Both the position numbers and the translations under genes were made by a program. From a virus, in IMG/VR virus record IMGVR_UViG_3300027870_000322, positions 1-42,328 of that record: DNA of 42,328 nucleotides; one strand, given 5' to 3'. The notes beneath the pieces were generated by a model that was not told the origin of the DNA, did not search any database, and saw nothing but the letters and a program-made list of their open reading frames with translations. Shown piece after piece: positions 1 through 42,328 of this stretch (positions within the stretch are counted from its first letter, which is position 1; every line of letters begins with the position of its first letter).

Positions 1-297
1 CTAGCGCGGCTCGACCACGACAGCCCACTCCTGCACATAGGCTGGCCCCGTATCGCCCTGTGGGCGCTCCTCGCCTTTGAACAGCATCTTGTTGCCATGC
101 ATGGTTGTCAGCCGCGCCTCATAAAGTTGCGGCAGCAGACCGGTCCCGACTTGAAAGTTTGGATCGCGCACCTGGGCGACTAGGACCGGGCCTAGCCCGG
201 CAAGCGTGACTTCGCCTTCGACATGCGGAGCTTTAGCGATGTCGCGATCTGAGAGGCGGGTGCCGCGCTCGCGCAGCCGTTTGACTTTGCCATACAT
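1..297 (-). CDS. Conserved hypothetical protein, 98 aa
   Basis: I do not recognise a function. The ATG at 297 is preferred over an upstream start at 390 because the protein from there begins with a compact basic stretch (MYGKVKRLRERG) and the upstream extension looks like non-coding translation. No good Shine-Dalgarno sequence precedes the ATG. A TACACT -10-like hexamer lies 6 bases upstream, so a leaderless transcript is possible. The product is soluble, with no membrane segment, and rich in beta-forming residues in its second half. It sits at the outer edge of the prophage beyond the lysis genes, where cargo genes are common. The stop codon is at the first bases of the window. Confidence 0.6.
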   Translation of the reverse strand: MYGKVKRLRERGTRLSDRDIAKAPHVEGEVTLAGLGPVLVAQVRDPNFQVGTGLLPQLYEARLTTMHGNKMLFKGEERPQGDTGPAYVQEWAVVVEPR

Positions 298-445
298 GGG
301 CCGAGTGTAGCACTGTTGAGGAGGCCGGCTTCGCTTTAGCTCTTGGCCTTTTATGCACGACAAATGGTCGCGCACGGCAACTCGTGACACCTGCCTTCTT
401 CAGTCGTAAGCTCACCCCATCATGAGGATGCGAGGGGGTGCCCAC
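298..445. promoter_or_regulatory. Divergent gap at the left end
   Basis: This 148-base gap separates two divergently oriented genes and must hold both promoters. On the minus strand a TACACT hexamer ends 6 bases before the ATG at 297, with no convincing -35. On the plus strand an AGGGGG ribosome-binding site precedes the ATG at 446. I see no repeat or attachment-site duplication in it. Confidence 0.3.
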
Positions 446-694
446 ATGGATACAATGCTCGACGTATACCAAGTCGTCGCCGAGCGCGAGACCGGATTCT
501 GGATCACGCTGCCGGTCCCAACTGGCCAGACTGTTTCCCGTGAAGAGTGGATTTACCTGAATCAAGTCGACCCTGAACATTGCCAGATCATCGCCTTCGC
601 TCCGGATGCTGAGCTTCCGCTCCAGTCCATGGCGGATGAGGTAGTGATCGAACAGGCCCTTGCGGTGACCTGGTCGGATGAGACGTTGCACTAG
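446..694 (+). CDS. Hypothetical protein, 82 aa (possible cargo gene)
   Basis: The function is unknown. The start at 446 is chosen over the ATG at 422 because a purine-rich ribosome-binding site (gagggggt) lies about 7 bases upstream. The small acidic protein has no membrane segment. It is the only plus-strand gene in the left 30 kb, isolated beyond the lysis cassette and facing it, which is typical of an independently transcribed cargo (moron) gene or of host DNA just outside the phage. I cannot tell which. Confidence 0.55.
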   Translation: MDTMLDVYQVVAERETGFWITLPVPTGQTVSREEWIYLNQVDPEHCQIIAFAPDAELPLQSMADEVVIEQALAVTWSDETLH

Positions 695-759
695 CGTCCA
701 GCGGTATGACTCGCCCGCCTTTTCTCACAGCCAGTGCGTACGCGCGTCACAGGTCATCA

Positions 760-966
760 CTAGCTCTGGACCGCGTCGCCAGCGCCCAGAATGACCGCAC
801 ACGCGCTGCAGCGATCAGGTAGGCACGAGCGTGGGGTGCTCTGGCTCGGCTGAGAAAGGTCCCGATCGGGTTTCGGCCGGCGCCGCCGCCGGGGAATCTG
901 CACCTGGCGCCCATCATAGCTGAACAGGTACACGTCGCCGGTCGGGGTGGCGAGGTGGAAGTCCAT
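760..966 (-). CDS. Small unknown protein coupled to holin, 68 aa
   Basis: The ATG (966-964) shares one base with the TGA stop of the upstream holin gene (968-966), a TGATG arrangement suggesting translational coupling. The N-terminal third (MDFHLATPTGDVYLFSYDG) looks like a short beta-rich domain, followed by an arginine/proline-rich stretch with five consecutive arginines and a tail with three cysteines. I do not recognise the family. The position is where spanin genes often lie, but there is no signal peptide or lipobox, so I do not call it Rz/Rz1. It is the last gene of the late minus-strand operon. Confidence 0.55.
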   Translation of the reverse strand: MDFHLATPTGDVYLFSYDGRQVQIPRRRRRPKPDRDLSQPSQSTPRSCLPDRCSACAVILGAGDAVQS

Positions 967-1376
967 CACGGCACCCCTTTCACCTTCTCGACGGTACGGA
1001 GGGCACCCAGGCCAAGCATACCCATCAGGATGGTGCTCATTTCGGTGAAGTCGAATTCCGGCAGCGTGATCGGGTGGCCGGCCATCGCCATGACGACGAC
1101 CGCCGCTGGACCCAAGATGAACTTGAACGCAAAGGCTGCACCGCATACCCAGCCGATGGCTGGGCGCCAGCCCGCCACGAACAGTGACTGGCTTGCCGCC
1201 TCGACCTTGTTGACCTCGATCTGGCCGGTGATCAGCTTCACCTCGGCATCCAGCTGGGCCAGCTCGCCGGCCTGGGCCATCCGCATCAATTCGAGCTTTC
1301 CCTCTGCAGCGGCCTTCGGGTCCGGGAATATCCGGTCGAGCAGGTTGCCGAGGACCGGGATCAGTAGTGGAGTCAT
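966..1376 (-). CDS. Holin of the 3TM / GTA-holin type, 136 aa
   Basis: This is a predicted inner-membrane pore former of the lysis cassette. The N-terminal half is an amphipathic helix-rich cytoplasmic segment. The conserved pattern SLFVAGWRPAIGWVCG then leads into a strongly hydrophobic region (about residues 75-105) and a further hydrophobic segment near residue 115. The SxxLFVAGWRPxIGW block is typical of the holin family of three-TM proteins found in many proteobacterial prophages and gene transfer agents. The start at 1376 is chosen because AAAGGAA lies 6 bases upstream. A second holin-like gene lies on the other side of the endolysin, so one of the two may act as antiholin or pinholin. 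Confidence 0.8.
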   Translation of the reverse strand: MTPLLIPVLGNLLDRIFPDPKAAAEGKLELMRMAQAGELAQLDAEVKLITGQIEVNKVEAASQSLFVAGWRPAIGWVCGAAFAFKFILGPAAVVVMAMAGHPITLPEFDFTEMSTILMGMLGLGALRTVEKVKGVP

Positions 1377-1386
1377 GATGTTCCTT

Positions 1387-1929
1387 TCAGAAGATGACAC
1401 GGCTGGCCGCGTCGAAGAAGGCCAGCCGGTCAGGCAAGCCGTTGGTGCCGCCGTTAATTCGCTTGGTAACCTTCACCTGGTCCCCGAGGTCGGCCAGCTC
1501 GTTCAAGCCATGCGCCTTCCAGAACCAGCCAGCCGAGCGGGCCGCCTCGCGCGGTAGCTCAAGCAGTTCGGGATGCTCGATACAATCGATGTCGAGGGCG
1601 AGCATGCAGGCGGTGTAGTTGGCGCGGCCAGTGATCTGGATGAGGCCCCTGCCCTTGAATCGCACACCGTCTCCCGGCTGCGAATTGCCCAGATCCTTGC
1701 GGCCCTCGTAACGCACGCCCGATGCGATCTCTTGCGTATAACGCAGCTGCCCAGATTCATGCGCGATCTGTGCGAGGAAGGACCGCTTACGCGGTGCGCT
1801 GTCGATATCGAATTCGCGCATCGCATCATTGATCGGGTCGAGGAAGCGAACGCAGCGCGTGCCAGCCGCGGGCATGATCATCGCCAAGGCAGCGAGCGAG
1901 ATTGCCTGGAAGCCTACGGCGGCGCTCAC
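1387..1929 (-). CDS. GH19 (chitinase-class) endolysin, 180 aa
   Basis: This peptidoglycan-degrading lysozyme releases progeny phage. The fold signature is clear: LAQIAHESGQL around residues 52-62 with the putative general acid Glu58, a second Glu67 in the following helix, YEGR near 74-77, and the GRGLIQITGRANY block (93-105) typical of GH19 phage endolysins. The start is a GTG at 1929 whose bases overlap the preceding TGA as GTGA, giving a 180-residue protein of normal family length; earlier in-frame sequence is a shadow of the upstream holin. The N-terminus is mildly hydrophobic (ISLAALAMIM), but this is the usual N-terminal helix of the family rather than a clear SAR signal. Export therefore likely relies on the holin. 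Confidence 0.92.
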   Translation of the reverse strand: MSAAVGFQAISLAALAMIMPAAGTRCVRFLDPINDAMREFDIDSAPRKRSFLAQIAHESGQLRYTQEIASGVRYEGRKDLGNSQPGDGVRFKGRGLIQITGRANYTACMLALDIDCIEHPELLELPREAARSAGWFWKAHGLNELADLGDQVKVTKRINGGTNGLPDRLAFFDAASRVIF

Positions 1930-2159
1930 GGCTTCAACCCCATGGCTGCCAAGCGTGCGATCGCTTCGCGCTCCGCCAGGTCGGCCTGCCGCTGCTCGCG
2001 CGCATCTTTGCGCCACATGTAGATAGCGTTCGCTGCGAAGGTCAGCAGCGCCGTCACAATGCCTGCGATGACGCCCCACTGAGTAAGGGAAAGAGATGCG
2101 CCGACGGCCACGATGCTCCCAGCGTAGCTCGTCAGTTCTGGACCGGAAATTTTGCTCAT
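1926..2159 (-). CDS. Class II-type phage holin (HP1-like family), 77 aa
   Basis: This small membrane protein is first in the lysis cassette. It has an N-terminal hydrophilic lead (MSKISGPELTSYAG), two hydrophobic stretches (about residues 17-30 and 33-51, around LTQWGVIAGIVTALLTFAAN), then a strongly charged tail (YMWRKDAREQRQAD). This layout matches the HP1/P2-type holin family. The ATG at 2159 is favoured over one at 2186 by AAGG about 8 bases upstream and by the family N-terminus. Its stop overlaps the GTG of the endolysin. A 25-bp dyad repeat lies 42 bases upstream, suggesting this is where a late lysis transcript or ribosome-loading segment begins. Confidence 0.85.
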   Translation of the reverse strand: MSKISGPELTSYAGSIVAVGASLSLTQWGVIAGIVTALLTFAANAIYMWRKDAREQRQADLAEREAIARLAAMGLKP

Positions 2160-2201
2160 TGGAGACCTTGGAAAATAAGGCCCCAAGTTAACAATTGCCG
2201 C

Positions 2202-2226
2202 GTCTCAATTCTAGGAAAAATGAGAC
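2202..2226 (-). repeat. 25-bp dyad element, copy A (upstream of lysis genes)
   Basis: The outer arms GTCTCA and TGAGAC are perfect inverted repeats around an asymmetric core. It differs from copy B (18356) at two of 25 positions. It lies in the 81-base gap between the papain-like protein gene and the first holin, 42 bases before the holin ATG. Read on the minus strand the core contains TAGAAT, close to a -10 hexamer, but I see no -35. It may be an operator for the Mor-like activator or an RNA hairpin. Confidence 0.75.
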
Positions 2227-2240
2227 AACAATTACGGTGG

Positions 2241-2780
2241 CTAACAGCTGGGGCTAATCGCCAACAGCGCCGTCTCGCAGATGCGCTCGAGCGCATCGAA
2301 CATGTCGCGCCCTGCGGCCTTGAAGAAGCCGGCGGCCAGCTCGTAGCAGAACCACTTCGACGGGTCTGCCCAGTTTTCGCCAGGCGCCAGGCCGAGACCG
2401 AGCGCACCACCAAAGTCGTAGTTGTTATGGATCATGAGCAGTACTGCGCACGCCAACGGCCGCAGCGGTACTGGCACCCAGCCCGGCGCCGTCGGCACGT
2501 AAGTGCACAGCTGACTTTCGAGGAAGGCAATGCCAGCGACCAGGTCGGGCACGTAATGCACTCGCTCGCGCACGATCGTCTGTCCTTTCAGAATGTCAGC
2601 ACACGGCCCCTTGCGCACGCCTGTCAGCATGTTCGCCTCATAGCAGGTGTCGCCGATGGCGATGATCACGTGCGACGAGAGAGCGAGCGCGATGCGGCTG
2701 CGCGGCTTCATCCAACGAATAAGCCACGACACCGGGTTCCGGCGCCGACGCGTGAACAGCAGGGTTACTTGGTCTTGCAT
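2241..2780 (-). CDS. Permuted papain-like (YiiX/LRAT-type) protein, 179 aa
   Basis: The likely role is a cysteine peptidase or amidase-like protein of the tail tip or of host entry. A His in a beta strand (SSHVIIAIGD, His37) is followed by a conserved acidic residue (CYEAN, Glu48). Much later, WFCYELAAGF carries Cys145 at the start of a helix. The His-before-Cys order is that of the circularly permuted NlpC/P60 group (YiiX, LRAT). The ATG at 2780 overlaps the upstream tail gene's stop as TGATG. It sits between tail fibre genes and the lysis cassette, where phages often carry cell-wall hydrolases. Family-level assignment rests on this residue pattern only, so activity is inferred. Confidence 0.6.
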   Translation of the reverse strand: MQDQVTLLFTRRRRNPVSWLIRWMKPRSRIALALSSHVIIAIGDTCYEANMLTGVRKGPCADILKGQTIVRERVHYVPDLVAGIAFLESQLCTYVPTAPGWVPVPLRPLACAVLLMIHNNYDFGGALGLGLAPGENWADPSKWFCYELAAGFFKAAGRDMFDALERICETALLAISPSC

Positions 2781-4744
2781 CAGATCTCCTCGATATCGAT
2801 GGTGGTGGAGTAGACAGCCGAGAACTGGTAGGCGACGTCGGAATCTTTCGTGCGTCGCCCGTAGAGCATGTGGTCGCGCTCAAGCGCGAGGTCTGCATGG
2901 TCAGGAAACACGGACAGCAAAACCGGATAGGCGCGGCTATTGCGCACTAGGTCCAGGAACTTGGCGCGGTCGGCCGGCGACATCTTGCGCAGGTCGACCG
3001 GCACCTTGCGGCTGATCGTGCCTGGGTCGGCCAGCTGGTCGCCAGCGGCGCTGCGCGAAATCTCGGTTCGATCGATTACCGAGACCGACGTTCCCGAGGC
3101 GTTGTACTGCGGCGACCATACCGGCCCAGCCACCATGCACGCGGCCTCGATGTAGCCCTGGAGGTTGTCCGGGTCGGCGATATCGAGCGTCAGTGCGGTA
3201 GCGTCCAGCTGCTGCGGCAGCCAGTGACGCGCGCAGGCGCCCCCGCCGTACGCATACGCGCTCGCGGCCTGGGCCGGGGTGAAACCCTCCAATTCGACGG
3301 CCGGCGCCGGGCAGGCGAGCACCCAGCCGCTGTCGTAGTCGTAGCTCTGCCACGCGTCCATATAGCCGGCCGGCCGTACGCCCTGCACCGTACCTACGGA
3401 TGGGTAATAGCTCCCCATCTTCGGACCGGAACATAACATTGCGCCCCAAGCGTAAAATCCAGTCACGCCATCCCCCGCCGTAGAGCTTTCAGAGCCGCCA
3501 TAGAGTGGTGCCCAGTTCGTAACAGGTATGAGGGTGTAGGCGTAGGGTTTGCAAACATAGATTCCGCTAACACCATCCCCTGTGTAATTCGGCGCAGCGT
3601 TGTTACTGACGTTGGTTCCACGAATCTGCCAAGATGTGGCCCCATCCCTGTCGGGCGTGAACTGACAGACCAACTTCCAAAAACCATTACCCATATCCTC
3701 TGTCGAGAATACACATTCGGTTCCGCCGCTCTGAGATGTAATGACGCCTGTTGCTAGGTTAATAATAGCCCAGCGAGTGGCGGCAAGACCTGAATTGGCT
3801 GTCAGCAGCATTACACCGTAGCGAGTCGAGCCGGTCCCAAGAGCTTTCATAGTCTGCTCTAGGACGACAGTGCGCCCGGTTTGACAGGAGATGGGGCAGG
3901 TCGTGTAATGCCCGCTGTTCCCAGTAAGTTCGACAAGCTTATCGACACCCCAGTTTGGGTAAGGTGATACCACATCGGTCACCCGGTCGGTCGTGGCGCC
4001 CGTATTCACCCAGCCGCTTTTGCTGATCTCGTTGTGCTGCGACGCAAACAGACGAAAGCGCGGAACCGTAGCGCCCGTCTTGGTGCTCCAGTTTTCGATG
4101 AATAGTCGATACCAGCCACCACCGGCAGGCGTGACCTTAAATTTGCAGTCTTGCCCTGTGCCATTGCTCATGCGCGACATCCGGCCGTCCTCGAAGTTCA
4201 CCTCCACGGTCGATCCGCTGCCGTCCTTCGCGGTGAGGTTGAAGCACGCGCGCATGAGCGTGTCGCGCTTGAAGAAGACGGCGCCGGAATACGTCGTGTC
4301 GTCGGCCAGACCGGTGATTGAGTAGTCCAGGTAGTGCGAAGTCGCGGTCGTAGTCGGGACGACCTGGTCCGCGGTGTTCGTGCCATTCGGAGCAGCTGTC
4401 ACGTTCGCATTCACGGTTGTTACCGCAGCGCGCGCCCATGCGCCGGTTGAAATATGCATCTCCTCGCTACGGATCACGAGGTTTGTTACCGGCTGCTCGG
4501 TCGACACCCGCACGCGCATCTTCGCCGTCGGCGACCAGTTGCAGAACGGCAGCGCGACGCAGCCAATGCGCGCCGGCGCCGCCCAGGCAGCTTTGTACGT
4601 GCCGCTGGTGGAGGTGAACCGGTGCAGCGACGATTTCACGGCGGCCGCCAGGCTGGCCACAGCGAGGTTTCCGGCCGTGCTCGAGGCGGTGAACGATGCG
4701 GCCTGGCGCAGAGCATTCTTGGTGACGATTCTCAGGTTGGGCAT
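2780..4744 (-). CDS. Large tail fibre/spike-like protein with jelly-roll modules, 654 aa
   Basis: This is a predicted virion surface protein at the distal tail. It is beta-rich, and residues of about 90-235 and 270-450 look like two carbohydrate-binding-type jelly-roll modules. Both carry the pattern GxGWYRL / GNGFWKLV within T/N/G-rich strands, as seen in phage head-spike and tail-fibre binding domains. The C-terminal 150 residues differ (LRKMSPADRAKFLDLVRNSRAYPVLLSVFPD) and look like a globular tip or attachment domain. It is the last large gene of the tail module, a usual place for the receptor-binding protein. The stretch around 3500-4000 is locally more AT-rich than its neighbours, consistent with modular exchange. 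Confidence 0.65.
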   Translation of the reverse strand: MPNLRIVTKNALRQAASFTASSTAGNLAVASLAAAVKSSLHRFTSTSGTYKAAWAAPARIGCVALPFCNWSPTAKMRVRVSTEQPVTNLVIRSEEMHISTGAWARAAVTTVNANVTAAPNGTNTADQVVPTTTATSHYLDYSITGLADDTTYSGAVFFKRDTLMRACFNLTAKDGSGSTVEVNFEDGRMSRMSNGTGQDCKFKVTPAGGGWYRLFIENWSTKTGATVPRFRLFASQHNEISKSGWVNTGATTDRVTDVVSPYPNWGVDKLVELTGNSGHYTTCPISCQTGRTVVLEQTMKALGTGSTRYGVMLLTANSGLAATRWAIINLATGVITSQSGGTECVFSTEDMGNGFWKLVCQFTPDRDGATSWQIRGTNVSNNAAPNYTGDGVSGIYVCKPYAYTLIPVTNWAPLYGGSESSTAGDGVTGFYAWGAMLCSGPKMGSYYPSVGTVQGVRPAGYMDAWQSYDYDSGWVLACPAPAVELEGFTPAQAASAYAYGGGACARHWLPQQLDATALTLDIADPDNLQGYIEAACMVAGPVWSPQYNASGTSVSVIDRTEISRSAAGDQLADPGTISRKVPVDLRKMSPADRAKFLDLVRNSRAYPVLLSVFPDHADLALERDHMLYGRRTKDSDVAYQFSAVYSTTIDIEEI

Positions 4745-4745
4745 G

Positions 4746-5384
4746 CTATTCCGTGGTGGTGGTGTTCATCTGCAGGGCCAACGCCTGCATGTCGGCTTCC
4801 ATGTCGGCTACGATCGCTGCAACCTCTGCGGCCGTGGCGGAGTGGCGGACGTCCTCTTTGTTCGCGAGACGGAGCTCGCGGATGTCGTCGAGCAGCGCAT
4901 ACCAGCGGTCGGCGGTGGCCAGGATGTCGTCGGCGGCCTGGCGCGCTGTCCAGCCGGCGCGCCACTTCGCCATCGCCCAGCTGGCCACGCCCCGCGGCAC
5001 GTAGGCGTCGTCTCCTTCGGGATAGCCGGCAGCGCGGTACTCGCGCGCGTGCTGCTCAGCGCGCACGTACTCCGGCGTCTGCGTCATCTTGCTGATGACA
5101 GCCAGGCGCAGCGCTTCGCCGGCGGCGTCGATGGAACCAATCGCCTCGGTGCGGTACTCCTCGAGCAGCTTTGTGTCGGACCAGGCAATCTGCTCGTTGA
5201 CCAGGTGCGCCACCTCGGAGTCGCGGCGGCCGGCGCGGCTGAACTCGCCGTCGAAGCGCAGCAGGCGGACACCGGGCTCGTTCTCTGCTCGCGGAAGGAT
5301 CGGGCCATCATCGGCATCGTCTTCCATGCTGATCCCCAGGATGAGATTCTCATCACCCTGCAACATTAAAAATGGCTTCTTCAT
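4746..5384 (-). CDS. Tail-fibre-associated helical protein, 212 aa
   Basis: I do not recognise a precise family. The ATG at 5384 overlaps the upstream fibre gene's TGA as ATGA, so it is preferred over the more distal start at 5411. Residues 1-55 are beta-like and acidic, and residues 60-212 are predicted mostly helical with many Ala, Glu and Arg (ASWAMAKWRAGWTARQAADD). Its place between two fibre genes suggests a fibre-assembly chaperone or a collar between fibre parts. It has no membrane segment or signal peptide. The functional assignment is inference from context. Confidence 0.5.
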   Translation of the reverse strand: MKKPFLMLQGDENLILGISMEDDADDGPILPRAENEPGVRLLRFDGEFSRAGRRDSEVAHLVNEQIAWSDTKLLEEYRTEAIGSIDAAGEALRLAVISKMTQTPEYVRAEQHAREYRAAGYPEGDDAYVPRGVASWAMAKWRAGWTARQAADDILATADRWYALLDDIRELRLANKEDVRHSATAAEVAAIVADMEADMQALALQMNTTTTE

Positions 5385-7117
5385 TGGATTTGTCCCGATC
5401 CGTGCTGCCAATAGATCTGGCAGCCTGCGCGCGCAACGGCACCGTTGTCGTCGATCACTTCCAGCGACACCCAGACCACGTTGACGAGGTTGCTCCCGCG
5501 CCCCCTGATGGCTATAGACCCTCCCTGCGGATCGCCCGACATCACGACTTCGCCTGACGGCCCCACCTCTGCATTCATCGACCAGCGGTACTTAAATGGT
5601 CCAGTCCCATCAGTCAGCGTCGGCGACAAAGTTGCGTACGTGACAAGCGTGGATGTGTTTGCTTGGCTGCGTCGGTCAATCGACGGCAGAGTGGCCCGGA
5701 ACGGTGAGACCTCTTTCGCTTTCTGAATGATGAGTTGGTTGCCATCCCACTCCAGCATGCCGCTGGAAGGATCGCCGACTACCAGTTTCGGCACGCCGTT
5801 GTGCATGCCCATCCAGAGGCCTTTGCCGACCTTGTAGTCCGTCATGCCTTGGCGGATATGGCCGTCGGGGCCAATCTGCAACTTACCCAGGAAGGCAACG
5901 ATTGCAGCCAGCTCAGTGACCGATATCTTCTGTGCAGTGATTGCGCCATCTTTGATCAGCACACTATCCATGACGCGCGTGATGGAAAACCCGCCGATTT
6001 CGGCCGCGCCGCTCTGTACACGCCGGCGGATACGCAGGTTGGAATTCACCAGCCTCGGGTCATTCGGGATAGTTACCGTATGTGAAATTACCCTAGCGCC
6101 TCGCGAGTTGCTGGCATATTGGATGGGTCCGCCATCGGGCCAGGTATATCCGGACGAAGGCACGCCGTTCTGGTAGAACTGCACGAGTGGCCAGTGCCAG
6201 TCAATTGTGAGTTCGCCGTACCAATTGTCAGTGAAGCCGACCCGATACTCAATCAGGTAGGTTGCGCCCGGTACGATTGGGATCGCACCGGTCCATGTGT
6301 CGTGAAACACGTAACCGTTTGCATTGAGGTACAGGGATGCATTTTGTTTCCAATCCGTTACCAGCTGTTGGTCCGTCCAGTCCGCGACCGCTAGCGGGTA
6401 TCCGGCTAAACCCCACCACAACAAGTCCTTGAAACGTGGATCAGGGATAAGGTTATTGGCATCGCCCATGACTGCCAGGCTTCGAGCAGTTACAGCGCCT
6501 ACGGCAAGTTTCTCAGCCGTGATTGCCCCTGCAGACAACGCTGCCGTGAGGATCGATTCGGTTGCGATCAGACGGCCGTTGACGACCACGCCATTCTCGA
6601 CCCAGGCCGAGCCAGTCCAACGCTTCTCCATAACGTAGGTGCCGCTGCTGATTGTCACGACGTCGCCAACCACCTTAGTGGTTGGTACCGTGATGTTCGC
6701 CAGGGCGTCAGTCCAGGCTGTGCCCGAGCCGTAGTAGTGGCCGGGGCCGCGTGCACCTGGTGTGCCGGTACCGGACGCGCCGTCGCGCAGCACCGGGATG
6801 ATCAGCGCGCGCTGGAACTCGTCGCCGTTGCTCTCCACCGTAGCGGTGACGATGGCGGTTTGGCCGTCATAGGTGACGTCGACGCTGCGGCCAACGGCGT
6901 TCGACAGCGTGCCGCCGACGGCAGTGAAGCTGACCGCATCGTCCAGGCCGACAAGGTCCGCTGTGACGGTCACCTTGGCCAGGTCGACTTGGCCGGCTGC
7001 ATTCAGGTGGAAGCCTGGCGCGCTGGCTGTCAGGTTAATCCAGGCGTTCTTCGGATTGACGATCCGTACCGTCGCGGCCTGCAAGATGGCGTCGCGGTCG
7101 TTCAGCACTGCGCTCAT
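5381..7117 (-). CDS. Tail tip / central fibre protein (J C-terminus-like), 578 aa
   Basis: The true start is the ATG at 7117, overlapping the upstream stop as ATGA; the reading frame is open further upstream but that part is a shadow of the previous gene. The N-terminal 180 residues are Ig-like and beta-rich. They are followed by a short GASGTGTPGARGPG collagen-like stretch and a repeated ITAEKLAVGAVTARSLAV heptad-like region. After a jelly-roll-like module comes IKDGAITAQKISVTELAAIVAFLGKL, a helical motif like that near the C-terminus of lambda gpJ-type central fibres. A C-terminal Ig-like domain ends the protein. It probably forms the fibre protruding from the tail tip and may contact the host. 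Confidence 0.65.
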   Translation of the reverse strand: MSAVLNDRDAILQAATVRIVNPKNAWINLTASAPGFHLNAAGQVDLAKVTVTADLVGLDDAVSFTAVGGTLSNAVGRSVDVTYDGQTAIVTATVESNGDEFQRALIIPVLRDGASGTGTPGARGPGHYYGSGTAWTDALANITVPTTKVVGDVVTISSGTYVMEKRWTGSAWVENGVVVNGRLIATESILTAALSAGAITAEKLAVGAVTARSLAVMGDANNLIPDPRFKDLLWWGLAGYPLAVADWTDQQLVTDWKQNASLYLNANGYVFHDTWTGAIPIVPGATYLIEYRVGFTDNWYGELTIDWHWPLVQFYQNGVPSSGYTWPDGGPIQYASNSRGARVISHTVTIPNDPRLVNSNLRIRRRVQSGAAEIGGFSITRVMDSVLIKDGAITAQKISVTELAAIVAFLGKLQIGPDGHIRQGMTDYKVGKGLWMGMHNGVPKLVVGDPSSGMLEWDGNQLIIQKAKEVSPFRATLPSIDRRSQANTSTLVTYATLSPTLTDGTGPFKYRWSMNAEVGPSGEVVMSGDPQGGSIAIRGRGSNLVNVVWVSLEVIDDNGAVARAGCQIYWQHGSGQIQ

Positions 7118-8598
7118 ACGAGAAACCCTACCTTGACGCGCCCGGTGTTCCAGTCGGGCGCCAATGAAATAACGATGCCGGAGACGCCGGCGTCCATGCC
7201 GAAGCGCGGGCTGAAGACAGTCACCGCCTGGCCCAGCTCGAGCTGCAGCAGCTCGGGCACGCCGTCGAACTCGTAGGTGGTGCGCGGCACCTTCCACAGG
7301 TCGAGCCGTCGCTGCGCCTCGGCGTCCGCGTCGGCCCGGGTCAGCAGCATCGTGTCGACTTGGGCCGGCTCGGCGTTCAGGCGGTAGGTGGCCAGCGTCG
7401 CCGCGTCGGTCTTGGTGGTGGTCAGCCACTCCTCGGTGAAGAGCGCCTTGTGCACCTCCGGCAAGTTGGCCAGCGTGCCGGCGTCCTGCACGGTCCAGTT
7501 CTTGGCGAAGCCCAGCTTCACGGCGCCGACCACGTCGGTGCGGCTGGCCGGCTGCAGCGTGCCGTCGATCATGTGTTCCGGCCTGATCACGAACGGCGTG
7601 CCAGTGCCGGGCAGCGCGACCTGGATCAGCCGCATCAGGCCCAGGCGCGACATCACCAGCTGCGCGCCGATGCTGCCGAGCAGCATCTGGCACGCGGCCA
7701 GCACGTTGAGCCGGTCCGTGGAATACAGCCCCATCGGCTGTGGATGCGCCGCGTCGAAAGCGGCAATGTTCGCCAGGTCGAGATCCGCAGCTGTGAAGCG
7801 GTCGGCGGCCTTACCGTAGCCGGTTGCCAGCCGCTTGCACATCGTGGCCGCGGTGTCACAGTAGCCGGCGCCGCTGTCGCCCTTGACTGAAAGCGTCACG
7901 GCGCCGGCCGGCGTGGATTCCAGCGTCACGGTGCCGGCGGCCGGATTCGATGTCATCGCCACCGGTGCGCCGTTGTCGCGCGCCTCGTTGGCGATCACAC
8001 CCTCCGCCGACGCGCAGTGGTAGCCATAGGTCAACGTCGCTGGGTTGATCGGCAGCGGCGTGATGTTCGACACCTGCCCGATCGCGAACGGAAGGAGCGC
8101 GTCCTTCTGTTCGGTCTCGCCGCCCAGCTTCGCCTCGGTGATCGCCGTGTTCAGGCGCTGCAGCTTGTCGCGCAGCTTCAGGGCCAGCTTGTTCCGGCCG
8201 CGCGGCGCGATGTCCGCCACAATGCCGTTGAAGACCATCCGGAAGTCGGCGCGTGGCCAGCGAAGGTCGCCGATGTATGCCTTGATCTCCCGGTTCTTCC
8301 ACACGTAGCCGGCGCCGGCCCAGGCATCGCGCACGCCGGCGGTGTTGTCGATCTCCAGGTCGCCGGCGGAGAGCGCACCATCGCCTTCCAGCGACAGCCG
8401 CTCAGTGAACAGCGTGCCAACGGCGGCGATCGGCTGATACGCGGTGTTAGCCGGAACGTCGGCCGGCGCCGTGGTGTACGACCTGGTCGCCATGTAGACC
8501 GTGGTCTCGACACCATTCACCCGCACCGCCGCCTCAATCAAGACACAACGATAAGCGGCCGAGCTTTTTAGCCAGGCCAAGAACTGAGCATCGGTCAT
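7114..8598 (-). CDS. Tail hub / baseplate-like protein, 494 aa
   Basis: It lies immediately after the tape measure gene and overlaps it as ATGA, the usual position of distal tail or hub proteins. The N-terminus (AAYRCVLIEAAVRVNGVETTVYMATRSYTT) and middle (FNGIVADIAPRGRNKLALKLRDKLQRLN) are of the kind seen in siphophage tail-tip proteins that cap the tube. The C-terminus (LGQAVTVFSPRFGMDAGVSGIVISL...DWNTGRVKVGFLV) resembles the end of baseplate hub domains that bind the tape measure. No enzymatic motif was seen. The exact family is not recognised, so the structural role is inferred from order and fold features. Confidence 0.6.
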   Translation of the reverse strand: MTDAQFLAWLKSSAAYRCVLIEAAVRVNGVETTVYMATRSYTTAPADVPANTAYQPIAAVGTLFTERLSLEGDGALSAGDLEIDNTAGVRDAWAGAGYVWKNREIKAYIGDLRWPRADFRMVFNGIVADIAPRGRNKLALKLRDKLQRLNTAITEAKLGGETEQKDALLPFAIGQVSNITPLPINPATLTYGYHCASAEGVIANEARDNGAPVAMTSNPAAGTVTLESTPAGAVTLSVKGDSGAGYCDTAATMCKRLATGYGKAADRFTAADLDLANIAAFDAAHPQPMGLYSTDRLNVLAACQMLLGSIGAQLVMSRLGLMRLIQVALPGTGTPFVIRPEHMIDGTLQPASRTDVVGAVKLGFAKNWTVQDAGTLANLPEVHKALFTEEWLTTTKTDAATLATYRLNAEPAQVDTMLLTRADADAEAQRRLDLWKVPRTTYEFDGVPELLQLELGQAVTVFSPRFGMDAGVSGIVISLAPDWNTGRVKVGFLV

Positions 8599-11500
8599 TG
8601 CGGAGCCACCCTGTCTTCGGTTCGGCCGAGGGACGAGATTGCCGCCCCGGTAACGCGGGCCATGGTCTCGGCCGAATTAAGCGACGCCACGGCGCCACCG
8701 CGGATGATGTCGCCAGTCTGCACCTGCTGGTCCGCACGCAGACCGGCCACCTCTGCACGCAGCTGTTGGTTGTCGTCACGCAACCCCTTGATCTCGGCCA
8801 CCAACGATGTAGTGTTCGATGTGCCGAGGGCGGCATAGTTGATTGGGCCAAGCGCCGGCGGCGCATAACCAATCGGTCCCACGGTGGGCGGCGCATATGC
8901 AGTCAGGGCCGCGGCATTCTGTTCCATGATCGTTTTCAGCTGCAGGACCGCGTCACGCACTGACATCACTTCTTTCTTAACTTCGATCAGCCCGGCCACT
9001 TGCGTCTCCAAAGCCGTGAGCTGTGCTTTGCCGACGTCGACCTGGGCCTCCGCCCAACGCGCCGCCTCTTCGGTCGCGGCTTGCGCGTACGCGAAGTCAG
9101 CCTGGTACTGGGCACCGCTCGCGAACACCGTGCGCGAAGCCTCCAGGAACGCGCTGAAGGCGCTTTGATAGTTCGACTGGGCTGACTCATCCCCGCCACG
9201 TGCGGCCGCCAGCACGGCCTCGTACTGCGCCTTGGCTTCGAAGTATTTCTGCTGCGGAGACAATGGGGACAAGCCACCAAGGACGGCGCTCTTTGCCAGG
9301 CTGCGCAGGCTGGCGGCGAACGAGCCCATCCGATCCATCGTGTTGCGGATCGCTTCGGCTTCCGCATCGTAGGCGTCGACCAGCATCGACTTCGCGCTCG
9401 ACAGGCTGACCGTCGTGTCGATGATTTCCGGGTAGACCTTGGCGAATGCCTCTTGCAGATCCATCAAGGCCAGGTACTGTTCACGCTGAGCTGCGTTGGT
9501 CAGATCCAGGCCGACGACATACTGCTTGAACGATTCGCGCGAGCGCAGTGAGGAGAGTCCCATCGCCGCCAGCTGCTCGGCCACATATTTCTGGATCGGC
9601 GCCAGGCGCTCGGCCTCGGTCAAAAAGTTGTCGGCGAACGATGCAGTCTTGCTTGCGAGTTCGTCGATCCCGCCGGCCAGCTCAATAAAGTCTTCGCGAA
9701 CACTAATGCTCGACATGCCGACGAGCCCAAAGGACTTGCCGACGCTTGCCAGAACCGAGTCGAGGTTCGCGTAGTTCGCCGAGATGCGCACCAAGGTCTC
9801 GAGTGCGCCTTCCCCGCCTTTTTGGAAATCAAGCAGGTCACCCACTGCCCATCGAGCCATATCGTCGCCGACTTTGGAAAACGCAGCTTCGAGCTGCGCC
9901 TGGATCTCCTCCGGCTTGAGGTCTTTCGTCGAAATCTTGCCGATGTCGACCACGAAAGCATTAAGCCGCTGAGTGAATGCGCTTCCGCTAAATCCCAGCA
10001 GGCGGCTGGCTTCGGCTACAGTTTTTCCAAGACCGGAAATAATCGCCTTGAACTGCTGGTCGGCCTCCGGACCCAGGTTTGTCGGATCGGTCCAGTAGTC
10101 ATCACTGTGGAACAACCCGCCGCTCTTCTTCATATCGGCATAGCCCTGCGCTCTCAACTGACCTGCATAGACGCCAGCGAGTGTGGTCTTGTTCGTCATG
10201 ACGCCGACGTCGCGCGCGCTTACTTTGCCTCCAAAAATGGCGTTGCCAATCTTGCCTGTGATACGGCCAATCCAGCCCCCTGTGAGCGCATTAGCAGCCA
10301 TTGCCATAAGTCCATAAGGACCTGTCAGAGCAAGTAGCGGCCCCTTCCCGCCCATACGTTCACCCCACTCATACGAGCTTCCATATTTACTGGCAGGTGC
10401 AGCGCCGCTCACGCCATTTTGCGCGAGGACTCCACCCAGACCACTAATAGAGCCCTCGATGGCGCGCAGGGAGCGAAGCATTCCAGCGGTGTAGTTCAGC
10501 TCGATGTTCGAATTTGCAGCCGCCAGCTCGATGGCTTTTGCGATCGACTCGGACTTTGCTGTTGCATCCCCAAGGATGGAGCCAGTCCCGGTTGCGGCCT
10601 GACGATCCTTCGCGGTCGTGTCGCTGCCGCCACCACCCGCCACAGCGAAGCCGAGTGCTGCCATCACAGCTGCCATTGCAGCCATTCGTGCCCATGCGCT
10701 ATAAGGGTCGCCCTGGGCTTGAGCTGCAACGCCAGCCGCCGCCGCCGCTTGGCCTTTTGTCATCGATGCCGCAACGTCCGGCCCTACGCTGGCAACCGAT
10801 GCAGCTGTCTCGGTTGCCTTGCTGGCGACGAACATCGAAGTGAAAGCCGTCAGGATGCCACTCTTTTCGAGCATGGTCTTCACAGCGAGGGCCATCTCGA
10901 ACGCACGGAATGTTTTCTCTGCTGCCTCCATCGCCTGGTATCCACGAGAATGCTCATCGAAGAAACCTTTGGCAGCGCCGGCCATGTCGCCATATGACTG
11001 GATCTGCGCCTGCGCGGACTGCTTTGCGGCTTCGGCATTGGCCTTCTCGATCTTGGTTTTGTCGCCTCCGGAATTCTTCAAGGCCGATGCCAGCTGCGCA
11101 GCGATCGTCGCCTGCGAACGTGAGTACCCGGTAAGGGCCGTAGCGAGCCCGCCGATGGCTTTGCCGACACGGCCAAAGGATTGCTCCATGCCGCTGGCCG
11201 CCTCGTTGGCGGCGTCGTCCACCGACTCCATGATCTGCAGCATCTGGGTGGCACGCTCAAGGTCGACGTCGGCAAACGACTGTTTCGACCGCAGGGCATA
11301 CCAGGCCAAGTACTCGGTCTCCAGCTGCTTGCGCGCCTCGTTACCCACGCCGGCCTGGTTGATACGCTCCTGCCACACTGCGGCGTCGATCGCCAACAGG
11401 GCCTGGGCGCGCTCCTGCGGGTCGGCGATGTTCTCGGCCTCCGCGCGGCGATTCTGTTCGGCCAGCTGGGCCGCATACAATAGGGCTTTGCTCTGGCCGA

Positions 11501-13280
11501 GGGTAGCCTGCTCGACGTAGATGCGCGACGCGGTCTCGTCCTTGAGCTGGGCAAGAACCTTGTCCGAAATAGGCAATCCGGCCTCACGCATGTCCGACAG
11601 CTTCTTCTGCATATCAGCCTCGGCCTTGACGGCTACCATCGCCATCTCGCGCGCATCGGCACTCTTGCCGTACATCTGGTATTCCACGTTGAGCGCGGCA
11701 GATGACTGGGCACGTGCGGCGGCGCCGTCCGATGCGAACTTGGTGGCACTGGCCTGGGCTAGCTGCTCTTTGCGCGCCTGCTCACTGGCAGCCTGGTCAT
11801 CAAGAGCGGCATCGATAGCGGCGCGATGCGCGGCCGTCAACTTCATCTTGCCACTGGCGAGATCGGCATCGAGTCTGATGCGCGTCTTCTGGCTCTCAGT
11901 CAGTTCCTGTTCGACTTCGACTGAGCGGCGATTCTCTTCCGTCTTCGCGCGGATGCCAGTAATTAAGGCGGTATAGGATTCGATCTCGCGCTTGGCCGCC
12001 TCTTCCGCTTTTTTCTTCGCGTCCTGTGCAGCCTTTTCCTTGGCCTCTTTTTCTTTCTTTTCTTTGAGGTAATTATCGAGTGATTCTTTATCGTCATCCG
12101 GCGCAGCATCGGACTCACTCCCCTTTGTCTTGCGCGCTGCGATGCGTTTCAGGGTAGCCTGCTCGAATTGATTGGCGGGTTCGTTCCACAACGTATCACG
12201 GGCAGCGTTCGCTTCCTCCAATACCTTGTTGCGCTCTGCCAGGGCAGCACGCATGTCCGCGACAGGATTACGGCCCGCAGCGATGTTTGCAGCTATCCTG
12301 GAAGGGTGCGCGTCATACGCGGCTTTGGCAGCAAAGGTGATATCCGCTGCTACGACCTTGAAGCTACCGCTGATGGCCGAAAAAATCTTGGGCAGCGTTA
12401 CTGCGACATCGATCACGCGAGCAACGCCCACGGCCAAATCATCTGCCCACTCTGCCCCTTCGCTTGACGCGAGACTGTTACTGCTACGCATGACATCGAG
12501 AATTGCTGTCGCGAGGTCGTTTACGGCTGGTGCAGCATCCACACCGACCGAGGTCGCAAGCTCATCGAATTTGACGCGGGCACGCCCAATGTTGTCCTGC
12601 ATCGCGGTCACACGCGCTACGGCCTCCTCGGAGACGGCACCAAACTCATCGACGCTACCTGCCACGTCATTCAAATACGGCATCAAGGCTACGCCGGATT
12701 TTTTCAGGAGATCGTTGACCAACGCGGTCTTGCCGGCGCCGTCTTGGTATCGCTGAAGCGCTTTAGCCGAATCGATCAACACCTCGGCAGGGTCGCGCAG
12801 GTTGCCGGCAGCATCGCGAGCCGAAACTCCAAGCGCAGCGAGCGCCTGCTGCGTCTTACTGGCCTCTTCATCCGATTCAGCCATGCCTTTAGCGAGGGCA
12901 GCGACAGCCGCATCGACAGCCCCGAAGTCCGCACCGAAAGCAGTGGCCACCTTCTGCAGGCGGGAGAGCGATTCAATCCGCGCCCCGTACTTCTGCGCCA
13001 TGTCGTCAAGGTCGCCGAGCGCATCGGTCGCACCGATGACCTTCGCGACGAACGCCGTCAGCGAGACGCCCGCAATGGTAAAGCCGGCCACATCGCCGAT
13101 CTTCGACTGCATGCTGCTGATGCGATTGGTCAGTCCGCCGACTTGACCCGAGACCTGCTGCAAGGTCTGCGCGTTGATGCGACGCATCGCATCACCAACG
13201 GTTTCGATCTCACGGCGCGACGTATCGGCGCCATTGACATCGACCCTGATCTCCGCGCGCGAACCGCCTACTACGCTCAT
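8595..13280 (-). CDS. Tail tape measure protein, 1561 aa
   Basis: The length, the position after the G/T chaperones and the composition identify the tape measure. N-terminal residues 20-130 hold the helical region with TLQQVSGQVGGLTNRI and AGVSLTAFVAKVIGATDALG typical of the family. Residues about 400-650 form a long Lys/Glu/Ala coiled coil. A hydrophobic stretch near 860-890 (MAAMAAVMAALGFAVAGGGG) could insert in the membrane during DNA ejection. The C-terminus has further coiled coil (LKGLRDDNQQLRAEVAGLRAD-type heptads). By the usual rule of roughly 0.15 nm of tail per residue it would set a tail of around 230 nm. The ATG at 13280 begins 12 bases after the T stop. Confidence 0.93.
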   Translation of the reverse strand: MSVVGGSRAEIRVDVNGADTSRREIETVGDAMRRINAQTLQQVSGQVGGLTNRISSMQSKIGDVAGFTIAGVSLTAFVAKVIGATDALGDLDDMAQKYGARIESLSRLQKVATAFGADFGAVDAAVAALAKGMAESDEEASKTQQALAALGVSARDAAGNLRDPAEVLIDSAKALQRYQDGAGKTALVNDLLKKSGVALMPYLNDVAGSVDEFGAVSEEAVARVTAMQDNIGRARVKFDELATSVGVDAAPAVNDLATAILDVMRSSNSLASSEGAEWADDLAVGVARVIDVAVTLPKIFSAISGSFKVVAADITFAAKAAYDAHPSRIAANIAAGRNPVADMRAALAERNKVLEEANAARDTLWNEPANQFEQATLKRIAARKTKGSESDAAPDDDKESLDNYLKEKKEKEAKEKAAQDAKKKAEEAAKREIESYTALITGIRAKTEENRRSVEVEQELTESQKTRIRLDADLASGKMKLTAAHRAAIDAALDDQAASEQARKEQLAQASATKFASDGAAARAQSSAALNVEYQMYGKSADAREMAMVAVKAEADMQKKLSDMREAGLPISDKVLAQLKDETASRIYVEQATLGQSKALLYAAQLAEQNRRAEAENIADPQERAQALLAIDAAVWQERINQAGVGNEARKQLETEYLAWYALRSKQSFADVDLERATQMLQIMESVDDAANEAASGMEQSFGRVGKAIGGLATALTGYSRSQATIAAQLASALKNSGGDKTKIEKANAEAAKQSAQAQIQSYGDMAGAAKGFFDEHSRGYQAMEAAEKTFRAFEMALAVKTMLEKSGILTAFTSMFVASKATETAASVASVGPDVAASMTKGQAAAAAGVAAQAQGDPYSAWARMAAMAAVMAALGFAVAGGGGSDTTAKDRQAATGTGSILGDATAKSESIAKAIELAAANSNIELNYTAGMLRSLRAIEGSISGLGGVLAQNGVSGAAPASKYGSSYEWGERMGGKGPLLALTGPYGLMAMAANALTGGWIGRITGKIGNAIFGGKVSARDVGVMTNKTTLAGVYAGQLRAQGYADMKKSGGLFHSDDYWTDPTNLGPEADQQFKAIISGLGKTVAEASRLLGFSGSAFTQRLNAFVVDIGKISTKDLKPEEIQAQLEAAFSKVGDDMARWAVGDLLDFQKGGEGALETLVRISANYANLDSVLASVGKSFGLVGMSSISVREDFIELAGGIDELASKTASFADNFLTEAERLAPIQKYVAEQLAAMGLSSLRSRESFKQYVVGLDLTNAAQREQYLALMDLQEAFAKVYPEIIDTTVSLSSAKSMLVDAYDAEAEAIRNTMDRMGSFAASLRSLAKSAVLGGLSPLSPQQKYFEAKAQYEAVLAAARGGDESAQSNYQSAFSAFLEASRTVFASGAQYQADFAYAQAATEEAARWAEAQVDVGKAQLTALETQVAGLIEVKKEVMSVRDAVLQLKTIMEQNAAALTAYAPPTVGPIGYAPPALGPINYAALGTSNTTSLVAEIKGLRDDNQQLRAEVAGLRADQQVQTGDIIRGGAVASLNSAETMARVTGAAISSLGRTEDRVAPQ

Positions 13281-13292
13281 ATGTCCCTGCCC

Positions 13293-13667
13293 TTATGTTC
13301 TTGAATTCGCCCACTCGTCGAGCGCCGCGCGCTCCATCGCCTGCACCAGCTCGAACAGCCGGTCACGCTCGCCGGGCGGGACGCGCCGGCGGCGCATGCA
13401 GATCTCAATGCTCTGGTAGTTCAGCCCTGTCGGCCCAGCCATCCCAGTGTTCCACTGGGTCTGGATCGCCATCCAGAACAAGAACGTTTCTTCGTTGTCC
13501 GGCCAAAGCCAGAACTCGTTGCCGTCGTCGAGGGACAACTCGCCCTCGACATACAGCCCCATCAGCGCGAGGGCGTGTTCGATGTCGCCCTCAGGGGCTG
13601 CGGTTTCCTCGCTTTCAAACCGCAGATCGCCACGCGCCAGGAGGCGCGCAGCATCACTTAGTTTTTT
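13293..13667 (-). CDS. Tail assembly chaperone T domain (DUF1799-like), made by -1 frameshift
   Basis: This frame has no usable start of its own near its beginning. Its in-frame coding begins at the slippery site inside the end of the upstream chaperone, giving a predicted fusion of about 232 residues (110 from G, 122 from T). The T part carries the DUF1799-like pattern WLWPDNEETFLFWMAIQTQWNTGMAGPTGLNY, with a tryptophan-rich core and a helical end. In lambda-like phages the GT fusion links the tape measure and tube during tail assembly and is absent from the virion. The tape measure gene follows after 12 bases, matching lambda order (V-G-GT-H). Confidence 0.85.
   Translation of the reverse strand, partial: KKLSDAARLLARGDLRFESEETAAPEGDIEHALALMGLYVEGELSLDDGNEFWLWPDNEETFLFWMAIQTQWNTGMAGPTGLNYQSIEICMRRRRVPPGERDRLFELVQAMERAALDEWANSRT
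13632..13649 (-). other. Stem-loop downstream of the frameshift site
   Basis: On the minus strand GCGCGCC-TCCT-GGCGCGT can form a 7-bp GC-rich stem (one G-U pair) with a 4-base loop. It begins 11 bases after the slippery heptamer, a distance compatible with a -1 frameshift stimulator. Confidence 0.7.
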
Positions 13668-13990
13668 GCGACAGCGCCCACTTCCTTCATGTAGAACTGG
13701 AAGCACACGGCCGGCATGCCGGCTTCCGACAGGACGGCGTCGAAGTTTTCAGCCGAGAAGTCCAGCGCCGCGCCGGCTTCGTCGAGCACCGCATCCCAGC
13801 CGGTCGTAACACGGCGCATGAACGCCGCGACGGATTCCTTCTTGTCGGCGATCGCGTCGTCGATTTCTTCCTGGGTAAGGCGGATGCAGTGCAGGGTGAA
13901 CTTGAACGGCACATCCTTGCCCTCTTCATCTTTCATCTTGCCGACGACAGGGACCAGGAGCTTGTTGCGCTTTACGAGTTTCAGTGCCAT
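13658..13990 (-). CDS. Tail assembly chaperone G, 110 aa
   Basis: This is the short product of the G/GT pair. It has a beta-rich N-terminus (ALKLVKRNKLLVPVVGKMKDEEGK) and a helical C-terminal half (RLTQEEIDDAIADKKESVAAFMRRVTTGWDAVLDE), the pattern of the phage tail assembly chaperone family. The ATG at 13990 is chosen as the family-like N-terminus; the in-frame ATG at 14044 lies inside the tube gene. It ends ...AVAKN-stop, with the last codons GCA AAA AAC TAA forming the slippery heptamer. It lies between the tail tube and tape measure genes, as expected. Confidence 0.85.
   Translation of the reverse strand: MALKLVKRNKLLVPVVGKMKDEEGKDVPFKFTLHCIRLTQEEIDDAIADKKESVAAFMRRVTTGWDAVLDEAGAALDFSAENFDAVLSEAGMPAVCFQFYMKEVGAVAKN
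13661..13667 (-). promoter_or_regulatory. -1 ribosomal frameshift slippery heptamer A AAA AAC
   Basis: Read on the minus strand in the G frame, the codons GCA AAA AAC TAA contain A AAA AAC in exact X XXY YYZ register, two codons before the stop. A -1 slip continues as AAA CTA AGT GAT into the T frame. The following stem-loop and the lack of a start in T support programmed frameshifting. Confidence 0.88.
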
Positions 13991-14022
13991 GGAAAAGGTA
14001 GCTTTCTTGTTTATGGGTTGGA

Positions 14023-14988
14023 TTACAGGGTGACGATCTTCCACTCGTCGTTGCCGGCGGCCGTAGGCACGTAGCGCACGTCGAAGCCAATCAGGCGCTT
14101 GCCGTTGCGGTCGACCTTCTTCGGGTTCACCAGCTGCACGTTCGGGGCGAAGACAATTGCCTTGTTGCCGGTTACAGTGCCGATGACGATCGCCAGGCTG
14201 CGCGTGACATTGGCCACAACGTCGGCCATCAGCGCGACTTCCTGGGTGGCATCGAGTTCGAGCTCAATGGAACCGGACGAATCGCGGTCGGTGATGTCGA
14301 CGGTCTCGCTGCTCAGCATGGCGTCGAAGTTCACCGCGTTGCCGAAGTTCAGCTCCAGGCCGGTGCTCGAGTACTGCGTACCGCCCGACAGTACGCCGGC
14401 GTTGTAGGTCGCGCCCAGCGTGATATCGACGACGTTGGCCTTTGTCATCGGAACCGGTTTCTTCCACGCGGTATAGGTAACGCCGCTGGGGTTAGCCGAC
14501 ACGATGCCGCCATTTACGCCCGTCCATTCGAACGCAAGCGTCGGGATCTCGCCGACCTTTGCCGACAGGGTGCAGTTGCCCATGCAGTCGAGCAGCTTGT
14601 GCAGGACGCCGTCGTCGTAGTAATACTGGGTCAGCGCCTTCAGGCCGATCGACACCGGGCTGTATTCGACGCGCGCTGGCGTGGTCAGGGCGCCTTCACC
14701 AGCTGCGCAGCCCTGGAGCAGCACGCCCCAGGCCGGCGGCGTAGCCGCGGTGCCGGAGCCGGCCAGCTCGACCGAATAGCTCAGCTTTACGCTGGCCGGG
14801 CCGACGAGCTGCTCGCTGCCGCCGAACGAGCCGCGGATTACGTCGCGCGAAATGTTCTGGGCGTCGAGCGCGGTGATCGAAACGTCCTTGATCAGGATCG
14901 CGTTGGCCGCGCCAGTCGGGGCGGCATCGACGCCAGCGGTGGTCTGGACCTTGGCCGTGACGACCGAGTTTTTGATTTTGCGTGGCAT
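14023..14988 (-). CDS. Phage tail tube protein, 321 aa
   Basis: This is predicted to form the hexameric rings of the tail tube. The protein is beta-rich throughout, starting MPRKIKNSVVTAKVQTTAGVDAAPTGAANAIL-like with conserved strand patterns. The middle WTGVNGGIVSANPSGVTYTAWKKPVPM and the C-terminal INVFAPNVQLVNPKK-like region (IVFAPNVQLVNPKKVDRNGKRLIGFDV) match the phage tube protein 2 group. It lies just before the G/T chaperones and after the tail completion genes, the canonical place. Its length is normal for a two-domain tube protein. Confidence 0.8.
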   Translation of the reverse strand: MPRKIKNSVVTAKVQTTAGVDAAPTGAANAILIKDVSITALDAQNISRDVIRGSFGGSEQLVGPASVKLSYSVELAGSGTAATPPAWGVLLQGCAAGEGALTTPARVEYSPVSIGLKALTQYYYDDGVLHKLLDCMGNCTLSAKVGEIPTLAFEWTGVNGGIVSANPSGVTYTAWKKPVPMTKANVVDITLGATYNAGVLSGGTQYSSTGLELNFGNAVNFDAMLSSETVDITDRDSSGSIELELDATQEVALMADVVANVTRSLAIVIGTVTGNKAIVFAPNVQLVNPKKVDRNGKRLIGFDVRYVPTAAGNDEWKIVTL

Positions 14989-14990
14989 CG

Positions 14991-15143
14991 TTACTCCTGC
15001 GGTTCGGATGGGGTTTCAGCAGCCTGCTCGGCAGGCGCCACGTCGTTCGAGATCCACTCCCAGGTGGCGTCGTCGAAGCGCCAGGAACCGCCGCCGGGCA
15101 GCGGTGGGATCGGCCGGCTTTCCGGCTTGGTGATGTCGGTCAT
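14991..15143 (-). CDS. Small proline-rich tail-module protein, 50 aa
   Basis: This short ORF starts at 15143, one base after the upstream stop (15145-15147), and ends two bases before the tube gene. It contains IPPLPGGGSWRFDDATWEWI, a PPLPGGGSW-type motif seen in small proteins next to phage tail tube genes. The acidic tail ends SEPQE. The role is unknown. Its coding nature is supported by tight packing and codon usage rather than by length. Confidence 0.6.
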   Translation of the reverse strand: MTDITKPESRPIPPLPGGGSWRFDDATWEWISNDVAPAEQAAETPSEPQE

Positions 15144-15144
15144 G

Positions 15145-15576
15145 TCAATCCAGGGTTGAGTTGTTGGTGCGATGGTCGGCCACGTACGTGATCCGCACCC
15201 ATCCGGTTTTCTTTCCTTCGAGCGCGTTCTCGGCCTCGACCCCGACAACGGTCAGGTCGCCGATCAGGCCGCCCAGCGTCGGGTCTTGCGCCAGGCGCTC
15301 GAACACTGCGAACAGCAGCGGGTCGACCGCGAGGTCGCCGCTTTCGGTCAAGCTGCGCGCAAAGCACTCGACGCTGATGGTCGAGCTCCAATCGATTGGA
15401 GCACCGGCGATGGTGGCCAGCTGCGGAAGCGCGCGGTTGAACTCGACGTTGATCGCCCGGTCTACCTGGTCGGGAACCACGCTGCTGGATGACCGATAGA
15501 TCTTGTCGCACACCGCCGGCGCCGCCGACAGCTGGGCGATGACGGCGCTGACGATCGTGGCGAACGCGGTCCTCAT
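15145..15576 (-). CDS. Tail terminator/completion-like protein, 143 aa
   Basis: Gene order (after the head-tail joiner, before the tube) is that of the tail terminator (gpU-like) or minor tail completion protein. The mixed alpha/beta sequence starts with a helix (RTAFATIVSAVIAQLSAAPAVCDKI) and continues with alternating strands and a helix (VDPLLFAVFERLAQD), compatible with the gpU fold. It overlaps its upstream neighbour as ATGA. No catalytic motif was seen. The assignment is mainly by position. Confidence 0.6.
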   Translation of the reverse strand: MRTAFATIVSAVIAQLSAAPAVCDKIYRSSSSVVPDQVDRAINVEFNRALPQLATIAGAPIDWSSTISVECFARSLTESGDLAVDPLLFAVFERLAQDPTLGGLIGDLTVVGVEAENALEGKKTGWVRITYVADHRTNNSTLD

Positions 15577-15869
15577 TGCGTGCGCCCTACGGTCAGTACG
15601 GTCATGCCGGTACCGTCCGGGCTTGCCGTGATCACGACGTACGGCACGCCGTTGATGGTGATCTCCTGCTCGACCGGATCAGCAGGAAGCGCCGAGCTGG
15701 CAACCTTCACGGTTGGGCTTACGTCCGCCGCCCCCATGCCGAGATCCACAACACTGGACGGGCAATCGAAAATGCCTGACACGGTCGCACCGGCGACGCC
15801 AACCTGAGCATTGGCCAGGTGGCGCAGCACGGCGACGTTCGCGGCGGCTTCGAGGGCGGTGAAGTTCAT
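15573..15869 (-). CDS. Head-tail joining/attachment protein (gpFII-like), 98 aa
   Basis: The pattern VAVLRHLANAQVGVAGATVSGIFDCPSS resembles the phage attachment family (lambda gpFII), in which a small beta-barrel stabilises the head-tail interface. The C-terminal strands (EITINGVPYVVITASPDGTGMTVLTVGR) have the expected two-strand pattern. Length and place between the decoration protein and tail terminator agree. It overlaps the next gene by four bases. Confidence 0.7.
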   Translation of the reverse strand: MNFTALEAAANVAVLRHLANAQVGVAGATVSGIFDCPSSVVDLGMGAADVSPTVKVASSALPADPVEQEITINGVPYVVITASPDGTGMTVLTVGRTQ

Positions 15870-15878
15870 GGCGGCTGG

Positions 15879-16211
15879 TTAGCGGACGGCGCCGTCCAGC
15901 AGCACACGAGCGGTGCTGTCCGACGCGGTCTTGGCAGCGGTGAAGCAGCCGACCAGCGTATTGTTGGTCGCCGTGGTGGTGATGCGTTTGGCCGTGTTGT
16001 CCCAGTACGCTTTCGCGCCTTGGGCAGCCGTGTCGGCGCCGTTAGCCACGAGATCGAACACGCCTTCGCGGGCGATCTCGACCGAGGCTCCCTGCAGCGC
16101 ATCGCCGGCCGCGACGCCGAACAGCGCGCCGACCAGCACGCCCTGGCCACTGAGGACCAGAGCAGGAGCGATAACGCTGAGGACGTTACCGGATTGGACT
16201 TTATTACGCAT
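15879..16211 (-). CDS. Capsid decoration protein (DUF2190-like), 110 aa
   Basis: The start is the ATG at 16211 (MRNKVQSGNVLSVIAP), as upstream in-frame sequence is a shadow. The small beta-rich protein has VLSGQGVLVGALFGVAAGDALQGASVEIAREGVFDL, the hallmark block of DUF2190 proteins, thought to decorate or stabilise capsids. It lies directly after the major capsid gene, the usual position. Confidence 0.82.
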   Translation of the reverse strand: MRNKVQSGNVLSVIAPALVLSGQGVLVGALFGVAAGDALQGASVEIAREGVFDLVANGADTAAQGAKAYWDNTAKRITTTATNNTLVGCFTAAKTASDSTARVLLDGAVR

Positions 16212-16246
16212 GTGCTTCCTTGATCGTTTCGTTGACGGGCAAGCGC

Positions 16247-18340
16247 TTACGCGCCGGTGCTTTTTTGCAGGCCGCGGTGATCGATCGCCGCAGCTGCGAA
16301 GTCGAGGCGGCACTTCCAGGTAACGCCATCGACCTCGAAGCCGGCCTGACTTTCGATGACTGGGCCCTCGGCACCGTCCAGGTAGCAGAACTCGACGGTA
16401 TCGACTTGGCTGTTGCTGCTGGCCATGTACCAGGCGGTCTCGCTTGCTTCGTCCAGAATCGGCTCGACGACTGGCTCGACTGCCGTGCGGCCACCGGTGC
16501 GGAACTCGTTGACATCATCCTGTTTCGCCGGAACGTAAGCCGAGCTGGTCAGCTGATACGCTTCCTGCTCGAGCTCGGATGGGACGATCAGGAAGTTCGG
16601 GACGATGTTCAGATTCTCGTTTTGCAAACCCTTCTGCTTCCGCATCGCGGTGCGAGCAGCTTTCATGGAGGCGAGCTGCAAGGCCGAGCCCGTGCCGTTC
16701 GCGAGATTCTTGTGATCTGCGTGGAAGAGCGCTTTGCCGTCGCCCATGGTCGGATTGCCGGTCAGCTGGCTATACACCAGACGGTTCTCCAGGCGGCTGG
16801 AGCTGGCGCCGAAAGCGGTCACCATCTTTTCGAAGGTGCGCAGGTCATCGTTGATGATGGCCTGGCGAGTGAGCGAGATCATGCGACCATAGGTGACCAG
16901 ACCGTAGCTCATCCCAGCATCCTTCATCGTGCCGTACTGGAACTCGCCATGTTCGTTGGTGCGCAGCAGCTCAGGTGCGCCCGACATCTGGACGATGTTC
17001 ATACTTTTAAAGTCAGGCGCGTTCGGGGCCTTGCGCGCCCATTGCGTATAGGTTCCTTGGGCCTCCTCGTACGCGCCACGCATGCGCTTATTCGCGACGT
17101 TGGCGAAGATCGCTGCAAAGTCGCTGGTGCCGTGCATGCCCGAGCGGTACTGGAGGATTTCGGTTGCCAGGCGCAACTTGTCCATGCCGCGGGTCTGCAC
17201 GCCGCGCGATTCCAGAAAGTCGCGGCCGACCTCGATCAGGCTCATGCCACGGAACTGGCGGCCGTTGTCGGTCAGCTTGGCGCCGGCATACACGCGGTGC
17301 ATCATTGCCTCTTCGATGCCGGCCATGCGAGTCTGGAACTCGTCGCCGACCAACAGCACGCGGGTGTTCTGGTGGCCACCGGCAGCGGCATCGTTGCGGG
17401 CCAGTTCTTCCAGCACGGCAGCACGGGCCTGGTCGACCGAACCACCGCTGCGGATCAGGCCGGCGGCCAGGTGGCCGACAGCGTGACGGGTGCACAACTC
17501 GGTAATGTCAGCGGCGCGGGTTGCTGCTTCCGTTGCTGCGCGGATCGCGGCATCGTCGCCAGCTGGCGGATTCGATGGCGCAGCACCCGTCGGCGCCTGT
17601 GCTGGGGCAGCCGGAGCGGCGGTACGGGTTGCATCGGTAGGCGCTGGGTTCGGTGCGCCCGACTGGGGAGTGGTCATAGGGTTTTCCTGTGAGGTTGGAA
17701 CAGACGAAAGGGCGGGCGCCCGGGTGGTGAATTCGCAAGGTGTGCCGTTGGTAGGCGCGCTACGCGTGCTGGCTTCAGCGTCGAATGGAATGCCGACAAA
17801 GCTGAGCTCATGCGGCTGCCACGACACGGCACGGTACAGAGGCAAAGTGCCGCCGTCCGCGCGATCAATGGCGCGCGTGATCTCGTATTTATTGACGACG
17901 TAGCCCACCGAGATCGAGCGGATGATCCCGGCCTTGATGTCGTTGACGATGTCAGCGATGTCCGCACGCTTAGACAAACGCAGGGTGGCCGTGCCTACAC
18001 CGTTTTCGATGGCGCCGCGGATTGCCACGCCGAGGATCGCGCCGACGCCGCCGTAGGTGCGATGGCTGTCGAAGACCTGGATCGTGCCCGCCTCGAAGCG
18101 TGTCATATCAACCGCTTCCGGAGTAACGGCGAGCTCCTCTTCATACTGCGTCTCGGTCCACCAGTCATAGCGGCGGCCGCGAGCGCCGGTGGTCCAGACT
18201 ACGTCAACGGTATTGTCTTGATCGTTGAAGGTGCTCGGAACCAGTTCGGCCGTGCGCGTCAGCATCGGCATATTCCGGGGATCGGTGGCGGACCGGGTAG
18301 CGTTCTGCGGGTGGGTGGTTGGCGTCGTCATGCCCACCAT
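16247..18340 (-). CDS. Prohead protease / major capsid protein fusion, 697 aa
   Basis: A single frame joins an HK97-type (U35) prohead protease with a major capsid protein. Protease motifs are FDSHRTYGG (His93) and IRSISVGYVV (Ser144), followed by the expected HELSFVGIPFDAEA block near 183. A low-complexity Ala/Pro/Thr linker (about 215-265) follows, then a helical scaffold-like part and a capsid domain to residue 697 (MSYGLVTYGRMISLTRQAIINDDL, LEQEAYQLTSSAYVPAKQDDVNEFRTG). Such fusions are known in proteobacterial phages; the product is expected to self-process. The ATG at 18340 or the one at 18331 could start it, and neither has a strong ribosome-binding site. Dyad copy B lies 15 bases upstream. 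Confidence 0.9.
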   Translation of the reverse strand: MVGMTTPTTHPQNATRSATDPRNMPMLTRTAELVPSTFNDQDNTVDVVWTTGARGRRYDWWTETQYEEELAVTPEAVDMTRFEAGTIQVFDSHRTYGGVGAILGVAIRGAIENGVGTATLRLSKRADIADIVNDIKAGIIRSISVGYVVNKYEITRAIDRADGGTLPLYRAVSWQPHELSFVGIPFDAEASTRSAPTNGTPCEFTTRAPALSSVPTSQENPMTTPQSGAPNPAPTDATRTAAPAAPAQAPTGAAPSNPPAGDDAAIRAATEAATRAADITELCTRHAVGHLAAGLIRSGGSVDQARAAVLEELARNDAAAGGHQNTRVLLVGDEFQTRMAGIEEAMMHRVYAGAKLTDNGRQFRGMSLIEVGRDFLESRGVQTRGMDKLRLATEILQYRSGMHGTSDFAAIFANVANKRMRGAYEEAQGTYTQWARKAPNAPDFKSMNIVQMSGAPELLRTNEHGEFQYGTMKDAGMSYGLVTYGRMISLTRQAIINDDLRTFEKMVTAFGASSSRLENRLVYSQLTGNPTMGDGKALFHADHKNLANGTGSALQLASMKAARTAMRKQKGLQNENLNIVPNFLIVPSELEQEAYQLTSSAYVPAKQDDVNEFRTGGRTAVEPVVEPILDEASETAWYMASSNSQVDTVEFCYLDGAEGPVIESQAGFEVDGVTWKCRLDFAAAAIDHRGLQKSTGA

Positions 18341-18355
18341 TCTGCGGATTGCACT

Positions 18356-18380
18356 GTCTCAATTCTCGGAAAACTGAGAC
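18356..18380 (-). repeat. 25-bp dyad element, copy B (upstream of capsid fusion)
   Basis: This is the most symmetric copy: TGTCTCA and TGAGACA arms with inner TT/AA pairs around a short asymmetric core. It lies in the 54-base gap between the gene ending at 18395 and the protease-capsid gene starting at 18340. It differs from copy A and from copy C at two positions each. Confidence 0.78.
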
Positions 18381-18394
18381 AACTTTTCCAGCCG

Positions 18395-18709
18395 TCAACC
18401 AGGCCGCGCTTTGAAGTAGATCTTCCTGGAATCGCGGCTCTTCCCGTCAGTGCATTCGAACGCAAAGGTTACCGAGTTTTCGGCACCTGCTTGCGTGTTC
18501 AGCCCATCCACCCAGGCGCATACGCAGGTTCCGTCGATGAAGGCCTCACCGTCGATCGTCACGCCGCGGGCTTCGCCGGTTACTGTTGTTAGGCTCGTGC
18601 CGGCCCGAGCGAGCCAGGCTGCCAGGTCGATCCCGTACAGGAGGCGAGCCCCTGGCGTCTTGTAGATGGTGAGCTGGCCGTCAATGACAAAGTAGCTTTC
18701 AGTACGCAT
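18395..18709 (-). CDS. Gp77-like fibre-tail adaptor/virion protein, 104 aa
   Basis: The pattern K-x-PGARLLYGIDLAAWLARAGTSL, then a strand-rich body with DGTCVCAWVDGL and NSVTFAFECTDGKSRDSRKIYF, fits the small beta-sandwich family often annotated as phage fibre-tail adaptor (Gp77-like). These usually lie among head genes and bind virion surfaces. It precedes the capsid fusion and follows the repeat-rich LamG-like protein, so it may bridge that protein to the particle. Assignment is by motif recollection, so moderate. Confidence 0.55.
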   Translation of the reverse strand: MRTESYFVIDGQLTIYKTPGARLLYGIDLAAWLARAGTSLTTVTGEARGVTIDGEAFIDGTCVCAWVDGLNTQAGAENSVTFAFECTDGKSRDSRKIYFKARPG

Positions 18710-18724
18710 GTGGTATTCGTTCTT

Positions 18725-20224
18725 TCAATGAAGGGTCAGGATGCGCTGCTCACCGTCTGCAGTCCAAATGCGGCACTCGCCTACGGCAGCATGGATACGC
18801 CGCTCACCGGGATTGGTATAGATGATGGCCAGACCGAGCCGAACCAGCGCGCCGACCGTACCGGTGTTGTGCTGGGTCCCATCGGCGCCGGCCAGCACAG
18901 CGGACTGCGTAATGGCGCCGGCGTCACCGACGTTCGCCTGCTGCCCTTCAGCGCCTTCCAAGGAGTCGGGCACAGCAATCGTGATCGCGCCCACGCTGCC
19001 GTCATTGACCTGGGCACCGTGATCAGCGACCAGGTTCTGCACTTGGCCGACAGCGCCCGCAGCACCAGCGTTCTGCTGGCCTCCATCTGCGCCCGCAAGT
19101 ACCTGCACCTGCCCAATCGTGTCGACGCTACCGGAATTCAGCTGGTTGCCCTCTACCCCCACGAGCAGACCCGGTGCTTCGCTCGCAATCTCGCCGCTTC
19201 CTGCAGCGTTCTGCTGTACGCCATCGGCACCAGTAAGGGCCAGCACCTGGCCGATTTGCCCAGCGTCCGTGATGTTCAGTTGCGCACCGTCGGCACCGCC
19301 CAGGTTCTGCACCTGGCCGAGCATCCCAACGCTGCCAGCATTCGGCTGCGTGCCGCCGGCGCCGGCGGTTTCTTGCGTTTGAGTTATCGAACCAGCGGAG
19401 CCTGTATTGGCCTGGCTACCATCACGCCCGACAAGCTGGAGCGGGATAGCGGCAGGTGCTGCGCCAACCAGATGCCGTGGCGCTCGCAACATCTGCCATG
19501 GCGCAGTGCGCTGCGCGTCCACCTCCACAGGGTCGAGAAGGCGGTCCCATGTGTTGACCAGGGCAATGCTGCCATCCCAGCAGCGCGCACCGTCGGAGCC
19601 CCGGTTGCCGATAACAAGCGGCGAAGCCAAATCGCGCAGCGCACCCGGAACGACCGAGCTGGCCAGCACCAGGGCGCCGTCAACCCAGATGCTGATATAG
19701 CTGTTCACGCCATCGTAGGCATGCTCGATCCAGATCTCGACGTCTCGGCCAACGGCTGCTGAGACGTTGCTGTCGGGGATGGTGACGGTACGTTCAGTCC
19801 CTGCCCCGGTGTAGAAACCGTAAGCCATCCTGGCCAAGCTGCCATACCAGTACAGGAACTGGCCGGAACCCCCGTTGGTTTTATCGAACACGCGGCCCAG
19901 GCTACCGCCACCAGCGCCGTTTCGCCGGACGACAACTTGGTAGGTACGACCGCTCAGCCCGATCTGACTGGACAAGCCGGTCGTGATTTTGTCGCTGTTG
20001 GAGACACCAGTGGCAGCGCCGAAACTTGCACCGAGCCCGCCGGCCAGCGGTGCGACCTTCGTGCCGGTTACCGTAGGGTGCTGCTGTGCTACGAGGTCAA
20101 ACGCCCGGTGCAGACCGGGGGCAACGGACATGGCCAGCGCTCGGGTGATCGGGTTGCTCCAGTCAACCGGCAGAACATGCTGAGGCTGCTGCGTAAGGCG
20201 AGCCGGCTGGATCATTGCCCCCAT
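18725..20224 (-). CDS. LamG-like virion protein with nine 22-residue repeats, 499 aa
   Basis: Residues about 30-240 look like a LamG/concanavalin-like jelly roll (YQVVVRRNGAGGG, FLYWYGSLARMAYGFYTGAG, YISIWVDGALVLASS). Residues 263-464 are nine tandem units of about 22 residues with consensus L-x-GADG-x-Q-x-N-x-G-x-x-G-x-I-x-Q-x-Q. The tail (about 468-499) is NPGERRIHAAVGECRIW then GEQRILTLH. The repeats may form a beta-solenoid stalk, with the jelly roll as a sugar-binding head. It lies in the head module between portal-linked genes and the capsid fusion, so a capsid fibre is plausible. The start could be 20224 or 20215. Confidence 0.62.
   Translation of the reverse strand: MGAMIQPARLTQQPQHVLPVDWSNPITRALAMSVAPGLHRAFDLVAQQHPTVTGTKVAPLAGGLGASFGAATGVSNSDKITTGLSSQIGLSGRTYQVVVRRNGAGGGSLGRVFDKTNGGSGQFLYWYGSLARMAYGFYTGAGTERTVTIPDSNVSAAVGRDVEIWIEHAYDGVNSYISIWVDGALVLASSVVPGALRDLASPLVIGNRGSDGARCWDGSIALVNTWDRLLDPVEVDAQRTAPWQMLRAPRHLVGAAPAAIPLQLVGRDGSQANTGSAGSITQTQETAGAGGTQPNAGSVGMLGQVQNLGGADGAQLNITDAGQIGQVLALTGADGVQQNAAGSGEIASEAPGLLVGVEGNQLNSGSVDTIGQVQVLAGADGGQQNAGAAGAVGQVQNLVADHGAQVNDGSVGAITIAVPDSLEGAEGQQANVGDAGAITQSAVLAGADGTQHNTGTVGALVRLGLAIIYTNPGERRIHAAVGECRIWTADGEQRILTLH
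18833..19438 (-). repeat. Nine tandem ~66-bp coding repeats
   Basis: Each unit encodes about 22 residues with a GADG-x-Q-x-N core. The units differ in most positions outside the core, so this is an old, diverged protein repeat and not a recent DNA duplication. Confidence 0.8.
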
Positions 20225-20227
20225 AGG

Positions 20228-20671
20228 TTACGGCGCCAGCTTCTCGGTGCGCGGCGTTACCTTGAGCGTCCAGCCAGCGGCCAAGCTCTGGCCGGTGCCG
20301 CTGTTGTAAACATAATAGTCAGCCTTGCGAGGCAGGCCGTAGGCGGTCAGCAGCATGGCCTGCTCGCTGGTCGTGTTGTTGACGACGAATGATCCGACGA
20401 ACAACGTCGGGCGCGAAGCCTCGGGGACTTCGGTATCCTTGGTCCCGTCGATATCGAGCGGGCGGGCGTAAAGCAGCAGCGCGGCGCTCTCCACCGGTGC
20501 AACCCCGAACGTCCCGACCAAGGCGAAATCCGCATCGGGATAGCCTTGTCCATCGAGCTCGACGGCGTACGTCGCTGCGCTCGCCTGCACGATCGCCGCG
20601 TTCGCGATCATTGCGCCGCTGGACTCGAGCACCTTAACCGTACCCCATGCTGCAATGCGTTCGCCGCTCAT
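20228..20671 (-). CDS. Unknown head-module protein, 147 aa
   Basis: It is not recognised. The product is beta-rich, with a segment ADFALVGTFGVAPVESAALLLYARPLDIDG and a C-terminal GWTLKVTPRTEKLAP. It has no membrane segment. It overlaps its upstream neighbour as ATGA and is followed after three bases by the LamG-like gene, so it is probably a structural protein co-translated with it, such as an anchor of the repeat-rich protein to the capsid. That role is inference. Confidence 0.5.
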   Translation of the reverse strand: MSGERIAAWGTVKVLESSGAMIANAAIVQASAATYAVELDGQGYPDADFALVGTFGVAPVESAALLLYARPLDIDGTKDTEVPEASRPTLFVGSFVVNNTTSEQAMLLTAYGLPRKADYYVYNSGTGQSLAAGWTLKVTPRTEKLAP

Positions 20672-21132
20672 AGGGTCACCCGCCCTTCCGCCTTATTCAG
20701 GGCTGCGCTCACCTCGCTGAAGTGCACTGGCGCCGCAGCATAGCCCAGCGCCTTGATGCGCTCGAGCTCTACCTGGTATTCCGGCATAGCGGCGATCAGC
20801 TTGTCGAGATACTTCTGCGCGTCCGGCAGGCCCGGATCGAAGGCGCCGCGGCGGATCGGGTCCATCCCCCAGTAAAGCTCGCGGTCCTCGTCGCCGTGCG
20901 CTTCGATTGCATCCAGGAAGTGGCCACCTCGCGGCGACATCACGGCCAGGATCGTCCCGGTGCCTACGCGCTCGGTCACGCGTTGCAGCACTTGGCGCCG
21001 GACCGAAAGATGAGCGGCGATCGCCACATCGTTACGAATGGCCACCAGAGCGTCCAGCTGCGCCAAGTCGTCGGCCGTCAGATCGCGCCCAGCCAGTTCG
21101 GCCAGCGCTTCGCGTTGGGGTTGCGAGAGCAT
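20668..21132 (-). CDS. Unknown head-module protein, 154 aa
   Basis: The start is set at the ATG at 21132 (MLSQPQREALAELAGRDLTADDLAQL), four bases after the upstream stop; the longer frame is a shadow. The mostly helical N-terminal half (ALVAIRNDVAIAAHLSVRRQVLQRV) continues with a segment rich in charged residues (HGDEDRELYWGMDPIRRGAFDPGLPDAQKYLDKL). The family is unrecognised. Similar proteins accompany portal and fibre-adaptor genes in head modules, but I cannot assign a function. Confidence 0.5.
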   Translation of the reverse strand: MLSQPQREALAELAGRDLTADDLAQLDALVAIRNDVAIAAHLSVRRQVLQRVTERVGTGTILAVMSPRGGHFLDAIEAHGDEDRELYWGMDPIRRGAFDPGLPDAQKYLDKLIAAMPEYQVELERIKALGYAAAPVHFSEVSAALNKAEGRVTL

Positions 21133-21136
21133 CGGC

Positions 21137-21526
21137 TTAGACTGGCTGGTTGCTGGTGTAGCTGAGCGGCGGGAAGTTGATCCCGTTGCCGGAGGTGACC
21201 GGCATGTCGCTGCTTTCGTCGGTGACGTACAGCACGCGCTGGGTGGCTGTATCAACCCACGCGAAGCCGAGGTCAGCGCCGACGACCGTCGCGGTGGCCG
21301 TGCTGCTCTTGGCCGCGCTGGTCACGCGGCGGTTGCCGTCGCCAACGGTCGACAGGGCGAAGTCCGTCGGCGCCATGACGGCCTCGGCCAACTTGTTGCC
21401 CATGACGGTCGCATAGCTGTCGCCCTTCGCATAGGTCGAGATCAGGACGATGCGGTTGACGTTTGCCTTCAGGGAGGCCGGGCCGCCGTCGAGGGTATCC
21501 TGGTGCGCCCATTTTTGAATGGTCAT
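21137..21526 (-). CDS. Unknown head-module protein, 129 aa
   Basis: This is a predicted structural protein of unknown family. It starts MTIQKWAHQDTLDGGPASLKANVNRIVLIS and consists of alternating strands with many Thr/Ser/Ala residues. AAVMAPTDFALSTVGDGNRR-like and TATATVVGADLGFAWVDTATQRVLYVTDE sections suggest a compact beta-sandwich, as in minor capsid or decoration proteins. It lies four bases after the portal stop. Confidence 0.5.
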   Translation of the reverse strand: MTIQKWAHQDTLDGGPASLKANVNRIVLISTYAKGDSYATVMGNKLAEAVMAPTDFALSTVGDGNRRVTSAAKSSTATATVVGADLGFAWVDTATQRVLYVTDESSDMPVTSGNGINFPPLSYTSNQPV

Positions 21527-21529
21527 GCG

Positions 21530-23011
21530 TTATTCCTTTGTAGCGTTGGTATTTTGTTCTGCGGTGGGGGTAGGCATGTTGCCGCGCTGCAGGAAGAGCA
21601 TCGTGTCGAGGATGCCTCGCTCCTTCAGCTTCTTGAGGTCGGATGCCCATTCGTCGAACACGACGTCGGGGTCATAGCCGCGCTGGCGGAGCTTTTCGCT
21701 CAGGGTCGATAGGCCGGCCGCGATCTCGGCCTGGTCCGCCTTCACGTCCTGCTCGGGGTTGACGTAGTCCCATTTCGGCGGACTGAAGTCGACCGCCATA
21801 TCACGCCCGCGGATCTTGCCGGCCAGGTAGGCTGCTTCGATGAACGCCTCGTGAATCGGGCGCGCCAGTTTCGGGATCAGGACCAGCCACTGGATCTGCT
21901 GTACTTCGCGCCGGAAGTCGAGACCACGCACGCGTGCGCTGCTGAAGTTCACTCCGCTCATGTCGCCGGTCACCATCTCATATGGGACGCCCAGGCCGGT
22001 GGCGATGATGTGCACCTGGTACTTCACATACTCGACATGACCCGGCACTGCCTTCGGCTCGACGACGGTAAAGTTCATCCCAGCCGGCATGCCCACGATA
22101 CCTCCTCCACCCAGCTCGCCCAGGTCGCGCACGCCACCGCCCTGCTCCGGCGCCGCTCCGCCAAGCGATGCAGGATTTTCCATGCCGGACATGTCGCCGC
22201 TGGCCAGCACGCTCAGGCGCGTCTCCAGGTTCTTGCGTGCCAGCTCGGCGTCCTCGTACAGCTGCAGGTCGCGCACGCGCGCGATCACCGGCGCAAAGCG
22301 CGTGAAGCCGCGGCCCTGCCCTGGGCGCTCGGGGTTGTACAGGTGAATGATGAACTGGGCGGAGACGCGAGTGCTCTGCGTCTTGCGACCGCGAATCGTG
22401 TTCGCATCGCCTGGGTGCTGATCCCACAGGTAATACGCAGCGACCGCCCCTAGCACGTCGTATTCGATGCCGTTGATTATCTGGTTGTTACCGTTCGTGC
22501 CAGTGCGGGTGTCGTCCAGCCAGTCGATCTCGAGGAGCTGCAACTGCAGCGGCACCGGCAGCCCATCAGTCGGGCGGCGCGGGCGCAGTCGTACCAGCAC
22601 CTCGCCGTCCTGCTCCATCGCGGCATAAGCCGCCTTCACCATTCCGAAGTAATCGTAGCGACCGTCCGCATCGCAGACATTGCTCCATTCGGCGAACAGC
22701 TTGTTGATCGTGTCCTTTTCCTGGCCGGTTGCGCGCGGCACGATGCCAGTACCGACGGTGGCCGTGGCCAGGCCTTTCAGTGCCGCACAGCAGTAGGGAA
22801 CATTCTGCACCAGGGCGCGCGCTTTGACGCGCAAGGTCTTAGCATCGGCCTGGTGGTCCGCGTTTGCACTCGCGCCGGCGCGCCGTGGGCGCCAGGTGTC
22901 GCGTGGGCTTGCTGCCTCGTACGCCCGCTCCAGCTGCTTGCGAGCGAAATGCCGTGCGATGCCGGCGTGGGGGTTGACCCAGCCGATAACCCGGTCGATC
23001 AGGTTCGGCAT
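21530..23011 (-). CDS. Portal protein (lambda gpB-type), 493 aa
   Basis: This forms the dodecameric channel for DNA packaging and head-tail connection. Typical lambda-type features are seen: a basic N-terminus (HFARKQLERAYEAASP), ALVQNVPYCCAALKGLATATVGTGI, a segment with AYAAMEQDGEVLVRL, LQLLEIDWLDD, NGIEYDVLGAVAAYYLWDQHPGD, and FTRFAPVIARVRDLQLYEDAELARKNLE. The IIATGLGVPYEMVTGDMSGVNFSSARVRGLDF block is especially characteristic. The length is normal for the family. The ATG overlaps the gpW stop as TGATG. Confidence 0.93.
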   Translation of the reverse strand: MPNLIDRVIGWVNPHAGIARHFARKQLERAYEAASPRDTWRPRRAGASANADHQADAKTLRVKARALVQNVPYCCAALKGLATATVGTGIVPRATGQEKDTINKLFAEWSNVCDADGRYDYFGMVKAAYAAMEQDGEVLVRLRPRRPTDGLPVPLQLQLLEIDWLDDTRTGTNGNNQIINGIEYDVLGAVAAYYLWDQHPGDANTIRGRKTQSTRVSAQFIIHLYNPERPGQGRGFTRFAPVIARVRDLQLYEDAELARKNLETRLSVLASGDMSGMENPASLGGAAPEQGGGVRDLGELGGGGIVGMPAGMNFTVVEPKAVPGHVEYVKYQVHIIATGLGVPYEMVTGDMSGVNFSSARVRGLDFRREVQQIQWLVLIPKLARPIHEAFIEAAYLAGKIRGRDMAVDFSPPKWDYVNPEQDVKADQAEIAAGLSTLSEKLRQRGYDPDVVFDEWASDLKKLKERGILDTMLFLQRGNMPTPTAEQNTNATKE

Positions 23012-23223
23012 CAGTCGCCCCTCGAGGTAGTGAAGCCGAAGCGGAAGACGCTCGGGCCGCGATTGCGACCGGTGGCGTTCACGACCGTGGCGACGTGATT
23101 GCGCGCCTCGATTAGCGAGGCTGTGGACTGGTACGTAACTTTGCGCCCGCCAAATTCCACCGACAGCGTGCCGGAAGCGATTGCGGAGTCGAGCGCGTCG
23201 AGGTCAGATTGAGTGAGGGCCAT
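23011..23223 (-). CDS. Head-tail joining protein (gpW-like), 70 aa
   Basis: This small connector fills the space between portal and tail. The sequence MALTQSDLDALDSAIASGTLSVEFGGRKVTYQS, with two short helices and a beta hairpin, followed by LIEARNHVATVVNA, matches the gpW family in content and length. The adjacent portal is coupled. Dyad copy C lies 24 bases before its ATG. Confidence 0.85.
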   Translation of the reverse strand: MALTQSDLDALDSAIASGTLSVEFGGRKVTYQSTASLIEARNHVATVVNATGRNRGPSVFRFGFTTSRGD

Positions 23224-23247
23224 GCCGCCAAGGGTAGCGGCCGGGCT

Positions 23248-23272
23248 GTCTCACTTCTCGGAAAACTGAGAT
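23248..23272 (-). repeat. 25-bp dyad element, copy C (upstream of gpW/portal)
   Basis: It is located in the 48-base gap after the Mor-like activator gene and before gpW. Only the final base of the outer arm is changed (GAGAT instead of GAGAC), so the dyad is slightly imperfect. Its right edge touches the stop codon of the activator gene. Confidence 0.75.
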
Positions 23273-23568
23273 TATTTCTTTTCGCCATCTTGCTTAATGA
23301 TGCGGTACACCGTAGCGCGGCCGATCCCCAGGCGCCGTGCGACCTCGGCGGCATTGCGCCCGTTGAACGCACTCAGTACCTCCCGCGCCAGCTGCTCGCG
23401 TGCGGCTTGAGAGCGCCGGGGAATGTAGATTTCGATCCCGCTGAATTCGCGCCGCACCTCCGCCTTCAGCTCAGCAGCCCGTCCTGCGAAGTCCGGGAAC
23501 TCAGCCTGGATGAACGCGAAGATCGCATCGACCAGGTCGGGGTTACCGAGAATCTCATCCGCTACCAT
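23272..23568 (-). CDS. Mor/C-family transcription activator, 98 aa
   Basis: The product resembles Mu Mor and C activators of middle and late promoters. The dimerisation half (DLVDAIFAFIQAEFPDFAGRAAELKAEV) leads into the typical strand REFSGIEIYIPRR, then a C-terminal helix-turn-helix (AAEVARRLGIGRATVYRIIK, residues 73-92). The start is placed at 23568, overlapping the end of the terminase gene by seven bases (ATGGTAG), with AGGC upstream. It sits inside the late operon between terminase and gpW, and a dyad repeat lies immediately downstream with two further copies in the late operon. An autoregulated activator of late genes is a reasonable inference. Confidence 0.82.
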   Translation of the reverse strand: MVADEILGNPDLVDAIFAFIQAEFPDFAGRAAELKAEVRREFSGIEIYIPRRSQAAREQLAREVLSAFNGRNAAEVARRLGIGRATVYRIIKQDGEKK

Positions 23569-25556
23569 TGTCTGCCTACCGGCCGGCGCGGCATGCTCTG
23601 GGTCGACGTGGGTTTGGTGGGTGGCGTCCATGGTTCGGGTCTCGTTTGCTCTACTGGGGTGAGTGCTGCTGATAAGGTCGGCGCCGGCGCCGGGATGGGT
23701 TCGCCGCTGGACGCTGGCGGCTGTTCAAACAGGTCAGGGGTATCGGGATCGACGAAGTCTCGCAACGCCTTCCACTGTGCTGGCGTCTTCTTGTGCAGCC
23801 CGAGGTACTGGGCGCACGCCAGGCCGTACACCATCAAGTCGCCAGCCTCGTTACGGTCTGCCTTCTTCTTCTCCCAGATGCGCACCTTGCGCCCGCGCTT
23901 GAACGCGGTGACGCAGTATTCGGCGGTCAGCTGTTGGTAGTACTCGGCTGGCAAGTCGCTCGGGAAGTGGACGGCGCCAGGGCCTGCGGTCAGGTGGTAG
24001 CGCGCGGCCAGGTAGTCCTTCGCCGTGTCGGTACCGATCAGCCACAGCTTGACGCCGTGGGGCATGACCTTGCCCTGCCAGTTCACATCGACCAGCGAGG
24101 GCTTCGTCCCGAGGATCGGTTTGTTCGGCGTCGAGTGGCCCTTGATGGCGTAGATGTGCCGGTGCTGACGGGTACGTGTGAAGTTGTAGACGTCGTGCGT
24201 GTTGGCGCCGCCCGAGTCGATGAACGTTGCGGCGATCGACAGCATGCGGCCGCCGACGTGGCGGTACCGGCCGAGCAGCGCCTGGTCGAGCTTGTCCTGG
24301 GTGGCCTGCTCGGATGGCGAGCCCTCGATCACCTGGTAATCGACCACCCACTTTTCCATTCCCTCGCCCCAGGCCAGCACCTTCAGCTCGAAGCGGTCCG
24401 GCTGCGTGTCGACGCTGCCGGTCAGCACCAGGCCGCCCTTCGGCACCGTGCCCATCTTGTAGGCCTCGGCGCGGGCCTGCAGTTCGCCGGCCTTCGTCTG
24501 TTCTTTCTTGCGTTCCCAGCACCGCGCCAGGCGCGTGTTGTAGAACGTGATCATCAGCTCCTCGCTGCCCTCGTCCAGCTTGGCCCGGGCTGCGCGGTAC
24601 TCGCGCAGCAGCGCGATCCAGGGAAGCCAGCCGTACGGGGCAAACATCGCGTTGATCGTGAAGCTGACGGTCTCGCCATCACCAGGCACGCCGTCCGACC
24701 AGAGGCCGTTTGCGAACATGCGGTTCTTGTCGGTTTCGACCATGAAGGCGCCGCAGTCGATGCAGGGGTAGATGGCATGGCCGTCGTCGTCCTGCTGCAA
24801 GCGCTCGAACACCAGGGGCTGGGCGTGGCCGCAATGCACACACTCGGCCAGTGCCTCCTGCTGCGTCCCCTGCAGGTACAGCGACTCGATAATGGACTGG
24901 CCAGTGATCGTCGGCGAACTGGGGAAGTAGCTCTTGCGGTTGCGCTCGAACGTGGTCTGGCGGGCCTTGGCCAACGCGACCGGATCGCCCTCGCCGTTGA
25001 CGTTGGCCTCGGCGCGATCGACCTCGTCGAACAGCACCCGCCGTGCAGGGATCTCTGAAAGGTTGGCGGCGGCGCCGGCGGTGACGATGTGCAGCGAACC
25101 GCCGATGTATTCCTTCGTGTCGAGCGTGTTGACCGAGTCACGCGACCGTGGCGCCGCCACGCGCTCACGCACCTCGGGTACCGCGGCGATGGTCTTGCTC
25201 ACGCGCGCGCTGGTACGCTTAGCCAGCTTGCCGGTCGGCAGGATCCAGAGGAAGTTGGCCGGCGACTGGTGCACCGTCGAGCAGAACCAGTTCAGGCCGA
25301 CCTGGGTCTTGAGCATCTGCGACGCACCCATCAGCGCGACCGTCTTGCACGGGTGCGTGTCCGACAGGGCCACCATCACCTCGCGCGCGTGTGGCGTGCG
25401 GCTGGTGCGGTACTTGCCCGCCTCATTCGCGCCGGACTCTTTCGGGATGATCATGTAGCGGTCGGCCCAGGCGTCGACCATCATGTTCGGATCAGGCATC
25501 AGGCCGCGCGCGAACGCCGACCTGACGGTGCCAGCTGCAGGGGCGAGACCTATCAT
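23562..25556 (-). CDS. terL: Terminase large subunit (GpA family), 664 aa
   Basis: This is the ATPase/nuclease motor for DNA packaging. The N-terminal ATPase has a deviant Walker A GASQMLKTQ (77-85), an ILPTGKLAKRTSA motif, and Walker B VLFDEVD (174-180). A CxxC pair (ECVHCGH and CIDCGAF, about 248-276) is typical of GpA-type terminases. The C-terminal nuclease region includes GSVDTQPDRFELKVLAWGEG, FIDSGGANTHDVYNF and DLMVYGLACAQYLGL. The ATG at 25556 overlaps the small subunit stop as ATGA. GpA-type enzymes usually cut at cos sites. Confidence 0.94.
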   Translation of the reverse strand: MIGLAPAAGTVRSAFARGLMPDPNMMVDAWADRYMIIPKESGANEAGKYRTSRTPHAREVMVALSDTHPCKTVALMGASQMLKTQVGLNWFCSTVHQSPANFLWILPTGKLAKRTSARVSKTIAAVPEVRERVAAPRSRDSVNTLDTKEYIGGSLHIVTAGAAANLSEIPARRVLFDEVDRAEANVNGEGDPVALAKARQTTFERNRKSYFPSSPTITGQSIIESLYLQGTQQEALAECVHCGHAQPLVFERLQQDDDGHAIYPCIDCGAFMVETDKNRMFANGLWSDGVPGDGETVSFTINAMFAPYGWLPWIALLREYRAARAKLDEGSEELMITFYNTRLARCWERKKEQTKAGELQARAEAYKMGTVPKGGLVLTGSVDTQPDRFELKVLAWGEGMEKWVVDYQVIEGSPSEQATQDKLDQALLGRYRHVGGRMLSIAATFIDSGGANTHDVYNFTRTRQHRHIYAIKGHSTPNKPILGTKPSLVDVNWQGKVMPHGVKLWLIGTDTAKDYLAARYHLTAGPGAVHFPSDLPAEYYQQLTAEYCVTAFKRGRKVRIWEKKKADRNEAGDLMVYGLACAQYLGLHKKTPAQWKALRDFVDPDTPDLFEQPPASSGEPIPAPAPTLSAALTPVEQTRPEPWTPPTKPTSTQSMPRRPVGRQW

Positions 25557-26119
25557 TCGATTGCGTCCTCGACCTGAACCGTCAGCTTCTCTTCGAACAT
25601 ATGAACCAGGCTTTCGAGCAGCGCCCGGTGCTCGCGATCGATGATGGCCTCGCATGCATCGGCACTGGCCAGCGGCGCCACGTCGGCCGCAATACGCCGA
25701 GCGCAATTCATCAGGCCGTCGCGCAGCGCACGTGCCGCCTCGAACACGGCCGAGTCGACATCGCTCTTGACCAGGTACAGGCCGGCCAGCTCGGCCAGCT
25801 TGATCTCGGCGGTTGCCGCCTCCGCCGCCTCCCGACGCGCGCGGCTCGTATCGTAGCCCGGTGTCTTCGCTGGCGGTTCCGCACCTCCTGCACCTCCCGC
25901 ACCCGCCGGGGTCTTGGGCTGCGCTCCATTTGCCAAGGGGTCAGGGCGGTTGCCGTTCGCACGCTGGCGGGTGTTGCGGCGGTAGAGGTGGGTCGCGTAC
26001 TCCTCGTCGACCTTGCCATCGGTGACCGGAATCTCGCAACGCTTCACGGCGTCGTACGCAGACTGGCGGGATATCCCCACGGTCGTGGCCCACTCGGCAA
26101 TGGTTGTCAGGTTCGGCAT
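25553..26119 (-). CDS. terS: Terminase small subunit (Nu1-like), 188 aa
   Basis: This is the DNA-recognition subunit of packaging. The N-terminal winged helix-turn-helix (TIAEWATTVGISRQSAYDAVKRCEIPVTDGKV) is of the Nu1/MerR-like type. A glycine-rich, proline-rich linker (about 55-90) follows, then a long helix (ARREAAEAATAEIKLAELAGLYLVKSDVDSAV) that matches Nu1-type oligomerisation segments, and a C-terminal end that would contact the large subunit. Three CCTGACAA repeats at and before its start are candidate binding sites. Confidence 0.88.
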   Translation of the reverse strand: MPNLTTIAEWATTVGISRQSAYDAVKRCEIPVTDGKVDEEYATHLYRRNTRQRANGNRPDPLANGAQPKTPAGAGGAGGAEPPAKTPGYDTSRARREAAEAATAEIKLAELAGLYLVKSDVDSAVFEAARALRDGLMNCARRIAADVAPLASADACEAIIDREHRALLESLVHMFEEKLTVQVEDAIE

Positions 26120-26152
26120 GTGTTTCGGTACGTTGTCAGGATGTTTGTCAGG
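26104..26152. repeat. Three direct TTGTCAGG repeats at the terS start
   Basis: TTGTCAGG occurs at 26104-26111, 26133-26140 and 26145-26152. The first lies in the first codons of terS and the other two lie just upstream. Repeats next to terS resemble R-site arrays where lambda-type small terminase binds. Confidence 0.55.
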
Positions 26153-26245
26153 AAATGTTTTCGGGTTCCGCTAGTGCGTCGACGGGGCCTGAATTACCCT
26201 TGCCTGCTATAGGCTGGGAAGAACCTAGACCCGGGGGGGGTACCC
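26120..26245. promoter_or_regulatory. Gap upstream of terS: candidate cos region
   Basis: This 126-base non-coding gap is the largest in the packaging module. It contains two of the three TTGTCAGG repeats and, at its far end, a GC-rich palindromic stretch with a run of eight G and a GGTACC core flanked by CTAG. GpA/Nu1-type terminases package from a cos site usually placed next to terS, so cos is a fair candidate here. No nick site can be defined from sequence alone. Confidence 0.4.
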
Positions 26246-27001
26246 CTAGCGCAGCCCGGCCTCCGCTTGCGCCTGGGCGAACCCTTCCGCGAAGTGCACA
26301 GGGAAACGTTCGTTGACCGTCTCGGTGGCCACCTCGAAGAACCGCAGGCGCGTCTTGTACTGGGCCTGCTCGACGAACACCAGCACCGGGCGGATGGCTG
26401 TGCCGTGGCCGAAGCGCCGCTTGAGGTAGATGCCGGGCGGCAGGCCGCGGTTACCCTCGGGCAGCGCGAAGTAGGTCACGCCCTGGCGCGCGATGGTGCG
26501 ATTCGACCTGGTGCTGCCGGTAGCACGCGACTCGTGGCCGGCGCCACGCTGCACCTTCAGCTGCGACAGCATCTGCCTGATCTGGCCACGCTTCATGTTG
26601 CCGTTGCCGTCCAGCTGGGCGCCGGCGGCCGGTACCGCATACCAGCCTTGCGGCATCATCCCTGCCGACTGAAGCATCCGCTCCATGCCCTTGTGGCCAC
26701 GGCCACCACCGAAGATGTTCGGCGACAGGAAGCGGTCGGCCGGCGTGCCCTTGCCGAATGGGTTGTCCTTGACCCACAGGCGCGCCTCCAGGCTGTTCTT
26801 GTTCGCGGCCTTGATGAACGTTCCGTTCAGGGCGTACGCGGTCGGCCGGTCGAGGGTGCTTTGCATCTCGCCCTTGAATGCGGCCTGGCCATCCTTCATC
26901 GAGCGCGTCAGCGCCGTGGCAGCGACGTACGGACCTTTGCGGCCCAGCTCGGTGATGCGGGCGCCGACATCGGCAAAGTTCGATCGAATGCTGATTCTCA
27001 T
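26246..27001 (-). CDS. Minor tail protein Z-like protein, 251 aa
   Basis: The N-terminus has the layout of lambda gpZ-type tail completion proteins: YVAATALTRSMKDGQAAFKGEMQSTLDRPTAYALNGTFI, a helix with paired basic residues followed by a strand. The middle (LWVKDNPFGKGTPADRFLSPNIFGGGRGHKG) and a basic segment around residue 165 would fit a virion joining role. The ATG at 27001 has AGAGGA five bases upstream. Its position just before terS is unusual for gpZ, which normally follows the head-tail genes, so the family call is tentative. Confidence 0.5.
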   Translation of the reverse strand: MRISIRSNFADVGARITELGRKGPYVAATALTRSMKDGQAAFKGEMQSTLDRPTAYALNGTFIKAANKNSLEARLWVKDNPFGKGTPADRFLSPNIFGGGRGHKGMERMLQSAGMMPQGWYAVPAAGAQLDGNGNMKRGQIRQMLSQLKVQRGAGHESRATGSTRSNRTIARQGVTYFALPEGNRGLPPGIYLKRRFGHGTAIRPVLVFVEQAQYKTRLRFFEVATETVNERFPVHFAEGFAQAQAEAGLR

Positions 27002-27018
27002 CTTTTCCTCTTCAATGC

Positions 27019-27264
27019 CGGGTTTTCCGGCTTCTCGTTCAACCCTGCACGTCTGTAACCCGCATGGATACTGATTCTTAGCAGGGTGTGTACACTTGCA
27101 GGGTTGTTTTTAATATGGCTGTGAAAAACAAGCTCAGCAGTACAGCTACAACTATTCGCACATACGTGCGCAAAACCCGGAAAACCCTGCATACCCTGCT
27201 GAAACCCACTATCCATGCGGCTTCCAGACGTGCAGGGTTTACATGCAACCCTGCTCAACCCTGC
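27019..27264. repeat. Iteron-rich inverted-repeat region, probable replication origin
   Basis: The non-coding gap between the primase-helicase and the gpZ-like gene holds eight copies of ACCCTGC or its complement (starting at 27042, 27081, 27098, 27184, 27193, 27232, 27248, 27258). The last two overlap the 3' end of the primase gene. Two arms, 27041-27089 and 27191-27239, form an inverted repeat with 41 of 49 positions matching. The roughly 100-base centre is AT-rich and has smaller hairpins (TTGTTTTT/AAAAACAA and CGCAC-ATAC-GTGCG). Iterons next to a replication initiator or primase gene are typical of origins. A regulatory RNA is an alternative. Confidence 0.65.
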
Positions 27265-29996
27265 AATGCTCGGTCCGCACGAACGTCGCCCAGCTTCCGG
27301 AACTTGGCGATCTGCTCTTCCAACCCATCCGGGTAGTCGGGGTTGTCGACGACGAACACCATCCTCGATTTCTTGTGTTTGCTTTCGACGGCCACCGCCT
27401 TCTTGGCCTTGTGCTCGCGCCCACCCATCAAGCCGGCGAACTTGCACAGCGTGAGAGGCTTCTCCCCGCTCTTGTCGCACCAGCGCTTGTAGATGATGTA
27501 GAGGTCTTCGGACAGGCAGGAGCAGTACGGCGCATCCAGGTACCCATCCTTCCAGGCGCGATGGAAGCTCATCCAGCCGGCCAGGCCGAACTCGATCACG
27601 CGTTCCTTGGCCAGTGTCATCGGTGGCTTCGTGTGCTCGTTGAAGTCGTCCAGGGGCAGGGTCAACAGGAAGTCGTAGAACGCCTCGATCCCGCCCTGGG
27701 CGATGGCCTGCTGCACGGCTGCATAGAAGGCCGGGTCCTGTTTGCGCCTGGCCTCGATCACCATGAAGCGCCGATCCTCCAGCTCGATCGGGATCGGCTG
27801 CGGCTCGTTCGACAGAAACACCGAATTCATGTGGTTGCGCTCGTCGCGCTCCGGCAGGTTCTTCTGGTTGATGCTCATCGACTTGCCGGTGATCATGTAC
27901 TTCAGCGTGCCGTTGTGGCTGTACTTGTCGTCACGCGACAGCACTTCCTCGAACAGCACGAACAGCTTGCGGCTGCGCCAGGCCGTGAACGTTGAGTCCA
28001 GCTGGTGTTGGCTGGCCACGGTACCGTAGTCGCCGTACACCGGAAGCATCACGTCCTGGAAGAACAGCGACTTGCCAGTGCCCTGCTTCTCGCCGAACAT
28101 CAGCAGCGCGGTCTGCATCTTGGCGCCGGGGTGCTGGAGGGGATAGGCCAGCCAACGCAGAATCCACTCCACGCATTCGGCCGTCTTGTCTTCGGCGTCG
28201 CAAAGCGATGCAAGGAGCGCGAGGATCGGTTTGATCAGTTCCGCGTTGTGCTTCGCCTGCAGCGGCCATCCCAGGAAGATGTTCACGTGGCTGACCGGAT
28301 CGGCGGTCTGGGTCGGGTCGAACACCAGGTTCCGCGCCTCGATGGTCTTGCGCTGCGCATGCTCTTGCCACTTGCCAGTGAGCTCGGCGGTGTAGTCGGC
28401 GCGCACGGCGCCCAGCGACATCACCTGCTGGCCGATGGCGTCCCATACCGTCTCGGTACCGCGCAGGAGGGTGAGGTTGTCGAGCATCTCGCCCAGCTTG
28501 CCGCCGCCGGCGCCGCCTTCGACGGCACGGCCGCCCACGAGGGTGGGCAGGGAGTCGCGCATGATGGTGCGCCGTTTCGGGTCTTTCTCCCAGCTGGCGG
28601 CCAGTTCCTTACCAACCCACGCCGTGAAGGCGGATTTCTTGAGCCGCTGGCGGCGCAAGCTGTCCCATACGTCGGTGGTGGGATAGATCAGGCTGAAGTG
28701 CGACAGCAGCACTTCGAGCGTCGGCACGCGAATGGCCGCGGCCACATCTTCGGGTTCGGCCGGCGCGAGCGCGGCATCTGGTGCCGGCGCCTCGTCGAGG
28801 TAGCTCGGGACGTCGTCCATGACCTCGGGTACCGCGTCCGACGCTTCGCTTGCGCTGAGGGCGCGGGAACGCGCAGCCTGTACCTGGTCGCGCACAATGG
28901 CCAGCGATTCAGCCAGATACAGGTCATTGAAGTCCGACCACTTGTCGTCGATGCGATCGACGAACACCGGCGATACAACGGAGGCGTTGCCGACCACGCG
29001 CGCGGCGGCGCGAGAGCGCGAGAGACCGGCATTCTCGAACTTGCGGATCGACACCTGACGGCCGGCGCGAATATCGGCCTCGATGTAGTCGGTACCCGTG
29101 CTGTCCTTGCGCCAGGTGGCGCGCACGCGCACGATGTCGCCGCCCTTCGATTCGATCTCGTGGTCGGCACCGTTGATGACTGGCACCCACTCGGCGTCGA
29201 AGTCGGCCAGCAACGCCTCGGCCAGGCGCGGCACGAGACGCATGTCGTCGTCGGCCAGGAACAGCAGATGCGCGGCGGGGAAATCGCTGCGCAGCTGCTG
29301 CGCTACCGCCAGCAGGTTGCCGGCATTGAAGGCGACCATCGTTGGCGTGTCGAACTCGGTGGCCATGCGCACGGTTTCGCACGTGGCATAGCCCTCGCCA
29401 ATTTGGATGAGGGGCGTGAGATCGTTGGCGGTACCGAGCAGGCAGCAGGCACCGACCATATCGGCACCCATGCTAAAGCGCTTCGATCCGTCGGGCTCGA
29501 TTCTTTGCAATGCTGCCAGCGTGGCGCCAGCGCGGGTGTATTTCCGTGCTGGCACCAGCAGCTGGCCGCTGGCCATAACGCGCGTGCCCTCGGTGCCAAC
29601 GCGCTTGCGTTCGAGGTAGCCGTGCGCGGCCTCGGCGGCGGAGCGCCAGTCGATGCGCGCGCGGCTTGCGGCCAGCTCGGCAGCACGGGCTTTTCGTTCG
29701 TCCGAGAGGCGCTGCTGCTCTGCCTGCTTACGCTCCGCCTCGGCGCGCTCGGCCGGTGTAACGCCTTCCCAATCGATCGTCACCGGTACCGAGTTCTGGT
29801 CCTGGCCTTGCCAGATGCCATACGCGCCGGTGACGACCTGGCGCCCGCTATTGAGCCGGAGCTCGCGCAGTACGTACCAGGCTTTCTTGCCACGACCGAA
29901 GCGGTGGATCTTCCCGTCAAGGAGAGGATGGCCGGTAGGCAGCGATGGCAGGCCCGAGCCGGTCATCTGGTCGATGACTTGTTCAAGCGTTGCCAT
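27255..29996 (-). CDS. Primase-helicase replication protein, 913 aa
   Basis: This fuses a Toprim-like primase half and an SF3/DUF5906-like helicase half. The Toprim region has LIQIGEGYATCETVRMA (about 195-210) and LLFLADDDMRL with the Asp-rich motif (about 245-255). The ATPase has Walker A FGEKQGTGKSLFF (about residue 635), Walker B KLFVLFEEVLSRDDK (about 680) and NQKNLPERDERNHMNSVFLSNE-like sensor sequences, as in NrS-1/phage primase-helicases. It acts at the fork or origin of the phage genome. The 3' end carries the repeats of the adjacent origin-like region. Confidence 0.88.
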   Translation of the reverse strand: MATLEQVIDQMTGSGLPSLPTGHPLLDGKIHRFGRGKKAWYVLRELRLNSGRQVVTGAYGIWQGQDQNSVPVTIDWEGVTPAERAEAERKQAEQQRLSDERKARAAELAASRARIDWRSAAEAAHGYLERKRVGTEGTRVMASGQLLVPARKYTRAGATLAALQRIEPDGSKRFSMGADMVGACCLLGTANDLTPLIQIGEGYATCETVRMATEFDTPTMVAFNAGNLLAVAQQLRSDFPAAHLLFLADDDMRLVPRLAEALLADFDAEWVPVINGADHEIESKGGDIVRVRATWRKDSTGTDYIEADIRAGRQVSIRKFENAGLSRSRAAARVVGNASVVSPVFVDRIDDKWSDFNDLYLAESLAIVRDQVQAARSRALSASEASDAVPEVMDDVPSYLDEAPAPDAALAPAEPEDVAAAIRVPTLEVLLSHFSLIYPTTDVWDSLRRQRLKKSAFTAWVGKELAASWEKDPKRRTIMRDSLPTLVGGRAVEGGAGGGKLGEMLDNLTLLRGTETVWDAIGQQVMSLGAVRADYTAELTGKWQEHAQRKTIEARNLVFDPTQTADPVSHVNIFLGWPLQAKHNAELIKPILALLASLCDAEDKTAECVEWILRWLAYPLQHPGAKMQTALLMFGEKQGTGKSLFFQDVMLPVYGDYGTVASQHQLDSTFTAWRSRKLFVLFEEVLSRDDKYSHNGTLKYMITGKSMSINQKNLPERDERNHMNSVFLSNEPQPIPIELEDRRFMVIEARRKQDPAFYAAVQQAIAQGGIEAFYDFLLTLPLDDFNEHTKPPMTLAKERVIEFGLAGWMSFHRAWKDGYLDAPYCSCLSEDLYIIYKRWCDKSGEKPLTLCKFAGLMGGREHKAKKAVAVESKHKKSRMVFVVDNPDYPDGLEEQIAKFRKLGDVRADRALQG

Positions 29997-30228
29997 TGCC
30001 GGCCTTTTCGTTCAGGAGTTCAAGCAGCAGGCCCTGGTAGTGGGCCAAGGCGCGAAGGCGCTCCAGCTCGGTATTGATGGGTGCGCGGTCACGATGACGA
30101 CGATCAAGCGGTTTCCTGGTCGTATCGTGTGGACGCTCGATTTTGTTTGGAATAGTCTTTAGCGGGGCGTTATTTGGCATGCTGCTCTGGCTCGGCGGTT
30201 GCTGGATGTGGATGCTTCGCACCGACAT
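29983..30228 (-). CDS. Small basic protein coupled to CII-like regulator, 81 aa
   Basis: The ATG at 30228 overlaps the upstream stop as TAATG, and its end overlaps the primase start by 13 bases, so all three are probably co-translated. A disordered Pro/Arg/Lys-rich N-terminus (residues 1-50) precedes a short helix (ELERLRALAHYQGLLLELLNEKA) with a leucine heptad that may form a coiled-coil dimer or bind the primase. The family is unrecognised. A role as loader or partner in replication is suggested only by position. Confidence 0.55.
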   Translation of the reverse strand: MSVRSIHIQQPPSQSSMPNNAPLKTIPNKIERPHDTTRKPLDRRHRDRAPINTELERLRALAHYQGLLLELLNEKAGNGNA

Positions 30229-30671
30229 TAGTTGTCTGCCATCCCTTCGAAACGGGCGACGATCCCCTCCAAGGCGCGTTCTGCGCGTTTCACCGCTTCG
30301 CGTACGCGGATCACTTCGGAGCGATCGATCTTTCCGTCGGCGAGCGCCTCGTTGATCTCAGCGCCCACCTCCCCGTTCGTCTGCCAGACCTTGGCTACCA
30401 TCTCCAGCAGTGCCATGTCGCTCGCCTCGGCGCCGTCCTCGATACGCACACAGACGTAGCCGTGGTTTTGCGCAAAGGCATGCACCATGCGGTGGTCGCC
30501 AGTAATGCCGCAGATACGGTCCGCTTCCTCGAACGTAGGTTTGTTGGTCGTGCTGTGCACGTTCGCTTTGTTGCGCAGGACCTGGGCGGACATTCCCAAG
30601 CGAACAGCCAAGGCCTCGCAACCGCCAACTGCGCCATGCACAGTCTGGTAAAAAGCGTCGAGGAGGTTCAT
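30228..30671 (-). CDS. Phage regulatory CII-family (CP76-type) protein, 147 aa
   Basis: The sequence begins MNLLDAFYQTVHGAVGGCEALAVRLGMSAQVLRNKANVHSTTNKPTFEEADRICGITGDHRMVHAFA, the common pattern of the phage regulatory protein CII family (Phage_CP76). An N-terminal helix-turn-helix is followed by a helical oligomerisation part. It presumably influences the choice between lysis and lysogeny. AAGGG lies about 9 bases before the ATG. It precedes the replication genes in the leftward transcript. Confidence 0.85.
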   Translation of the reverse strand: MNLLDAFYQTVHGAVGGCEALAVRLGMSAQVLRNKANVHSTTNKPTFEEADRICGITGDHRMVHAFAQNHGYVCVRIEDGAEASDMALLEMVAKVWQTNGEVGAEINEALADGKIDRSEVIRVREAVKRAERALEGIVARFEGMADN

Positions 30672-30805
30672 GTGAAATGCCCTTCAAAAAATGGTTCAAA
30701 AAACAACTTATGGGAATAAACTTGCGTTACTGAAATTCAGGGTGAGGTTGCCGATGCGCTACAGTGTCAGTTCCACAACTTCAACATTCACGGAAGAGCA
30801 ACCTC
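30672..30805. promoter_or_regulatory. Divergent gap between CII-like gene and a plus-strand pair
   Basis: The 134-base gap holds the ribosome-binding site of the CII-like gene and the start region of the gene at 30806. It contains TTATGGGAATAA (30706-30717 approximately), which shares TATGGGAA with the immunity operators but lacks CCGGT. No clear sigma-70 promoter was found on either strand. Confidence 0.35.
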
Positions 30806-31105
30806 ATGGAAAACTTTGCAACTACGGCACAGCTGAATGCCCTGGCCCAGAAACTCACCGAATCCAATGGCCAAGTGATCGCACTTGGCGCAGCGATCCG
30901 GGCCTTGCTACTTACTCACCCAAACCGAGACCGCGCCCTCGACGTCGTAAGCGCCGAACTAACGCGCTGGGAAGCATTTGGGCTAAACAGCAACGTACCC
31001 GACGGCGTTTTGACGGGGTTCGAGCGGGCAAAACACGTGCTGCTTCCAACTGACGAAGATCTTGAACGTATTCCGCAAATACCTCATCAGGGGACCAGCC
31101 TCTAA
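30806..31105 (+). CDS. Unknown protein, 99 aa, antisense to the leftward early transcript
   Basis: The product starts at the ATG at 30806 (MENFATTAQLNALAQKLTESNGQVIALGAAIRALL), preceded by GGAAGAG ten bases upstream. It is helical and soluble, with no known motif. It lies on the plus strand between cro and the CII-like gene, both on the minus strand, so the cro-promoter transcript would run across it in antisense. Together with the next gene it forms a small separate unit whose promoter I could not define. Confidence 0.6.
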   Translation: MENFATTAQLNALAQKLTESNGQVIALGAAIRALLLTHPNRDRALDVVSAELTRWEAFGLNSNVPDGVLTGFERAKHVLLPTDEDLERIPQIPHQGTSL

Positions 31106-31147
31106 TTGCTTTGCTCATCAACTTACTTCCCTCTCTGGACTGCATAA

Positions 31148-31408
31148 ATGACTGATCGCCTTGACCAGCTTGAAACCGTTCACCGAGCGCTTGCTGCTCA
31201 GCACACTGCCTTGCTTGAAATGTGCCGGGTTTTGCTGCCATTGATTCCAGCGCCGGCAGCATCGGTTCAGCAGGCCCTGGTTGCGGCCTACGACCACTGC
31301 AATACGCACATGGCAGAGGGCCAAATGGACGACGAATTCCAAGCCAGGCTGCGAAAGTGGCTAGACGTCCTGTCGAGCGAGGTGCTGGCGGGATGTAGGT
31401 CTCGATGA
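31148..31408 (+). CDS. Unknown helical protein, 86 aa, plus strand
   Basis: It starts MTDRLDQLETVHRALAAQHTALLEMCRVLLPLIP and is mostly helical, with a central turn (PAPAAS) and a second helix with many Leu and Ala. The family is not recognised. It follows the previous gene after 42 bases on the same strand and converges with cro. Its strong helical heptads suggest a coiled-coil regulator or structural partner, but there is no direct evidence. Confidence 0.6.
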   Translation: MTDRLDQLETVHRALAAQHTALLEMCRVLLPLIPAPAASVQQALVAAYDHCNTHMAEGQMDDEFQARLRKWLDVLSSEVLAGCRSR

Positions 31409-31425
31409 AGCCTGGCGGTACACGC

Positions 31426-31710
31426 TCAGTCATTGGATACCGTGTCTACCGTCGGAAAGTCAGTCGAGCGTCGCCGTGGAGTGTGTTGTTCGGCTGGCGG
31501 GGCCTGTTCGGCAACCCGTTCCGTTTGAACTTTGTACTCCTCAGCAAGCCGCTTCAAGCCGTCGACGACGCGGTAGCTCGGCCTCTTGACGCCGGACTTA
31601 CCAGCTTCCATGTCACTGATAGACGTTTGCTTGAGCCCGACCTCCTCCCCAATCTGTCCTTGGGTGAGGCCTGCCTTCCTAAGTTCCGAAATCGTGAAAG
31701 AGATATCCAT
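31426..31710 (-). CDS. Cro-like XRE-family regulator, 94 aa
   Basis: The helix-turn-helix is at residues about 5-45 (ISELRKAGLTQGQIGEEVGLKQTSISDMEAGK), followed by VVDGLKRLAEEYKVQ and a disordered tail. It diverges from the CI-type repressor with 73 bases between them, the classic immunity switch. The start is set at the ATG at 31710 because earlier codons lie inside the promoter. The TTGACA-N17-CATAAT promoter ends 7 bases before this ATG, so the transcript would begin at about the start codon. No Shine-Dalgarno sequence is present, which suggests a leaderless mRNA. Confidence 0.85.
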   Translation of the reverse strand: MDISFTISELRKAGLTQGQIGEEVGLKQTSISDMEAGKSGVKRPSYRVVDGLKRLAEEYKVQTERVAEQAPPAEQHTPRRRSTDFPTVDTVSND

Positions 31711-31715
31711 GGACC

Positions 31716-31751
31716 CAATTATGGGAACTCCGGTAAAAGATGTCAACCGGT
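31716..31751 (-). promoter_or_regulatory. Leftward early promoter (PR-like) with operators
   Basis: TTGACA (31746-31741) and CATAAT (31723-31718) are spaced 17 bases apart, a near-consensus sigma-70 promoter reading to the left into cro. A 36-base block here shares about 27 positions with the promoter at 32965-33000, including ACCGGTTGAC, ACCGG and CCCATAATTG. CCGGT half-sites within and beside it are probable repressor sites. Confidence 0.85.
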
Positions 31752-31772
31752 TTTCCGGTTCAAGACTACCGG
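31720..31772. promoter_or_regulatory. Cluster of ACCGG operator half-sites in the cI-cro gap
   Basis: The sequence TATGGGAA-N2-CCGGT occurs at 31720-31734. It is followed by a perfect dyad AACCGG-TTTT-CCGGTT (31745-31760) and a further ACCGG near 31768. The same TATGGGAA-N2-CCGGT pattern is repeated twice at the second immunity promoter (32956-32996). These are likely CI/Cro operators. Confidence 0.72.
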
Positions 31773-31777
31773 ATAAT
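31772..31777 (+). promoter_or_regulatory. Putative -10 of the repressor maintenance promoter
   Basis: GATAAT lies 6 bases before the repressor ATG at 31784. The -35 region (about 31749-31754) is poor and overlaps operators, as expected of a PRM-type promoter needing repressor activation. The start would be leaderless or nearly so. Confidence 0.45.
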
Positions 31778-31783
31778 ATCGGA

Positions 31784-32494
31784 ATGTCGATAGGATTGAG
31801 AGTTAAACAAGCCCGCAAGGCAGCGCAGATGACTCAGATCGAGCTCGCTAGGAAAAGCGGGCTGAAGCAGAGTACGATTTCTGACCTTGAAGTAGGCAAA
31901 TCGCAAGGGACAACGTTTGTTGCCTCCCTTGCAGCGGCTATGGGTGTCAGTCCACTTTGGCTAGAAACCGGAAAAGGGAACATGGTGCCCAGCCTTATCC
32001 AGGTGCCTACCGTAGCGGATGACAACCCATTCCTAGAAGATTCGAGATCAATTCATGTTGGGGATGAGCCAGCGTCTGTGCCTATTCGGAAAGTAAAATT
32101 GAAGCTGCATGCCGGTATCTCTGGCTTTGAAACGGAGCCCGAGCAGGAAGACGGCGGCATCTTGCATATGCCGCTGGCACTTATCGAGCAGAATAGATTC
32201 GTCCCGCATCAGCTCCTGGCGACTCGTGTACGCGGCTGCAGTATGGAACCGATGATGTTCGAGGACGACTGGGTGGTAATCAATACCGCAGATAAGCAGG
32301 CAATAAGCCGCGAGATTTATGCTGTCAACTTCAACGGTGAAGCCTGCATAAAGCAGCTGCTGAATCGAGGTGGCCAGTGGTACTTGCATTCGCTGAACCC
32401 CGACTTCGGCCCGATCAACGTGCGCAGCGGACAATGCAATATTGTCGGACGCGTTGTCTACCAACCTGGCCGCCTAGTGACCGGCCGACTTTAG
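31784..32494 (+). CDS. CI-type repressor with S24 self-cleavage domain, 236 aa
   Basis: The N-terminal XRE helix-turn-helix (residues 1-60; VKQARKAAQMTQIELARKSGLKQSTISDLEVGK) is followed by a linker and a LexA/CI-type peptidase. Cleavage would occur at Ala110-Gly111 (KLHAGISGF), with the catalytic Ser153 in RGCSMEPMMF and Lys190 in EACIKQLL. It is expected to keep the lytic promoters silent and to be lost on RecA activation. The start at 31784 follows a GATAAT hexamer closely and gives the family-normal N-terminus. It diverges from cro. Confidence 0.93.
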   Translation: MSIGLRVKQARKAAQMTQIELARKSGLKQSTISDLEVGKSQGTTFVASLAAAMGVSPLWLETGKGNMVPSLIQVPTVADDNPFLEDSRSIHVGDEPASVPIRKVKLKLHAGISGFETEPEQEDGGILHMPLALIEQNRFVPHQLLATRVRGCSMEPMMFEDDWVVINTADKQAISREIYAVNFNGEACIKQLLNRGGQWYLHSLNPDFGPINVRSGQCNIVGRVVYQPGRLVTGRL

Positions 32495-32502
32495 CCTTTT
32501 AC

Positions 32503-32910
32503 ATGCGGAAAATTCTTCTCATATTGCTCGGCGCCGGCATCCTGATCTCCGCATTTTCTTCAAAGTCACCATCGCCGGCGCCTAGACAACCAGAACGGCC
32601 GAAGTCAGCAGAGCAGCTTGCTGCCGATGCAGCAAAAGAGAAGCGGTTCAGAAAAACCGTTTTGGTTGCTCAAACGATCAAAAACTCGCTACGAGACCCA
32701 GATTCACTCAAGTGGAGCGCAATTCTCGCCAATGACGACGGCAGCATAGTGTGCGTTGAGTATCGTGCGCGAAACGGGTTCGGCGGTATGAATGTTGAAC
32801 AGGCCAGCTACAGCAGAGGCAAGCTCAGCACTGATCCCAAGCCTTGGAACCGCTACTGCGCCAAGCAGCCTCTACACAACATGGCGTATGTACGCAACGC
32901 GGTAAGATAG
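32503..32910 (+). CDS. Membrane-anchored lysogeny-expressed protein, 135 aa
   Basis: It starts 8 bases after the repressor stop on the same strand, so it is probably co-transcribed with it in lysogens. A single hydrophobic N-terminus (MRKILLILLGAGILISAF) is followed by a Ser/Pro/Lys-rich linker, then a soluble domain with LVAQTIKNSLRDPDSLKW and SIVCVEYRARNGFGGMN. This layout suggests a protein anchored in the inner membrane facing the periplasm, or a secreted one. No lipobox is evident. The role is unknown, but the location fits a superinfection exclusion or lysogenic conversion gene. The terminator follows its stop by about 10 bases. Confidence 0.72.
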   Translation: MRKILLILLGAGILISAFSSKSPSPAPRQPERPKSAEQLAADAAKEKRFRKTVLVAQTIKNSLRDPDSLKWSAILANDDGSIVCVEYRARNGFGGMNVEQASYSRGKLSTDPKPWNRYCAKQPLHNMAYVRNAVR

Positions 32911-32920
32911 AAAATCCTAT

Positions 32921-32944
32921 AGCCCTGCTCGACAGGGCTTTGTT
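32921..32944 (+). terminator. Rho-independent terminator of the repressor operon
   Basis: AGCCCTG-CTCGA-CAGGGCT forms a 7-bp perfect stem with a 5-base loop, followed directly by TTTGTT. It lies 10 bases after the membrane protein stop and just before the rightward early promoter, isolating the two units. Confidence 0.85.
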
Positions 32945-32955
32945 GTGCGCAAAAA

Positions 32956-32998
32956 TATGGGAAAACCGGTTGACTCAAAATACCGGTTTCCCCATAAT
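32956..32998 (+). promoter_or_regulatory. Rightward early promoter (PL-like) with operators
   Basis: TTGACT (32970-32975) and CATAAT (32993-32998) are spaced exactly 17 bases apart. Two inverted TATGGG-x-A-N2-CCGGT sites (32956-32970 and, in opposite orientation, 32982-32996) embed this promoter in a long dyad, so repressor bound here would block it. It is the mirror of the promoter at 31716-31751 and drives the early genes from 33026. Confidence 0.87.
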
Positions 32999-33025
32999 TG
33001 CTCCATCAACCCTGATGGAGAGCAC

Positions 33026-33178
33026 ATGCGCACCTTCCACGTCACCGTCCGCACAGGCGGGCGCCCTACCGAATACATCGACGATCAGTCGCAGTCCGCT
33101 GCTGAGGCCTGGGACCGCGCAGCTGCGCGCGTCGGCGATCAGCCTTGCGGCATCACCGTGATCGCGGGGAGCCGCTGA
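33026..33178 (+). CDS. Small early protein, 50 aa
   Basis: The first gene of the rightward early operon begins about 27 bases after the -10, with a GGAG ribosome-binding site five bases before the ATG. The product starts MRTFHVTVRTGGRPTEYIDDQSQSAAEAW and is a short alpha/beta protein (two strands plus a helix) with no recognised function. Being first after an early promoter, it may be an antitermination-like or host take-over protein; this is inference. Its stop overlaps the next start as TGATG. Confidence 0.65.
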   Translation: MRTFHVTVRTGGRPTEYIDDQSQSAAEAWDRAAARVGDQPCGITVIAGSR

Positions 33179-33696
33179 TGGATTCGAATACGCCAAAGAG
33201 CCAACTGAGCGCTGCGGTCTCAGCTGCTCGCGCCTTCAAGCAACTCCTAGACATGCAAGCCCCGAACACGCTGTTCTTCCCGCGCCACAAGGGCGATGCG
33301 CGTACAACCGCCACCTATGCGCACGCCTCACTTTGGCTGGAGCAGGCCTCGCAAGAGTTGAAGTGCCCCGAGGGCACCCACATGGAGCGCCGTCTTGTCC
33401 TGCCCGTTGTCAACGTCATACCCGACCAGAGCGCAGGTGTACCAACGAATCAGCTCCAGCTGGTCGCCGATATCGTCGCTAGTACCGCCCAGCTCGTTAT
33501 TCAGGTCCTGGAAGAGCACGCTGGTCGCGGCGAACACCGCGGCCTTCTCGAAATCGTTGCTCGCTTCGGTAGCGAGACGAATCTGTCGCTCGAGCAGGTC
33601 GAGAGCAAGCGGGATGCTGTTCATGAGGGCGGTCCTGAAAAAGTTGATGAGCAGTCATTGTGCCACGGCGCTGCTGACAATCAGGAGGGCCGCTAA
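33178..33696 (+). CDS. Unknown early protein, 172 aa
   Basis: The start at 33178 is coupled to the upstream gene as TGATG and the stop to the downstream gene as TAATG. The N-terminal half (LSAAVSAARAFKQLLDMQAPNTLFFPRHKGDARTTATYAHASLW) is helical and well formed, while the C-terminal half is less typical and carries a minus-strand ORF with equally plausible coding (33328-33624). I do not recognise a family. Confidence 0.6.
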   Translation: MDSNTPKSQLSAAVSAARAFKQLLDMQAPNTLFFPRHKGDARTTATYAHASLWLEQASQELKCPEGTHMERRLVLPVVNVIPDQSAGVPTNQLQLVADIVASTAQLVIQVLEEHAGRGEHRGLLEIVARFGSETNLSLEQVESKRDAVHEGGPEKVDEQSLCHGAADNQEGR

Positions 33697-34247
33697 TGGA
33701 CGGCCAGATCCGCCTCCGCCAGCCGCAGGAGATGCGCGCCCTGCCGCCGCGCCCGGCCCGCACCACGCTGACCGTCGCAGGTCAGGATGTTTCTGACGCC
33801 GCTCCCTCCCGCATCGTCATTAAGAAGATCGACGGCGTGCTCCGACGTGTACGCGTGCCGGGTCCGCAACAGCCTACTGTCGCTACGCTGCGCAAGGCGA
33901 TCCTCGACTGCGCCCTCCAAGCGACCCGCGCCGAGCCGCACGACTCGGACCGCCGCCTGCACAGCTTTATCGCGAAGCTGTCCGGAACGATGGAAGGCCT
34001 GGGCGAGCGCGAGCTGGATGCGGTGCTGTGGAACTTGATGGAGACGAAGGTCACGCCATCCCATCAACCCGATGCCGCCGCTCTGTTTGACCGAAAAGCT
34101 ACCGCCGACGAATGCTTCGGCATCGACTGGTGGAACAGCCTCACCGAAGGGAGCCGCCGGCACTGGCTCGACGTGTCTCAGTCGGCTTCGCCGGCAGACG
34201 CATGGGCCGCATTCAAGGAAAGCGACCCACGCGTGCGAGGTGCGTGA
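33696..34247 (+). CDS. Unknown early protein, 183 aa
   Basis: A strong AGGAGG lies 7 bases before the ATG, which overlaps the upstream stop as TAATG. The N-terminus is basic and proline-rich (residues 1-40), and the centre is helical. The C-terminus has ECFGIDWWNSLTEGSRRHWLDVSQSASPADAW, a tryptophan-rich patch that may bind a host target or nucleic acid. The family is not recognised; it is typical of prophage early-region small proteins. Confidence 0.6.
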   Translation: MDGQIRLRQPQEMRALPPRPARTTLTVAGQDVSDAAPSRIVIKKIDGVLRRVRVPGPQQPTVATLRKAILDCALQATRAEPHDSDRRLHSFIAKLSGTMEGLGERELDAVLWNLMETKVTPSHQPDAAALFDRKATADECFGIDWWNSLTEGSRRHWLDVSQSASPADAWAAFKESDPRVRGA

Positions 34248-34248
34248 C

Positions 34249-34341
34249 ATGGGCTTCCGCTCCCTCTACCGCTACTACCGCTTCATCGGCATGCCGCGCC
34301 TGGAGGCGCTGGCCCGGGCCTACCGCAACCGGATGCCCTGA
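34249..34341 (+). CDS. Very small basic ORF, 30 aa
   Basis: The ATG at 34249 has GAGG about 9 bases before it and lies one base after the upstream stop. The product MGFRSLYRYYRFIGMPRLEA then LARAYRNRMP is rich in Arg and Tyr and could form a short amphipathic helix. Tight packing between two coding genes and the ribosome-binding site support it, but it is short enough to be doubtful. Confidence 0.4.
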   Translation: MGFRSLYRYYRFIGMPRLEALARAYRNRMP

Positions 34342-34342
34342 C

Positions 34343-34531
34343 ATGCACCGCATCTCGCCAGATCGCGCCGCGCTGGAGATCGCACACACCAAAGTGCGCA
34401 GCAGCTGGCCGCTGGACGAGATGCTCAAGAACCCCAGCCTCAAGATCATCCTCGAGGTGGTCGCCCGCCGGCACATGCAGCGCCGAGCGTGCGTAGACGT
34501 GAAGAAGCTGCAAGCCAACGACCAAGACTAA
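34343..34531 (+). CDS. Small helical early protein, 62 aa
   Basis: It starts at the ATG at 34343, one base after the previous stop. The product (MHRISPDRAALEIAHTKVRS then SWPLDEMLKNPSLKIILEVVARRHM) is a compact helical protein ending in a basic region (RRACVDVKK). No family is recognised. It has the shape of small nucleic-acid or host-protein binding inhibitors in phage early regions. Confidence 0.55.
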   Translation: MHRISPDRAALEIAHTKVRSSWPLDEMLKNPSLKIILEVVARRHMQRRACVDVKKLQANDQD

Positions 34532-34542
34532 TAGGAATAGGA

Positions 34543-34809
34543 ATGGACAATCAGCACAAGAAAATCAAGGGCTATCGCGACCTCTCCCAGGCCGAGATCG
34601 ACTTGATGAACGAGATCAAAGCCAAGGGTGAAGAGCTGCGCGCCCTGGTGAAGAAGATCGAATCGACCATCGGCCCGGCGCCGGCCGTTGAGGACGGCAT
34701 CGCGCACGAAGCTGACAGCCCGCACTACTGGCTGCGTTACGCCGAGAGCAGCTTCCGCACCGGCGTGATGTTCGCAGTCCGCGCTGTCGCCCAACCAGCC
34801 TCGTACTAA
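34543..34809 (+). CDS. acb2: Acb2/Tad1-type cyclic nucleotide sponge (anti-CBASS), 88 aa
   Basis: The sequence has the hallmark ends of the Acb2/Tad1 hairpin family: GYRDLSQAEIDLMNEIKAKG (residues 10-29) and, near the C-terminus, HYWLRYAESSFRTGVMFAVRAVAQP (61-85), the RxxxxFxxGxMxxxRAVAQP-like motif. Acb2 binds cyclic oligonucleotide signals of host CBASS defence, and related proteins act on Thoeris signals. The length (about 90) is normal. AGGA lies 9 bases upstream. It belongs to the rightward early operon, expressed at the time when CBASS would sense infection. Activity against a given signal is not shown by sequence. Confidence 0.82.
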   Translation: MDNQHKKIKGYRDLSQAEIDLMNEIKAKGEELRALVKKIESTIGPAPAVEDGIAHEADSPHYWLRYAESSFRTGVMFAVRAVAQPASY

Positions 34810-34820
34810 GCGAGGACGCA

Positions 34821-35171
34821 ATGGCTAAGAAAGCATTCGCAGTCTTCCTGCAGGAGCTGTGCGACGGCCGCACCCACGCGGAGCTCAGCGACCAGATGGC
34901 CCTCCTCCTCGAGAAGGTAAAGGAAACCGGCAAGGGCGGCGAGCTGACCTTGAAGCTGAAGGTGAAGCCAGCCGGCCGCGGCGCCGACGTCGACAAGATC
35001 GTCATCGGCGAAAGCGTCACCCTCAAGCTGCCGAACCCCGAACGCGGCGAGGACTTCTTCTGGCTTACCGAAGACCACGACCTGTCCCGCAACCATCCAC
35101 GCCAGGGCAACCTGGAACTGCGCGACGCCACCCCATCCCAACCTATCACCCTGAAGGAAGCATCGAAGTGA
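34821..35171 (+). CDS. Conserved hypothetical early protein, 116 aa
   Basis: The product starts MAKKAFAVFLQELCDGRTHAEL and contains a strand-rich middle (ELTLKLKVKPAGRGADVDKIVIGESVTLKLP) and a C-terminal LRDATPSQPITLKEASK. The family occurs next to DUF2303 genes in many prophages, but its function is unknown. The downstream GTG overlaps its stop as GTGA. Confidence 0.7.
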   Translation: MAKKAFAVFLQELCDGRTHAELSDQMALLLEKVKETGKGGELTLKLKVKPAGRGADVDKIVIGESVTLKLPNPERGEDFFWLTEDHDLSRNHPRQGNLELRDATPSQPITLKEASK

Positions 35172-35992
35172 ACGACAACAATAACGGCCTGGCCAAGGCC
35201 ATCGAATGCGTGGCCGCTTTGGCACAATCGGCTTCGGCCGTCCATGAAATCGGGAATACCTACCAGGTGATGGTGCCCGAAGGCTACAAGATCGTCGACC
35301 TGACGGCCGCCATCGAAAAGGCTGGCGACGCGCCCCGCCGCAAGACCGGCACCGTGCACCTGAGCGAGATCGGCAGCTTCAACGTGTTCGTCGCCGACCA
35401 GGGCGAGTCGGGCCACGTCTACATTTACGCCGATCCCGATGCGCGCACCTTGACCGCCGTGCTGAACGACCACGTGCACGGCGATGAAGAAGCCGGCTGG
35501 CGTGACCACCGCGCCGTCTTCCAGGCCGAGCTGAGCCGCGAGTTCAACACCTGGATGCGCAACAACAAGCAGCCGATGGAACAGGAAGCATTCGCCATTT
35601 TCCTCGAAGACAACATCGCCGACGTCGTCGAGCCGTCCGGCGAAATGCTGCTGCAGGTTGCACTGACACTGCAGGCCAAGACCGAAGTCAACTTCAGCAG
35701 CCAACGCCGCCTGGACAATGGCCAGGTCCAGTTCGCCTACAGCGAGACCATCGATGCGCGCGCTGCCGCCGGCACTATCGAGATCCCGCGCGAGTTCGCC
35801 ATCGGCGCCCGCCTCTTCAAGAACGGCGAAGGCTACAAGGTGCGTGCGCGCCTGAAGTACCGCCTGGGCGGAGGCAAGGTCAAGTTCTGGTACGAGCTCG
35901 ACCGCCCTGAAACCGTCATCGAAGACGCCTTCCAGGCCTACATCGACTCGGCGCGCGAGAACGGCTTCACCGTCCTCCTCGGTAAACCATAA
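35168..35992 (+). CDS. DUF2303 family protein, 274 aa
   Basis: It starts at a GTG (35168) overlapping the upstream TGA, with AAGGAAG about 8 bases before it; the longer upstream frame is a shadow. The sequence has features of the DUF2303/YfdQ-like family: YQVMVPEGYKIVDLTAAIEKA, the middle FNVFVADQGESGHVYIYADPDARTLTAVLNDH, and FAIFLEDNIADVVEPSGEMLLQVALTLQAK. The biochemical role is unknown. It is often clustered with recombination or DNA-modification genes in phage early operons. Confidence 0.85.
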   Translation: MNDNNNGLAKAIECVAALAQSASAVHEIGNTYQVMVPEGYKIVDLTAAIEKAGDAPRRKTGTVHLSEIGSFNVFVADQGESGHVYIYADPDARTLTAVLNDHVHGDEEAGWRDHRAVFQAELSREFNTWMRNNKQPMEQEAFAIFLEDNIADVVEPSGEMLLQVALTLQAKTEVNFSSQRRLDNGQVQFAYSETIDARAAAGTIEIPREFAIGARLFKNGEGYKVRARLKYRLGGGKVKFWYELDRPETVIEDAFQAYIDSARENGFTVLLGKP

Positions 35993-36007
35993 AAGAAAGA
36001 TCCTGCC

Positions 36008-36391
36008 ATGCACAAACGAGCATTCCAACAGGGCGCGCGCATCCCCATGACGACCGAGACCTACCAGCGTTTGGCGCTCCAGCTGCGCATGGCAGGCGAA
36101 GCACTGATCACGCACCCGACGCCGGATACCTACAACCAGCTGTCTAAGCTCTTCGCGACCTTGGGCCGTGCCGGCCTGGCCGGCGACGAGCTCGACCTGG
36201 GCAACGATGCGCTGTCCGACATCTGCGACCGCTTTGAGGAAGAGGGCCGCATCCGCATCACGGACATCGAAGCCGAGCACATCCGCACCGCAATCGCCAA
36301 CATGGACAGGCGCCTGCCGGCCGTGGCCGTCAATCACCTGCGCCAGGCCCAGTGCGAAGTCGAAGTCTACTGCGCCAGTGTCGGCGCCTGA
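36008..36391 (+). CDS. Unknown early protein, 127 aa
   Basis: The helical protein starts MHKRAFQQGARIPMTTETYQRL; an alternative start is the ATG at 36047. No family is recognised. The segment SKLFATLGRAGLAGDELDLGNDALSDICDRFEEEG suggests paired helices. It lies 15 bases after the DUF2303 gene and 10 before the next gene in the early operon. Confidence 0.6.
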   Translation: MHKRAFQQGARIPMTTETYQRLALQLRMAGEALITHPTPDTYNQLSKLFATLGRAGLAGDELDLGNDALSDICDRFEEEGRIRITDIEAEHIRTAIANMDRRLPAVAVNHLRQAQCEVEVYCASVGA

Positions 36392-36401
36392 AAGGACCAC
36401 C

Positions 36402-36749
36402 GTGAGCACCACTACCCTCACCGCTTCCTACCTGCACAGCCTGCGCGACCTGATCGCCGACGATGGCCGTGCCGCTGCCTACCAGTCGCTGGGCCAGTAC
36501 CGCACCGCCCTGCTGACGCACATCTGCGAGCAGCTGGTGGCGCTCGACGAAGTCGCCGATCAAGAACTGATCCCGCTGGAGCCGGCAGGCTGGCGCGCAT
36601 TCATGGCCGAGGTGTCGTCGTTCGCGAACTGCTTGGTGAATGGCGACATGCTGGCCGCGAAGGCGCGGGCGCTGCTGCGGCGCCGGGCTGTCTTCCGGAT
36701 TGCCGCTGACCCAATTCAGTCACCCACCGAGATGAAGGATGCCGCCTGA
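36402..36749 (+). CDS. Unknown helical early protein, 115 aa
   Basis: A GTG start at 36402 is chosen because AAGGA is 6 bases upstream; the longer frame is a shadow of the previous gene. The product (TTTLTASYLHSLRDLIADDG then YQSLGQYRTALLTHICEQLVALDEVADQELIPLEP) is helical. Its stop overlaps the methyltransferase start as TGATG, implying coupled translation, so it may be a regulator or partner of the methyltransferase. The family is unrecognised. Confidence 0.6.
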   Translation: MSTTTLTASYLHSLRDLIADDGRAAAYQSLGQYRTALLTHICEQLVALDEVADQELIPLEPAGWRAFMAEVSSFANCLVNGDMLAAKARALLRRRAVFRIAADPIQSPTEMKDAA

Positions 36750-38935
36750 TGAAACGCGACCTGATGACCATGGCGCTCGACCTGGGTAACGAGCTGATCA
36801 TCGACAACTTCGCCGGCGGCGGCGGGACCAGCACCGGCCTAGAGGCCGCATTCGGCCGCCCGGTCGATATCGCGATCAACCATGACCCCGAGGCACTAGC
36901 AATGCACGCGATCAACCACCCGCACACGAAGCACCTGTGCGAGAGCGTGTGGGACGTCGACCCGATCGAGGTGACCGGCAACCAGCCGGTGGGCCTGGTG
37001 TGGCTGTCGCCGGACTGCAAACACTTCAGCAAGGCAAAGGGCGGCAAGCCAGTCGAGAAGAAGATTCGCGGCCTGGCCTGGGTGACCATGCGCTGGGCGG
37101 CGAAATGCAAGCCGCGCGTGATCATGCTTGAGAACGTCGAGGAGTTCCAGACCTGGGGGCCGCTGAAGCAGTTGGACGACGGCACCTGGCGTCCGGACCC
37201 GGCGAAGCGCGGTGTCACCTTCCGCAGCTTCGTCCGCCAGCTGGAGCAGCACGGCTACAAGGTCGAGCACCGCGAGCTGCGCGCCAGCGACCATGCGACG
37301 CCGACGATCCGCAAGCGCTTCTTCCTGGTGGCGCGCCGCGACGGCCTGCCAATCCGCTGGCCGGTGGCCACCCACGGCGCGCCGAACTCGCCGGGCGTCC
37401 TGGCCGGCAAGCTACAGCCGCACCGCACCGCGGCGGAATGCATCGACTGGTCACTGCCGTGCCCGAGCATCTTCGGCCGCAAGCGTCCGCTGGCCGATGC
37501 CACGCTGCGCCGCATCGCGAAGGGCATCATGCGCTACGTGGTCGACGCGGCGGATCCGTTCATCGTCGGCCAGGGCGGCCCGATCTACGCCGGCAAGCCG
37601 GTGACGTCCAACCAGCCGTTCGGCACCCTGACGACCGAGAACCACCGCGCCGTGGTCGTGCCGAGCATCGTCCCGGTCACGCACCAGGGCAGCGACCGCA
37701 GCGAGTCGGTGCACGAGCCGTTCCGCACGATCACCGGCGCCCAGCGCGGCGAGAAGGCGCTGGCCACTGCCACGATGGTGCAAGTCGGATATGGCGAACG
37801 TCCAGGCGTGTATCACTGCCAAGCATGTGCGCTCGACTTCGAGGACAAGCATGCCACCGGCGCCGGTGGGCTTGCGCCGGCCGAGTGCCCGCAGTGCGGC
37901 GAAGAAGAGCGTATCTCGGTAGTGCGCGCCCCTCAGGAGCCACGCGCTCTCGATATTGATCGGCCCCTCGGCACGGTTGTCGGCTCCACCAAGGCCGCTC
38001 TGGTCACCGCATTCCTCAACGAGCACGCGAACGCCAGCAATCAGCGCGTCATGCCGGCGGACGAGCCGCTGCGTACGATCTGCGCTCAGGTCAAGGGCGG
38101 CCACTTCAGCATGGTCTCGGCCGCCCTGGTCGGCGTGGGTGGGCGCGCCGGCGACAGCCGCCCGCGCGGCGCCGACGAGCCGACAGCCACGATCACGGCG
38201 AAGGCTGACACCGCGGTGGCGACTGCCTTCCTCGCCAAGCACTACACCGGCGTCGTCGGTTCCGAACTGGAGCAGCCGATCGGCACCGTGACCAGCACGG
38301 ACCACCACAGCCTGGTCACGGCCCACCTGACGAAGTTCCGCACCGGCTCGACCGGCAGCGACCTGACCGAGCCTGTGCCGACGATCACGGCGGGGCCTAA
38401 AGAGAACCCCGCCGGCGCACCGCACGCGCTGGGTCTGGTGTCGAGCCACCTGGTGAAGCTGCGCGGCACCAGCACCGCTGCCGGCGCCGACGAACCGCTG
38501 CACACGATCAGCGCCGGCGGCCAGCATCACGCCGAGGTGCGAGCCTTCCTGCTGAAGTACTACGGCACTGACCAGGACCCGCGACTCAACGAGCCGCTGC
38601 ACACCGTGACGACGAAGGATCGTTACGGCCTGGTCACGATCCAGGGCGTGGACTACCAGATCGTCGACATCGGCCTGCGAATGTTGGCGCCGCACGAACT
38701 GTACCGCGCCCAGGGCTTCCCGGCCGACTACATCATCGACGAGATTCCGGACCCGGCGCTGCTGTTCGTCGGCGGCGAGCAGGTGGACGTCGACCCACTG
38801 TCGCTACCGCGCATCCGGCTCACTAAGTCGGCGCAAGTACGCATGTGCGGCAACAGCGTATGCCCGCCGCTGTCGGAGGCGCTTATCCGCGCAAACTTTG
38901 CGCACGAGCGCGAGATTCTTGCGAGAGCAGCATGA
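36749..38935 (+). CDS. DNA C5-cytosine methyltransferase with repeat-rich target domain, 728 aa
   Basis: This would methylate cytosine C5 in phage or host DNA. Motif I is IIDNFAGGGGTSTGLEAA (17-34), the catalytic motif IV is SPDCKHFS with Cys90, motif VI is ENV (128-130), and motif VIII is RKRFFLVAR. The target-recognition half is unusual: nine units with core (E/Q/R)P-x-x-T-(I/L/V)-T-x (about residues 285-630) and a four-cysteine zinc-finger-like insert (YHCQACALDF...AECPQCGEE, about 355-386). Motifs IX/X lie near the C-terminus (VRMCGNSVCPPLSEALI). No restriction partner is seen, so it likely protects phage DNA or regulates expression. Confidence 0.85.
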   Translation: MKRDLMTMALDLGNELIIDNFAGGGGTSTGLEAAFGRPVDIAINHDPEALAMHAINHPHTKHLCESVWDVDPIEVTGNQPVGLVWLSPDCKHFSKAKGGKPVEKKIRGLAWVTMRWAAKCKPRVIMLENVEEFQTWGPLKQLDDGTWRPDPAKRGVTFRSFVRQLEQHGYKVEHRELRASDHATPTIRKRFFLVARRDGLPIRWPVATHGAPNSPGVLAGKLQPHRTAAECIDWSLPCPSIFGRKRPLADATLRRIAKGIMRYVVDAADPFIVGQGGPIYAGKPVTSNQPFGTLTTENHRAVVVPSIVPVTHQGSDRSESVHEPFRTITGAQRGEKALATATMVQVGYGERPGVYHCQACALDFEDKHATGAGGLAPAECPQCGEEERISVVRAPQEPRALDIDRPLGTVVGSTKAALVTAFLNEHANASNQRVMPADEPLRTICAQVKGGHFSMVSAALVGVGGRAGDSRPRGADEPTATITAKADTAVATAFLAKHYTGVVGSELEQPIGTVTSTDHHSLVTAHLTKFRTGSTGSDLTEPVPTITAGPKENPAGAPHALGLVSSHLVKLRGTSTAAGADEPLHTISAGGQHHAEVRAFLLKYYGTDQDPRLNEPLHTVTTKDRYGLVTIQGVDYQIVDIGLRMLAPHELYRAQGFPADYIIDEIPDPALLFVGGEQVDVDPLSLPRIRLTKSAQVRMCGNSVCPPLSEALIRANFAHEREILARAA
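37605..38630 (+). repeat. Nine protein-coding repeats in the methyltransferase target domain
   Basis: Each unit of roughly 33-45 residues carries EPLxTI(T/S)-like core sequence (QPFGTLTT, EPFRTITG, RPLGTVVG, EPLRTICA, EPTATITA, QPIGTVTS, EPVPTITA, EPLHTISA, EPLHTVTT). The DNA is diverged, so this is an ancient protein repeat. Confidence 0.75.
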
Positions 38936-39120
38936 CCCGCCTCGGCTTCACATTGTGGCTGCTCGCGGTGCTGGCCTTCTGGGTCGGCCCGCCGATTTAC
39001 TTACACCTGTACCCGCCGAAGCCCATGCAGTGCCCTGCCGAGTGCGCCCGTTGCGGCCACTCTTGGGGACCAAGCAATAGCCAGTGGTGCACACCGAAGA
39101 ATACGGAAGGAAGAAAATGA
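38932..39120 (+). CDS. Small membrane protein with cysteine-rich tail, 62 aa
   Basis: The ATG overlaps the methyltransferase stop as ATGA. The N-terminal hydrophobic segment (LWLLAVLAFWVGPPIYLHLY) should span the membrane once, and the tail PMQCPAECARCGHSWGPSNSQWC has four cysteines and a histidine that could bind zinc. The family is unrecognised. It is tightly packed with the next gene, again as ATGA. Confidence 0.6.
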   Translation: MTRLGFTLWLLAVLAFWVGPPIYLHLYPPKPMQCPAECARCGHSWGPSNSQWCTPKNTEGRK

Positions 39121-39404
39121 GTCGACGTATCAGCAGCTGGGACCAGCGGCGCTTGTCCGCCGCCTGCCTCAACCCTGGCGCGACCGTGGGCCGACATCTG
39201 GGCATCCAGCGTGAAAGTTCCGTGGGTGCTTATTCCCCCATGCGCAACTGCACAGGCCCCTGTCGAAAACGCCGCTCGCACATGCAGTTCACCGGCGCGA
39301 ACACGATGTGCAACCAGTGCGTGCGCAGGACTCCAGGCGCGCAGGGTGCCATCGCCTCACAAGAGGGGCAAGGAATTTCCGTGAATGTTCACGACAATTC
39401 GTAA
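39117..39404 (+). CDS. Small zinc-finger-like basic protein, 95 aa
   Basis: The ATG at 39117 has GGAAGGAAG just upstream and overlaps the previous stop as ATGA. The product has a basic body and a Cys pattern NCTGPCRKRRSHMQF...TMCNQCVRR (C-x3-C ... C-x2-C), which looks like a small zinc ribbon. No family is recognised. It could bind DNA. Confidence 0.55.
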   Translation: MSRRISSWDQRRLSAACLNPGATVGRHLGIQRESSVGAYSPMRNCTGPCRKRRSHMQFTGANTMCNQCVRRTPGAQGAIASQEGQGISVNVHDNS

Positions 39405-39418
39405 GGTAAGAAACGCTT

Positions 39419-39727
39419 ATGGATTCAATCGCAGAAGAAGTCAGCCAGCCGAAAGCGCCAGTGAAGCGGGGGCGGCCGGCATCCGGAAAAGCCCTGACCG
39501 CAGCCGAGCGGCAGAAGCGGCGCCTGGCGAAGCTCGAAGCGGAAGGCAAGACACTGCTCCCGCAAGTCGTGGTCTCACAGGCCGTGCAGGAAGCCCGGGT
39601 CAAGTTCATTAAGTTCAAGGACGGCATGACGCTCGGCGATGCTCTCGACCGCATCGTCCGAGACAGGCTACTGCGGAAGCGCTCAGGGAAGCACAAGCCG
39701 AAACCGAAACAACTAACAACGAATTAG
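39419..39727 (+). CDS. Small basic DNA-binding-like protein, 102 aa
   Basis: An AT-hook-like basic stretch (VKRGRPASGKALTAAERQKRRLAK) opens the protein. It is followed by a helical segment with repeated Leu/Val (TLGDALDRIVRDRLLRKRSG) and a highly basic end. The layout suggests a phage DNA-binding regulator, perhaps ribbon-helix-helix-like. It lies between the zinc-finger-like gene and the AlpA-like gene, near the attachment end. Confidence 0.6.
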   Translation: MDSIAEEVSQPKAPVKRGRPASGKALTAAERQKRRLAKLEAEGKTLLPQVVVSQAVQEARVKFIKFKDGMTLGDALDRIVRDRLLRKRSGKHKPKPKQLTTN

Positions 39728-39737
39728 TGCGAATACT

Positions 39738-39956
39738 GTGAAGCCTCTTTATCTCGAACTCGACGCGGCAGCCGAAGCGGTTGCACTGGCGCCGACAACC
39801 GTCCAGCGCCTGGTGCGCGATGGCGACTTCCCGAAGCCGCGGCAGCTGTCCGGCCGCCGCGTTGCCTGGCTGGTCCGTGAACTAGAAGAGTGGGCAGAGG
39901 CACGCCCCGTATCGGGGCTGCTGCCACCCGAGAACACCTCACGCCGCGCGCACTGA
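39738..39956 (+). CDS. AlpA-like regulator / excisionase, 72 aa
   Basis: A MerR/AlpA-type winged helix-turn-helix (AAEAVALAPTTVQRLVRDGDFPKPRQLSGRRVAWLVRELEEWA) covers most of the protein. The RDGDFPKPRQLS...VAWL pattern is diagnostic of the AlpA family. The start is a GTG at 39738 and no better codon is near. Its 3' end overlaps the integrase 3' end on the opposite strand, so the pair is convergent. In prophages such proteins assist excision. Confidence 0.82.
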   Translation: MKPLYLELDAAAEAVALAPTTVQRLVRDGDFPKPRQLSGRRVAWLVRELEEWAEARPVSGLLPPENTSRRAH

Positions 39957-41252
39957 GGGCGCCACGATCGACGCCCGTGCCAGTGCTTCATAGTGGTCAC
40001 TGAGCGTAGCCAGCCACCGGCGCCGCTCCGCATCATATCGATGCAGGTTGTACACACCAACGATTCCTTTCGCCATGTGCCCGAGCACTGCCTCGGCCAC
40101 GTCCTCGGAACAGCCCAGCATTGCCAGCTGGGTGCGCCCAGTCCTCCGCAGATCATGAACCGACCAGTGGGACACTGGGAGCCGGGCGCGCTGATACTCG
40201 GGCCTGGTTTTCGAATAGGGCTGGTGCATCCAAACCATCGCGCTCACGGTCTTCTGCTCGACATGCCCACTCTTCCCGCTGGAAGGAAACAGGAAGCCAG
40301 ACTTCACGACGTCCAAGCGCCTGCGCACGATCGCTTCCGCGCGACCTACCAGCGGCACACGAAGATCGCCGGCGTGATCGCGCCAGCTGTTCTTCGTCTT
40401 TTCCTTGGGAACCGTCCACCATAGGCCATCGCTTTCCTGGGTTATCTCACCGGCCTCCATGCTGAGGATTTCGCTACCCCGTGTGCAGGTCCACATATAT
40501 AGAGTCACAACGTCGTCGACCAGGCGGGAGAAGTTCGGCAGCCATCGGATCAGCGTACCAACCTCTTCGGCGCTGAGCACGCGTTTGGCCGGCCCGATCG
40601 ACTCGCCTTCGCGCACTCGACCTTTGCTGCGCAGCTTGCCACGCATGATCAGGCGCCACCAGTTCGGGACGTTGGAGTCCAACCGGCCGGCATCGAGGCC
40701 ATAATCCCACGCCGCCCCCAGCTCCGCACGGAGCTTAGCCGCTTGAACAGGCGTGTCGATGTAGGTCTCGATAAGATCGAACGCCTGAGCGCGCGTGACC
40801 GCGGCCGGATCGAGGTCGCCGAAGTCACCAAGCATCTTCTCGAAGGTTCGCCGTGTCTCGGCAGCACTCTTCGGTTTCCGGTTCCGCGCGACCTGGCCTT
40901 CCAGGTAAAGATCGCAGAGCTTGCGCACCGTGAGACGCCGACTTGCAGCAGCACGCACGGCTTCCTCAGCTTCACGCTCACCCTTACGGGCCGCTCGCCG
41001 CTCCTCGGCTGGATCACGTCCAGCGGCGCGGATCTCGCGCAGCTTCTCCCACTCGACCATCGCAGCCACCAGGGACATCTTCGGCCAGGTGCCGATCTTC
41101 ACCTGCCGCATTCGGTCGTCGATAGGACTCTTGAACCGGTAGACCCACGATCGCGTCGACGCCGACGCCTCCAATCGCAGCCCCGGGCAGTCGGAAATGG
41201 TAAAGTGTTGGCCAGGCTCGAGGAGCTTGGCAGCCTTCGCATCGAATTGCAT
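39939..41252 (-). CDS. Tyrosine site-specific integrase (DUF4102-type), 437 aa
   Basis: This catalyses phage integration and excision at the attachment site next to mutS. The N-terminal arm-binding domain (KMQFDAKAAKLLEPGQHFTISDCPGLRLEASAS) is of the DUF4102 type. The core-binding domain follows (about 100-210), and the C-terminal catalytic domain contains R258 (CTRGSEIL), H366 and R369 (HDLRRT), H392 (GHMAKG) and the nucleophile Y401 (GVYNLH), numbered from the ATG at 41252. That start has AGAGGG a few bases upstream and is preferred over a GTG at 41273. It is the outermost phage gene. Confidence 0.93.
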   Translation of the reverse strand: MQFDAKAAKLLEPGQHFTISDCPGLRLEASASTRSWVYRFKSPIDDRMRQVKIGTWPKMSLVAAMVEWEKLREIRAAGRDPAEERRAARKGEREAEEAVRAAASRRLTVRKLCDLYLEGQVARNRKPKSAAETRRTFEKMLGDFGDLDPAAVTRAQAFDLIETYIDTPVQAAKLRAELGAAWDYGLDAGRLDSNVPNWWRLIMRGKLRSKGRVREGESIGPAKRVLSAEEVGTLIRWLPNFSRLVDDVVTLYMWTCTRGSEILSMEAGEITQESDGLWWTVPKEKTKNSWRDHAGDLRVPLVGRAEAIVRRRLDVVKSGFLFPSSGKSGHVEQKTVSAMVWMHQPYSKTRPEYQRARLPVSHWSVHDLRRTGRTQLAMLGCSEDVAEAVLGHMAKGIVGVYNLHRYDAERRRWLATLSDHYEALARASIVAPSVRAA

Positions 41253-41437
41253 TTTCCCTCTCGGCGTAATCACAGCGTAGCTTTTCCTGCAGCAGCTTCG
41301 CGAGGCGTCAATTGTAGCGTAAGGCGCTGCTGAGTTACCGCTAAATCCTACGCCAAATTGTGGAGTGTTGAGAGGTGTAGTGATGTGTCGTGACTAAAGC
41401 GAGAAATCGCACACTCCGCCGAATCATCATTAAGATC
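41253..41437. promoter_or_regulatory. Integrase-mutS gap: attachment region and mutS promoter
   Basis: This 185-base gap separates the divergent integrase and mutS genes. GCGTAG/GCGTAA-like repeats with an inverted CCTACGC copy (about 41275-41355) may be integrase arm sites. A GGAGTGT ... ACACTCC pair, about 60 bases apart, brackets 41361-41420. No confident -10/-35 for mutS and no tRNA were recognised. The core attachment site cannot be located without the left end. Confidence 0.5.
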
Positions 41438-42328
41438 ATGGACTTACCCAAAGATATGCCGCTAGATCAACGACTTACCGACACCGGCAAAAACAAGATT
41501 ACCCCAATGATGCAGCAGTACCTGCGCATCAAGAACGACTACCCCACCATGCTGGTCTTCTACCGCATGGGCGACTTCTACGAACTCTTCTTCGAGGACG
41601 CGGAAAAGGCCGCGCGCATCCTCGGCATCACGCTAACCGCGCGCGGCTCGATGGGCGGCAATCCGATCAAGATGGCGGGCGTGCCCTTCCACTCGCTCGA
41701 TCCCTACCTGGCCAAGCTGGTCAAGCTGGGCGAATCCTGCGCCATCTGCGAGCAGATCGGCGACCCGGCGCTTTCCAAAGGCCCAGTCGAGCGCAAGGTC
41801 GTGCGCGTGGTCACCCCCGGCACCCTCACCGACTCCGACCTGCTGCCCGAAAAGGCCGAGCGCCCGCTGCTGGCCCTGTATTCGGTCACGAACCGCAAGC
41901 AGGTCACTACCGGCCTGGCCTGGATGTCGCTGGCCAGCGGCGCGCTGCGCCTGATGGAATTCACGGGCGACGCGCGCGCCAACGAAATCCGCCTGGCCCA
42001 GGAACTGGAACGCATCGCGCCGGCCGAGATCCTGCGCGCCGACGACGGCGATTTGTTCGAGGACAGCCCGGTCGCCCACACCCAGCGCGTGCCCGAGTGG
42101 CACTTCGACGTGGTCAAGGGCCACAAGGCGCTGGTCGACCAGCTGGCCGTGTCGACCCTGACCGGCTTCGGCGCCGATGGCCTGGGCGCGGCGTTCGGCG
42201 CGGCTGGCGCGCTGCTGCGCTACGCCCACGCGACCCAGGGCCGCGGCCTGCAGCACGTGAACAGCCTCACGGTGGAGTCCGAAAACGAATTCATCGGCCT
42301 GGACGCCGCCACCCGCCGCAACCTGGAA
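41438..42328 (+). CDS. mutS: DNA mismatch repair protein MutS (5' part)
   Basis: The frame is open to the window end (297 codons) and gives the N-terminal mismatch-recognition and connector parts of Mut[39 protein letters not shown] contains the F-x-E mismatch wedge (Phe47, Glu49), followed by [25 protein letters not shown] and a connector with [11 protein letters not shown]. The start is the ATG at 41438. It is a housekeeping gene of the host. Phage integration lies 186 bases or fewer upstream, so its native promoter may have been replaced or separated. Truncated only by the window. Confidence 0.96.

Follow-up and report, generated by a model that had tools for sequence, protein, structure and literature searches.

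Three dyad elements as predicted operators of a Mor-family activator in the late operon of a phage with a lambda-type terminase

The window, a viral DNA stretch of 42,328 nucleotides (IMG/VR record IMGVR_UViG_3300027870_000322), belongs to a phage with a tyrosine integrase and a lambda-type gpA terminase. The terminase large subunit (GpA_ATPase and GpA_nuclease; 23562..25706, minus strand) lies upstream of and overlaps the start of a 119-residue ORF (23272..23631, minus strand) that encodes a predicted Mor-family late activator, and the two genes probably share one earlier transcript. Three further minus-strand genes define the late segments discussed here: a gpW-like head-tail adaptor (23011..23223; phrog_2545, E 8e-20, aligned from residue 1) that is followed by the portal gene, a protease-major capsid fusion (16247..18340; phrog_4523, E 1.3e-231; PF25209), and a holin (1926..2159; PF16080, E 7.5e-7, and phrog_20, E 1.5e-12, both for the ORF 1926-2186).

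Each of these genes is preceded by a 25-bp dyad on the minus strand, and all three dyads sit between minus-strand ORFs of the late operon. Dyad A (2202-2226), before the lysis cassette, and dyad B (18356-18380), before the protease-capsid fusion, are exact copies of GTCTCA-N13-TGAGAC. Dyad C (23248-23272), between Mor and gpW, reads ATCTCA-N13-TGAGAC, and its single mismatch falls in the arm adjoining the Mor stop codon, the last base of which is common to both. The distances to the following start codons are 42 nt (A to the holin ATG at 2159), 24 nt (C to the gpW ATG at 23223) and 15 nt (B to the first capsid ATG at 18340; 24 nt to that at 18331). A sequence-only reading of this DNA had already described GTCTCA-N13-TGAGAC elements at 2202, 18356 and 23248, each in a late-operon gap 15-42 bases before a minus-strand gene and with a Mor/C-type gene beside copy C; all of this was borne out, and a recount returned the two mismatches it gave for A against B and likewise for B against C. 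The dyads are genuine and not due to chance: if up to one mismatch is allowed, the window holds three, compared to 0.03 expected, and none of 100 shuffles reached three. With three mismatches allowed the pattern is not rare (11 in the window, 15.5 expected).

Profile searches place the 119-residue protein in a family already known from Mor and C of phage Mu. It matches PF08765 with an E-value of 2.6e-10 (40.7 bits versus a curated cut-off of 24.9) and the phrog_532 "late transcriptional activator" with 3.5e-11, in addition to late activators of phrog_836, and a profile built from its relatives matches Mu Mor (1rr7) and Mu C (9l0x). The predicted recognition helix reads GIG-R105-A106-TVYRIIKQ. 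A match to HTH_7 (E 1.5e-4) shows a resemblance to the helix-turn-helix (HTH) of serine recombinases; its Pfam matches are to Mor and HTH-type models, and the ORF contains no catalytic domain. Structural similarity search with Foldseek ranked 1rr7, 9l0y and 9l0x first to third, with a best E-value of only 0.018 from a mediocre model (pLDDT 72, pTM 0.40). The VIA Z scores of 7.4, 7.1 and 6.6 for the Mu Mor/C structures are tied with those of unrelated generic HTH domains, and Tn3 resolvase is also among the fold matches.

Further analysis of the flanking DNA revealed a candidate -10 element downstream of each window dyad, a NANNNT hexamer at a distance of exactly 11 nt: TACCCT (23231..23236, minus strand) 7 nt before the gpW ATG, CAGAAT (18339..18344, minus strand) 7 nt before the capsid ATG at 18331, and TAACTT (2185..2190, minus strand) 25 nt before the holin ATG at 2159. 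As the capsid ATG at 18340 overlaps the -10 element, the promoter geometry favours 18331 as the likely start of the fusion protein. With the -10 only 7 nt from the ATG, this geometry also suggests that the gpW and capsid transcripts are probably leaderless or nearly so. Several window genes have no strong Shine-Dalgarno site, and Shine-Dalgarno energies do not separate presumed leaderless starts (mean -2.4 kcal/mol, n=89) from leadered ones (-1.9 kcal/mol, n=20).

The same spacing recurs in relatives. Among 143 unique pairs of Mor and site, five scored too low to count (two of them with NANNNT at +11), and the remaining 138 confident pairs all carry NANNNT at +11, compared to 0-13 of 138 at the other 39 offsets (0 to 39); 14 of 255 ORFs fell outside the helix pattern. 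The pairs are not independent, falling into 56 clusters at 70% Mor identity, and after clustering Mor at 90% the hexamer was present in 100 of 100. Once the rule had been fixed beforehand, it held in 21 of 21 new pairs. The hexamer at +11 is also present after all 12 third-site (lysis-position) operators known from relatives, which include a near-copy of the window phage. In L296, a further site with perfect arms lacks NANNNT at +11. The dyads span 25-27 bp with 6-bp arms, and 36-38 nt separate the start of the distal arm from the -10.

By contrast, no recognisable -35 was found at the three window sites, and the -35 region of relatives resembles shuffled DNA (best -35 with at most 3/6 matches in 107/138, versus 108/138 after one shuffle each). 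The earlier statement that the sites show no consistent -10 or -35 thus stands for the -35 and falls for the -10. Only three of six bases match TATAAT in 131 of the 138 hexamers, and TGn occurs in 3/138. The weak -35, the weak -10 and the rarity of TGn make the promoters look activator-dependent. An A-rich stretch (23273..23282, minus strand), a possible proximal subsite of an UP element, lies just upstream of dyad C and overlaps the last Mor codons. In 120 of the 138 gpW-type pairs, three or more of the bases from -7 to -3 relative to the dyad are A, with 93% A at -5, a signal partly confounded with the C-terminal codons of Mor; the A-tract is present also at capsid sites, and visual inspection shows it at 7 of 12 third sites, whereas dyad A of the window has none upstream.

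In 87 of 102 loci, no more than 63 nt separate the dyad from the codons of the Mor helix, and in several relatives the dyad lies inside the end of the Mor coding sequence. Dyads in phages that lack Mor had been named as evidence that would speak against a Mor regulon; among 30 contigs, chosen mostly for length from the DNA-pattern matches listed, 28 carry a Mor gene, among them all 17 contigs with a length of 30 kb or more; the other two, of 19.9 and 22.4 kb, gave no Mor match and may be fragments. Four whole Massilia genomes (4.7-6.1 Mb) hold 3, 3, 3 and 2 copies plus two two-mismatch matches; apart from these 2-3 copies in prophages, no copy with one mismatch or none was found, and a reversed control pattern gave one match in each of two of the genomes. 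By one pattern, 12 of 25 records have three sites, none has more and three have none; by a second pattern, three sites occur in 5 of 11 records and two in 6 of 11, one of the latter 41.9 kb long. Three tblastn queries (limits 1e-5, 1e-3 and 1e-3) found no relative of this group in 50,697 phage records, a set in which the capsid protein, used as control, found 131.

Comparison of helices with sites revealed that Mor residues 104 and 106 covary with bases 3-4 of the half-site, which may reflect direct contact. The helices G/S-R-A are paired with GTCTCA, G-R-T with GTNCCA, R106 with GTGNCA and H/N104 with GTCGCA, and of the 28 rows with a changed helix or a changed site, 27 have both. On the best tree, for which the helix triad was masked, all 16 independent contrasts agree, and each change taken separately does so too (H/N104 with G at base 4, 5/5; R106 with G at base 3, 5/5; G104 plus T106 with C at base 4, 6/6); most of the contrasts lie on weakly supported branches and several have long ends, and on well-supported branches only, 5 of 5 agree (p 0.06). 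When code rules set in advance were applied to 19 new testable pairs, all 19 conformed; 17 of these pairs are of the common class. There were 109 further matches, 80 with NANNNT and 29 without the hexamer, and wherever the helix is changed (18 of 18 cases) further sites in the same loci agree with the Mor class. Three of the 80 (L079, L317 and L297) lack the TTTCC core and were taken as chance matches.

Prediction from DNA to protein was less clean. A T-type DNA pattern matched 18 contigs, 15 of them with Mor (12 T106, one S106, two R106 and no A106); as literally written the reverse prediction failed for the two R106 contigs, which match because the pattern allows GTGCCA. Three of six newly met T-type contigs (26.9, 14.0 and 7.3 kb) gave no Mor match. 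An R-type pattern met five contigs, one of which (L456, 105 kb) has no Mor match and a site without the hexamer. The pattern GT..CA-N-TG..AC is its own mirror, and a both-strand control on it is meaningless. In addition, L058 with the helix GRA has one GTCCCA half-site, and SRS helices are paired with CT/CT in three pairs of the first set and with TT/TC and TC/TC in two new pairs.

The lysis-position operator follows the code only loosely: in 3 of 3 phages with T106, base 4 of its proximal half is T instead of C, and in 2 of 9 phages with A106 its distal half is changed. The gene that follows this third site varies (phrog_20/4237 holins, phrog_785 holins, phrog_1024 and unmatched proteins), whereas the site itself is retained. 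Among ten proteins after third sites, four have a holin annotation, two match phrog_1024 (no function) and four have no match; with only four of ten annotated as holins, the "lysis" label there rests on position. No lysis site was traced in distant groups.

That Mor acts on the dyads as a repressor or an architectural protein, not as an activator, appears improbable. A dyad between an UP element and a -10 could block polymerase, and covariation is silent on the direction of control; however, the poor -35 and -10 elements of the 138 pairs look activator-dependent, Mor precedes the genes to be repressed, and Mu Mor and C are activators (PMC4390567, PMC4461284).

The earlier reading also held RNA hairpins in the late transcript, for processing or translational control, to be a real alternative, which the data now disfavour to the point of making it very unlikely. 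The perfect or near-perfect inverted repeats do lie close to start codons, and the inner TTTTC/GAGAA is partly pairable as RNA. However, the arms of G-R-T sites mismatch at position 3 in 8 of 10 cases (six without G-U rescue), each arm varying independently and fitting the Mor half-site GTNCCA; moreover, the site changes with the helix of a DNA-binding protein, the spacing to the -10 is fixed at 11, and several dyads lie within the Mor coding end. The window contains no Rfam family at the gathering threshold. The mostly symmetric arms of the ordinary class are uninformative as to hairpin or operator. Least credible is a dyad that belongs to another DNA-binding protein (host factor, recombinase or packaging protein) merely beside Mor: the recombinase-like HTH of Mor would suit it, but the element covaries with residues 104 and 106, co-occurs with Mor and, in its exact or one-mismatch form, is confined to 2-3 prophage copies in each of four host genomes, and the Pfam matches of the ORF are to Mor and HTH-type models.

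Altogether, positional conservation, the exact -10 spacing, the concerted change of helix and site, and co-occurrence support the self-contained late regulon that had been suggested from the window: with a probability of roughly 0.9, the dyads are the operators through which the embedded Mor-family protein would drive three late promoters. We propose that after induction an earlier transcript through the terminase genes would provide Mor, which, presumably as a dimer or higher oligomer, may bind the 25-bp dyad via its HTH, with residues 104 and 106 reading bases 3 and 4 of the half-site. Mor would then replace the missing -35, so that host sigma70 RNA polymerase could start at the three weak promoters P-gpW/portal, P-capsid/tail and P-lysis, each with a TAnnnT or CAnnnT -10 at 11 nt from the dyad, and the upstream A-tract would probably take the alpha C-terminal domain, as at Mu Pm. 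More tentatively, at somewhat below even odds, a large Mor-family clade in non-transposable betaproteobacterial prophages may constitute a promoter class of its own, in which an operator at about -48 to -24 occupies the -35 position together with part of the spacer, a rigid 11 bp leads to a degenerate -10, structural genes are leaderless or near-leaderless, and a modular two-residue code links residue 104 to base 4 and residue 106 to bases 3-4. If true, the code would be readable enough for operator prediction from protein sequence and for orthogonal activator-promoter pairs.

To our knowledge, late-gene control is unknown for most prophages; here the sequence by itself would give the activator, three promoters and the genes served. 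The natural covariation is a ready-made specificity experiment, with two residues, two bases and several independent swaps. Among the matches listed in the open-licence literature, at the level of titles and abstract openings, there was no report of this regulon or code, and both the helix-operator code and the operator geometry (11 nt to the -10, compared to 24 in Mu) appear new.

Phage Mu is transposable; the window phage differs from it in its tyrosine integrase and lambda-type gpA terminase. Mu Mor shares the Pfam family of the window protein but is a middle activator, whereas the window Mor would serve late genes. At Mu Pm, a Mor dimer binds a dyad in the absence of a -35, with a proximal UP subsite just upstream (PMC4390567, PMC4287176), and the element, centred at -43.5, measures 16 bp and contains 5-bp repeats (PMC4390567); the centre here would be at about -36 if the hexamer occupies -12 to -7. 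Mu C (Plys, PI, PP and Pmom; its roles at the four promoters are treated in PMC4461284) resembles the window protein in family, in promoters that combine an upstream dyad and a -10 but lack a good -35, in NANNNT hexamers (TAAGAT at mom, TAGACT at lys, CAAACT at I), and in one activator for head and lysis promoters, as proposed here. However, the Mu-type geometry of a 14-16-bp dyad about 24 nt from the -10 is replaced here by a 25-27-bp dyad at 11 nt: at mom, lys and I the ATAA arm lies 24 nt from the hexamer, for C sites picked by motif and with a second NANNNT at 27 in mom. The distal arm is similarly placed (38 nt from the -10 at Mu mom, 36-38 nt here), whereas the proximal arm is about one helical turn nearer. 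With the protein one turn closer than in Mu, the way in which a Mor dimer or tetramer would take over the role of the -35 contact becomes a clear structural problem. The gamma-delta/Tn3 resolvases have an HTH similar to that of the window Mor, and their res sites contain a dyad of similar length; unlike them, the window ORF lacks a catalytic domain and its sites carry a -10 at fixed spacing.

By its gene content, the window seems to represent a temperate phage or prophage: it encodes a tyrosine integrase, a gpA-type terminase, a lambda-family portal, a gpW-like adaptor, a protease-capsid fusion, a CI-like S24 repressor and a CII-like CP76 protein. The three GTCTCA-N13-TGAGAC dyads described in the sequence-only reading are present at 2202 (A), 18356 (B) and 23248 (C), and three dyads with at most one mismatch were observed against 0.03 expected. 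The 119-residue Mor protein (23272-23631, minus strand) is encoded between the terminase and gpW, and was rightly placed beside copy C, which abuts its stop codon; it shares 99% identity with a Mor on the 534-kb Massilia contig L089. The window also carries a large C-5 cytosine DNA methylase gene (36749-38935, plus strand; PF00145). A long imperfect inverted repeat (27041-27090 and 27190-27239; 50-nt arms, 84% complementary, 99 nt apart) separates the primase ORF from the minus-strand gene that follows, and is possibly a small mobile element or a terminator. A 41-nt inverted repeat (78%; arms 31716-31756 and 32960-33000) has one arm inside the ORF listed for the CI-like repressor (31586-32494) and the other past its end.

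Relatives were collected by an IMG/VR scan with the window's Mor protein (45 loci) and by profile scans of viral and bacterial collections, which added more, with the viral lists limited to the best 80 matches. An HMM run over the collected sequences yielded 255 Mor ORFs, 14 of them outside the helix pattern. Sites were found by half-site positions 1, 2, 5 and 6 (G, T, C, A), arm symmetry and a spacer of 13-15, with a bonus for a TTTCC/GAA core and for nearness to the Mor helix; the hexamer was not among these criteria, and positions 3-4 entered through arm symmetry only. This gave 143 unique pairs of Mor domain and site, 138 at or above the score cut. These 138 are not independent of one another, since they fall into 100 clusters when Mor is grouped at 90% identity and into 56 at 70%. 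In several relatives (loci L005, L006, L007, L015, L016, L020 and L037), about 0.3 to 2.2 kb of extra DNA parts Mor from the gpW operator, and the operator stays with gpW.

Analysis of the 138 pairs revealed a fixed -10 candidate, NANNNT, exactly 11 nt past the dyad in every pair; each of the 39 further offsets tested has it in 0 to 13 pairs. The earlier view that the elements have no consistent -10 or -35 is wrong for the -10, which the window sites also possess, and right for the -35: with a spacer of 15-19, the best match was at most 3/6 in 107/138 pairs, much the same as after one shuffle of each (108/138). The first hexamer base is T in 129 pairs, TGn is present in three, and an A-tract (at least three A at -7 to -3) lies directly upstream of the dyad in 120. 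Predicted promoter C reads dyad, 11 nt, TACCCT, 7 nt, gpW ATG; promoter B has CAGAAT at the same distance, followed by 7 nt and the ATG at 18331; promoter A has TAACTT, again after 11 nt, and 25 nt to the holin ATG. An ATG lies 6 or 7 nt past the hexamer in 89/138 pairs, whose transcripts would be leaderless or near-leaderless. At 18331-18340, the predicted -10 shares bases with the first ATG of the capsid ORF, and an automatic annotation would for that reason probably start the capsid three codons too early.

Mor residues 104-105-106 were compared with bases 3-4 of both half-sites in the 138 pairs, and the resulting specificity code is notably readable. Bases 3-4 are CT throughout the 62 SRA pairs and, save one half in locus L058, the 44 GRA pairs; SRS (three pairs), SKA (one) and SKP (one) also have CT. 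Base 4 is C in all ten GRT pairs, where base 3 varies among C, T and A, and in at least one half of the three GRS pairs. Base 3 is G with SRR (five pairs) and SKR (one), base 4 is G with HRA (three), HRS (one), HRT (one) and NRA (two), and the single SRV pair has TT. In a quick tree of Mor with residues 104-106 masked, 16/16 edge-disjoint contrasts that set an ordinary helix against a changed one also had a site change; taken singly, H/N104 gave 5/5, R106 5/5 and G104 with T106 6/6. Only five contrasts remain on well-supported branches, all in agreement (p 0.06). The one HRT site combines base 4 G, as with H104, and base 3 A or C, as with T106, which suggests from this single pair that residues 104 and 106 act separately.

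With the hexamer and code rules fixed beforehand, two further scans supplied 21 new unique pairs. The hexamer rule was obeyed in all 21, and the code rule in all 19 to which it applied (17 ordinary, two H104); two SRS pairs outside the rules had TT/TC and TC/TC, making S106 ambiguous. In reverse, we started from DNA patterns alone and then read the Mor helix. The T-type pattern, expected with T106, matched 22 stretches in 18 contigs, of which 15 held a Mor gene, with T106 in 12 (three newly met), S106 in one, R106 in two and A106 in none. The two R106 contigs fall outside the written prediction, although their GTGCCA also satisfies the T-type pattern. The three contigs without a Mor match are records of 7-27 kb. 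The R-type pattern matched five contigs, four with R106, all already in the set, and a fifth with neither a Mor match nor a hexamer.

A GTNNCA-N13-15-TGNNAC scan of 1.63 Mb of Mor loci, close relatives kept in, turned up another 109 matches, of which 80 carry the hexamer. The Mor class was fitted by 77 of these 80, including 18/18 in changed-helix phages, and the three exceptions lack the core; a perfect-arm site in locus L296 has no hexamer at +11. Operators at the third, lysis position kept the hexamer rule in 12/12 (one from a near-copy of the window phage). Base 4 of their proximal half is T in 3/3 T106 phages, and the distal half is altered in 2/9 A106 phages. In the third sites of loci L111, L112, L113, L114 and L116, either an ordinary half-site is combined with a changed one or both halves are changed, which sets them apart from most gpW and capsid operators. 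Either a single weak half-site is tolerated at the third promoter, or lysis modules have been exchanged; short of such exchange, the operators of these five loci may mark a weaker or later promoter. Genes after the third sites vary in family: among ten proteins tested, two matched phrog_20/4237 holins, two phrog_785 holins and two phrog_1024 (no function given), and four had no match.

The dyad and Mor also co-occur in relatives, as the sequence-only reading would expect: Mor is encoded by 28 of 30 contigs chosen, mostly for length, among the pattern-scan matches listed, and by 17/17 of at least 30 kb. Twenty-four were picked blind to Mor content; six were added later, some with known Mor ORFs or relatives. 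Four whole Massilia genomes hold 3, 3, 3 and 2 element copies, plus two matches with two mismatches, and in one the third copy is on a separate contig; a control pattern matched once in each of two of the four. The dyads, the fixed hexamer, the lack of a -35, the covariation and the co-occurrence with Mor are thus evident in the sequences, whereas dyad binding by Mor, activation of the late promoters, leaderless starts and the time at which Mor is made are inferred.

The Mor/C protein family is already known from phage Mu, whose C and Mor share a Pfam family with the window's Mor. PDB 9l0y and 9l0x seem, by their chain counts, to contain four Mor or C chains each, so the window's Mor could possibly act as a tetramer. 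According to PMC4461284, the mode of Mu C depends on the promoter, with isomerisation at lys, I and P and recruitment at mom. PMC4390567 centres a 16-bp element of Mu Pm at -43.5 and assigns adenines -55 to -53 to a proximal UP subsite; by our numbering, the A-tract of the window phage group spans roughly -55 to -51. In the Mu record, with C sites picked by known motifs, the ATAA arm lies 24 nt from a NANNNT hexamer at mom, lys and I. The distance from distal arm to -10 is similar (38 nt at Mu mom, 36-38 in the window phage group), whereas the proximal arm is about one helical turn nearer the -10 in the window phage group than in Mu.

Follow-up and report, generated by a model that had tools for sequence, protein, structure and literature searches.

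The 42,328-base virus record analysed here (the window) carries, directly 3' of its primase-helicase gene, a mirrored array of short repeated words that is best explained as a whole as the replication origin of the prophage, the neighbouring primase-helicase binding its words with its helicase half. We put the probability of this reading at roughly 0.87. Comparison of related sequences leads us to propose, with high confidence, that the site is a phage replication origin of the PICI/SaPI type and is recognised by the helicase half of the protein encoded next to it. Origins of this kind are already known; for their wide presence in full-size temperate phages, and for the exchange of helicase and origin, we found no description in the literature searched, to which most subscription journals did not belong.

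The iteron array and its neighbouring genes

The window encodes a small and a large terminase subunit (TerS and TerL), a minor tail protein, a CII-like regulator, a DNA methyltransferase and an integrase. It is most closely related to IMG/VR contigs and to prophages in Massilia, Duganella and allied Betaproteobacteria; one 89% relative, L004, is carried by Massilia sp. CFBP 13721. A 728-aa protein (36749–38935, +) matches C-5 cytosine DNA methyltransferase families. The features that concern us are as follows.

25553–26119, TerS, ~1 kb downstream of the array and followed by a lambda-gpA-type TerL
27002–27254, no strand, non-coding stretch with the mirrored iteron array, proposed replication origin, between the stop of the primase-helicase ORF at 27255 and the next gene, which starts at 27001; array conserved in relatives
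27002–28855, no strand, putative exchangeable cassette of helicase half (from about residue 381) and origin, from block replacement in the relative L006 (blastn)
27041–27090, plus, left arm of a 50-nt imperfect inverted repeat, 84% complementary to the right arm
27190–27239, minus, right arm of the same repeat, 84% complementary to the left arm
27042–27048, plus, iteron ACCCTGC, exact word match
27081–27087, minus, iteron ACCCTGC, exact word match
27098–27104, minus, iteron ACCCTGC, exact word match
27184–27190, plus, iteron ACCCTGC, exact word match
27193–27199, plus, iteron ACCCTGC, exact word match, 9 bp from its neighbour
27232–27238, minus, iteron ACCCTGC, exact word match
27248–27254, plus, iteron ACCCTGC, exact word match
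27258–27264, plus, iteron ACCCTGC, exact word match, within the 3' end of the primase-helicase ORF
27057–27076, plus, second conserved motif in a spacer (AACCCGCATGGATACTGATT), from conserved alignment columns; seen in relatives
27202–27223, plus, second conserved motif in the mirror spacer (AAACCCACTATCCATGCGGCTT), from conserved alignment columns; seen in relatives
27105–27183, no strand, AT-enriched core between the inner iteron groups, proposed melting region
27157–27172, minus, alternating purine/pyrimidine element TGCGCACGTATGTGCG at one core edge
27255–29996, minus, primase-helicase, 913 aa, proposed initiator (PHROG 2249 'DNA primase', 6e-139; Pfam DUF5906)
27255–27599, minus, C-terminal domain of that protein (residues ~800–913), winged-helix-like in its AlphaFold2 model (pLDDT 86), candidate iteron reader

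Eight exact ACCCTGC/GCAGGGT words, as reported in a preliminary description of this DNA, lie within 27042–27264, where 0.037 would be expected per 223 bp (Poisson tail ~8e-17), and no other non-simple 7-mer attains eight copies in any 246-bp stretch of the window. The origin reading comes through the whole-window count that the same description had named beforehand as able to refute it, because the word is enriched locally, in one cluster only, and stands at chance level elsewhere (7 copies outside the array vs 6.9 by shuffle expectation for the whole window). Read from the sequence, degenerate copies appear to be present in addition to the exact eight, for example CCGGGTTT near 27175 and AACCCGGC near 27018. 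The inverted repeat first described with 41 matches in 49 comes out again when its arms are taken to begin at 27039 and end at 27241, and no other 49-nt inverted repeat in the window reaches 36/49 matches with a spacer of at most 300 bp. The centre had been called AT-rich, and the 81-bp core indeed has 59% AT vs 37% for the window. The cluster had also been placed in non-coding DNA, which holds for the stretch 27002–27254 but not for the last word, which falls inside the end of the primase ORF.

An alternating purine/pyrimidine element sits at one core edge in most relatives, with differing sequence, and could favour Z-DNA or easy melting; the longest such run in the relatives' cores averages 14.5 nt vs 8.5 in control stretches. 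A 47-nt perfectly alternating stretch (CACATGTGCGCG...CACATGTGTAT) lies between GACCACGCC iterons 3' of the primase in the relative L095. The second motif reads AAGCC-AGTATCCATGC-GGGTTT in relatives, and each of the two spacers that part outer from inner iterons holds a copy. In the mirror spacer of the window the loop at the centre of the motif is inverted with respect to other phages, between short inverted stems. The GC skew of the window has no turning point at the array and is uninformative, an Rfam search returned nothing beyond one chance hit, and a plasmid collection searched with the array DNA gave no match.

On one side the array is abutted by the gene starting at 27001, a PHROG 1924 minor tail protein, and on the other by the primase-helicase gene. 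The model of the helicase half (pLDDT 84) matched in Foldseek the helicase ring of NrS-1 (E 6.5e-19), the SaPI5 primase-helicase (4e-10) and also poxvirus D5. The primase half is TOPRIM-like, as judged from Pfam Toprim matches in relatives and tblastn to plasmid proteins. For the C-terminal 114 residues the best solved Foldseek match is an archaeal Cdc6/Orc1 initiator on origin DNA, and this weak match (E 0.05) makes the domain a candidate winged-helix-like fold.

Arrays in related phages

We assembled a set of 100 loci comprising the window, its relatives and named phages. The array lies directly 3' of the primase-helicase and starts at the stop codon in the window and its relatives, and the strongest repeated 8-mer of a locus sits in the 400 bp 3' of the primase stop in 86/100 loci. 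Mirrored arrays stand 3' of this same gene in phages of Massilia, Duganella, Pseudomonas, Moraxella, Halomonas and Stenotrophomonas, with lineage-specific words that include ACCCTGC, ACCCTGTTA and ACCTGTCT(A/T). The word is ACCCAACAC in Pseudomonas phages PG1, Turba, pAN and SC_9, CTAACCA in Pseudomonas phage KT1, TCCCGCAC in Stenotrophomonas phage S1, TCAGACAG in Halomonas phage H4907 and CCCTGCACA in Moraxella phage Mcat2. Among 38 dereplicated relatives with the same word as the window, word positions are 99% identical to it vs 66% for other intergenic positions, and no circular shift of the word mask matches the conservation observed.

A tandem period of 9 bp is dominant in 65/100 loci. 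Since the lag-9 autocorrelation is raised in the coding control too (736 there vs 1772), probably because of codon periodicity, this period was checked from the word positions. The fullest phage arrays (L084 and L087, single degenerate copies being read from the sequence) run, in primase orientation, as two reverse, one forward and three reverse iterons, a core of 80–106 bp, then three forward, one reverse and two forward. The window retains eight exact copies of this plan, and the Pseudomonas phages differ from it on the outer right.

Four loci (L009, L010, L066 and L072) mix ACCCTGTTA and ACCCTGC copies 3' of the primase and are possibly intermediates of a word change. With both words present in some arrays, a strict rule of one word for each protein does not hold; the same ACCCTGC core is also used with distantly related helicases (L013, L014 and L102). 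The array is weaker or partial in L018, L080 and L110, and none was found 3' of the primase in L019 or in YuA, a distant DUF5906 phage. L110 (E. coli CDE2901-yvys) is a satellite-like element with the near-palindromic word GTATAC in a less regular array 3' of its primase.

Iteron word and the helicase half

We compared word class with pairwise protein identity in 62 dereplicated relatives, 42 of them with ACCCTGC and 20 with CCCTGTT. A shared word was predicted by identity in the helicase half, with AUC values of 0.95, 0.94 and 0.92 for residues 400–560, 560–800 and 800–913, respectively, but not by identity in the tail gene next to the array (0.63), the primase half (0.56), TerS (0.60), TerL (0.56) or CII (0.55); shuffled labels never gave an AUC above 0.62. 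The tree of the helicase half shows a single change of word class, that of the primase half nine (FastTree topologies, read without their support values). Where primase halves are >70% identical, the helicase halves of a pair are 76–99% identical if the word is the same and at most 51% identical if it is different.

The pair formed by the window and L006 locates the replaced block. By blastn their DNA is 91.5% identical as far as residue 381 of the primase-helicase and 96.2% identical again once the start codon of the following gene is reached; the replacement is confined to the intervening 1.85 kb, the helicase half plus the array. Their primase halves are 97% shared and their words differ. 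Junctions of this kind recur in other pairs, which are not all independent of one another. From these alignments, helicase half and array appear to have been exchanged between related phages as one block, with the primase half and the late genes staying in place. Linkage through adjacency could contribute to this co-inheritance; the gene equally adjacent on the other side of the array is not linked to the word (AUC 0.63). The reverse exchange is seen between L012 and L060, in which the primase halves are unrelated (18% identity), the helicase half is nearly the same and the word is the same.

These comparisons also bear on other explanations of the array. A control region (operator or late promoter), to which a repressor, a CII-like activator or another regulator would bind, would suit a position just upstream of the late (tail and terminase) genes, and symmetric operator clusters exist in phages. 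We nevertheless consider it improbable: the identity of the CII-like protein has no predictive value for the word (AUC 0.55), the layout fits that of a tested origin and not that of an operator, and a search of the stretch for sigma-70-like promoters, the one promoter type it covered, found none.

Slightly less credible again is a packaging site (cosB/pac) in which the words are binding sites of the small terminase subunit. TerS and TerL do come soon after the array, and cosB sites are likewise built of repeated TerS sites (PMC6092414). However, word class does not co-vary with the small terminase subunit as in cosB (AUC 0.60 for TerS, 0.56 for TerL) and is predicted instead by the helicase half. 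The window and L006 are 96% identical over 4 kb downstream, terminase genes included, and yet differ in their words; and the array stays at the primase stop in PG1, Turba, H4907 and Mcat2, where it is separated from the terminase by lysis or other genes.

The words might instead serve mainly as primer-start templates for the primase domain, and not as duplex sites for the helicase, as in the NrS-1 PrimPol, which starts at TTTGGTTA (PMC8718748) and whose helicase domain is the closest solved relative of the one studied here. We rate this as very unlikely, lower than a packaging site, given that the word is independent of the primase half (AUC 0.56; 97% shared between the window and L006, with different words) and that this half is of TOPRIM type (Pfam Toprim in relatives), not an archaeo-eukaryotic PrimPol. 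A decayed mobile element, which the 199-bp unit with 50-nt inverted ends resembles in its MITE-like look, or a transcription terminator, to which one terminator-like hairpin at 27017–27031 could point, hardly merits consideration, as the array is single-copy in the record, keeps a fixed place beside the initiator gene across many lineages whose words differ, and has words far more strongly conserved than its spacers.

Comparison with satellite origins and a proposed mechanism

The reading as a replication origin, put forward as a candidate in the preliminary description, is supported by the local enrichment of the words, their conservation, their recurrence 3' of homologous primase-helicases, the PICI origin layout and the tie to the helicase half. 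In PICIs the origin is the region immediately 3' of the initiator gene, with always two iteron sets around an AT-rich region; the pri-ori of the E. coli satellite EcCICFT073 was shown by experiment to support plasmid maintenance, and this mirrored organisation has been published as unique to PICIs (PMC6092414). The iterons of the window had been described as symmetric rather than same-strand, which is correct and is the PICI pattern, not a peculiarity of this phage. Because the organisation is found in many full-size temperate phages, its exclusivity to PICIs falls.

The likeness to EcCICFT073 and other PICI origins extends to position, directly 3' of a primase-helicase that carries DUF5906 and matches PHROG 2249 (1e-61 for EcCICFT073 pri-rep), to the mirrored 2-1-3/3-1-2 order with 9–11-bp tandem spacing, 9 bp in the tested EcCICFT073 origin, and, with SaPI origins as well, to mirrored groups around an AT-enriched core. 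BLASTP and hhalign of the window primase-helicase against EcCICFT073 Pri-Rep were not significant, so we argue the relatedness of the two initiators via their shared families. In E. coli CFT073 and three further satellites (L103, L109, L111 and L112) we count ~10–12 iterons each, ordered as two, one inverted, three, core, three (or two exact), one inverted and two. The gaps differ: in phages the outer one is ~17 bp, the inner ~38 bp and the core 80–106 bp, as against 46, 22 and 31–45 bp in PICIs. By our own comparison, phages and PICIs also have the period-9 unit in opposite polarity with respect to the core. The word differs from that of EcCICFT073, and the carrier here is a phage of 42 kb that brings its own terminase, tail and integrase genes, not a satellite relying on a helper phage. 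The window encodes TerS, TerL, a tail protein and an integrase; its origin would be PICI-like in working, whereas its carrier is not a PICI.

Because the order is the same, the gaps are exchanged and the polarity is opposite, the phage and PICI half-arrays can be seen as inside-out forms of a single module, a reading drawn from our own comparison of layouts and not from a statistical test. The proposed half-module consists of an iteron pair or triple, ~20 bp, a single inverted iteron, ~40 bp and a further iteron pair or triple. We tentatively suggest, at somewhat less than even odds, that both of two things hold: that helicase half and origin form one cassette moving between temperate phages while primase half and late genes stay, and that the phage origin is an inside-out PICI origin made from the same half-module. 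If so, phages and satellites would share one origin design and could exchange it or compete for it.

The iterons bound by SaPI Rep and SCCmec Cch2 lie just 3' of the protein's own gene, and it is the C-terminal domain that binds them (PMC7581432); we base the following mechanism on this behaviour. Several copies of the primase-helicase, made from the adjacent gene, would bind the ACCCTGC words via the helicase half, probably contacting them through the winged-helix-like C-terminal domain. The mirrored groups may then seat two helicase rings head to head, flanking the AT-rich core; this core would melt, and each helicase would travel outward. The fused primase domain would start both strands, giving what we expect to be bidirectional theta replication. 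Like Cch2 and SaPI5 Rep, the window protein would be a D5-type self-loading initiator helicase and would bind iterons just downstream of its own gene (PMC7581432); the SaPI5 primase-helicase structure is among the Foldseek matches of its helicase half. Unlike the window array, the Cch2 origin has only three 5-nt iterons (PMC7581432), and the SCCmec and SaPI5 elements belong to Gram-positive hosts, with only remote sequence similarity to the window protein. The position of the array 3' of the primase-helicase offers a simple rule for locating unannotated prophage origins, and natural chimeras such as the window/L006 pair and others should help to work out how a D5-type helicase reads its iteron.

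Two further systems resemble the initiator in part. NrS-1 has the closest solved helicase domain to the helicase half of the window, but combines it with an archaeo-eukaryotic PrimPol domain and a sequence-specific primer start, whereas the relatives here have TOPRIM primases. The alpha protein of the satellite phage P4 fuses a TOPRIM primase to a superfamily 3 helicase with a C-terminal origin-binding domain, and P4 ori and crr are two separate sites, apart from each other. The window protein shares the fusion of TOPRIM primase and helicase with P4 alpha but, in place of ori plus crr, has a single array abutting its gene, the window holding one cluster of the word.
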